In this document: in pieces, positions 1 through 35,007 of the stretch
How positions within the stretch are numbered: the stretch's first letter is position 1
How the letters are laid out: each line of letters begins with the position of its first letter
IMG/VR virus record: IMGVR_UViG_3300042560_001133
Span: 1 to 35,007 of that record
From: a virus
Strand: one strand, 5' to 3'
Length of the DNA stretch: 35,007 nucleotides
Position numbers and translations under genes: made by a program
The notes under the pieces: generated by a model
What the model was told of the DNA's origin: nothing
Database searches by the model: none
What the model saw: only the letters and a program-made list of their open reading frames with translations

Positions 1-2
1 GT

Positions 3-350
3 TCCGAAGGGGACGGGAACGACTACGTGGAACGGCTGGACGATCTCGTTCAGATGCTTAAAGAGTCCGGCAAGTGGATTGATCCGCCCAAGCGTTCCGA
101 GGAATCCGAACACGCAGAAGGACCGTTCGGGGTTGTCCTGGAAGCCATCAAGACCAAGGGATGGCCGGAATGGGATGAGTCTACGGACACCGCTTACATG
201 GGATCGTTCAACAAGGTGCTGGGCACCTCGTTCAACGATCCCAACGAGTTTAGCGGGGAACGGTGCGAGACCTTGGTTATGAGCATCCAAAAAGCCAAGA
301 CGGTTCCCAAGGTAGTCGCAGACGCGGTGGAAGATCCGTTCGCAGACTAA
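3..350 (+). CDS. early-region hypothetical protein, 5' end cut by window
   Basis: The frame is open from the left edge, so this is probably the C-terminal part of a longer protein. The first in-frame start, GTG at 27, has no well-spaced ribosome site. About 115 residues are visible: charged, with a central GWPEWDE stretch and an acidic end in EDPFAD. An acidic, Phe-containing tail recalls the tips of single-strand DNA-binding proteins, and the place upstream of the primase fits a recombination or replication accessory protein, but I do not recognise the family. It is followed by a hairpin terminator. Confidence 0.6.
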   Translation, partial: SEGDGNDYVERLDDLVQMLKESGKWIDPPKRSEESEHAEGPFGVVLEAIKTKGWPEWDESTDTAYMGSFNKVLGTSFNDPNEFSGERCETLVMSIQKAKTVPKVVADAVEDPFAD

Positions 351-381
351 GACTTTCGACTGAGTGCCTCTCCTTGTCATA

Positions 382-416
382 GCCCCGGTTTCTTGAGCGT
401 GCCGGGGCATTTTTTA
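382..416 (+). terminator. rho-independent terminator
   Basis: A 7-bp GC stem (GCCCCGG at 382-388, CCGGGGC at 402-408) is followed by ATTTTTT. It closes the early gene at the left edge. The next start codon, ATG 430, is only 13 nt past the T tract, so read-through or antitermination may be needed to express the replication genes. Confidence 0.8.
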
Positions 417-429
417 GACCCAAAATCTT

Positions 430-1008
430 ATGCACGTAAATAAGCCGACAGCAAATACACCGCCCGCAAAGTTACCGACGCTTGAACAACTGTCTGGCAT
501 GACTGCTTTTCAGCGTGCCCAAGCCGTTATTAACTACCCCGAACTCGTGCGCATGTACCCGGAGCTCGGAGACATGTCCGTTGTCCCGATGCCTAAGCGC
601 ACAAACGAATTTACAAAGCCTGCCAAGTCCACGATGGAGCAGATGCGGGCAGAACCAGAGGAGAAGAAGACCACGAGTAGCAAAACCAATGAAGCCACTT
701 TCCGACGCCTTACAAAAGATCATTACCATGATAGAGGATGCCGATATGTCCGGGTCGATTCCTGGAACGCCTTCGCCGGTGTCGCCAACGACCTTTTGGG
801 GGCGTTTGACGGGCTGGCTTTTAGCGCAGGAGCCGGAATCATTGGAGTCCAACTCACATCCAAGTCCAACATGTCCGCACGCCGGAGAAAGCTCCGAGAA
901 AACCCGCTAGTGGCGTCTTGGTTGGAATCGGGCGGCAAGGTCGAGTTGATCGGCTGGCACAAGCCGGGGAACCGCTGGGAACCCGTGGTAGAGAGGTTGG
1001 AGGCTTGA
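430..1008 (+). CDS. PD-(D/E)XK nuclease-like phage protein
   Basis: 192 residues. The first ~90 are low-complexity and charged, probably unstructured. The folded part is about residues 95-190 and resembles a small phage family with a nuclease-like fold: the stretch LLGAFDGLAF carries a candidate acidic metal ligand, and GVQLTSKSN corresponds to the (E/Q)xK strand of PD-(D/E)XK enzymes. SARRRKLRENP, ASWLESGGK and IGWHKPGNRWE follow. Gln replaces the usual Glu, as in some VRR-NUC-like members, so activity is uncertain. It overlaps the primase start by 4 nt, suggesting a DNA replication or recombination role. No Shine-Dalgarno is seen before ATG 430. The family assignment is from motif memory only. 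Confidence 0.6.
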   Translation: MHVNKPTANTPPAKLPTLEQLSGMTAFQRAQAVINYPELVRMYPELGDMSVVPMPKRTNEFTKPAKSTMEQMRAEPEEKKTTSSKTNEATFRRLTKDHYHDRGCRYVRVDSWNAFAGVANDLLGAFDGLAFSAGAGIIGVQLTSKSNMSARRRKLRENPLVASWLESGGKVELIGWHKPGNRWEPVVERLEA

Positions 1009-3383
1009 CAGAAACCGCGCTCGCGATGCTCCGGGCGGGGCTATCGGTGGTCCCGGTCAGTCAACAGGACTACGCTAAGTGGACTTCGGACACAAAGGCC
1101 ATTTCTTTCCCGTGGAAGGCTTCTGGTTGCACGGTCGCGCCCATGAGCGAACAGAAGGCGCGTTCAGTGTTTCGGAACGCTGCGGGTCTAGCCGTCGTTT
1201 GCGGGGACGCATCGGGGGGTGCTGAGTTCGGGGAGTCCGCGGCCCTCACGATCATAGACTTTGACATTGAAACACTCTTCCCCATATGGGCGGATACCTG
1301 CGAGTCGGCGGGGCTAGAGCTTCGGACTTACACCACCGTCAAGACTCGCAAAGGATTTCACGTCTACGTCCGCGCTCCGCTTCCAGTCAAGACAGAAAAG
1401 CTCTGCATGACGGACACCGGGGCCGATGGCATAAAGACAGGAATCGAAACGAGGGCAGAAGGGGCGATAGCATTTGGACCGCCAACCCCAAACTACTCTT
1501 GGATTGTGGGCGGGTTCGAAGACATTACCGTCGTCTCAATGGAAGAGTTAGAATTGATGCTTTCCATTGCCCGCGCGATGGACAAGACAGGCCCGCGAGA
1601 ACCTTACAAGTCTAACAAAGTGTACGGGGACGGTCCTCCCGGCGATAGACCCGGAGACGTCTTCAATCGGAACGCGGATTGGCGGGAGCTCCTAGAAGCG
1701 GACGGGGCGCGGTTCCTTTTCCAGCATGGCGAGCGGTGCCACTTTGCGCGTCCCGGCAAGCCCGATAGGGCTACAAGTGCCACGACGGGGAACGGGCACG
1801 ATGGACAGGACTTACTAAGGGTCCATAGTACGAATTGGCCGGGGCTAGATGCCGGGTGCTACTCGAAGTTCGCCTATTGGACCTACACGCGCCACAACGG
1901 GGACTGGAAGGCAGCTACCAAAGCGGCGGCGGAACTGTACGGGGTTAAGCGGGCTGTGTCGGTCCCCAAACCTTCCGAGGTGGATGCGGTTGGCGAAAGG
2001 CTCATAGGAATCTCGGTAGCCGAACGGGTCCAGGTAGATGCGGACACGCTCAAGCAGGATTTGGTCCTAGCGGAGTTTGTTCACGAGCAACGGCGCGGGG
2101 ACTTTCTCTGGTGCGAGGCTTGGCAAAGCTGGGTCATTTGGACCGGCAAAGTGTGGGAGAGGACTCCTAGCATCTTTGGGCTTATAGCGGGCATCGCGAA
2201 GGGGCTAAACGCGCCAGAGGACCAAGAGCTTAGAGCCATGCTCTCGGCGACCAGGCGCATAAACGGCGCGGTTCCTTTCCTCAAAACGCTGCCGGGCGTA
2301 TCGGTAGAGCCAAACGAGTTTGATAGTGACCCCGACATTCTTAATACGCTGTCGGGAATCGTAGACCTTCGAACGGGGCAGATAATGCCGCACAATCCCG
2401 CGGCGCGCTGCACCATGCTCGCGCCTACGGAAGTTGCTCCGGAGGCTACAACGGAAAGCCGGTTCGCTCAGTTCGTCTCCGAGGTCTGTTTAGACCGGAA
2501 GGACCTATCCAAAGCTCTACTCGTGTGGCTCGGCTACTCCATCACTGGGCGGGTCACGGCCCAGCGGTGGTGTATCGGAGTCGGTGGGGGCCGGAACGGT
2601 AAGTCCACACTCGTGGACCTACTCCGGCAAGTGCTCGGACCCTATGCGGCCATTATGCCCACGCAACTCCTACTGTCTAGCCGGTTCGAGAAACCCACGC
2701 ACGAGCTCGAGGCGTTGCGCGGTGCTCGGTTTGTGGCTGCTGAAGAGCCGGACCACCGGAGGCATTTGGACCGGGAGTTCATTAAGCAGATCACGGGCGG
2801 GCAAGCCATGCGCGTTCGGGCGTTGTACGGGAAGCCGTACGAGATGCCTATCACGGGCAAGTTGTTCCTCGCCACAAACCACAAACCCCAGGTAGATGCC
2901 GACTTTGCGTTTTGGCGGCGTTGCATGATGGTCCCCTTTGATTATCAGGTGCCGGAGGACGCCGTAAACCCTCGTTTGATCGCCGATCTTGCGGCGGAAT
3001 CTGCGGACGTTATGGCGTGGCTCATTGAGGGAAGTAGGGAGTTTTACAAGAATGGTCTCAGGATCACGGAGGACATGAGTAGGGAAATCGAGGACTATAA
3101 GGCCGAGAACGATGACCTAGGAGAGTTCATGGAAGAGAAGGTGGAAGCATTAAGTAAGGACTTCAGTATTCACAAGACCAAGTTACTCGCGGCCTATAAC
3201 CAGTGGGCAAAGGCTAACGGTCTATCGGAGATGGACATCAAGGAGCTTCAATCGAAGATGCGACAAAAAGGATACCGGCTAGAGACCAATGCAGCTAAGA
3301 CGGCGCGAGGATTCTATAGGGGCTTAGGTCTCATGGAATCGGCGGAAGAGGTGCGGTACGACGTGAGGAGGGACCGAGAATGA
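1005..3383 (+). CDS. P4-type primase-helicase (AEP primase + D5/SF3 helicase)
   Basis: Replication initiator combining primase and helicase. I chose TTG 1005: the protein then begins TETALAMLRAGLSVVPV, typical of these primases, GAGAGG at 991-996 lies 8 nt upstream, and the start overlaps the previous stop; ATG 1026 is the alternative. This gives 792 residues. The N-terminal archaeo-eukaryotic primase part shows IDFDIE (D85, D87) and GFHVYV (H119). The C-terminal part is a D5/SF3 helicase: Walker A GGGRNGKST (K533), Walker B acids E580-E581 in AAEEPDH, and motif C FLATNHKP (N625). In phage P4 the equivalent alpha protein primes, unwinds and binds iterons at ori; an iteron-like array begins at the 3' end of this gene. 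Confidence 0.93.
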   Translation: MTETALAMLRAGLSVVPVSQQDYAKWTSDTKAISFPWKASGCTVAPMSEQKARSVFRNAAGLAVVCGDASGGAEFGESAALTIIDFDIETLFPIWADTCESAGLELRTYTTVKTRKGFHVYVRAPLPVKTEKLCMTDTGADGIKTGIETRAEGAIAFGPPTPNYSWIVGGFEDITVVSMEELELMLSIARAMDKTGPREPYKSNKVYGDGPPGDRPGDVFNRNADWRELLEADGARFLFQHGERCHFARPGKPDRATSATTGNGHDGQDLLRVHSTNWPGLDAGCYSKFAYWTYTRHNGDWKAATKAAAELYGVKRAVSVPKPSEVDAVGERLIGISVAERVQVDADTLKQDLVLAEFVHEQRRGDFLWCEAWQSWVIWTGKVWERTPSIFGLIAGIAKGLNAPEDQELRAMLSATRRINGAVPFLKTLPGVSVEPNEFDSDPDILNTLSGIVDLRTGQIMPHNPAARCTMLAPTEVAPEATTESRFAQFVSEVCLDRKDLSKALLVWLGYSITGRVTAQRWCIGVGGGRNGKSTLVDLLRQVLGPYAAIMPTQLLLSSRFEKPTHELEALRGARFVAAEEPDHRRHLDREFIKQITGGQAMRVRALYGKPYEMPITGKLFLATNHKPQVDADFAFWRRCMMVPFDYQVPEDAVNPRLIADLAAESADVMAWLIEGSREFYKNGLRITEDMSREIEDYKAENDDLGEFMEEKVEALSKDFSIHKTKLLAAYNQWAKANGLSEMDIKELQSKMRQKGYRLETNAAKTARGFYRGLGLMESAEEVRYDVRRDRE

Positions 3384-3616
3384 AACCGTCCGTAAAAACC
3401 GTCCGGACCGTCCGTGGGCCGGGGTTGGCGACTGGCCGCGCCTCTTCCTCCTCATCTTGCGCTGGGAAGTGGCTACGGACGGTTTACGGACGGTTTGGAC
3501 GGAGTTACGGACGGTCCTCGGACGGTTTTTACGGACGGTTTTTAGGCGCGGAAAATGAGGCTTTTAGGTTCAATTCGGACGGTCTCGGACGGTTTTTCTC
3601 TTGGAAAGTGAAATGA
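3380..3616 (+). CDS. small basic ORF laid over the repeat array
   Basis: 78 codons. ATG 3380 overlaps the primase stop as ATGA, and GGAGGG at 3367-3372 is well placed 7 nt upstream, which argues for translation. The product is basic and repetitive because most of it is encoded by the GGACGG repeats: KTVRTVRG, LRTVYGRFGRSYGRS, GFYGRFLG. No family is recognised. Either a real basic peptide that tolerates the array, or an accidental frame across a non-coding origin. I lean slightly towards accidental. Confidence 0.35.
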   Translation: MKPSVKTVRTVRGPGLATGRASSSSSCAGKWLRTVYGRFGRSYGRSSDGFYGRFLGAENEAFRFNSDGLGRFFSWKVK

Positions 3617-3728
3617 AGGACCTTAAACAGGAAAAAGCAAAAGCAAAAGTACCGATTCCTGACCCTGAGGGAATCGAGGGACCAACAATAACACGGCCTA
3701 CCGTCCGTACCGTCCGTAAACCGTCCGT
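3385..3728. repeat. 14-copy iteron-like array, candidate replication origin
   Basis: The core CCGTCC/GGACGG, usually within ACCGTCCGT/ACGGACGGT, occurs 14 times. CCGTCC cores start at 3386, 3399 and 3408; GGACGG cores at 3477, 3488, 3497, 3509, 3520, 3533, 3577 and 3587; CCGTCC again at 3701, 3710 and 3721. Within clusters the cores are 9-13 bp apart, about one helical turn, as expected for side-by-side protein binding. Orientation is 3 one way, 8 the other, 3 back. Several copies are followed by T runs. The place directly after the primase-helicase recalls P4, whose alpha protein binds short repeats at ori and crr. Origin function is inferred. Confidence 0.65.
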
Positions 3729-4059
3729 GACCCATGCCCCACGCACTGCAAACCTTGCCGATATTCCTCGCACCGATCACGCGGCATTCCGCGCTTGGTG
3801 GTTGGGGGCTCATGCGCGGCGGTGTTGTCTGGAAGTCCTTAACCGCTACGGTTCGGAGGGGTTCGGGTTGGAGTTGGAGTTGTGTGAGGTGGCGGAAGAG
3901 GTCATGGCGGCGGCGGACGTGCACCGGGACGCATTCGAATCCACGCGGGAACGGCTGGCGGGTCGCATGTGGTCTCTTATTAATAGCTTAGAGCCTCCTG
4001 ACGGATTGCTGTCGGGACCAGAACTAGCGGCGGCGGGGGTGGAGGTGTTTGGATCGTGA
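3613..4059 (+). CDS. hypothetical early protein
   Basis: 148 residues from ATG 3613, with GGAAAG at 3603-3608 as a plausible ribosome site; TTG 3601 is an in-frame alternative. The N-terminus is Lys-rich (KDLKQEKAKAKV). The next part, PTVRTVRKPSV, is encoded by three copies of the repeat array, so the iterons run into this gene. From about residue 50 it looks folded and helical (FRAWWLGAHARRCCLEVLNRYG, then an acidic helix). No family recognised. Its stop overlaps the GTG of the sigma-like gene, so the two are probably co-translated. Confidence 0.75.
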   Translation: MKDLKQEKAKAKVPIPDPEGIEGPTITRPTVRTVRKPSVTHAPRTANLADIPRTDHAAFRAWWLGAHARRCCLEVLNRYGSEGFGLELELCEVAEEVMAAADVHRDAFESTRERLAGRMWSLINSLEPPDGLLSGPELAAAGVEVFGS

Positions 4060-4520
4060 GCTACTTAAAGAGAACCGATTACGAACTCTGCGTCATGTCG
4101 GCTACCGATCCCGTAGCCGCAGAGGTGCTTATGCACCGCTGGCGCGGGGCCATCAATAAGGCCACGCATGGGGATGAAGGTATGGAGTTGTATATCTTAG
4201 AGAAGCTTCCGAGGCGTTTGGTAAACTACCAACCAGTTGCGGGGGCTAGTTTTTACTCGTGGTTGTCCCGTTGTTTGTCGGGGCTAAGATCCGATTACCG
4301 CCGCAGTGCGTCTCAAAGGATTATGGCAATCGAAAACATGGAGCACATTCCCGTTGTAGATGTTGGGCTATTCGTGGGCGAGACGTTGCCGGAAGGTCTG
4401 CGGTCTGTTGCCTGGGACATTTCGAGGGGGCAGACGTTGCAAGACCTGAAGCGTGAGTGGGGGCCAGCGGTAGCCGATGTTATCGTTGCGGAACTTAAAA
4501 AGGTGGTGACGGGGCAGTGA
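4056..4520 (+). CDS. small sigma-70-like protein, candidate late regulator
   Basis: 154 residues. GTG 4056 overlaps the upstream stop, and GGAGGT at 4041-4046 lies 9 nt upstream. The first ~85 residues resemble sigma region 2: an N-terminal helix with DPVAAEVLMHRW, then YQPVAGASFYSWLSRCL followed by RSDYRRSASQ, matching the family pattern 'fdp..g.sF..Wl...i...~dy~R'. Near the C-terminus QTLQDLKREWGPAVADVIVAEL could be a region-4-like helix-turn-helix. Position directly before the terminase genes is where late activators (ArpU, RinA and similar) lie in many siphoviruses. Inference: it switches on late transcription, possibly through the repeated TTCGTTACTTAGG element. The similarity is distant and could be to another helical regulator. 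Confidence 0.6.
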   Translation: MSYLKRTDYELCVMSATDPVAAEVLMHRWRGAINKATHGDEGMELYILEKLPRRLVNYQPVAGASFYSWLSRCLSGLRSDYRRSASQRIMAIENMEHIPVVDVGLFVGETLPEGLRSVAWDISRGQTLQDLKREWGPAVADVIVAELKKVVTGQ

Positions 4521-4825
4521 GTGACGGCACGGAGAAACCCGTTAAAAACCCGTCTACCCGCCCAGGCAAGAACGGGGGCACGCTCCTATCCGGTGGCGGC
4601 GGCAGGCCAAAAGGTTCCCTCTCCATCATTGGCGGCATCAAGAAGAAGCTAGAAGAGCATCCAGAGATGTACGAAGCCTTGATTATGGGCGTTCTTGCTC
4701 AGGCTGCGGACGGCAACGCCCAGGCCCTGCGGCAGATCATGGACCGTCTAGACGGCCCGATCAAGGAGCAGGTTGAAAGCAACCAAACCGTGCGGGTGGT
4801 GTTCGGCGAAGCATCTGATGAGTGA
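4517..4825 (+). CDS. terminase small subunit-like protein
   Basis: 102 residues. GTG 4517 overlaps the previous stop; AAGGTGGTGA lies upstream. The Gly-rich GGGGRPKGS followed by a helical part (IKKKLEEHPEMYEALIMGV, AADGNAQALRQIMDRLDGP) matches the DUF5681-like proteins found directly before large terminases. It would recognise phage DNA for packaging. It overlaps the large terminase by 8 nt. The role rests on gene order and this pattern. Confidence 0.72.
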   Translation: MSDGTEKPVKNPSTRPGKNGGTLLSGGGGRPKGSLSIIGGIKKKLEEHPEMYEALIMGVLAQAADGNAQALRQIMDRLDGPIKEQVESNQTVRVVFGEASDE

Positions 4826-6020
4826 AGTCATTATCCGGCTACCGAGGCACCACTCGGCGCAGTCCCAACTAGACCGAGAGGCGAGCCGGTTTAACGTCGT
4901 CAACTGCGGCAGGCGGTTCGGCAAGACCAAGTACCTGCTTCGTCGGGCTTGTATGGCGGCACTTCAGGGCAAGAGCTACGGGTGGTTCGCGCCGAACTAC
5001 AAGTACCTGCTCGGGCCGATGAAGGAAATTGTTTCAATCCTGTCGCCGGTCACCTCGAGCAAGAACCTTACCGACAAGCGCATTGAGCTCAAGACCGGCG
5101 GCGTTATTGACTTCTGGACTTGCGACGATCCCGACGCTGGAAGATCCCGCGCCTACCATGAGGTAGCGGTAGACGAGGCGGCGATGGTCAAGGACTTGCA
5201 GGAGATGTGGGGCATGGCGATTCGCCCGACGCTTGCGGACCATTCGGGTGGCGCGTGGTTCGCATCTACCCCGAAAGGCATGGGCGATTTTTACGAGTTG
5301 TGGGCCAAGGGTCAAGCCGTAGAGGAACCCGAGTGGAAAAGCTGGACGATGCCCACAAGTGCCAACCCGTACATCGACGCGGGCGAGATTGAGAACGCTC
5401 GGCGCGGACTGCCAGAGCGCATCTTCGGGCAGGAGTACCTAGCCTCGTTTATTGAGGAATCGGGCGGGGTGTTTCGCGGGGTGTCGGCGGTCATTGACCC
5501 GAGTAACACGGGGGCGGGTGCCAAGGGTCCGTTCAGCATGGGCGTAGACCTTGCGAGGGTGGAGGACTTCACCGTCATAACCGTGCTGGACTCGGCGGGG
5601 CGGCAGGTGTACCACGACCGGTTTAACCAAATCTCGTGGGAGCGCATGATAGCCGCTGTTCAATCGGCGGCTGGCATGTTCCCAGAATGCACGGTGACGG
5701 TGGACGCGACGGGGGTTGGTGACCCGGTGTACGAACGGATACGGGCCGTTGTGCCTCGCGCAGTGCCCTTCAAGTTCACATCTCAGAGCAAGGAAGCGGT
5801 GATAGATAACCTCGCGATGCAGATCGAGCAGGGGCAACTATCGCTCATGGATATTCCGATCCAGACGGCAGAGTTGATGGCGTATGCCTACGAGGTCACG
5901 GCGGCACGCAATATCAGAATGAACGCACCGAGTGGCAAGCACGACGACTGCGTGATCGCTCTGGCCCTCGCCGCGTGGGGGATGCGTGGGGCGGAACCGT
6001 TTTTCGTGGGGCTAGCCTAG
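4818..6020 (+). CDS. terL: terminase large subunit
   Basis: Packaging ATPase and nuclease, 400 residues from ATG 4818, which overlaps the small subunit; an upstream ATG at 4773 is less likely because the family begins close to the ATPase. ATPase domain: Walker A GRRFGKT (residues 31-37), Walker B VAVDEAA (D119, E120), coupling motif ASTPKG near 150. RNase H-like nuclease domain: GVDLAR (D244), VDATGVGD (D296) and HDDCVIALALAAWG (D376, D377). Length and motifs fit an intact Terminase_6-type enzyme. It is the last gene before the first TTCGTTACTTAGG-like element. Confidence 0.95.
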   Translation: MSEVIIRLPRHHSAQSQLDREASRFNVVNCGRRFGKTKYLLRRACMAALQGKSYGWFAPNYKYLLGPMKEIVSILSPVTSSKNLTDKRIELKTGGVIDFWTCDDPDAGRSRAYHEVAVDEAAMVKDLQEMWGMAIRPTLADHSGGAWFASTPKGMGDFYELWAKGQAVEEPEWKSWTMPTSANPYIDAGEIENARRGLPERIFGQEYLASFIEESGGVFRGVSAVIDPSNTGAGAKGPFSMGVDLARVEDFTVITVLDSAGRQVYHDRFNQISWERMIAAVQSAAGMFPECTVTVDATGVGDPVYERIRAVVPRAVPFKFTSQSKEAVIDNLAMQIEQGQLSLMDIPIQTAELMAYAYEVTAARNIRMNAPSGKHDDCVIALALAAWGMRGAEPFFVGLA

Positions 6021-6021
6021 A

Positions 6022-6034
6022 TTCGTTACCTAGG
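6022..6034 (+). promoter_or_regulatory. late start-associated element, copy 1 (diverged)
   Basis: TTCGTTACCTAGG, one base different from the other copies (C for T at the ninth base). It is 7 nt before the portal ATG at 6042 instead of the usual 2 nt, so the downstream GTTAGAG may serve as a weak ribosome site here. It heads the portal and minor head gene block. Confidence 0.75.
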
Positions 6035-6041
6035 GTTAGAG

Positions 6042-7319
6042 ATGTCACCACTCAAGCGGTTATTCAAGGGGTTTACCTGGTTCGGGGTCGGTGCATCCAG
6101 TAGCCCGGTCGGTGGCGGCCTAGGAATCACCGGCGTACCGCTTTCGCTAGGTTCAAACTCTAGGCAGTCGGAAGGATCGGCGGCGGTCATGGCTCCGGTG
6201 TACTGGGCTATGCGTGCCTTTGTGGAACCACCGCTAACGGTGTACATCGGGGAAGAGGCAGTACCGGCCTCGCCACTTGGCAAACTTATTGCCGAACCTA
6301 TGGCGGGACTGTTAAGCGAAGAGTACGGCAAGCCGCAGACGCGGCGCACGCAGGACCAACTCACCATTGCGAGCCTTATCCTCGACGGCAACGCCTACCT
6401 CAAGATTTGGCGGGATGAGCGGGGCAACGTGGTCGGTCTCCAATGGTTGCCGCACTGGGACGTTGACCCGCTGAGCGTGGCGGGAAACCCCAACGGGCTT
6501 CGTGCCTTTCGGTATGCGTTCGGCGGCACGATCCGCGAGTGTCCACCGGAGGACATGATTCACATAACGACGGGGCTACCGGACGCGAACGACCCGCTCA
6601 AGTCGGTATCCCCGGTCAAGGCGGTGATGCGCGAGGTGATGACAGACCAGCAGATTGCGGTCTTCACCTACGCCATCATGCGGCAACCAAACCCTGCGGC
6701 GACCATTACGCCCAAGGAGGGATCGTGGACGCAAAGCCAAGCCGAGGACGTGGCGAGCGTGCTGCGGCAAAGATCGGCGGGAGAATCGGCGGGTAGCGTC
6801 ATGGTGATGGGGGCTAATGCAACCATTTCGAAACTCGGGTTAACGCCCGAGGAAATGGCCCTAGACGTTATCCCGGCCCATATTGAGCGTCGCATCTCGG
6901 CAGTGCTGGGCATTTCCCCGTTGGTGTCGGGACTAGCGTCGGACCCTACGTACTCCAACTACACGACGGCGCGGGAAGCGGCTACCGAAGAGTTCTTGGT
7001 ACCGATGTGGCAGTTGGTGGCAGATTCCATGTCGGATGCTTTGGTGCCCGAGTTTGGGAACAGGAACGGCGGGTGGCGGCTGGCTTACGATCTTACGAAC
7101 GTTCGGAGCCAACAAGAGGACCGGGACGCTCTGCATAACCGGGTGCGGGAAGATTTCGACAAGAACCTTATTGACCTCTTCACGGCCAAGACCGAGACGG
7201 GGCGGGTGCCGGAGAACTCCGACAAGGGGGTCTACGCTTGGATGCTCAAAAGTGCGGGGGTGGCACCGCAGGCGAGTAAAGGCGCGGCGGCTCGGAAGCG
7301 TGCCGAGGAATCCCTGTAA
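6042..7319 (+). CDS. HK97-family portal protein
   Basis: 425 residues. Forms the dodecameric ring at the special vertex through which DNA enters and to which the tail is joined. Family-like features are the N-terminal Gly/Ser-rich stretch, MAPVYWAMRAFVEPPLTVY, LDGNAYLKIWRDERGNVVGLQWLPHWDVDP, IRECPPEDMIHI, and IPAHIERRISAVLGISPLVSG near residues 280-300, followed by an aromatic and Thr-rich helix. The length is usual for the family. It follows the large terminase and its stop codon touches the minor head ATG. Confidence 0.93.
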   Translation: MSPLKRLFKGFTWFGVGASSSPVGGGLGITGVPLSLGSNSRQSEGSAAVMAPVYWAMRAFVEPPLTVYIGEEAVPASPLGKLIAEPMAGLLSEEYGKPQTRRTQDQLTIASLILDGNAYLKIWRDERGNVVGLQWLPHWDVDPLSVAGNPNGLRAFRYAFGGTIRECPPEDMIHITTGLPDANDPLKSVSPVKAVMREVMTDQQIAVFTYAIMRQPNPAATITPKEGSWTQSQAEDVASVLRQRSAGESAGSVMVMGANATISKLGLTPEEMALDVIPAHIERRISAVLGISPLVSGLASDPTYSNYTTAREAATEEFLVPMWQLVADSMSDALVPEFGNRNGGWRLAYDLTNVRSQQEDRDALHNRVREDFDKNLIDLFTAKTETGRVPENSDKGVYAWMLKSAGVAPQASKGAAARKRAEESL

Positions 7320-7985
7320 ATGTGCCAGGTGCTAGCGTGCGCGGACCATGCGGTCAAACTCGCGGCGCAACCGCTCATTCTTTCCCCGCGGCCTTCGGAG
7401 TACGAGCTGTTAGTAGCTCGGCACGACAAGCAGTTCAGGGTACTTGCGGTGAAGCTGGCGGGCGGCATGAGCGTTGGCGAGTGGCGGGACGCGATGGAAG
7501 CCGAGATAGAGGAGATGCACTACCAGACTCACATCATCGGGCAGAAGATCAGCGGCAACACGTCTATGGACATGGCGTGGGCGCGGCGCGTGGCGGCGCA
7601 GATGCGGGACGAGGAAAGCCAGTACCTGAATGACTTCGCGGCAAAGATCGAAGATGGCGGGTACGAGTTGGTTGACGGTGGGCTGAACGATGATGCGGTG
7701 TACTCGCGGCAACGCCTGTACCTTGGCAAGTCAAGGGGCACGGGTAACCAGGCTTTTGTAGACGCTTCCCCTCCCGGCAGTGAATGGGACTGGATCCTCG
7801 GCGGAATCGAAGAGCATTGCGCGGACTGCCCGGTGCTCGCGGCGGGCAGTCCGTACATTGACGAGACGCTTTACACCACTCCGGGCGCAGGTGATACGCC
7901 ATGCCTGGGGAATTGCAAGTGTCACATCAAGCGTGCCGATGGTGCGGTTGGCATCCTGCCTATTGGCGTAGCTTTGGCGGCGTAG
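7320..7985 (+). CDS. minor head / head morphogenesis protein (Mu gpF-like)
   Basis: 221 residues beginning immediately after the portal stop with no gap. The N-terminal half is helical. The C-terminal half has the family signature of a Cys-containing loop, EEHCADCPVLAAGSPY, then CLGNCKCHI near the end, as in phage Mu gpF and SPP1 gp7-like proteins that sit inside the head near the portal. Four clustered Cys could bind a metal. Gene order (portal, minor head, protease, capsid) supports the call. Confidence 0.85.
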   Translation: MCQVLACADHAVKLAAQPLILSPRPSEYELLVARHDKQFRVLAVKLAGGMSVGEWRDAMEAEIEEMHYQTHIIGQKISGNTSMDMAWARRVAAQMRDEESQYLNDFAAKIEDGGYELVDGGLNDDAVYSRQRLYLGKSRGTGNQAFVDASPPGSEWDWILGGIEEHCADCPVLAAGSPYIDETLYTTPGAGDTPCLGNCKCHIKRADGAVGILPIGVALAA

Positions 7986-7992
7986 CCCTTCT

Positions 7993-8005
7993 TTCGTTAC
8001 TTAGG
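7993..8005 (+). promoter_or_regulatory. late start-associated element, copy 2
   Basis: Exact TTCGTTACTTAGG, then GT and the GTG start of the protease gene at 8008. The AGG is only 2 nt from the start, too close for a normal Shine-Dalgarno contact. It heads the protease and major capsid block. Confidence 0.85.
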
Positions 8006-8007
8006 GT

Positions 8008-8736
8008 GTGGCAGACACGCGGGAGATTAAATCCACCCTCTTCGAGATTAAGGCCCTAGACGCTGAAACCGGCGTCCTGTCGGGCTATGGCTCGGTTAAG
8101 AACTCGGTGGACTCGGTAGGCGACGTTATTGTTGACGGGGCCTACGGCGACACAGAAGCGATTCTGAAGGATGGGTTCCTCGCGCTCGGCCACGACTGGG
8201 ACGATAACCCCATCGGCTACTTTACGAAGATCGTAGAGGACGCCAACGGGCTGTACTTTGAAGCTCAATTCCACGATACGCCTGCGGCTCAAGAGACGCG
8301 CAAGGTTGTGCAAGAGCGACTAGCGGCGGGCAAGTCGGTGGGGCTGAGTATCGGCTACTTCGTTCTCAAGAGCCGGTACGAGGATCGCGAAGGGAAGTCC
8401 GTTCGCATCCTGGAATCAATCCTAGTCAAAGAGATTTCGGTGGTGACGGTCCCGGCTATGCCGATGGCCCTTGCGACCGATTGCAAAGCAGGTGAAGCGG
8501 GCGCAGGGTCCCGTTTCGAGGACCAGTTTAACCAGCTACTGGCGGCGGGTGATGACGTGTTCTCTCGGCTTGAGACCTTCCAAAAGGATCGCAAGCAGGG
8601 CCTCTCTGAAACCAATCGCGAACGTGCGAGATTGCTCGGCGAGATGTTCTCAAAAATGGCAGCGGAAGAGAAACCCGCGCCGGTTCTTGAGGCTGTCCCC
8701 GATGACCTCTTGGCGTTTGCTCGGACCTTGAGTTAA
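8008..8736 (+). CDS. HK97-type prohead protease
   Basis: Peptidase family S78 (U35), which cleaves capsid subunits and itself during head maturation. 242 residues from GTG 8008. The domain fills about residues 5-160: GYGSVKNSVDSVGDVIVDGAY, the catalytic His in ALGHDWDDNPIGY (H62), and the catalytic Ser in AAGKSVGLSIGY (S114), followed by LVKEISVVTVPA. The C-terminal 80 residues are helical and may be the scaffold-like or self-cleaved part. It lies 7 nt before the capsid gene. Confidence 0.95.
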   Translation: MADTREIKSTLFEIKALDAETGVLSGYGSVKNSVDSVGDVIVDGAYGDTEAILKDGFLALGHDWDDNPIGYFTKIVEDANGLYFEAQFHDTPAAQETRKVVQERLAAGKSVGLSIGYFVLKSRYEDREGKSVRILESILVKEISVVTVPAMPMALATDCKAGEAGAGSRFEDQFNQLLAAGDDVFSRLETFQKDRKQGLSETNRERARLLGEMFSKMAAEEKPAPVLEAVPDDLLAFARTLS

Positions 8737-8743
8737 CAAGCAA

Positions 8744-9919
8744 ATGTTCAATACCCTGTATGAAAAGCGCGACGAACTGACTGCCAAATGGCAGGCCAAG
8801 TTTAACAGTCTTGAGAAGGACGCCAATGGCGAAGTCAAAGCCACGTCAGACGACCTGAATTTCCTTGGCGGGATCCGCAACGAACTCGAAGCCATCGGCG
8901 AGCAAATCGCGACGGTGGAATACGGCGTTAAGATCGGCAAGGACGGCAAGTGGCAAAAGGTTGCCACGGATGCCCCGGTGCGCCAAGAGGCCAAAAGCCT
9001 CGGCGAGCAGTTCGTATCCAACCCCGAGTGGAAAGGCTCCAGCAGCTTGACCCAAGGTGGACGCCGATACGAGTACGACATGGACGCGAAAGCGGTCATG
9101 ACCACGACGGCCGGTTACGTGCCGGAAGTGTTCCGCGACGGTACCAACGTCTACGCCATTTCGCGACCTCCGCAACTGATGGACTTCCTTCAGTTCGAAA
9201 GCACGGACCAGAACTCGATTGCGTACATGGCGCAAACGACGCGAACGGCAAACGTGACGGCAGTTGCTGAAGGCGCAACGCTGACCGAAGCCGCGTACGC
9301 GTGGACGGAGCAGACCGCTCCAATCCGCGATATTGGTTCGTTCCTGCCGGTTACCCAAAACCAGCTGGACGACGCGGCGCAGGTACGTTCCATCATTGAC
9401 GGTGATTTGCTCCTCGCGACTCGCCAAGAGATGGACCGTCAACTCACGGTTGGTTCCGGCTCAGGCTCGAACCTGACCGGTATCTACAACACGTCGGGCA
9501 TCTTGACCCAGGCTAAGGGTGCGCTTACCACGCTGGACGCAATCGCAACTTGTTTGCGCCGATTGTCCGCGACGGAAGCGTACGTGAACCCGAACCTGAT
9601 CGTGATGCACGCAACGGACCTCTGGAACCTCTTGCTGGTCAAGGACTCCCAGAACCGCTACCTGCTCGCTGACCCAGGCGGAATGCCCAAGCCGATGGCA
9701 TGGGGCCGCCCGGTCATTCAATCGGACGCGCTTACCGCTGGTAACGCGCTTGTTCTGGATACCTCGTACTTCACACCGGTTCTTCGCCGGGGTGTCGTGG
9801 TTGAGACGGGCTGGCAAAACGATGACTTCGTGAAGCGACAAGTGACGCTCCGCGCCTACGTTCGCCTCGGCATCAAAGCCAAGCGAGCAACGGCAGCAGT
9901 CACCCTCACCGGTCTCTAA
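8744..9919 (+). CDS. major capsid protein, HK97 fold
   Basis: 391 residues. The N-terminal ~100 residues are helical and charged, like the HK97 delta domain that acts as scaffold and is removed by the protease. The mature part starts around SLGEQFVSNPEW. Family features include VPEVFRDG, TANVTAVAEGATLTEA, PVTQNQLDDA, EMDRQLTVGSGSGSNLTGI (E-loop/A-domain region), VMHATDLWNLLL and a C-terminal RAYVRLGIKAKRATAAV. No clear ribosome site; translation probably continues from the protease gene 7 nt upstream. A strong terminator follows, which may raise capsid mRNA yield. Confidence 0.96.
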   Translation: MFNTLYEKRDELTAKWQAKFNSLEKDANGEVKATSDDLNFLGGIRNELEAIGEQIATVEYGVKIGKDGKWQKVATDAPVRQEAKSLGEQFVSNPEWKGSSSLTQGGRRYEYDMDAKAVMTTTAGYVPEVFRDGTNVYAISRPPQLMDFLQFESTDQNSIAYMAQTTRTANVTAVAEGATLTEAAYAWTEQTAPIRDIGSFLPVTQNQLDDAAQVRSIIDGDLLLATRQEMDRQLTVGSGSGSNLTGIYNTSGILTQAKGALTTLDAIATCLRRLSATEAYVNPNLIVMHATDLWNLLLVKDSQNRYLLADPGGMPKPMAWGRPVIQSDALTAGNALVLDTSYFTPVLRRGVVVETGWQNDDFVKRQVTLRAYVRLGIKAKRATAAVTLTGL

Positions 9920-9935
9920 GATCGGCGGGACTCCG

Positions 9936-9975
9936 GGCCTCTACCTGCATGGATGCGGGTGGGGGCCTTTTTATT
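9936..9975 (+). terminator. rho-independent terminator after the capsid gene
   Basis: GGCCTCTACCTGCAT (9936-9950) pairs with ATGCGGGTGGGGGCC (9953-9967) over up to 15 bp, including three G-U pairs; the top A-U pairs must open for the loop. TTTTTATT follows. Only 17 nt separate its T tract from the next start codon, and most of that is the repeated late element. Confidence 0.9.
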
Positions 9976-9977
9976 GT

Positions 9978-9990
9978 TTCGTTACTTAGG
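9978..9990 (+). promoter_or_regulatory. late start-associated element, copy 3
   Basis: Exact TTCGTTACTTAGG, 2 nt before GTG 9993 and directly after the capsid terminator. If that terminator works, mRNA for the downstream seven-gene block has little other DNA in which to start than this element. That supports, but does not prove, a promoter role. Confidence 0.85.
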
Positions 9991-9992
9991 GT

Positions 9993-10409
9993 GTGCCAAG
10001 CGCTTTCAAAATTTCTACAGCCGCACGCAACGCGGCATGCAACGCTATTGTTGCCCTCGTTGACGGAGGGGCTGGACCGGGCACTATCCAAATTCGGACC
10101 GGGGGGGCACCTGCAAATCCGGCGGCGGCAGACTCTGGGACCCTGCTCGGAACCCTAACAATGTCAGATCCGGCGTTTGGAAGCTCATCGTCGGGAACGG
10201 CGACCGCTGCCGCTATCACCTCGGACACAAGTGCCGACGCATCGGGGGATACTGGCCACTTCCGCGTAAAAGACTCAAGCGGAAACGTCATCTTCCAGGG
10301 GACGGCGGGTAACTCCGGCGACACCCCTGACCTAGTCTTTGACAACAAGTCTGTCGTTGCTGGTGGCACTGTTTCCATCAGCTCGTTAACAGTGAGTGTG
10401 CCCGAATGA
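9993..10409 (+). CDS. virion structural protein, decoration-like
   Basis: 138 residues from GTG 9993. A small N-terminal helix (STAARNAACNAIVALVD) is followed by a beta-rich part: GTIQIRTGG, LLGTLTMSDPAFG, DTGHFRVKDSSGNVIFQGTAG and a final GGTVSISSLTVSVPE. This looks like a family of phage proteins found just after capsid genes, probably on the outside of the head, but I cannot name it. Its stop overlaps the next ATG as ATGA. Confidence 0.8.
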   Translation: MPSAFKISTAARNAACNAIVALVDGGAGPGTIQIRTGGAPANPAAADSGTLLGTLTMSDPAFGSSSSGTATAAAITSDTSADASGDTGHFRVKDSSGNVIFQGTAGNSGDTPDLVFDNKSVVAGGTVSISSLTVSVPE

Positions 10410-10564
10410 ACTTTCTATTCAATGTGAAAATCAGCGGAGCGGCAACGTCTGGATACGATGCCGAAACGATCAACCGGCGACTGGCAACCGGCGTGGATGG
10501 CGAAGAGCGTCAGTTCCTTTTAGGCTTGCTGGCAAAGCTGGAGGGCGTCCATGCCGACCGATAA
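10406..10564 (+). CDS. small hypothetical protein (52 aa)
   Basis: MNFLFNVKISGAATSGYDAE onward, ending LEGVHADR. ATG 10406 overlaps the previous stop (ATGA) and the 3' end overlaps the next gene by 14 nt, so it fits a translationally coupled chain and fills the gap exactly. The C-terminal half is helical with EERQFLLGLLAKLEGV. No family recognised. Confidence 0.6.
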   Translation: MNFLFNVKISGAATSGYDAETINRRLATGVDGEERQFLLGLLAKLEGVHADR

Positions 10565-10973
10565 CGTTGGATATAGCCCTGGCACCGGGGTAAAAATTGC
10601 GTCTAGAGAAGTTGCTTACTCCGGCGAGACGGCGCACGCGCAGTCGGTCAACCTGGTGACCGTAGAAGGCTCCGACGATTCCAAGATTGCAACGGACGTC
10701 AACGCTGCGAACCCGATGCCGATTCAAGAAGTCAGCGGGGGGTCTTCCCTCCTCAGGCGCATTCTTGACATGCTCATGAGCCCAATGGGGTTTGATAGGA
10801 CACTCTCTCGGCAACGCTCGACGGCGGTTATTGAATCGGGCACGGTAACGACCGTGACAACCGTGACAACCGTGACGGGACTTACCAATATTGACGGGCG
10901 AAACGCTTCGATGCTTATCAACGCGACAAACTTGACCGCATGGGCTAACTGCCATCGCTCAAGAATCACCTAA
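10551..10973 (+). CDS. probable virion protein with TVT repeat
   Basis: 140 residues. GGAGGG at 10540-10545 lies 5 nt before ATG 10551, one of the best ribosome sites in the late region. The protein has an N-terminal beta-like part (VNLVTVEGSDDSKIATDV), a helix (SLLRRILDMLMSPMGFDR), then GTVTTVTTVTTVTGLTNI encoded by 9-bp DNA repeats, and a last segment INATNLTAWANCHR. It may be a head fibre or decoration protein, judged only by neighbours. Confidence 0.7.
   Translation: MPTDNVGYSPGTGVKIASREVAYSGETAHAQSVNLVTVEGSDDSKIATDVNAANPMPIQEVSGGSSLLRRILDMLMSPMGFDRTLSRQRSTAVIESGTVTTVTTVTTVTGLTNIDGRNASMLINATNLTAWANCHRSRIT
10843..10878 (+). repeat. 9-bp tandem repeat inside the TVT stretch
   Basis: About four imperfect copies of a 9-bp unit (GTGACAACC and variants) that encode Thr-Val-Thr. 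Slippage here would change the length of the beta-like or linker segment without shifting the frame. Confidence 0.7.
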
Positions 10974-10982
10974 GAAACTAAC

Positions 10983-12599
10983 ATGGCAAACACCTTTAAG
11001 AAAGCAATTGACCGATTGATGTGGGTGCAGACCGTCCCATCGCCCGCTGCTCATGCAGCGGGTACTTCGATGGCATCGGACTTTCGGACCAACTCAACCC
11101 AAAGCCCGTTTGTTTATCAGTTGGTTTCTAACTCGGTTTTGAATCGCTACAACATCATCACCAAGGCTTGGCAGCTCGCGGTTGCGAACCCGCTTACGGC
11201 AGGTACGTTTGGCGCGGGGTCGACGTCGGCGCAGGCGCCATCGTTCGGCGCGGTGGGCACCATTGCGGCGGGTGCAACGACCACAAGCGTGACTCTTTCA
11301 ACTGCGCTGCCGACGGCCGTGGGCTTAAACATGCTGGCCAACCGAGGCGGCTCAGGTGAGCTTGGCTACCGCTTGCGAATTATTGACACAACGGCTGGCA
11401 GGACTGAGGAACGGTGGATTGTTGGGAACACGGCGAGTGCCACGCCGGTGATTACGGTCGACGCTGCATTCTCGTTTACGCCTGCGTCGGGCGCGCGTTA
11501 CGAGATTCTGTGCGGTCGTCTTTTCATGCTGGGATCGGGCTTGGTAGCGGCGGGTGTGTTCCGCTCTTTTGAACCTGCGAGCAACACGCTTGCAAACCGA
11601 GGAACGACAAACCTTCCGGCCACTTTGACAACCGACTCGGCGATGATTGTTCTTGACGAACAGTACGGCCCCTTCGACATGAAGCCTGGCGAAGGTTTTA
11701 TCCTCGGAACTCACGAAACAGATTCGGTAGGCGGCGGTCGCCTCGCCATTATCGCGACGGCTTCGGCGGCTGGCTCAATTACGGGCCGCGCATCAGGTGG
11801 CGACGCGGTGGTAGCGGCTAACGAGTTTCGCAACTTCCAAATTCGCATCGTTGAAGACACGGTGACGCCTGGAGCGGTTGGCCAGCGCCGGATGATCGCG
11901 AGCCATACGGCTGGCCCTAGCCCGGTCTATACGCTCGGAGCTAACTGGACCACGACTCCCAGTAGCAGCGCAAAATTCGTTATCGAACTGCCGAACCTTA
12001 TCGTCTTGCGAACGACGGCCAACACAACGACCTACACCTACAACTACACGGACGCCACGATTAACAACGGTACGAACTCTATCGCGGCGGATGCCTGGAG
12101 CACGACCTATTTTGGTACAGCTCCTGCGGCCAACGCAGCCGGCTGTCTGTGGGCTCCAAGTTTTGGGATTCAACCGGACGCGGCGCGAAACGCTCGGCAC
12201 AGTTTCTGCTACTTCTTCCGAGGCGGCTCGGTGACCCTTGACGTGCTTGATATTGCGGGCGGCACCGCTGGACTCTGGACGGGGGGCATCACCTACGGCG
12301 GAAACGTGAACACATTTGGGGCTGGCACTACGGGGGCTTACTGCCCTTGTGGTGAGGAGGGGAGGTACACCTACGTCAATGTTTTCGTTGCCTCTCAACT
12401 CTCGCAGATGTACCGATTTGACGCGAAGAACCGTGCATTCACTCCATATGCCGCGACGGACTTTATCCAGACGGGTACTGCAACTCAAGGCGGGCGCATG
12501 GCGGCAGTCGCGGCGATTGACGGCACTGATAAATATGGAGTAGTGCTTTTGCAGTCTCACCTTTCGACACTTTGCCAGGAGCTAATTCCACTCGTATGA
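10983..12599 (+). CDS. large virion structural protein (538 aa)
   Basis: Almost entirely Ser/Thr/Gly/Ala-rich and beta-like, typical of exposed phage structural proteins. The start MANTFKKAIDRLMWVQ is amphipathic. The C-terminal third is richer in aromatics and conserved-looking motifs: FGIQPDAARNARHSFCYFFRGG, YCPCGEEGRYTYVNVFVAS, MYRFDAKNRAFTPYA, GGRMAAVAAIDGTDKYGVVLL. Repeated YGG/TGG turns suggest a repetitive beta fold, perhaps propeller-like. The place among post-capsid genes suggests a head-attached protein. Family not recognised. The stop overlaps the next ATG. Confidence 0.82.
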   Translation: MANTFKKAIDRLMWVQTVPSPAAHAAGTSMASDFRTNSTQSPFVYQLVSNSVLNRYNIITKAWQLAVANPLTAGTFGAGSTSAQAPSFGAVGTIAAGATTTSVTLSTALPTAVGLNMLANRGGSGELGYRLRIIDTTAGRTEERWIVGNTASATPVITVDAAFSFTPASGARYEILCGRLFMLGSGLVAAGVFRSFEPASNTLANRGTTNLPATLTTDSAMIVLDEQYGPFDMKPGEGFILGTHETDSVGGGRLAIIATASAAGSITGRASGGDAVVAANEFRNFQIRIVEDTVTPGAVGQRRMIASHTAGPSPVYTLGANWTTTPSSSAKFVIELPNLIVLRTTANTTTYTYNYTDATINNGTNSIAADAWSTTYFGTAPAANAAGCLWAPSFGIQPDAARNARHSFCYFFRGGSVTLDVLDIAGGTAGLWTGGITYGGNVNTFGAGTTGAYCPCGEEGRYTYVNVFVASQLSQMYRFDAKNRAFTPYAATDFIQTGTATQGGRMAAVAAIDGTDKYGVVLLQSHLSTLCQELIPLV

Positions 12600-12757
12600 C
12601 CATCGAAAATCTCATTGCGCTTTTGCGAAACAAGCTGGCGGCCATTGCTGGTCAACGGGCACATGCATTTTCAACCGGAGACGTTGAGCGCGTTGTTATG
12701 CTTGACGCGGAAGCAGAACAAACCCAAACGACTCTATACCAGCTAGAGACTATCTAA
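12596..12757 (+). CDS. small coiled-coil protein (53 aa)
   Basis: ATG 12596 overlaps the previous stop as ATGA. The sequence, MTIENLIALLRNKLAAIAGQ then DVERVVMLDAEAEQTQTTLYQLETI, is almost all heptad-like helix. Similar short helical ORFs after large beta proteins sometimes act as assembly or trimerisation helpers; here that is a guess. It is 1 nt from the next gene. Confidence 0.65.
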   Translation: MTIENLIALLRNKLAAIAGQRAHAFSTGDVERVVMLDAEAEQTQTTLYQLETI

Positions 12758-12758
12758 G

Positions 12759-13106
12759 ATGTTCTTAACGCTTCTCCGAGCTCAAGCCGTTAGCGGTACG
12801 GTTGTCGCGACCATTGCGGCGGCCACAATTTCAGGCTCGGCAACGTTTAGCCAGTTTTACACCGGTTCGGCATCTCTTTTGCCGAGCAAGGCCACAATTT
12901 CAGCCTCGGCAACGTTTAGCCAGTTTTACACCGGTTCGGCATCTCTTTTGCCGAGCAAGGCCACAATAAGCGCGTCTGGCCTCTTTTTTGTCCGCGCAGT
13001 TCCGCCTTTTGAAGTTGTGCTGATGTCTCCGAGCATTCAGGTGGTGGTAAGCACCACGGAGACAACGGCGGTCTTTTTATCTTTAAGTACTACCTATGAG
13101 CTCTAA
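12759..13106 (+). CDS. repeat-containing structural protein (115 aa)
   Basis: After MFLTLLRAQAVSGTVVATIA the protein consists of two almost identical 23-residue units, ATISGSATFSQFYTG... and ATISASATFSQFYTG..., and a third partial unit starting ATISASGLFF. The C-terminus is hydrophobic and beta-like. The DNA repeat is a recent duplication. Probably a minor virion or fibre component. The 3' end overlaps the next gene by 11 nt. Confidence 0.65.
   Translation: MFLTLLRAQAVSGTVVATIAAATISGSATFSQFYTGSASLLPSKATISASATFSQFYTGSASLLPSKATISASGLFFVRAVPPFEVVLMSPSIQVVVSTTETTAVFLSLSTTYEL
12821..12958 (+). repeat. 69-bp tandem duplication, two copies plus a partial third
   Basis: Bases 12821-12889 and 12890-12958 appear identical except one G/C difference (12835 against 12904). 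A third copy starts at 12959 and diverges after about ten bases. The unit is 23 codons, so copy number can change without breaking the frame. The near-identity, silent positions included, points to a very recent event or gene conversion. Confidence 0.92.
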
Positions 13107-13404
13107 CATCACGTGGACGATTGGCGACACGCTTCCTAAAGTAGAAGCGGTATTGAAGGATCGGAATGGCCCGGTTAACCTTACGGGGGCTTTGGTTCGC
13201 TTCGTCTCGAATATGGGGGTGAACGCGGCGGCCACGGTTGTCACTCCGGCATCTGGCGCGGTCGAGTTTACTCCGACTGGCATCACGCTTAAATCCGGCT
13301 TGTGGACGGCCAGGTTCGTCGTCACCTTTGGCAATGGCAGCGTGCTGTCGTTCCCGAACTCTGATCCTTATCTTTACCTTGAAGTGGTGAACCAGGACGC
13401 CTGA
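13096..13404 (+). CDS. BppU-like / Ig-like structural domain protein
   Basis: 102 residues. MSSNITWTIGDTLPKVEAVLKDRNGPVNLTGALVRF, then ASGAVEFTPTGITLKSGLWTARFVVTFGNG and FPNSDPYLYLEVV, match the beta-sandwich seen at the N-terminus of BppU-type baseplate proteins and in stand-alone head-region proteins. Here it stands alone among post-capsid genes. ATG 13096 overlaps the preceding gene. Confidence 0.72.
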   Translation: MSSNITWTIGDTLPKVEAVLKDRNGPVNLTGALVRFVSNMGVNAAATVVTPASGAVEFTPTGITLKSGLWTARFVVTFGNGSVLSFPNSDPYLYLEVVNQDA

Positions 13405-13421
13405 CGGCGGCAGAATCCCAG

Positions 13422-13434
13422 TTCGTTACTTAGG
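13422..13434 (+). promoter_or_regulatory. late start-associated element, copy 4
   Basis: Exact TTCGTTACTTAGG, 2 nt before ATG 13437. It heads the connector and tail-completion block of five genes. The 17-nt spacer before it holds no clear hairpin. Confidence 0.85.
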
Positions 13435-13436
13435 GT

Positions 13437-13637
13437 ATGCCGGTCACTACTTTGGCAATTGCACTTACCGACTCGGGCGAATACGTTTCACGAGACCACC
13501 CGGACGCCACCTCGGTTCCTTTCCAGATTGGCGACATTGTGCCGGAGGACGTTCTAGCGGCATTTGAGGCGAGTCTTGCTAAAGCTAAGAAACCTGCGGC
13601 AACCAAAGAAGCGGCACCCAAGCAAGAAGCGAAGTAA
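13437..13637 (+). CDS. small Lys/Ala-tailed protein (66 aa)
   Basis: Residues 1-45 look folded (TLAIALTDSGEYVSRDH, VPFQIGDIVPEDVLAAFEAS). The rest is a Lys/Ala/Glu tail (KAKKPAATKEAAPKQEAK). Short proteins of this kind often precede the head-tail connector in siphoviruses, but no function can be given. The next ATG follows directly. Confidence 0.7.
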   Translation: MPVTTLAIALTDSGEYVSRDHPDATSVPFQIGDIVPEDVLAAFEASLAKAKKPAATKEAAPKQEAK

Positions 13638-14219
13638 ATGGCAGCGGATTACCCAACGGCGGCGGAAGTGGTCACGCGCCTTGCTCTCATGGGGGTAACA
13701 CTCTCCACGGGCAATGTGGCTCCATTTCTGTCAGGCGCGGTTTCGACGTGGGAAGCCCTGACGTACTCGCCCTTTAAGGCATCGGGCACGCCTACCGATT
13801 ATGCGCTTGACCCAGGCGGAGCGCAGGAGCGGTTATTGCCGACTGCGTTCGTGGACATCTCATCGGTGGCGGTGGGCGGGGTTACTCTCGCGAGTTCGCA
13901 ATACCGGCTTTTGCCGCGATCTGGTGGGCCACTGACAAGGATCGAGTTCGTGAGCCCAATCATTGAGGGCGTGAACTCGGTCGTAGTCACGGGGCTAAAA
14001 GGTTATTCGACAACGATCCCCGATGAGGTGTATGAAGCGGTGATGAACCTCACCGTTGCCAAGGCTCGAGACGCTCAGAACTCCGGTTCGGGCTTGCTGT
14101 CCAAAGTCAAGCAGGATACGGTTGAGTACACATACGACGTGGCAAACGGCCAAGGGAAGGTATCGGTGGCACTTAAAGAAATGGAACGGCTTGCTCAGAG
14201 GTACGGCCCCGCCATATGA
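13638..14219 (+). CDS. head-tail connector protein (gp6-like)
   Basis: 193 residues starting right after the upstream stop. The pattern fits HK97 gp6/SPP1 gp15-like connectors that stack below the portal: an N-terminal helix (YPTAAEVVTRLALMGV), a middle beta part (SVAVGGVTLASSQYRLLPRSGGPLTRIEF), and a C-terminal helical part starting IPDEVYEAVMNLTVAKARDAQ. The overlap with the adaptor gene and the standard gene order support it. Confidence 0.82.
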   Translation: MAADYPTAAEVVTRLALMGVTLSTGNVAPFLSGAVSTWEALTYSPFKASGTPTDYALDPGGAQERLLPTAFVDISSVAVGGVTLASSQYRLLPRSGGPLTRIEFVSPIIEGVNSVVVTGLKGYSTTIPDEVYEAVMNLTVAKARDAQNSGSGLLSKVKQDTVEYTYDVANGQGKVSVALKEMERLAQRYGPAI

Positions 14220-14545
14220 TTGCGGTGAAGCCCCATACGGCGACGATCCTCCCGGTATCAACTGCGGTAGCTAGTAACATTGCGGGCGCGGTCACGAGGC
14301 CCACTGGCTCGACGCTTGACGGGCAACTGACCCGCAAGACCCCGCAATACATCTTCGACACCTACGGGATCGAGACGGCGCAACCTGCCCTCTTTCTGGC
14401 GGGCACTAGCGGGGGCATCAAGAGCGGGGACCACCTGACCGTCGGCGGCGTCAAGTTTGAAGTGAAGGCGCGGCCCAGTCTTCGAGACGCGCAGACGCTC
14501 ACAAGCCATTACGTCATTGTGCTGGATGAGGTGAAAGCGATATGA
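14216..14545 (+). CDS. head-tail adaptor / stopper-like protein
   Basis: 109 residues; ATG 14216 overlaps the connector stop. A short beta-rich protein with DGQLTRKTPQYIFDTYGIETAQPALFLAG, SGDHLTVGGVKFEVKARPSLRD and HYVIVLDE, resembling the SPP1 gp16/HK97 gp7 class that plugs the head after packaging. The call relies on fold-like pattern and order. Confidence 0.78.
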   Translation: MIAVKPHTATILPVSTAVASNIAGAVTRPTGSTLDGQLTRKTPQYIFDTYGIETAQPALFLAGTSGGIKSGDHLTVGGVKFEVKARPSLRDAQTLTSHYVIVLDEVKAI

Positions 14546-14970
14546 GCCTAACTGTCAACTCCAAGGCGATTCGTGACTATGCGGTAGACGCGGCCAAGAC
14601 CGCGCTTACCTCGCTGTCTCCGACGATCTACAAGGGGGAAGCGGAGCAAGAGGCCACGGCACCTAGCGCGGTTGTGCGCATTGAGTCCATCGAGCGGGTT
14701 CCGGCTGATTCGACTCCGACCTACGACGCTTATCAGTTGACCCTTGGCGTGTACGTTCGTTTGCGGCGGCCTTCCTCGGGCGTGGTGGACGATGAGCGGC
14801 TTTCGTACGTCTCGGCTCTGCGCCTTGCGCTTCTTGCGTCCAATAACCCTGGGAGCCTGGGGTACATGCCGCAGGTGGACAAAGTAGACCTAGACTACTC
14901 GGGACCGGCGGACGATCTTGTTCAGTTCTCGGTGGTGTTCCTTTGCAGAACGTCGGTGTCCCGTGCCTAG
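14542..14970 (+). CDS. tail terminator / tail completion protein
   Basis: 142 residues; ATG 14542 overlaps the previous stop. An N-terminal helix (AIRDYAVDAAKTALTSL) is followed by an alternating beta part (SAVVRIESIERVPADS, DAYQLTLGVYVRLRRPS) and a late helix (YVSALRLALLAS) ending QFSVVFLCRTSV. This matches the gpU-like ring that caps the tail tube. It could be exchanged in role with its neighbour at 14963. Confidence 0.7.
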   Translation: MSLTVNSKAIRDYAVDAAKTALTSLSPTIYKGEAEQEATAPSAVVRIESIERVPADSTPTYDAYQLTLGVYVRLRRPSSGVVDDERLSYVSALRLALLASNNPGSLGYMPQVDKVDLDYSGPADDLVQFSVVFLCRTSVSRA

Positions 14971-15502
14971 GACTCACGCGACGCTTACCCAACTGAGGAC
15001 CGCCCAGAAGTTGCGGTTCGCTCGGATGGTGCTGACCAATGCGGAAGTCCACAAAGAGCTTGTGTTGCAGGGGCAAGCCGACCTCTACGACTTGCTAAGC
15101 GGGGACGTTCCGCTGGCAACGATCAAAGCGGTGCACCCGTTTGCGCGGGCTGGCGGTCAAGGCACGGCCACGGGTCAAAAGATGCTCACGACCAAGCAAC
15201 GGCGGCGGGTCAAGGAGTCTATTGGATCGGGGCGCGGCTCGGTGCGGCTGTGGCCCATTAACCGGCATACCTCGAAGCTTTACGATTCGGTGATCCTGTC
15301 TACTAGGCATCTCGGCGGCGGAAAGAACTACTGGCTGTATGCGAGCGCACCCTATGCCAAGTATGTTCTTGCGGTAGACGGCACCAAGAAGATGGTGGCC
15401 CGTGGCGTACTTGGTCCTAACGGGCAGCTCAGGAAGCGGTTCAAGGCTCGCAAGGCGGCGTTTGTGGATATTGTGCGGCAACGGCAACGCAAAGCCCTCT
15501 AG
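14963..15502 (+). CDS. HK97 gp10-like tail completion protein
   Basis: 179 residues from GTG 14963, which overlaps the upstream stop region by 8 nt; an earlier in-frame start at 14918 is unlikely. The protein is strongly basic: HATLTQLRTAQKLRFARMVL, then TTKQRRRVKESIGSGRGSVRLWPINRH, SKLYDSVILSTRH, NYWLYASAPYAKYV and a basic helical end. The 'YA..VE.GT'-like patch (YAKYVLAVDGTKK) is typical of gp10-like proteins. Confidence 0.78.
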   Translation: MPRTHATLTQLRTAQKLRFARMVLTNAEVHKELVLQGQADLYDLLSGDVPLATIKAVHPFARAGGQGTATGQKMLTTKQRRRVKESIGSGRGSVRLWPINRHTSKLYDSVILSTRHLGGGKNYWLYASAPYAKYVLAVDGTKKMVARGVLGPNGQLRKRFKARKAAFVDIVRQRQRKAL

Positions 15503-15507
15503 CCCAC

Positions 15508-15520
15508 TTCGTTACTTAGG
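15508..15520 (+). promoter_or_regulatory. late start-associated element, copy 5
   Basis: Exact TTCGTTACTTAGG, then TT and GTG 15523, the start of the tail tube gene. It sits 5 nt after the upstream stop codon. Confidence 0.85.
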
Positions 15521-15522
15521 TT

Positions 15523-16338
15523 GTGAGCGCACGCATCATCTACGGCGACATGACGGTCTTTTCGGCGGGGGGTACATCCCTGCTCGATTCGTGCGACGGG
15601 GTGACGCTCAAGGTTCTTAACGCATCCTCCGAGGGCAAGCCGGTGAGCAGGATCGGCAAAAGTCCTCAACTGGTCAAGAAGTCTTTCGAGATTTCCACGG
15701 CGGCTATGTCCAACGTGACTGGCGTCAACCGGGTTACCAACCTTAACCTCTCTGCGCTTACGGTGGGTGCTACGGACTACCTCGCAAACGTGGACGGCAT
15801 CTCAATTAACGGCTCATTTGACCTCAAGGAAGGATCGCCACGGGGTGACCTTTGGAGCAAGCCTGAGGTAGTCGCCAAAGACTACTCCGGAACGCTGACC
15901 CTCCTCATCCCTACGGCCGGACTGGTGGCACTTCAAACGCTTGCGGTGTCGAATACGGTGGCCGATGCTTACTCAACTCTCAGCTTCACCATCAACGGGA
16001 TTGCAACCACGCTCCCGATTATGTTTGGATCGTACACGCACATTGCGACGATGGACGACCTTCAAAAGATCGAGATTGAGTACAGCGGGCGCGACCTCCT
16101 GACCGGCGCGTATCCTACAGCCCCAACGGGCACGTCCTCGCTTTTGACCAAGGCATTCAACGATCCGCGCAACGAACTAACCTTCGCCTTCACCCCGGCG
16201 GCAGTTAATGCAACGCAAGGCGCATGGTCGGGGAACATGACGTGGAGTTCGTTTAGCTACTCGGTGAACTCTGACGATGTGGTGAAAACGGAATATTCGT
16301 GGACGGGCTTTGGTGCCCCAACGGTGGTGTACGTCTAA
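15523..16338 (+). CDS. major tail tube protein
   Basis: 271 residues from GTG 15523. A beta-rich protein with the tail-tube style opening IIYGDMTVFSAGGTSLLDSCDGVTL, a middle domain (GISINGSFDLKEGSPRGDLW), and a C-terminal part ending WSGNMTWSSFSYSVNSDDVVKTEYSW. The order tail completion, tube, chaperone with frameshift, tape measure is diagnostic for siphoviruses. The stop TAA overlaps the next ATG. Confidence 0.85.
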   Translation: MSARIIYGDMTVFSAGGTSLLDSCDGVTLKVLNASSEGKPVSRIGKSPQLVKKSFEISTAAMSNVTGVNRVTNLNLSALTVGATDYLANVDGISINGSFDLKEGSPRGDLWSKPEVVAKDYSGTLTLLIPTAGLVALQTLAVSNTVADAYSTLSFTINGIATTLPIMFGSYTHIATMDDLQKIEIEYSGRDLLTGAYPTAPTGTSSLLTKAFNDPRNELTFAFTPAAVNATQGAWSGNMTWSSFSYSVNSDDVVKTEYSWTGFGAPTVVYV

Positions 16339-16502
16339 TGGAACCAGAACGAAAAGCTTTTACCTCTCCTGCCTTCGGCGCGAACGACACAGATTCCACG
16401 GCTGGCCCTGGGTTCAGCGGGGAAGGCGGCGGGCTGGATGGCCCCGCTACCGAGGCGCAAGAGAAAACGCAACCGGCTGAAGGTTCACCGGAACCGGAAT
16501 AA
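16338..16502 (+). CDS. small acidic ORF (54 aa) after the tail tube gene
   Basis: ATG 16338 overlaps the tail tube stop (TAATG), so it can be translated by reinitiation. The product, MEPERKAFTSPAFGAND onward, is acidic, Gly/Pro/Glu-rich and probably disordered, ending GSPEPE. Its last 56 bp overlap the end of the minus-strand lipoprotein gene. It may be real or a remnant cut by insertion of that gene. Confidence 0.45.
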   Translation: MEPERKAFTSPAFGANDTDSTAGPGFSGEGGGLDGPATEAQEKTQPAEGSPEPE

Positions 16503-16857
16503 CATCGGACGTGTTGCCGGTTTCGCCCGGTAAAAGGTCCGCCATTACGTGGCCTACTACCATCTCCTCGGCTAGAACCGTGCCTTTTGCGTCGTAGAGG
16601 GTGACCTTGACGGACGGGGCTACTTTGGTAGCCGATGTGCTGCGGTAGTTGACGCTTGCAGATAGGCTGCCGCTTGGGGTTCTGCCAAGGTCCACCCATC
16701 TTACAAGCAAGTCGCCTACGGGCTGGTTCGTGGCGATTCGGCCCTCGTCTAGCTTGTAGATTTTGCGGTCGGGGTATTTGGCTTGGATTGCCTCAATGCT
16801 TGGCCCCTTGCAACCGGCCAACGCTACCACTGCAAGCATAGCGGCGCATAGCTTCAC
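16447..16857 (-). CDS. lipoprotein moron inserted in the tail operon
   Basis: 136 residues from GTG 16857, the only minus-strand gene between 350 and 28560 that I accept. It begins (M)KLCAAMLAVVALAGCKG: a Lys, a short hydrophobic core, and a lipobox ALAGC with the lipidated Cys at 16. The mature part (LLVRWVDLGRTPSGSLSAS, KVTLYDAKGTVLAEEMV, DLLPGETGNTSDVIPVPV) looks like an FxLYD-type beta domain found in exported lipoproteins. Inference: lysogenic conversion or superinfection exclusion at the cell surface. The start codon directly touches the late element, and a -10-like TATAAA lies upstream at 16895-16900. Alternative: accidental antisense frame, less likely given the signal peptide and the lack of a plus-strand gene at 16503-16873. 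Confidence 0.68.
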   Translation of the reverse strand: MKLCAAMLAVVALAGCKGPSIEAIQAKYPDRKIYKLDEGRIATNQPVGDLLVRWVDLGRTPSGSLSASVNYRSTSATKVAPSVKVTLYDAKGTVLAEEMVVGHVMADLLPGETGNTSDVIPVPVNLQPVAFSLAPR

Positions 16858-16870
16858 TTCGTTACTTAGG
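16858..16870 (+). promoter_or_regulatory. late start-associated element, copy 6
   Basis: Exact TTCGTTACTTAGG, 3 nt before ATG 16874 of the tail chaperone. Its other end touches the GTG of the divergent lipoprotein gene at 16857, so the element nearly fills the gap between two divergent starts. Confidence 0.85.
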
Positions 16871-16873
16871 TTG

Positions 16874-17350
16874 ATGGATCTCACCTGGAACGATTTTATA
16901 GCACAACTGCCAGATCCGGAACCATATTTTTGCGTGACTTTGAGTTCGGGCCACGAATTTAAGTTCAGCAACGCAGGTTCGATTGATGATCTTATCCAGG
17001 CAGACGAGCGGGCCGGGAAGATTCTGGCGGCAATTCGTGCGGGTTCCTACCCTGAGCAAGTGCGCGGGAAGTTCCCCGCAAGTGATGCGGCGCGGATGGC
17101 TGTGGCGCGGCTTGCTAGTCGGCTGATTGAACCTGCGTGGTCCGAGATTGACCTTGCGGGGATGAGCACCGATCCACGTTCTGCGGGGCTTTTTGCTGAA
17201 TTGGTCCTTGAGTTTGGGAACAAAGCCAACAGTTCGGCGGCGGTGGCGGTGGACATTGACACTAAAAAAAAGTCCTCGAAAGCGACTGGGTTAGACGAAC
17301 CAGCCTCGGAATCTCTCGAAACGTCTACGGACGGCACCCCAACGAGTTGA
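16874..17350 (+). CDS. tail assembly chaperone, short form (gpG-like)
   Basis: 158 residues. MDLTWNDFIAQLPDPEPYF starts right after the late element. The body is alpha-rich (DDLIQADERAGKILAAIRAG, DAARMAVARLASRLIEPAW, AGLFAELVLEFGNK), and the zero-frame end after TKKK is low-complexity Ser/Glu. It lies between tail tube and tape measure, where lambda has G and G-T. The short form helps tape measure folding. Confidence 0.85.
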   Translation: MDLTWNDFIAQLPDPEPYFCVTLSSGHEFKFSNAGSIDDLIQADERAGKILAAIRAGSYPEQVRGKFPASDAARMAVARLASRLIEPAWSEIDLAGMSTDPRSAGLFAELVLEFGNKANSSAAVAVDIDTKKKSSKATGLDEPASESLETSTDGTPTS

Positions 17351-17433
17351 CGCAGGAGCAACGCGGATACCTGTCTGAGTTCGTTGCCCTTGCGCTGATT
17401 GAATCGGAGGAGATAGCAAATGCCAGTAGTTGA
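16874..17433 (+). CDS. tail assembly chaperone, -1 frameshift long form (gpGT-like)
   Basis: Shifting by -1 at A AAA AAG (17266-17272) replaces the short C-terminus with a frame open to TGA 17431-17433, giving about 186 residues. The extra 53 residues look like real protein, not noise: a basic stretch, NVYGRHPNELTQEQRGYL, then SEFVALALIESEEIANASS, similar in character to the T extensions of siphovirus GT proteins. The tape measure ATG at 17420 lies inside this extension, as is common. Confidence 0.8.
17266..17272 (+). other. programmed -1 ribosomal frameshift site
   Basis: The heptamer A AAA AAG, in the correct phase within a run of eight A (17264-17271), is the same as the well-known E. coli dnaX slippery site. 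It lies 78 nt before the zero-frame stop codon. I did not identify a clear downstream stimulatory structure. Confidence 0.82.
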
Positions 17434-18931
17434 CCAGCTAGTAACAGAATTTAAGCTTAAAGACTCGTTCAGCGGTCCGGCGAAAGGCATCCAGACGGCT
17501 ACCGGTTCGCTGGACCGGGACATGGCGGGGGCTACCCAAGGCGTTGGTGGTTTCTCGGATGCGCTGCGCTCGCTCGGGGCACAACCTGTAGTCGGCGCGG
17601 TGGTTTCTGGCTTGCAAGCGGCGGCGGCGGCGGCGGGGGTGCTTGGCGCGGCACTCGTGGCGGGCGGCGTGAAAGCGTCCCAATCGGCGGCGTCTTTGGA
17701 GTCGGCGCGGCTTGGGCTTGCGGCCTACTCGGAATCGGCGGCCCAGACCGCACAGCGGCTAGAGGTTTTGCGGCAAGTCGCCAAGGCTCCGGGCCTTGGC
17801 TTCCTAGAAGCGGTCCAGGGGGCTACTCGGCTCCAAGCGGCGGGGTTATCGTTTGAGACCTCGGCGGCGGCCCTGCAAGCGTTCGGCAACGCCATTGCGC
17901 TGGTTGGCGGCGGCAAAGAACAACTCGACGGGGTGACGATGGCATTGACGCAAATGTCGGCCAAGGGCAAGGTGAGCGCGGAAGAGATTAACCAGATTGC
18001 CGAACGGGTCCCGCAGATTCGGCAAGCCATGATTAAAGCGTTTGGCACGGCGGATACTGAGCAACTGGCAAAGCGCGGGCTAGGTTCCAAAGAGTTTATC
18101 GCGGGGATTGTCACGGCGTTGCAATCGCTGCCCAAGGCGAGTGGCGGGTTTATGAACGCTATGGAGAACCTTGGCGATGCGGTGTTTATGGCGTTTGCAA
18201 AGGTGGGCGATGCGCTGAACAAGGCTATCGGTCCAATGATTGACCGGGCGTCTGCGTTCCTTGAATACCTGGGTACGTCTGGGGTGTTCGACAAGATCGG
18301 CAAATCCTTCGGGGCTATTCTTTCGGGCGACCTTGGCGACTCGGCATTGGTCAAGGTGATTTCTTACCTCGTTGCGTCAATTGAGCAAATCCCCAATATT
18401 CTCAAAACGTCGCTGATGATCGGGCGCGGAATCCTTGACGGGTTCGTCACCGCTTACAACCAAATCGCCAACAGTTGGGTGGGCAAGAACGTGTTCAAGC
18501 TGACCACGATGGGGGTTAACCCAGTCGTGAGGGACGGCATTGGTGCGCTCGGGAAGATCGGCGAGGCGATTGGGGCGCGTGCGCTCGGCATTGAGGCTGG
18601 TTTTACCAACGCGACTGGCGTAGAGCAAGCCAAAAGATTCAAGCCAAGCGCAGAGGCGTCAAGCTCGCCAGCAAGCCCAAAGGTAGCCATCAACTACCTC
18701 GCGGCTATTGCGGAGAACACCAAGAAGTCTGCGGACCTCCAACGGATTGCGCTCGGTGCCAACGTGGGCAAGTACGGGGTTACTCCTATGGAGCTTTCCG
18801 CCATGCGGACCGGGCGCGGGGATCCTTGGAGCAAGGTTATTGATGCGCTCAAAGAAGTGTTTGGGCACGAGGTGGCTCAGGCGATGGTTCAGCAACGACG
18901 TAGCGGTATGCAGTCGGCGGGGTTCCGGTAG
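17420..18931 (+). CDS. tape measure protein
   Basis: 503 residues; GGAGGAG at 17407-17413 is 6 nt before the start. It sets tail length and spans the tube. The N-terminal half has the usual tape-measure pattern: VVDQLVTEFKLKDSFSGPAK, long Ala/Gly-rich helices, GVTMALTQMSAKGKVSAEEI then NQIAERVPQI, and KRGLGSKEFIAGIVTALQ. The middle is hydrophobic (FMNAMENLGDAVFMAFAKVG). At roughly 1.5 Å per residue the tail would be about 75 nm, a short siphovirus tail. The next GTG follows the stop directly. Confidence 0.92.
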   Translation: MPVVDQLVTEFKLKDSFSGPAKGIQTATGSLDRDMAGATQGVGGFSDALRSLGAQPVVGAVVSGLQAAAAAAGVLGAALVAGGVKASQSAASLESARLGLAAYSESAAQTAQRLEVLRQVAKAPGLGFLEAVQGATRLQAAGLSFETSAAALQAFGNAIALVGGGKEQLDGVTMALTQMSAKGKVSAEEINQIAERVPQIRQAMIKAFGTADTEQLAKRGLGSKEFIAGIVTALQSLPKASGGFMNAMENLGDAVFMAFAKVGDALNKAIGPMIDRASAFLEYLGTSGVFDKIGKSFGAILSGDLGDSALVKVISYLVASIEQIPNILKTSLMIGRGILDGFVTAYNQIANSWVGKNVFKLTTMGVNPVVRDGIGALGKIGEAIGARALGIEAGFTNATGVEQAKRFKPSAEASSSPASPKVAINYLAAIAENTKKSADLQRIALGANVGKYGVTPMELSAMRTGRGDPWSKVIDALKEVFGHEVAQAMVQQRRSGMQSAGFR

Positions 18932-21100
18932 GTGGCACTCTCGGTTATCTTTGACCACGCGCAACCGAGACTACGGTATGACCGTCTCTCTGCGTTTGCG
19001 GACGCGCCACTGTTTAACCCGCGCTCGCGGGACTCTAAGGCGGAACTCAGCGGTTGCACGATTGAGCCGGTGGGCGGGCGGGTTATCCTAGAGCCGTACT
19101 GCCTTACAAAGACCTGGTACACCAGCAACTCGGGCGACTACGCAAAGCTCGCGCTATCGGCGTTTGCCAGTACATCGGGATGGGAAGAGCGGGCGGACCA
19201 ACACGCACGCGGCCCGTATCTTGCGCGGCCCGATGCTACGACGGGTAGCCTGGTCACCACCACAACCTACGCCAAAAACCAGGGCTTCTATATCGCGTTT
19301 TGGTCCTATGGCGCGGGGGATGTGTTCATCTCGCACCAGTTCGGTTGGAACTCCACGGCGAGCACGGCGGCGGGTATCTCCATCGAGTACGCTAGTGATT
19401 CCACCGTCAACGTTTTGCAGGACGGGGTAGCGATTGGGCAAGGCAAGATCAGCGGTTCGTCCACCACCAACAACACGGGTGGCAGTCTGGTAGAGCTGGT
19501 GGTGATCCCGATGGCACGGCGCGAGATTGTCATATTTTCGCCCTCAAGCGGGGACGGGTTCTCGGTTATCGTGCCGGGTATCGACGAGTCAACCAGCTCG
19601 CCTACGATCCTTCCGGCCTCTAAGTTCTGGCTCAAGATTGTGGCGGGCGCGTCGCAAATCCAGGTGGCACCCATCAAGTTCCCGACGAGTGGCACGGCAA
19701 CCAGCGACCGGCTGAGCCTCTTGGAGCCACCGGCGAGCGGTGAGACGTTGGAATCCTACGACAATTCCCCTTGGCCTACGGGGTCGGTAGATTACCGGGT
19801 GTGGGGTTATCCCGCATACGTCGGCACTCAGGGTCTTACCGCTACCTTGCGCAAGTGGGACGGCACGGCATTTAGCGCAGACGGCACAGAAAAGAATTGC
19901 CGGGTACGGCTCACGCTCACAACCGACAACCAGACCGTAACCCCCGTTGCCTATGGCGGCGCAGTGGCCTACCGGCGCACGCTGACCAATACTAGCGATT
20001 CTGAGGCAGACGTGACGCTGAACGTTCTGGATTGCACGCTCTCGGTTGCGGAGTCTCCGGGCGATGCGGCTATTGATTTGGTGGTGCGTGACCCGGCGGG
20101 GATGGTCCCTCCATTTGTGAGCACGACTACCAACCGGCCCATCAAGGTCAAGATCGGATCGGTGACGCTCTTTGATGGGCTGTGCGGGGATTTGCCGCGT
20201 GAGTTTACGGCCAATCCAGCGGCGGATACGGTTCAGTTTGAGGTCCGCAACCGCTTAAAGCTACTAGACGAATACGTGTTTACGGAACCTTTCCCGCTGG
20301 ACGGGTTCAACTTCTCGTCCGCTCTTTCGTTCCTCGCGGCGCGGGCGTTTAACACGGGTGAGATTGACATTTCTACTACCAGCTTTGCCGTGCCGTTTGA
20401 GGGTTCTCGAAGTGGAGGCGACTGGGGGTCTATGGTGGAAGTGGGGGATACCGCGCTGTCATGGATTGAGCGGCTGATTGAAACCTACGCTTTTGATTGG
20501 TACTGGGGAGTCAAGCCTACATCTACGGGGGTGAAGTTCTTCGCTAAGTCTCTCGCAGACCTTGGCACTACTCCTGCGGTGACGGTCTACGAGACGGACG
20601 CGGCGGCGATAACGGGCGGCGTTGCGGCGGCGGACCTTTTGAAGTTTACGGTGCGCGAGGTGCGCGAGACGCTGCTAGAACCTATCGCGAACGACGTGCG
20701 GGTAACGGGGGTAGACCCTCGGACTGGGCGACCGTTCCAAAGCCACCGGGAGGACGCGGCGAGCAAGGACCCCACAACGGCCCCGGGGTCTAGACCCGAC
20801 AACTGGAAGGGGACGATCCTGCGCTATGGGCTAGCCGATCCCGCCATTACCACGCAGACGCTTTGCAACCAGGTGTGTACTACTATTGCCAGCCGGGTGT
20901 TCCCTGCGAGGTACGCGATTGAGTGGAAGTCTGATCTACTGATGGGGTCGGGTTCGGTTCCGCTTTGGCGCGGCGACGTGGTGCGGATTCAGGGGCGCGG
21001 GGACTACCGCATTCAGACCATCGGTTGTCAGTTTGACGCGGAGTATAGCGGCTCTCGGCCCGTGTTCCGCGAGGCACTTTACACAGGAGAAAAGCTATGA
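18932..21100 (+). CDS. large tail tip / baseplate hub-like protein
   Basis: 722 residues from GTG 18932, directly after the tape measure stop. The N-terminal ~270 residues are beta-rich and may hold a lectin-like sandwich (GFYIAFWSYGAGDVFISHQFGW, LVELVVIPMARREIVIFSP). The C-terminal half looks hub-like: IKVKIGSVTLFDGLCGDLPREF, VRNRLKLLDEYVF, ALSWIERLIETYAFDWYWGVK, VPLWRGDVVRIQGRGDYRI, which resembles gp27/gpD-like proteins that cap the tube. Gene order puts it at the distal tail. Exact family not recognised. Confidence 0.75.
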   Translation: MALSVIFDHAQPRLRYDRLSAFADAPLFNPRSRDSKAELSGCTIEPVGGRVILEPYCLTKTWYTSNSGDYAKLALSAFASTSGWEERADQHARGPYLARPDATTGSLVTTTTYAKNQGFYIAFWSYGAGDVFISHQFGWNSTASTAAGISIEYASDSTVNVLQDGVAIGQGKISGSSTTNNTGGSLVELVVIPMARREIVIFSPSSGDGFSVIVPGIDESTSSPTILPASKFWLKIVAGASQIQVAPIKFPTSGTATSDRLSLLEPPASGETLESYDNSPWPTGSVDYRVWGYPAYVGTQGLTATLRKWDGTAFSADGTEKNCRVRLTLTTDNQTVTPVAYGGAVAYRRTLTNTSDSEADVTLNVLDCTLSVAESPGDAAIDLVVRDPAGMVPPFVSTTTNRPIKVKIGSVTLFDGLCGDLPREFTANPAADTVQFEVRNRLKLLDEYVFTEPFPLDGFNFSSALSFLAARAFNTGEIDISTTSFAVPFEGSRSGGDWGSMVEVGDTALSWIERLIETYAFDWYWGVKPTSTGVKFFAKSLADLGTTPAVTVYETDAAAITGGVAAADLLKFTVREVRETLLEPIANDVRVTGVDPRTGRPFQSHREDAASKDPTTAPGSRPDNWKGTILRYGLADPAITTQTLCNQVCTTIASRVFPARYAIEWKSDLLMGSGSVPLWRGDVVRIQGRGDYRIQTIGCQFDAEYSGSRPVFREALYTGEKL

Positions 21101-21231
21101 CCTATCGAACCGGAGTAACGCTTGAGAGTCGGAAGGCGATGCGCAAGTGGATGGAAAACAAGACCATCGTGCGGCGCGGCGCGGAAGAAGCGGTTAAAAA
21201 GCCCGCGAGCAAGATCACAAAACTAACGTAA
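21097..21231 (+). CDS. small basic protein (44 aa)
   Basis: MTYRTGVTLESRKAMRKWME onward, ending KKPASKITKLT. AGGAGA at 21085-21090 lies 6 nt before ATG 21097; the start overlaps the upstream stop as ATGA and its own stop overlaps the next ATG as TAATG. This exact nesting between two long genes makes it very likely a true gene. It is Lys/Arg-rich; function unknown. Confidence 0.7.
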   Translation: MTYRTGVTLESRKAMRKWMENKTIVRRGAEEAVKKPASKITKLT

Positions 21232-24200
21232 TGCCGACTTACCTTGACGCAAGCGTCAACCGTGCGACCGTAAATGAGACTTGGGAAGGCACGTTTACGG
21301 GTACGTATTGGGGCCGGAAGAACTCGTTTGCGGTTCAGCAGGGTTTCAGTATCCCCGCGTGGCGTTGGCAGATGCCCTTCGTTGGTCCGTGGGGCAACAT
21401 TACAACCACGGAACCACCGGGCGCATACGTGACCGTACGCTACGAGTCCGGCAGCTCGCCTTCGGCTTTGTTTCCTTATGACTTCATTCCGTCTCCTAAC
21501 ACTTCCAGCTTGTACATCATCATGGAGTGCGAAAACGGATACGGGGCGCGAGATGTGGCCTACGTGGAGCGGACGTTCTCGGGTTCTGGCGTTGTCCAGT
21601 CGCTTGCCATCTCGGGTGAATGGTCATTCTCGGCGCAGTGTGAGGAAGTGCTTCACCCGTATTTCATGGACGAAGCGGTCAGAGGTGCGGACGGTTCTCC
21701 GACCTACGGCGGCGCGGCTTCGGATGACATTGTTCCGCGTGCTCAGGGCCAACATTTCTACCTGCGATTCCGCGAGGGTGGTACGGCTGTGGCGTCTGGT
21801 TCGCTCACGGTAGATGGAACAACCGTCACGGCTACGGCGTCGTCGGTGGTGTCGGCTTCGGGTCCGGGGTCTGCGCTGTACGGTTACTACCCCACTTGCC
21901 GCATGGATCAGTTCTCGGTGAACAAGTCGGGGTCTATGTCGGCGACCTTTACGAACTTCGGGGATGAAGCGGTGGACGCGGATACGGATACCCATACCGA
22001 TGCGTATTCCCAGGAGGTCACCCGCTCGCTTTCGGTCGGCGGGTCTGACGTCACCCTTTCGCAAGGGTGGACGATCTACGAAGGTGTCACCATCGGTTCA
22101 CCCGGCAACATGGGGGATGGGCGGGGTGAATCTGCCTCGGTGGTGTTCCTCACAATGGAGCCGCAGGACACGCTCGGGCTGGCTTGCAAGTTCTTCGCGA
22201 TGGACGCGAACTACCCGTCGCCGGGGCTGGACCTTTCCTATCTCCGGCGCAAATCTCTGTCCGCGCAGACGCTCACCTGCAACCCCTTCAACTCGGCTCA
22301 GTGGACACGTCGGTCCTATGGGTCGGATGGGGCTTGGGGTCTAAACTACTATCCACCGGCAGAATCTGACTACGGGCTACCGGGCGATGGGCTGGGCGAC
22401 GGCGGCGCATTGACGCTCGGGGACTTTGACGCGGTGAGTGCCGACGAGAAAGAACCTTTGCGGTCCTGGGTGAACTCGGCTTCGCTAGCAGCTCGAGGTG
22501 AGGAACCGCAGGACTGGCGCACGCTCTTCCGGGGCTATCGGTACAACCTGGGGACCCTGACCAAAGACGCAACCATCGGGGTAGGTGGTGGTACGGGGGC
22601 GTCTCGGTCATGGTCCCCGAACCCCGGCAACTGGGAAGGCTACCGCTTCCTGCGTGTTCGGCTCAAGGTCACGTCGGGCGGGTCGGTTGAGTTCACGGCT
22701 AGCGCAACGGCAACGCCTTCTAAGACGTTCAAGACGACGGCCACGATGACGGCGGACACGTTCCAATACGTTTGGTTCGATCTCTGCAACCCCGACGGGG
22801 GCACCTGGACGACCGACAACCTTGACACCCGGTACCCCGTCCTGGGGGATGGACTCCCGGAAGAAGATCCCGACAGTCGCGGCGTTGGGCGCATAACTGC
22901 CCTTACCATCTCGGGCGGAACGGGGCTGACGGTAGATACCATAGACCTCGCCCACTGGCAGGACATAGCGGGCGGCCTTACCACCGATCCGCCTACCCTT
23001 ACCTGCGCCCCGGTCTGGAACTGGTGGACGAGGACGCAAGAGACCGGCGACGTGGTGGAGGCTTACGTAGGGCTTCAAGGGGACGCGAACGGCCGGCGTT
23101 CGTGCGATGTTCCTATCGCGAGTCGGCAGCTCTTCACGGATGCGTTCGGGGCGGCGTTTTGGGTCTACTCCCAGGTCACGATCAACGCGGCTCGGATTGA
23201 CCTACTCAATACTCCGGGGTGGAATTGGGCGGACGGATTTAGCCCAGTGACGGGTGACACTTGGCACCGGACGGGGCTTTCGGGATCGGCGGCTTATGGC
23301 TCGCAAGCCTGCTGGATCGGCGGCGGCGGGGTCACGATCAGCGGGAACGCAACGGGGGACTTTCTCAACTGGATGGGCCGCGATCTGACTGGCGGCCTCT
23401 CGATGGTGGCGCAGTCGCTGATGGATGAAGTGCGGCTGTGGCCTCGGTGCGGGGAGGTCTTCCAAAAAGGTTCAACGGGCGGCCGCACTTGGCTGCGGAC
23501 GGCTAAGGTTCTGCGAGGCGGCGCGATGGGGGCAGTGTTTGGAGGCGCGGACCCCGCTAGCGACGTGACGTTGTACGAGTCTCCAGGTACTGACCCGGTG
23601 GCAACCGATGCGGTAGACGAATGTAGACACTACGCGGTAGGCAGTCCCTACGCACGCATGAACGAAAGTCTAACCCCGGACCCTCGCACGTATATGGTGC
23701 GGTGGAACTCCGCCCAGCATTCCACCCACGCATCTAAGGCGCGGCGGTGGTGGCGCGTGCATTTCCAGGCGACTGAGGAAGAGACGGGCAAGAACATTTC
23801 TAGCGACATGCGGCAGGACGGGACGCGGTACCGGGCCTACATCTCTAGCCTGGGCAAAGTGGTGACCGGGAAGGCGACGCGGAACAGCTTGTACTCGGAC
23901 ACCACAACGGCAATAGACGGAGATTGGGCAAACATCCAAGCCGAGAAGTACGCGAGCGCGGTAACGCTCTTCCTGCTGGTGCAACCTCCAGCGGGCGGGG
24001 TAGTCGAATACAAGAGCACAGACGGGAGCACATGGACCATGAGTAGGACTATCGTATCAAGCGGGAAGTACCCGGCGGCAGTTTGTGAGGCGGATGGTGT
24101 CCGGTATTCGTACTGGCTCAATGGCACGCAGGTAGATGGCGAGATAACCGACCGATCTGGGGCGATCCTTGCGAGCCCCACGGCGTGCGTGACTGGGGTG

Positions 24201-24326
24201 GATGATTCCGGTATTGCGGTCTTAGCCTACGCAAAGTCGGAGGGGCGGGTAGTCATAGAGCTGCAGGTGAGGAAGACGGGGGCCATTGTGGTGTACACGA
24301 GCAGCGACGGACGGACCTTTGTTTGA
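21231..24326 (+). CDS. very large tail protein, probable fibre or receptor-binding
   Basis: 1031 residues, the largest gene here. Beta-rich with many Trp, Gly, Ser and Thr, typical of exposed tail proteins. Notable parts are an N-terminal segment that may attach to the tail (TYWGRKNSFAVQQGFSIPAW), several jelly-roll-like stretches (YRFLRVRLKVTSGGSVEFTA, RYPVLGDGLPEEDPDSRGVG), and a C-terminal series of short beta units with SSDG or STDG turns (STDGSTWTMSR, YTSSDGRTF) like Asp-box repeats. No catalytic motif recognised. Coupled to the upstream gene by TAATG. Confidence 0.75.
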   Translation: MPTYLDASVNRATVNETWEGTFTGTYWGRKNSFAVQQGFSIPAWRWQMPFVGPWGNITTTEPPGAYVTVRYESGSSPSALFPYDFIPSPNTSSLYIIMECENGYGARDVAYVERTFSGSGVVQSLAISGEWSFSAQCEEVLHPYFMDEAVRGADGSPTYGGAASDDIVPRAQGQHFYLRFREGGTAVASGSLTVDGTTVTATASSVVSASGPGSALYGYYPTCRMDQFSVNKSGSMSATFTNFGDEAVDADTDTHTDAYSQEVTRSLSVGGSDVTLSQGWTIYEGVTIGSPGNMGDGRGESASVVFLTMEPQDTLGLACKFFAMDANYPSPGLDLSYLRRKSLSAQTLTCNPFNSAQWTRRSYGSDGAWGLNYYPPAESDYGLPGDGLGDGGALTLGDFDAVSADEKEPLRSWVNSASLAARGEEPQDWRTLFRGYRYNLGTLTKDATIGVGGGTGASRSWSPNPGNWEGYRFLRVRLKVTSGGSVEFTASATATPSKTFKTTATMTADTFQYVWFDLCNPDGGTWTTDNLDTRYPVLGDGLPEEDPDSRGVGRITALTISGGTGLTVDTIDLAHWQDIAGGLTTDPPTLTCAPVWNWWTRTQETGDVVEAYVGLQGDANGRRSCDVPIASRQLFTDAFGAAFWVYSQVTINAARIDLLNTPGWNWADGFSPVTGDTWHRTGLSGSAAYGSQACWIGGGGVTISGNATGDFLNWMGRDLTGGLSMVAQSLMDEVRLWPRCGEVFQKGSTGGRTWLRTAKVLRGGAMGAVFGGADPASDVTLYESPGTDPVATDAVDECRHYAVGSPYARMNESLTPDPRTYMVRWNSAQHSTHASKARRWWRVHFQATEEETGKNISSDMRQDGTRYRAYISSLGKVVTGKATRNSLYSDTTTAIDGDWANIQAEKYASAVTLFLLVQPPAGGVVEYKSTDGSTWTMSRTIVSSGKYPAAVCEADGVRYSYWLNGTQVDGEITDRSGAILASPTACVTGVDDSGIAVLAYAKSEGRVVIELQVRKTGAIVVYTSSDGRTFV

Positions 24327-24339
24327 CACCGTTCTGCGG

Positions 24340-24352
24340 TTCGTTACTTAGG
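24340..24352 (+). promoter_or_regulatory. late start-associated element, copy 7
   Basis: Exact TTCGTTACTTAGG, 2 nt before GTG 24355. It heads the deacetylase-tail, amidase and holin-like block. Confidence 0.85.
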
Positions 24353-24354
24353 TT

Positions 24355-26613
24355 GTGCCGCAGTTCTTCGTATCGCAACATACTCCTGTAGAGATTGGGC
24401 GCGGCGCGTCCATCTCCGCCACTGTCCTTGGCGGCGGCCCGGTATTCATTCTGGGCACGGCTGGCGAGCAACCCACTGCGGCGCAAGTGCGGGCTAGTGG
24501 TACGTCGGTTTCCACCACTGCAAACGTTACCGGCGCGACGGCTACTTCCCGGTTCTTTGCGGTCCTTCCGGTGGGGAACGCAAGCACTACCAGCATCGAC
24601 GTGACGGTGGGGGCTGGCTATGCTGGCCGCCCTACCCTGCCGGAGTTTGGGAATGGATGGGCAAACCTTGCAAGGTGCACCACTCGGGTTTCCTTGCGCT
24701 GGACTGCCGCGCCTACGGGTGGTACCTACGCACTCGCCATTGCGTCCTCGGCCTTTACCACGGTCAACGTGACTTCGATCACTTGGAATCAATTTGCAAG
24801 CACGCAGGGCACGGCGTCTACTGGTTTGCAGAACTCCATCCAGGCGGCCCTCCCCGCCGGTTGGGTGTGCGCGGTTACGGGCGGCCCGCTTCCTTACTGC
24901 CCGTTCTACATCTCCATCTGGCACGCGACAATCAAGTCGGCAGTTACCGTTACGCTTGACCCTGCGGGGCTGACGGGTGGTACGGCGGTAGCGGCGGAAT
25001 CAACCCCGGTCAATATCATTCAAGGCAACGGGTTCGGAGGGCTTGGGAGTGCTGGAGAGCGATGCCAGACAACGCACGCGGCCACTGCGCTCCAGTTCGG
25101 AACCACGTCGGCTACCACGCAAGAAAAGCGATTGCGGTCTACGGGTGCGCTTCGTCTAACCCAAACTACCGCAGCAAATGCCTTGCGCGGTGACTTCCAG
25201 TTTAACCGAGACCTTGACTTGTCGGAGCGACCAGTGTACATGTTTGTTCACAACCCGGCAAGCTCGTTCCTAGTGTCTGCAACGCTTACATTGATGGAGC
25301 CGTGGGTGGGGGCGAATAGGAACGCTTCTGGCTCGATTCAGTTGCACCCTGGCTGGAACTGTATCACGGCTCGCACGGAGCGTTTTGGTACTGCCGCTGG
25401 TTCAGGGGGCGGTCAAACTCGGTTTAACATTGTTCAGGGGATGAATTTCAACATCACCAATGCGGACGGTCAGCAATTCCCAGGTGCCCGCGATAACCTC
25501 AACGTCATTGTTTCGGACAACCGATACAACCCAGTAGGGCAGACTCCGGTCCTGATTCTTGTTGATGACCACTTGACGACGTTCCGAGATAACGGTATTC
25601 CGATCTTCCGCAGGTTCCCGCAGATTCCTTACGGGATGGGGATTGTCCCGGCGTGGGCTATCTCGGGCACTCGGAGCACGGGCACCAATACGGAAGGGGC
25701 CACGGTTATGAACACGGCGGAACTCGCCGCGCTTGCGCTCTCTGATCCGCAGGTGGAGTTCCTGACTCACTCGTACAACCACCACCGCTACGAGAATGGC
25801 GTGGATTCTGCGACGACCGGCGCAGGTACGGAATGGGCTTTGCAATGGGCTTACGGGGCAACTGCAACGGGCACGTTCACACTCAACGTCAACAACGGCA
25901 CCACCAACGTCAACGTTACAAGCATTGCAGTTGCGGTAGACCCTCGGGCTCTTGCCAGCGCGATCAATACCGCGTGGGGTTCGACCATCTGCACGGACGT
26001 TCAGCACTATTCGGACACGACGGCTAACACGCTTGGTCCTCAGTATTCGCACCGACTCGTATTCAACGTGCCGGTAACCCTTACCGCATCAGCCAACGCC
26101 AACATCACGGTTGGTCGGGCCTGGTCTCCGGCGAGAATCGCAGAGGAGTACCGCTCGGCTGCGGTCTGGATGCGGGCGAACGGTATCCCTTGCGACGAGA
26201 CCGTAGCGGCTATTTACCCGCAAGGTTCGTGGGGGCCCAACGTGGAATCGGCGATGCGCATGATGGGCACGCAGTTCGGGTTCCTGGACCGGGCGGTATC
26301 AAATGACCTGTCTTGGCCCGCAGTGGCGTGCAACTACGGGCGGTATCAGTGGCCCCGCGTCAACCTCGGAACGTCTGCATCGTTTGTTCGAGACGGGTAC
26401 GAAGAGTTGTTCCGGGCTATCCGGTTCGGGCACCCCATTGTTTACACGCTCCATGGCGTTGTTACTTCGGGCGGCGGGGCTACGGACATTCTCAACACGG
26501 ACCTTGTTAATTTCCTCTCGCTCCTGAACGATCTAAACGGCGGCCCGATTAAGGTTCTACGCCCAAGTGAGTGGGTGCGGTACGTGAACCAGGCGGGTGC
26601 GCTGCCAGCATGA
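24355..26613 (+). CDS. tail-tip protein with NodB-type polysaccharide deacetylase domain
   Basis: 752 residues from GTG 24355. Residues 1-390 are beta-rich. From about 395 a carbohydrate esterase family 4 (NodB) domain is visible: VDDHLTTF (D404, D405), HSYNHH (H472, H476), YPQGSWG (from Y621) and LHGVV (H700), corresponding to the metal-binding and catalytic motifs of polysaccharide deacetylases. A roughly 100-residue beta module interrupts the domain between the second and third motifs and resembles one near residues 120-200. The likely role is removing acetyl groups from host surface glycan during adsorption. The stop overlaps the endolysin ATG. Confidence 0.82.
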   Translation: MPQFFVSQHTPVEIGRGASISATVLGGGPVFILGTAGEQPTAAQVRASGTSVSTTANVTGATATSRFFAVLPVGNASTTSIDVTVGAGYAGRPTLPEFGNGWANLARCTTRVSLRWTAAPTGGTYALAIASSAFTTVNVTSITWNQFASTQGTASTGLQNSIQAALPAGWVCAVTGGPLPYCPFYISIWHATIKSAVTVTLDPAGLTGGTAVAAESTPVNIIQGNGFGGLGSAGERCQTTHAATALQFGTTSATTQEKRLRSTGALRLTQTTAANALRGDFQFNRDLDLSERPVYMFVHNPASSFLVSATLTLMEPWVGANRNASGSIQLHPGWNCITARTERFGTAAGSGGGQTRFNIVQGMNFNITNADGQQFPGARDNLNVIVSDNRYNPVGQTPVLILVDDHLTTFRDNGIPIFRRFPQIPYGMGIVPAWAISGTRSTGTNTEGATVMNTAELAALALSDPQVEFLTHSYNHHRYENGVDSATTGAGTEWALQWAYGATATGTFTLNVNNGTTNVNVTSIAVAVDPRALASAINTAWGSTICTDVQHYSDTTANTLGPQYSHRLVFNVPVTLTASANANITVGRAWSPARIAEEYRSAAVWMRANGIPCDETVAAIYPQGSWGPNVESAMRMMGTQFGFLDRAVSNDLSWPAVACNYGRYQWPRVNLGTSASFVRDGYEELFRAIRFGHPIVYTLHGVVTSGGGATDILNTDLVNFLSLLNDLNGGPIKVLRPSEWVRYVNQAGALPA

Positions 26614-27089
26614 TAACTGCCCTTACGAACTGGTTAGCGTCCCGGCCTCGCAAGCGGCCTATCTCTACCATCGTCCTGCACGCTACGGACGGGGCTAGCG
26701 CGGGTTCCTCTATCTCGTGGCTGCGGAAGATTGGTTTATCGTATCACTACGTCATAGAGCGGGACGGATCGGTTACGAAGTGCGTGCCCGTGTCTCGTGT
26801 TGCGTTCCATGCGGGGAAGTCGAAGGGTCCGCAGGGTGTGAACGTCAACGAGTATTCGGTGGGCATTGCGCTCGCCAATTGGGAATCTCGAGACGAGTTT
26901 GTGACTCCGCAACAAGTGGATGCTTTGGACGATCTGGTGGAACTGCTTTGCGATGCGGAGCCGGATATTCGATGGATCACGACGCACTACTGGGTATCTC
27001 CGGGACGCAAGACGGACCCACGCATGTTGCCGCAAACGAAGATTATGGGCATGGCGACAGTCAACAAGCTGCGGATGTGGAGGGGCTAA
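26610..27089 (+). CDS. endolysin, N-acetylmuramoyl-L-alanine amidase (Amidase_2)
   Basis: 159 residues from ATG 26610, overlapping the upstream stop. It cuts the amide bond between MurNAc and the stem peptide. The zinc site of the AmpD/PGRP fold is visible: IVLHATDG (first His), then ITTHYWVSPGRKTDPRM, holding the second His, the Lys and the Asp ligand of the AmpD-like 'H..isPGRKtDP' motif. ISWLRKIGLSYHYVIERDG is also typical. There is no signal peptide or extra binding domain, so it needs a holin. Confidence 0.93.
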   Translation: MITALTNWLASRPRKRPISTIVLHATDGASAGSSISWLRKIGLSYHYVIERDGSVTKCVPVSRVAFHAGKSKGPQGVNVNEYSVGIALANWESRDEFVTPQQVDALDDLVELLCDAEPDIRWITTHYWVSPGRKTDPRMLPQTKIMGMATVNKLRMWRG

Positions 27090-27091
27090 GA

Positions 27092-27313
27092 ATGGGGCAC
27101 TTTTTTCACGATCATTGGATGTCGGTAATGGGCACGACAACGAGTGTCCTGGTAGCGCAAGCCAACATGCCGACGGACCTTTCGGGGTTCGAGAAGATTG
27201 GTGCGCTTGGCTTGCTCGGAATCTTCATGTGGTTTACCCTCGTCCGCTTGGAGGCCGCTATTAAGGCCAACTCCTCCGCCATTGAAAGACTTATCGACCA
27301 TTTAGACAAATAG
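27092..27313 (+). CDS. holin-like single-TM protein
   Basis: 73 residues. GGAGGGG at 27079-27085 is 6 nt before ATG 27092, and the start lies 2 nt after the endolysin stop. One clear membrane segment (GALGLLGIFMWFTLV, about residues 36-51) is followed by a helical tail (EAAIKANSSAIERLIDHLDK). The position directly after the amidase suggests a holin or lysis regulator, though one membrane span leaves other roles open. Confidence 0.65.
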   Translation: MGHFFHDHWMSVMGTTTSVLVAQANMPTDLSGFEKIGALGLLGIFMWFTLVRLEAAIKANSSAIERLIDHLDK

Positions 27314-27360
27314 GTTTTTCGCCCGCCGGTGGTAAGCCGGGTGCGTAGCCAAACCGCAAG

Positions 27361-27375
27361 ATCGCCACTTAGAGT
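27361..27375 (+). promoter_or_regulatory. degenerate match to the late element (weak)
   Basis: ATCGCCACTTAGAGT matches TTCGTTACTTAGGGT at 11 of 15 positions (TCG, ACTTAG and GT kept). It lies 21 nt before ATG 27397, unlike the others, so it may be chance or a decayed copy. The rest of 27314-27396 shows no feature. Confidence 0.25.
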
Positions 27376-27396
27376 CTGACCCTAGATACACCTCAC

Positions 27397-27618
27397 ATGA
27401 ACAACAACCTCGTTGAAATCGCATTAGGAATTTACAAGACGTTTGGCCGGTCCGCTGCCAAGCGTGCCCTTACTCCGCCCCGCGCATGGGTGGAAAAGGC
27501 TTGCGCTGGAACCGGCGCGAACGTGGCGGAAGCCCTGGAAGAGCGGGACGAATGGGTGGAGGAGCTTTTGGAGTTCCTGGAATCCATTGTTGACTCGGAT
27601 TTTGTAGACCCAGACTAA
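27397..27618 (+). CDS. small acidic hypothetical protein (73 aa)
   Basis: An N-terminal basic helix (IALGIYKTFGRSAAKRAL) and a strongly acidic helical C-terminus (ALEERDEWVEELLEFLESIV then DSDFVDPD). No family recognised. It stands alone between the lysis genes and a terminator. No good ribosome site is seen before ATG 27397. Confidence 0.65.
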   Translation: MNNNLVEIALGIYKTFGRSAAKRALTPPRAWVEKACAGTGANVAEALEERDEWVEELLEFLESIVDSDFVDPD

Positions 27619-27624
27619 AGGCCC

Positions 27625-27650
27625 AGCCCCCGAAAGGGGGCTTTTCTCTT
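27625..27650 (+). terminator. rho-independent terminator
   Basis: A perfect 7-bp stem AGCCCCC/GGGGGCT around a GAAA tetraloop, followed by TTTTCTCTTTC. The next start codon is only 4 nt after this run, so it ends the late mRNA and also lies in the immediate leader of the next gene. Confidence 0.88.
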
Positions 27651-27654
27651 TCTC

Positions 27655-27822
27655 ATGGCACAAGAAAAAACTCCCAAGCAGCTCCGCGAGGAATATATCC
27701 GTGCATCTGATGCAAGGGTCAGCCGGTGGTCTAAGGAGCAGCAAGAAGCATTTCGAGAAGCTGTAAAGCGTCTCAGCGACCCTGCCACTAATGCCTTACC
27801 GCGATGGCTATCAAGTTCCTGA
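27655..27822 (+). CDS. small charged helical protein (55 aa)
   Basis: MAQEKTPKQLREEYIRASDA onward: mostly helix and highly charged, ending NALPRWLSSS. The last 19 nt overlap the metallophosphoesterase gene, a coupling that supports it. No ribosome site lies upstream, only the terminator hairpin. Function unknown. Confidence 0.55.
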   Translation: MAQEKTPKQLREEYIRASDARVSRWSKEQQEAFREAVKRLSDPATNALPRWLSSS

Positions 27823-28598
27823 CGTTCTCGGACGTGCACGCTCCCGTGCAAGACCCAGCAGCCGTCAGGTGGATGCTCGACACCATAGAGCGCGAGAAGC
27901 CGGACCTTATAGTCGCCAATGGCGACATGCTGGACGGGGACGCTTGGAGCCGCTGGGAAAACGAACACGACTGGACGATTTTAGACGAGTACCGCGAATG
28001 GGCAAAAATCGCAAGGGAGATAAACCGTTTAGCCCCGAACGCCTTGCGCGTTTGGTTGTATGGCAACCACGAAGCGAATTTGTGGGAGCCGGGGAGAGTG
28101 CCCAAGAAGCTCCGGGGGATCGTCCATTGGAAGGATTACAGACCGGAAGGGGTTCCATGCCTCGCCGAAGAGATGCGCGGCTGGCGGCTCGTGACGGAGT
28201 ACGGAAGCCATATCCGATGGTCTTGTGGACCCATTGTTTTTACGCATGGCACGAAAGCCGGGATTAACGCTGCTCGGGACGAAGCCCGTATGCACGGGCA
28301 CGCCTTTTCCCTCACCATATCTGGGCACACTCATAGGCCCATACCCGTCACACGCTCCGTCAATGCCGGGAACATACCCGAGGACATTTGGTACGCGAAC
28401 TCCGGGATGCTGAGCGATCCTTTGAAGATGCGCTATATCCACCGCTCCAACTTCCAAGCCTGGGGCCAAGCGTTGGTGGTGGGCGAGATTTACAGCGAGT
28501 CCAAGACCATGCTCAAGGAAGGCAAGAGGGCGTTTGCTCGGAAGATTTGGGACGCGGAGACTAGGGTGCGGAACATTTGCCGGGATACTCTGGGGTAG
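27804..28598 (+). CDS. calcineurin-like metallophosphoesterase
   Basis: 264 residues from ATG 27804. All signature motifs of the two-metal phosphoesterase fold are present in order: FSDVHAP (DxH), VANGDMLDG (GDxxD), LYGNHEAN (GNHE), VFTHGTK (H) and ISGHTHRPIP (GHxH). Substrate unknown: phage members include nucleic acid phosphatases and cyclic nucleotide phosphodiesterases. It overlaps the upstream small gene by 19 nt and, tail to tail, a minus-strand gene by 38 nt. Confidence 0.88.
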   Translation: MAIKFLTFSDVHAPVQDPAAVRWMLDTIEREKPDLIVANGDMLDGDAWSRWENEHDWTILDEYREWAKIAREINRLAPNALRVWLYGNHEANLWEPGRVPKKLRGIVHWKDYRPEGVPCLAEEMRGWRLVTEYGSHIRWSCGPIVFTHGTKAGINAARDEARMHGHAFSLTISGHTHRPIPVTRSVNAGNIPEDIWYANSGMLSDPLKMRYIHRSNFQAWGQALVVGEIYSESKTMLKEGKRAFARKIWDAETRVRNICRDTLG

Positions 28599-28761
28599 GG
28601 CTGTCGGCGCGTACAAGCTGCTCTACGTAGGCGGTGACGCTTAGCCCCAACTCTGCCGCGCGGTTCCGCATGGTGGCCGCAATCTCAGGCGACGGGGTGA
28701 GTTTGAGTTGAACCCATTCCTTGGTGGGCCTGCCGCCCTTGTTTTTGGTTGGCTCACTCAT
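28561..28761 (-). CDS. ribbon-helix-helix-like small protein
   Basis: 66 residues from ATG 28761. MSEPTKNKGGRPTKEWVQLK is followed by an Arc/CopG-like pattern: a beta strand (WVQLKLTP), then two helices (PEIAATMRNRAAELG, SVTAYVEQLVRAD). It may be a DNA-binding regulator. Its start overlaps the upstream gene by 8 nt, and its end runs into the metallophosphoesterase tail by 38 bp. Confidence 0.7.
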   Translation of the reverse strand: MSEPTKNKGGRPTKEWVQLKLTPSPEIAATMRNRAAELGLSVTAYVEQLVRADSPTPEYPGKCSAP

Positions 28762-29050
28762 CGTCGGCTCCGAAAATCTTCCAAGCGTCTGAGCCGTGCT
28801 CGGCCAAGAAGCGGTCGGTGTGGGTGTCGTAGGCTTGCAAAAACTCACCCATCTCCCTCATGATCCGCGCAACTATCTGTGCGTCGGTTACCGGATCAAG
28901 CCACATGGTTTCTCCCAGGTGATAGGATGATCCGGCGTCGTCCTCGAACAGTTCCCCGATGAAACGTGGGGATTCAGTGTGGATGATGTATTGCCTCGGG
29001 GTGTCCCCGAGGCCCTCACCGAGAATGAACTTTTCAAGCACCTTCGGCAC
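28754..29050 (-). CDS. hypothetical acidic protein (98 aa)
   Basis: MPKVLEKFILGEGLGDTPRQ then YIIHTESPRFIGELFEDD reads like a folded small protein; the second half is helical and acidic (AQIVARIMREMGEFLQAYDT), ending FGADDE. No family recognised. It overlaps both neighbours, as expected in an operon. Confidence 0.75.
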   Translation of the reverse strand: MPKVLEKFILGEGLGDTPRQYIIHTESPRFIGELFEDDAGSSYHLGETMWLDPVTDAQIVARIMREMGEFLQAYDTHTDRFLAEHGSDAWKIFGADDE

Positions 29051-29294
29051 CTTTCTTTGCCCTTGACGGCTTCGGGTAGTCGGCGGCGGTTTTGCCGAGG
29101 GCGGCTAGGCCGATCTCAATCGCCCTATCGTACAGAGCGATAGTGCCATCGATGCTTTGGCGATCTAGGGCGACGTTTCGCCACCCACGCCTTGCGTTCG
29201 TAATTCTCTGGCAATCGTGGTGAAGCTGGGCGCGCTGAAGGTCATTCGTCAGCGCGACGATGTTGATGGTTTGGAAAAGTGGTCGGTTTGGCAT
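29034..29294 (-). CDS. hypothetical protein (86 aa)
   Basis: I start at ATG 29294, which overlaps the upstream stop as TAATG; a longer frame upstream runs antisense to nothing useful and is rejected. Mostly helical: NIVALTNDLQRAQLHHDCQR, then DRQSIDGTIALYDRAIEIGL, with a basic tail. No family recognised. Confidence 0.7.
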   Translation of the reverse strand: MPNRPLFQTINIVALTNDLQRAQLHHDCQRITNARRGWRNVALDRQSIDGTIALYDRAIEIGLAALGKTAADYPKPSRAKKGAEGA

Positions 29295-29551
29295 TAGTTC
29301 ATCTCCTCGCCGTCTGCGAAGCCAAGGAAGACGACCGGGCGAGATGCCGGGTGAAACTTCTCCCGCAGCTCCTTCATCTTCGCGCCTACCAGCCACTGCG
29401 GCGCGGTGCCCGCTTCGTCGATTTGAGACTTGGGGAACCAGACCGAGGCGGTTCGGTCTTCGCCGTTGCAAAACTGAACGACTGCGCTGACCTTGATGGC
29501 CTTCTCGGTCTCGGCGATGGTCAGGTGTGAGACTGGGGTTCGATTGTTCAT
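29294..29551 (-). CDS. hypothetical protein, first gene of a leftward operon (85 aa)
   Basis: AAGGAT lies about 8 nt before ATG 29551. The segment IKVSAVVQFCNGEDRTASVW followed by FPKSQIDEAG looks like a beta-barrel-type phage accessory protein seen in many phages without known function. It is the promoter-proximal gene of four overlapping minus-strand genes (29551 to 28561). Confidence 0.72.
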   Translation of the reverse strand: MNNRTPVSHLTIAETEKAIKVSAVVQFCNGEDRTASVWFPKSQIDEAGTAPQWLVGAKMKELREKFHPASRPVVFLGFADGEEMN

Positions 29552-29569
29552 TGTGTTATCCTTGTCAAT

Positions 29570-29620
29570 GGAGCCAGTTATCCGGCTCCCGGAGAGGGAG
29601 GGTTCGCGCCCTCGCCTCTC
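29570..29620 (-). other. two hairpins in the mRNA leader of the leftward operon
   Basis: GGAGCC (29570-29575) pairs with GGCTCC (29584-29589). A longer stem of 11 bp with one bulge pairs 29592-29602 with 29609-29620 around a TTCGCG loop. On the minus-strand transcript predicted to start near 29622, the long hairpin would lie at the very 5' end, which often stabilises mRNA; a regulatory role is possible. Confidence 0.5.
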
Positions 29621-29628
29621 ATATGTTT

Positions 29629-29657
29629 ATAGTACCACAAACCATAGGCCAGAACAA
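29629..29657 (-). promoter_or_regulatory. sigma-70-like promoter of the four-gene leftward operon
   Basis: Read on the minus strand: -35 TTGTTC (29657-29652), 17-bp spacer, -10 TACTAT (29634-29629). Predicted start near 29622, giving a leader of about 70 nt before ATG 29551. Confidence 0.6.
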
Positions 29658-29679
29658 GGGGTTTGTGAACTTTTTTGAA

Positions 29680-29705
29680 AAAATGGTTTGGGAAAATGGT
29701 TTGGG
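29680..29705. repeat. tandem 13-bp repeat near attP
   Basis: AAAATGGTTTGGG occurs twice in a row, exactly, at 29680-29692 and 29693-29705, about 90 bp from the predicted crossover. It may be a pair of integrase arm-type or accessory protein binding sites. Confidence 0.6.
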
Positions 29706-29766
29706 AATTTGTCCCGGTTGAACCTGGTGGATTTGAACGTGCGCTCCGTGTGTCCACGTAAATAGC

Positions 29767-29852
29767 CCTTGTTTTGAACCTATGACCTAGGCCCTTCTAA
29801 GCGGTAGGTCGTGGGTTCGAATCCCGCTCGGGGCGCACCTTGTTTTGAACCT
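29767..29852. repeat. 15-bp direct repeats flanking the attP core
   Basis: CCTTGTTTTGAACCT occurs exactly at 29767-29781 and 29838-29852, on either side of the tRNA-like core. A shorter TTGAACCT also occurs near 29718. They could be integrase arm sites, or a duplication around the attachment core. Confidence 0.6.
29784..29838 (+). other. attP: phage attachment site with 3' part of tRNA-Arg(TCT)
   Basis: Bases 29794-29835 match the 3' part of a tRNA from the anticodon loop onward: loop CTTCTAA (anticodon TCT), stem GCGGT, variable region, T stem-loop GTGGG-TTCGAAT-CCCGC and acceptor strand. The 5' half is absent: the preceding bases cannot pair with the anticodon stem. GACCTA (29784-29789) and TAGGTC (29805-29810) form an inverted repeat centred on 29797, the middle of the 7-nt loop, as expected for integrase core sites around a 7-bp crossover. 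The integrase stop codon lies in the loop. Phage genes on both sides indicate attP, not attL or attR. Confidence 0.82.
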
Positions 29853-30903
29853 GGACACGGGGTCTTTTGCGCTGATATGTTGCGCGGGGTCGCCAATCTA
29901 TCCCAAACGCTATCCCAGACCCACCGTAGACATACGATGCGAGGCGCAGAAGCCACGCACGCAGAATGTACTCTTGGTCGGAGTGGGAATAGACTCCTAG
30001 GACAGTGCGGTCCTTGTGGCCCATGAGGGTGCGCCGTACCTCGTCCGGGCATCCGATCTCTTGGAGCCACGTCGCGTACGTGTGCCGCAGGAGGTGCGTC
30101 GAGATGGGGCGGAACTCTGCGGACTCGCAGACTCGTTTGAGTGCCCGGTTCTGGCTGCACGGGTCTCCGGCTAGGGCTATCCCGCGCAAACTCCGGTGGA
30201 CCACGTAGGGAAGGGGGAGGGTTCGGTCCCGGCTGTCGGTCTTGGTGCCTCGGATGCGGAGCCTGTAGAATCTTCCCTTCCGGGCTATGTCGGTCGGTTG
30301 GATGCCTAGGGCCTCCGAGACTGTGCAACCAAGCAAGGGGCCTAGGATCAGCATCCCTTCTGCCGCTTTGCCTTTGGCGTGTTCCCGGAGCCGCCAATAC
30401 TCCTCTACGGTGAGCGGCTGCCGTTCCGGTGGGCGTATGCGTGGCGTTTCTACGTGGTCCACGGGGTTCGCTTGGATCAGTCCATCTATGACGGCTAGCT
30501 TGAGGATGCCCCCGAGGACTTTGCGGATATGCCCGACGCTAGAGGGAGAGAGGGGTATTTTGCTTATCCACCGCTGGATGTCGGCGCGGTGTATCTCGTG
30601 TAGCTCAAGGTGCCCGAACCTAGGGAAGATGTGCTTCGTCGTCGTCCATTTGACCATCGCGCGCCACTTCTGAGACTTGTGTTCGAGCGTCGGTAGGTAG
30701 ACCGTCTCCGTGTAGGAGCGTAAGGTGTGCGCCTGGGGCCTGTTCGGATTCGGACACGAGTGGAGGAGCAGCTTTGCGTCTAGTCTTTCGAGGGCTATTG
30801 CCTCGGTCTTTCCGTATGCTGACCAGGCTTTGCCGCCCGCATGTACCCGTGCTTCCCAGCCGCTGCCCTTCGGTCTCGTTGTTGGGTCGGACGGCGCGGG
30901 CAC
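29797..30903 (-). CDS. int: tyrosine integrase, first catalytic Arg replaced by Thr
   Basis: Site-specific recombinase for integration at tRNA-Arg. 368 residues from GTG 30903; a stop lies just upstream in frame. An N-terminal arm-binding-like part (GSGWEARVHAGGKAWSAYGK) is followed by the core-binding helices (residues ~60-155) and the catalytic domain. Visible residues are K221, H270 and R273 (HLLRH), H296 (LMGHKDRT) and nucleophile Y305 (GVYSH). The first catalytic Arg, normally in 'GLRISE', is Thr194 here (GCTVSE); codon ACA is one base from AGA. The C-terminal VRPERDSNPRPTA is encoded by the antisense of the tRNA arm in attP. It is the last gene of a long leftward operon. Confidence 0.9.
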   Translation of the reverse strand: MPAPSDPTTRPKGSGWEARVHAGGKAWSAYGKTEAIALERLDAKLLLHSCPNPNRPQAHTLRSYTETVYLPTLEHKSQKWRAMVKWTTTKHIFPRFGHLELHEIHRADIQRWISKIPLSPSSVGHIRKVLGGILKLAVIDGLIQANPVDHVETPRIRPPERQPLTVEEYWRLREHAKGKAAEGMLILGPLLGCTVSEALGIQPTDIARKGRFYRLRIRGTKTDSRDRTLPLPYVVHRSLRGIALAGDPCSQNRALKRVCESAEFRPISTHLLRHTYATWLQEIGCPDEVRRTLMGHKDRTVLGVYSHSDQEYILRAWLLRLASYVYGGSGIAFGIDWRPRATYQRKRPRVQVQNKVRPERDSNPRPTA

Positions 30904-31078
30904 GAAGCCGTTTTACCACGTCGTCTAGGTCCTCGAGCGCATACGAGCCTAGTACCGGCAAAGGTGCTAGGTGTCCCGCCTTCTCCAAGAGTTCGAACGC
31001 TACCTTGGTGGTTCCGAGGTACCGTTGCGCGTCTGTCTTGGAGAGGGCGGCGGGGGTCAAAGTAAGTCGAACCCCCAT
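30620..31078 (-). CDS. excisionase-like HTH protein overlapping int
   Basis: From ATG 31078, with AGGAG about 4 nt upstream. Residues 8-62, LTPAALSKTDAQRYLGTTKV, AFELLEKAGHL and YALEDLDDVVKRLRAR, match the winged HTH of excisionase/MerR-like domains. The frame then runs 284 bp into int in another frame, and that part (KAAPPLVSESEQAPGAH onward) looks non-protein-like. A frameshift may have removed the original stop, or the tail is tolerated. Expected role: directing Int toward excision. Confidence 0.65.
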   Translation of the reverse strand: MGVRLTLTPAALSKTDAQRYLGTTKVAFELLEKAGHLAPLPVLGSYALEDLDDVVKRLRARAVRPNNETEGQRLGSTGTCGRQSLVSIRKDRGNSPRKTRRKAAPPLVSESEQAPGAHLTLLHGDGLPTDARTQVSEVARDGQMDDDEAHLP

Positions 31079-31431
31079 CCCGCTCCTGTCTGCGCATTCA
31101 GCGCACGGTCCCGGTAGTCTTGCGCCTCGTCCACGGTCCCGAATAGCTTCTTTATCCCCAGGTGCGGGATGACGAGCCTCACCTTTTTCTTGCCCGCCCT
31201 TTCCTCGTGGTAGATGTAGCGCGTGTTGTCCCGGCTGATAGAGGCAGGAGGCGGGACCTTTACTCCTACCGGACAATCGTAGTGCCAAGTGCCCCTATGG
31301 AGCCACAAACCGTCTACATGCAGGGCTAGGTCCGTGCCCCGTACAGCCGCTACCCCGGCCTCGTAGCTAGTGGCTTGGCCTATCTGGATGGGGCCGTGTG
31401 GGGATCTTCGGTAGTAGTGGAGGTGGTTCAA
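31057..31431 (-). CDS. hypothetical protein with AP2-like C-terminal part
   Basis: 124 residues; TTG 31431 overlaps the upstream stop as TTGA. The N-terminal half (MNHLHYYRRSPHGPIQIGQ) is unrecognised. The C-terminal part, NTRYIYHEERAGKKKVRLVI then LFGTVDEAQDYRDRAL, follows the 'three strands then helix' pattern of AP2-like DNA-binding domains seen in phage integrases and homing proteins. Its end overlaps the xis start by 22 nt. Possibly a DNA-binding partner of recombination. Confidence 0.65.
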   Translation of the reverse strand: MNHLHYYRRSPHGPIQIGQATSYEAGVAAVRGTDLALHVDGLWLHRGTWHYDCPVGVKVPPPASISRDNTRYIYHEERAGKKKVRLVIPHLGIKKLFGTVDEAQDYRDRALNAQTGAGWGFDLL

Positions 31432-32111
31432 CCGGGCAACCCCATCATCTTGACCACCACCGGCGCGAGTCCTGCATCCTCTAGGCGCACGTCAAACGGA
31501 TAGCCGTCAAGCGGGTAGAAGCGATATTCCTCGGCTACGTTGTGATAGAGCTTGATGTCCTCCGACCGACCCGCTACCTCTATTGCGGGGGCGAAACAGC
31601 GGTGTACAACGCAGGACGATTGGCCGGTTTCCGCTAGGCTCTGGGTTATGTTGCCGACGTGGATTCTCGCGTCTCCAACGACTCGGTAGAACCGCACGTC
31701 TGAGCACCCGCCACCATGCACGTCAATCATCCAGCAGTCGCGGGTTACAATGTCGTTGTCGGTGTCTCCGATCTGAACGTCCCGGCTTCCGTCGGTAACC
31801 ATGACTGCGCTATGCAGATTTTGGAAGAACCCTCCGCCTCGGATCGTGACGGTTTCGCAGTTGTTGACCACGATCCCGTAGCCCCTGCGGTAGGGCGGTG
31901 GCTCCGAGGTTGTGCAGATGATGGTGGGGTTGATGATGGTGACATTGCGACAATCCTCCAGGATGATCCCGGAGTTCTGGTTGTCCTCGCCATTCATGGT
32001 GAGATTGATGTGGGGAAGCTTGATGCTGTCTAACCCTATGATCCTGGCGGGGACGGGGGCTAGCAGCCACTCGTTAAAGTCGACTCTTGTGCGGATGACG
32101 AGCTGCTTCAT
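31428..32111 (-). CDS. parallel beta-helix protein
   Basis: 227 residues with the spacing of a right-handed beta-helix (pectate lyase-like): repeated short strands such as SGIILEDCRNVTIINP, YGIVVNNCETVTIRGG and AVMVTDGSRDVQIGD. Such folds are common in tailspikes and glycan lyases, but this gene sits in the leftward int operon, away from the tail genes, and has no signal peptide or virion-attachment domain I can see. Function unknown. Both ends overlap neighbours by 4 nt. Confidence 0.8.
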   Translation of the reverse strand: MKQLVIRTRVDFNEWLLAPVPARIIGLDSIKLPHINLTMNGEDNQNSGIILEDCRNVTIINPTIICTTSEPPPYRRGYGIVVNNCETVTIRGGGFFQNLHSAVMVTDGSRDVQIGDTDNDIVTRDCWMIDVHGGGCSDVRFYRVVGDARIHVGNITQSLAETGQSSCVVHRCFAPAIEVAGRSEDIKLYHNVAEEYRFYPLDGYPFDVRLEDAGLAPVVVKMMGLPG

Positions 32112-32272
32112 TCTTCGTCGTCCTTCCCGTACAACACCGTGTCGATTCGGTCAATAACGGACTTGAACGGGTCCGAGTATCGCCAATCGGGGTTGAGCAT
32201 CCTAACGACGAGCAATAGGACCATGACGGTAAGCCGTTCCCGCGTTGCGAGTCTCTGCCTGCCTGCGCTCAC
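32108..32272 (-). CDS. small membrane protein (54 aa)
   Basis: GTG 32272 overlaps the upstream stop as GTGA. After a basic start (SAGRQRLATRERL) comes one membrane segment (TVMVLLLVVRML), then a charged tail (SDPFKSVIDRIDTVLYGKDD). The second of two consecutive small membrane proteins. Possible roles are superinfection exclusion or a holin/spanin-like pair; unproven. Confidence 0.6.
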   Translation of the reverse strand: MSAGRQRLATRERLTVMVLLLVVRMLNPDWRYSDPFKSVIDRIDTVLYGKDDEE

Positions 32273-32493
32273 CGAGACACCCCCACGTCCTGCAAGGCTT
32301 GCATCCGGTTGGCTTCTTGGACCACGCCTATTACTTGGGTCAGAAAGATTCCAAGGGCAAAGGCTGTGGCGATTGCTAGAAGCATGTGCGTGTTTGTCCA
32401 TACGGTTTCGATCTTGCCCCGCGTAACGTAGTAGGCCGTGCCGGTGTATCCCGGCTGAGATTTTGTGAGTTGTTCGTGTTGGTGTTGGGTCAT
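32269..32493 (-). CDS. small membrane protein (74 aa)
   Basis: ATG 32493 overlaps the upstream stop. A hydrophilic N-terminus (MTQHQHEQLTKSQPGYTG), one strong membrane segment (MLLAIATAFALGIFLTQVIGVV, roughly residues 37-58), then a short cytoplasmic-type tail. Probably works with the overlapping membrane protein downstream. Confidence 0.68.
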   Translation of the reverse strand: MTQHQHEQLTKSQPGYTGTAYYVTRGKIETVWTNTHMLLAIATAFALGIFLTQVIGVVQEANRMQALQDVGVSR

Positions 32494-32738
32494 AATTCCT
32501 CCTGTTGCGCGTCCTGCGCTTGTCGTAGTTCTCGTCTTTCTGCGGCTTGGCTTTTATCGAGTGCCTTCACGCTAGCCTTAGCCGCTTGTAGGTTCGCGTG
32601 GTGGTGCCGCCCGTGCCATGTGTAGTTCGTGGTAGTCTCGCGGACCATTACTTGGTAGCCCTTAGAGAGGCGGGTGAAGTGGACTTCGTAGGCGCGGAAG
32701 CCCTCGGCGAGCTTGAAGGTGGAGCCGAGGTAGGTCAA
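32490..32738 (-). CDS. hypothetical protein (82 aa)
   Basis: TTG 32738 overlaps the upstream stop as TTGA. The N-terminal half is beta-like (FRAYEVHFTRLSKGYQVMV) with a His-rich patch (WHGRHHH). The C-terminal half is a charged helix (AAKASVKALDKSQAAERREL). No family recognised. Confidence 0.65.
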   Translation of the reverse strand: MTYLGSTFKLAEGFRAYEVHFTRLSKGYQVMVRETTTNYTWHGRHHHANLQAAKASVKALDKSQAAERRELRQAQDAQQEEL

Positions 32739-33022
32739 TTGGCGGCCTCCTTTGTCTTGTTAATGGCGGCTTGAAGCTCCGTTTCCAGTTCTTGGAGCCT
32801 CTTGAGTTCTTGGCGGACAATTCTTAGGATAATGTTCTCTCCGGCTACAAGGGCTTCGTCCCGAGTCTTATCACCGTTGACCGTTGCCCAAATTTCGCAT
32901 GGGTCGTAGCCCCCTACGCTAGACTTCGCCTTTGGCCGTATGTGCACCGAAAGATCGCAGTCGCATAAGGTGATGTATCCTTCGTCGCCTACGATCCTCC
33001 AAAGTAGTGCGGGCCGTCTCAC
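32735..33022 (-). CDS. hypothetical protein (95 aa)
   Basis: I start at GTG 33022, which overlaps the upstream stop as GTGA; a longer upstream frame is antisense-like and rejected. A folded N-terminal part (ALLWRIVGDEGYITLCDCDL) precedes a long coiled-coil helix (NIILRIVRQELKRLQELETE). No family recognised. Confidence 0.65.
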   Translation of the reverse strand: MRRPALLWRIVGDEGYITLCDCDLSVHIRPKAKSSVGGYDPCEIWATVNGDKTRDEALVAGENIILRIVRQELKRLQELETELQAAINKTKEAAN

Positions 33023-33210
33023 CGGCCCACCTCCATATCCGATCCAATACACTCCACTCGAAGGGATGCCCCATAGCGCATGGAGCCAAGCGGGATACCG
33101 AATAGCACGGCGGGGCATACGTCCGGCCATCCGTAGACGGCGGCAAACCGCTGGGCGCGAGAGGTGCAGTAGTGCAACTGGACCATGCCCTCGCAATAGT
33201 TCGCTACCAC
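33019..33210 (-). CDS. hypothetical protein (63 aa)
   Basis: GTG 33210 follows the upstream stop by 2 nt; ATG 33186 is an alternative. VANYCEGMVQLHYCTSRAQR, then GWPDVCPAVLFGIPLG, with three Cys spread through it. Its frame continues upstream across the 45-aa gene, but that part has no protein-like features. Function unknown. Confidence 0.55.
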   Translation of the reverse strand: MVANYCEGMVQLHYCTSRAQRFAAVYGWPDVCPAVLFGIPLGSMRYGASLRVECIGSDMEVGR

Positions 33211-33212
33211 GT

Positions 33213-33350
33213 CTATAGGACCACCCAGTCCTCGGGTGCGAATGCGGCTATCCGCCAATCCCAGAGACTTTGTAACTCCTCTTGCTCCTCGCAGAGTTCG
33301 CACATCTGCCCGGCGGAGTACTCGCTTCGTTCCTCGCAGGTGCAATACAC
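33213..33350 (-). CDS. mini zinc-ribbon-like protein (45 aa)
   Basis: GTG 33350, 6 nt after the upstream stop. The pattern YCTCEERSEYSAGQMCELCE has Cys-x-Cys and Cys-x-x-Cys pairs separated by 11 residues, a plausible zinc-binding knuckle, followed by an acidic helix and WDWRIAAFAPEDWVVL. It fills the gap between two genes precisely. Tiny zinc-ribbon proteins are common in phage accessory operons. Confidence 0.55.
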   Translation of the reverse strand: MYCTCEERSEYSAGQMCELCEEQEELQSLWDWRIAAFAPEDWVVL

Positions 33351-33356
33351 GGCGGC

Positions 33357-33548
33357 TCACTGCGCCTCCTGGGTTGCCGGGGATGGGGTGTATTCCAGTT
33401 CCGAGATGGCTAGGCGTAGATATTTGGTTACCGATTGCTCCGGCTCCAGCCTGTCGTAGCGGTCGAGCAATTCCCGGAACCGTGTCTTGGCTATGGCAAA
33501 TCCCACGGCGCGGGATGCTTCCATGAGGGCATTGATGGTCTCGCCCAT
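33357..33548 (-). CDS. hypothetical helical protein (63 aa)
   Basis: ATG 33548 overlaps the upstream stop (TAATG). MGETINALMEASRAVGFAIA then RFRELLDRYDRLEPEQSVTK and KYLRLAISELEYTPS: a compact all-helical small protein. No family recognised. Confidence 0.65.
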   Translation of the reverse strand: MGETINALMEASRAVGFAIAKTRFRELLDRYDRLEPEQSVTKYLRLAISELEYTPSPATQEAQ

Positions 33549-33685
33549 TAGCGGACCCCCCGGAGTGCGCGGCGCAGGGATCGGCGGCGGCGGCGGGTGC
33601 AGCCGTGGAAGGCGGCTTTGGTCGCGATTCGGATGAGTTCCCCGTACTCTGCCGGGGGAATGTTGAAATTGCGGTGTGCTTTCAC
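33548..33685 (-). CDS. small basic protein, first gene of the int operon (45 aa)
   Basis: GTG 33685 with GAGGA about 6 nt upstream. MKAHRNFNIPPAEYGELIRI, then ATKAAFHGC and a very Arg-rich end (TRRRRRSLRRALRGVR). The basic tail suggests nucleic acid binding. The 3' end overlaps the next gene as TAATG. It lies about 39 bp downstream of the operon -10 box. Confidence 0.62.
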   Translation of the reverse strand: MKAHRNFNIPPAEYGELIRIATKAAFHGCTRRRRRSLRRALRGVR

Positions 33686-33723
33686 TGTATGTCCTCGTGG
33701 CCGTAGTAGCGGCTCACAAGGAC

Positions 33724-33752
33724 ATTATAGGACATCTATCACGATTTTGCAA
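33724..33752 (-). promoter_or_regulatory. strong sigma-70-like promoter of the 12-gene int operon
   Basis: On the minus strand: -35 TTGCAA (33752-33747), 17-bp spacer, and a perfect -10 TATAAT (33729-33724). It is the best promoter in the window. GTGATA sites lie in the spacer and just upstream, so the lysogeny repressor probably controls it. Confidence 0.8.
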
Positions 33753-33766
33753 TAGCTCCCTATCAC
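33736..33766. promoter_or_regulatory. two candidate repressor operators
   Basis: CTATCAC at 33736-33742 and 33760-33766 (GTGATAG on the minus strand) flank the -35 box of the int operon promoter, 24 bp apart. The same GTGATA occurs at 34477-34482 between the repressor and the divergent gene. The shared sequence suggests one repressor acts on all. Confidence 0.5.
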
Positions 33767-33789
33767 ATTATTGTAATATGGTATTTGTA

Positions 33790-34476
33790 CTAGGGTCGGA
33801 TGCCAGAGGAGTCGTAGACCGTGACCCTTCTACTGCCTTGCTCGCGGACGATGCCAACAAGGAAGCCAACGAACCGGCCCACGGCGGGAACGTCGGGATA
33901 GGCGCGGTTCACGGCGCGAAGTAGAAACCGTTCGCCATCGTGGTGGCACGTCTTGACCGTGGCAAGCCCGTCATCAGATACAAAGAGGCACACGATACCG
34001 ATCTTGGGAACGTCGGTCCGCTGGAAGACACATAGATCGTCGGGCCAAAGAAGATCGAACATGGAGTCTCCAACGATCCGCCCAGAGAACCGGCCACGGT
34101 CGGCCATCTCGGTCGGGACGTACTCAAACACCTCCGATTGATAGGGGTCCGTCCAGTCAACGGGATCGGAAGCGGCAATGGCTCCAATGTAGGGAATGGG
34201 TACGCGCATCTCCGGTGCGGGAACGGTCGGCGGTCCTACTTCACGCTCAAACCCCATCGTGGTCAGCTTCTGATAGATGTAGTCGGGCATGACCTGGCCA
34301 CCTTCTATGTTGGCTATCATGCTGCGGCTGATCCCAATCAGCTCCGCAAGCTCGCCCTGCGTCATCCGCTTGGCCTGCTTTCTCCAGACCCTCAGAGTGT
34401 CGCCCTTACCGTGAACTGGCATTCCAAAAGTATTTTGGAAAATCTTCTGGCGGGTTATTGCATTTCGATCATACAT
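33790..34476 (-). CDS. CI/LexA-like lysogeny repressor with S24 self-cleavage domain
   Basis: 228 residues from ATG 34476. Residues 38-65, MTQGELAELIGISRSMIANI, form an XRE-type HTH that binds operators. The C-terminal half is an S24/LexA-like peptidase: cleavage region YIGAIAASDP (Ala102-Ser103), catalytic Ser138 in VGDSMFDLLWPDD, and catalytic Lys175 in LATVKTCH. DNA damage with activated RecA should trigger self-cleavage and induction. The start is uncertain: ATG 34476 would be leaderless; ATG 34422 (MPVHGKGD) gives a more typical XRE start and leaves an AT-rich leader with a palindrome. Confidence 0.93.
   Translation of the reverse strand: MYDRNAITRQKIFQNTFGMPVHGKGDTLRVWRKQAKRMTQGELAELIGISRSMIANIEGGQVMPDYIYQKLTTMGFEREVGPPTVPAPEMRVPIPYIGAIAASDPVDWTDPYQSEVFEYVPTEMADRGRFSGRIVGDSMFDLLWPDDLCVFQRTDVPKIGIVCLFVSDDGLATVKTCHHDGERFLLRAVNRAYPDVPAVGRFVGFLVGIVREQGSRRVTVYDSSGIRP
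34424..34442. promoter_or_regulatory. 19-bp perfect palindrome, candidate operator
   Basis: TTCCAAAAGTATTTTGGAA: 8-bp arms around GTA. It lies either inside the first 18 codons of the repressor (start 34476) or 1 nt upstream of its alternative start (34422). AT-rich and perfectly symmetric, unlike nearby coding DNA. Confidence 0.55.
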
Positions 34477-34486
34477 GTGATAAAGT
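34458..34486 (+). promoter_or_regulatory. rightward early promoter, predicted leaderless mRNA
   Basis: -35 TTGCAT (34458-34463), 17-bp spacer, -10 TAAAGT (34481-34486). The -10 box ends 7 nt before ATG 34494, so transcription should begin at or next to the start codon. It overlaps the leftward repressor promoter. Confidence 0.65.
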
Positions 34487-34512
34487 ATATGACATGTCTG
34501 ACAGAACGGCAA
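34484..34512 (-). promoter_or_regulatory. repressor promoter, predicted leaderless mRNA
   Basis: On the minus strand: -35 TTGCCG (34512-34507), 17-bp spacer, -10 TATACT (34489-34484). The -10 ends 7 nt before ATG 34476. Lambda cI made from PRM is a known leaderless mRNA, so this arrangement has precedent. Confidence 0.65.
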
Positions 34513-34691
34513 GCGTATTGGCGACATTCCGGCAATTAAACTTGCTTGGCGTGCCTAAAACGCGCATCGCGCAAGAGCTAGGAATCTCCAGGCAAACGCT
34601 GGAATACCACATCAAAAAAGAGAAAGCCCGTGCGGCTACTACCGACACGGGCACGACCAACGCCCACGAGGACGAAAGCGAGGTCGCTTAA
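34494..34691 (+). CDS. Cro-like small HTH regulator
   Basis: 65 residues from ATG 34494, divergent from the repressor. FRQLNLLGVPKTRIAQELG then SRQTLEYHIKKEK is a clear HTH with the recognition helix at about residues 28-42; the acidic C-terminus (TTNAHEDESEVA) is disordered. No ribosome site precedes it, consistent with a leaderless start. The position suggests the lytic-side regulator, though the fold is nearer to a resolvase/HTH_23 type than to classical Cro. Confidence 0.8.
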   Translation: MSDRTASVLATFRQLNLLGVPKTRIAQELGISRQTLEYHIKKEKARAATTDTGTTNAHEDESEVA

Positions 34692-34725
34692 GGCCAAGCA
34701 TACCCCGAGGCAACACGAGGAACAA

Positions 34726-35007
34726 ATGAACTTACAACTAGAACATCAAGAGGCAACAGTCGTCCAGGACGGCTATGTAATCGGGATCGAGTCCGGGGAA
34801 GTCTACGGACTCGCCGAGGAACCAAAGCAATTTACGGTCGATTCCGCTACCGCGGCGGAATGGGTGCTTGAGAAGCTCTCCGAGGCAGAGGGGCGCGTGG
34901 TCGGACTCCGCGCAGAACTCGCCGGGGTTATTGAACGCTTCAACTCCCGCATCAACGAACAAGAGGCACGCGCCAAGTGGCTCCGCACTCGGTTCGGGTC
35001 GGAGCTA
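34726..35007 (+). CDS. early coiled-coil protein, 3' end cut by window
   Basis: 94 residues visible from ATG 34726, with GAGGA at 34717-34721. The N-terminus is beta-like (QEATVVQDGYVIGIESGEVYG). From AAEWVLEKLSEAEGRVVGLR onward it is a long helix with heptads (ELAGVIERFNSRINEQEARA, KWLRTRFG). This resembles early phage proteins of the Gam or Gp157 type that act with recombination genes, but the identification is weak. First gene of the rightward early region after the Cro-like gene. Confidence 0.7.
   Translation, partial: MNLQLEHQEATVVQDGYVIGIESGEVYGLAEEPKQFTVDSATAAEWVLEKLSEAEGRVVGLRAELAGVIERFNSRINEQEARAKWLRTRFGSEL

Follow-up and report, generated by a model that had tools for sequence, protein, structure and literature searches.

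Several phage-encoded sigma factors are known to drive late transcription. In T4, the small sigma factor gp55 reads a −10-type element only, the A/T-only TATAAATA, and late transcription also requires gp33 and the sliding clamp. The late genes of PBSX are organized as one main late operon, and its xpf gene, as we take it, lies directly before the terminase genes. In PBSX, a defective prophage of Bacillus subtilis, the late structural genes are regulated by the positive control factor Xpf, a group IV sigma factor (PMC10141391, PMC8347963). The gp36 promoters of phiEco32 carry the single element tAATGTAtA and no −35 element, with transcription starting 6–8 bp downstream, and phage 7-11 encodes gp47, a sigma factor diverged from gp36 (15% identity) that uses different promoters at similar genome positions (PMC8948821). 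A further described sequence class is that of the start-associated sequences of Cluster K phages, which, in the available part of their description, are 13-bp asymmetric repeats in one orientation a few nucleotides before starts, with the consensus GGGATAGGAGCCC that includes the Shine-Dalgarno core AGGAG; they are limited to the non-structural half of the genome, their function is unproven and that part of the description makes no mention of a linked sigma gene (PMC3203893).

Here we analysed a 35,007-base virus record from IMG/VR (the window, meaning this whole stretch of DNA), in which a 13-bp element, TTCGTTACTTAGG, is repeated before late genes and absent elsewhere in the phage. On sequence comparison and structure modelling, we consider it likely that the elements are late promoters of the phage and that the ECF-like sigma factor recognizing them is encoded by its own gene 4056–4520.

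A 13-bp element repeated at late gene starts

The gene content of the window is that of a temperate siphophage, with primase, TerL, portal, protease, HK97-type capsid, tape measure, endolysin, integrase and HTH-S24 repressor genes assigned by PHROGs and profile searches. The elements fall within its structural and late region, downstream of the terminase genes:

4517–6020, plus strand: terS (4517–4825, plus strand, assigned by its position from gene order and sequence) and terL (4818–6020, assigned by PHROGs), upstream of the first element
6042–27313, plus strand: late region with head, tail and lysis genes (PHROGs), split by seven elements
6022–6034, plus strand: element with one change, TTCGTTACCTAGG, 5' of the portal gene 6042–7319; kept in the relative L013 at 2227
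7993–8005, plus strand: exact element, 5' of the head protease gene 8008–8736; L013 4197
9978–9990, plus strand: exact element, 5' of the virion structural gene 9993–10409, with a terminator hairpin directly upstream
13422–13434, plus strand: exact element, 5' of the small gene 13437–13637; L013 6218, with one change
15508–15520, plus strand: exact element, 5' of the tail-region gene 15523–16338; L013 8306
16858–16870, plus strand: exact element, 5' of gene 16874–17350, just upstream of the tape measure gene; L013 9656
24340–24352, plus strand: exact element, 5' of gene 24355–26613, which is followed by the endolysin gene

The gap from element to start codon is 2 nt at five exact copies (7993, 9978, 13422, 15508 and 24340), 3 nt at 16858 (where the start is ATG) and 7 nt at the single-change copy at 6022, and the base preceding the start codon is nearly constant (element, N, T, start). 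TTCGTTACTTAGG is the most repeated 13-mer of the window; by our own arithmetic about 0.001 occurrences are expected for one given 13-mer on both strands, and six exact copies in 35 kb are far beyond chance. The next best matches carry two to three mismatches and lie away from the starts of called genes. A sequence-only reading of this DNA had counted six exact copies and a seventh altered at a single position, every one on the plus strand and before a start, with five exact copies 2 nt and one 3 nt from the start and no copy elsewhere, and the window scan and distance count bear this out in full. That reading also knew of no described element with this sequence, and our literature search likewise found no paper that contains it. 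The element is asymmetric and not palindromic, and the window scan found no copy near the repressor gene or in the early region, a distribution unlike that expected of a stoperator or operator.

Relatives carry the same element or a second type

Searches of genome contigs with the major capsid protein found no relatives, and those with TerL returned distant MAG loci only. L013 matches the window DNA in two blocks (92% and 85% identical) and retains five of the elements, in which one base out of 65 is changed. At its copy at 8306, the counterpart of window 15508, about 10 extra nucleotides lie between the upstream stop codon and the element while the gap to the start is unchanged; what is held constant is the spacing between element and start, rather than that between element and upstream gene. 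L013 lacks the window stretch 9978–13421, which spans exactly between two element copies. This stretch is an extra gene block (a phrog_3758-like gene, a gene for a 538-aa protein and others) that is also absent, judged by gene order, from L031, and it has the appearance of a module that was inserted together with an element of its own. The motif search at coding sequence starts that the sequence-only reading had proposed, run in IMG/VR with the element plus start pattern, succeeded in so far as L013, and L013 alone, showed several copies; the other hits were mostly unrelated single-copy contigs. When gene junctions were scanned crudely in about 40 distant relatives by TerL, no comparable element was detected; the same scans also missed the known copies of L013, which makes this a weak negative.

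No TTCGTTACTTAGG with up to two mismatches was found in three other relatives, L024, L030 (part of the 29.5-kb record G003) and L031. L024 carries TTGCGTTGATCC (type B, as opposed to type A in the window) or a one-base variant of it at three sites, namely before the portal gene, before the protease gene and right after the capsid terminator, and L031 has the same three type B sites. L030 keeps a type B element before the protease gene, and its portal-gene copy is degraded to TTCGCGTTTATCT. The B motif, taken from the head genes of L024, predicted sites at tail genes in another record: G003 carries further type B copies 5 nt before the gene corresponding to window 16874, that is, at the place of window copy 16858, and 7 nt before the orthologue of window 24355–26613 (32% protein identity, E 8e-48), the former gene being matched by gene order beside the tape measure gene, with no significant protein match. 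At the place in L031 that matches window 15508, no type B element was found. Common to both types is CGTT, which lies 13–18 nt before the start in type A (mostly 13–14 nt, 18 nt at the portal gene) and 13–16 nt before it in type B.

Two further observations concern G003. An exact type B element lies inside a coding gene (L081 7146–7157), 25 nt before an internal ATG, and may be a chance occurrence, an internal promoter or a remnant. A gene for a 1031-aa protein is 84% identical between the window (21231–24326) and G003 (4447–7539 of L081) while its neighbours are 32–52% identical, so it was exchanged recently; the element downstream of it is type A in the window and type B in G003.

Sequence context of the elements

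Upstream of the element the information content is below 1 bit per column, and in a −35 word search the best candidate was no better than in shuffled sequences, in agreement with the earlier statement that the upstream flank is not conserved and holds no −35 partner. Sigma-70-like sites were not commoner in the region than in shuffles, and none was located at any element. The mean Shine-Dalgarno pairing energy was −1.1 kcal/mol at element genes versus −4.5 kcal/mol at the other window genes; the AGG of the element lies, as already remarked from the sequence, too near the start for normal Shine-Dalgarno pairing, and no pairing of the element with 16S rRNA at usable spacing was found. One element is preceded by a strong terminator:

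9935–9968, plus strand: intrinsic terminator with a 14-bp stem and a T-run (−29.7 kcal/mol, z −4.2), between the major capsid gene and the element at 9978

The terminator ends about 9 nt upstream of the element, and L024 has a similar stem at the matching site, so that both element types are preceded by a terminator after the capsid gene. A terminator abutting an element, together with the near-absence of Shine-Dalgarno pairing, fits transcription starting at the element, and the absence of a conserved −35 partner from genes that mostly have no Shine-Dalgarno sequence fits a leaderless or near-leaderless mRNA. A T7-like single-subunit RNA polymerase was not found among the 30 window proteins scanned with PHROGs, a set that leaves out small ORFs.

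The same data bear on the possibility that the element is a translation-start signal, acting in the mRNA through ribosome contact or a phage RNA-binding regulator, as has been proposed for the Cluster K sequences and was the second suggestion of the sequence-only reading. Its position is fixed before starts (2 nt in five of the seven copies), and genes without a Shine-Dalgarno sequence would require another guide. Nevertheless, the gap to the start ranges from 2 to 7 nt and differs even for one gene, the portal-gene element lying 7 nt from the start in the window versus 6 nt in L013; the type B phages carry a wholly different sequence, CGTT aside; complementarity to 16S rRNA at usable spacing is lacking; and the terminator directly before one element leaves hardly any leader. 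We therefore regard a translational role as unlikely, and less likely than a role of the element as a promoter.

A sigma-like gene directly upstream of the terminase genes

A candidate for the protein that would read the element is encoded immediately before the terminase genes:

4056–4520, plus strand: gene for an ECF-like protein of 154 aa immediately 5' of terS/terL, the proposed late sigma factor (weak Sigma70_r2 match and AF2 model)

Over the whole window record, the Sigma70_r2 profile (PF04542) gave a single match, at 4215–4313, with an E-value of 0.0073; relatives gave 0.002 (L013), 1.6e-5 (G003) and 8.3e-7 (L050), with all E-values computed per single record and all matches below the curated cut-off. 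The profile had no match in L024 and L031 or in ten other TerL-related phage records, and a Pfam search with the window protein by itself returned nothing. For region 4, no profile match was obtained in gene 4056–4520, and the weak matches elsewhere in the window and in G003 lie at unrelated positions. The AF2 model of the product reached a pLDDT of 65, and its best five PDB matches in Foldseek were all sigma factors (E. coli sigma E, sigma E region 2, SigK, SigW and SigB), with E-values above 0.1. The ECF sigma factor RpoE (SAFYTWLYRIAVNTAKNYL) aligns with the window protein (ASFYSWLSRCLSGLRSDYR) over region 2 only, to which the stretch FYSWL..R...G...DY.R of the phage product maps. The AF2 model of the L030 sigma-like protein (pLDDT 49) was too low for use, PDB sequence searches gave nothing, and searches of IMG/VR and phage records with the sigma-like proteins returned the same four records and no others. 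L050, whose TerL is 49% identical to that of the window, has a clearer sigma-like gene at the same place, just upstream of the terminase genes. On these sub-threshold profile matches and the moderate-confidence model, the product of 4056–4520 is very probably a degenerate ECF-like sigma factor.

The distant phage record L071 has a FliA-like sigma gene (7044–7841) upstream of the terminase region, and sigma genes near terminases may be commoner in the wider phage group.

Late activators are often encoded just upstream of terS, which is where gene 4056–4520 sits. The gene might specify a non-sigma factor that binds the element, either a late activator of the RinA/ArpU type or a repressor or roadblock factor like those acting at Cluster A stoperators, and the asymmetric, 13-bp, stoperator-like form of the element and its switching along with this gene (see below) would suit such a factor. 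The sigma region 2 profile match and the exclusively sigma top fold matches argue against it; an activator would find no conserved promoter hexamers beside the element to help, and the phage repressor encoded at 33790–34527 is of the dimeric HTH-S24 type, which usually binds palindromes, and the element is no palindrome. A non-sigma factor is accordingly improbable, marginally more so than a translation signal, and a sigma factor remains our preferred assignment for this gene.

The sigma-like gene and the element switch together

L024 is about 91% identical to the window through the early genes and nearly all of terL, while the late genes differ. At the protein level, all genes up to terL are 86–100% identical except the sigma-like gene, which has no match, and the late genes are 33–46% identical; DNA identity ends at window position 4049 and returns at 4518. 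The sigma-like protein of L024 is unrelated to the window's and forms one family with those of L030 and L031 (49–79% identical). The order in L024 is thus a type B sigma-like gene, type A terS/terL and type B late elements. Simple linkage as the cause of this pattern is excluded by the type A terS/terL between the type B sigma-like gene and the type B elements; a matched set of regulator and promoters can explain the arrangement. L024 may have been assembled as a chimera, although its junctions coincide with gene borders. Among the relatives, divergence of the sigma-like gene goes along with divergence of the element, and this joint switch, a single independent one between two phage groups among the few relatives available for comparison, is strong but unreplicated evidence.

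Boundaries of this kind could also mean that the elements are recombination boundaries only, short words common to gene cassettes that aid modular exchange. What L013 lacks relative to the window is precisely the segment between copies 9978 and 13422, and the late-gene similarity between the window and L024 ends 36 bp ahead of the first element. Promoter repeats are, however, expected to recombine as a side effect; a boundary role leaves the constant place beside the start codon unexplained, and every element changes with the sigma-like gene while the early genes and terS/terL stay. We consider this explanation highly improbable and retain the promoter interpretation.

Elsewhere in the early region, an array of short repeats, ACGGACGGTTT / AAACCGTCCGT in both orientations, lies just 3' of the primase gene (window 3383–3728; L024 8486–8831) and probably marks the origin of replication. 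In L031 (2648–2951) another repeat, GGCGAGTGGTTTT / ACCACTCGCC, is found at similar spacing, and the DNA match of its primase gene to the window ends after window position 2434; its primase and repeats are possibly a second case in which a protein has changed along with its sites.

Proposed late transcription programme

In the proposed mechanism, the 13-bp element would be the single core recognition element of the late promoters, read by the host RNA polymerase together with the small ECF-like sigma factor. The sigma-like gene closes the early operon, so its protein would be made early and would then activate seven separate late transcription units: portal; protease and capsid; 9993; 13437 and connector genes; 15523; 16874, tape measure and tail; and 24355 and lysis. 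Transcription would begin at the start codon or a few nucleotides before it, giving leaderless or almost leaderless mRNAs. Applied to TTCGTTAC, the 6–8 bp between element and start site at gp36 promoters places the start at the start codon, and by this analogy leaderless or near-leaderless late mRNAs are somewhat favoured. Of the earlier suggestion of a late promoter giving leaderless mRNA, the promoter part has thus gained support from the linked and switching sigma-like gene, the terminator and the lack of −35 and Shine-Dalgarno sequences, and the leaderless part follows from spacing. A working sigma factor, its binding to the element, the start sites and the timing are what we infer. A broader proposal, as likely as not, is that these phages represent a temperate group in which most virion genes are transcribed by means of a small ECF-like sigma factor, from single-element promoters at start codons, giving leaderless mRNAs, and in which the sigma factor and the promoters of its regulon are exchanged as a matched set while the other early genes and the terminase stay unchanged.

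Comparison with known systems

Xpf of PBSX and the window protein, the latter by prediction, are both small ECF-like (group IV) sigma factors for the late genes of a prophage or temperate phage; PBSX has one main late operon, whereas the late genes here fall into seven short units, each with an element beside its start codon, and the PBSX promoter sequence differs from the window element. With T4 gp55 the proposal shares a single −10-type element and a small phage sigma factor, the T4 element being A/T-only. The gp36/gp47 pair resembles the type A and type B phages in combining diverged sigma factors with different promoters at similar positions; however, phiEco32 and 7-11 are virulent podophages with long genomes, whereas the window phage is temperate, its element abuts the start codon and its switch lies between recombining relatives with near-identical early genes. 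The parallel with Cluster K drawn by the sequence-only reading holds for placement and fails, against the available part of that description (PMC3203893), for the region, the Shine-Dalgarno core and the linked sigma gene: the window element differs from GGGATAGGAGCCC, has no AGGAG and occurs in structural genes rather than in the non-structural half.

Such a system would give phage start-associated sequences a reason, as promoters for leaderless late mRNAs and not ribosome sites, and, if the mRNAs are leaderless, synthesis of the virion proteins in this phage would largely do without Shine-Dalgarno initiation. As a natural specificity swap, in which phages that are otherwise near-identical have one of two sigma-like proteins and one of two promoter words, it would allow sigma residues to be matched to promoter bases, and the elements and sigma genes would serve as compact, mutually insulated expression parts. 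A late regulon under a phage sigma factor is known; what distinguishes the present case is the placement at start codons, the division of a temperate phage's late genes into seven short units, and the natural specificity swap.
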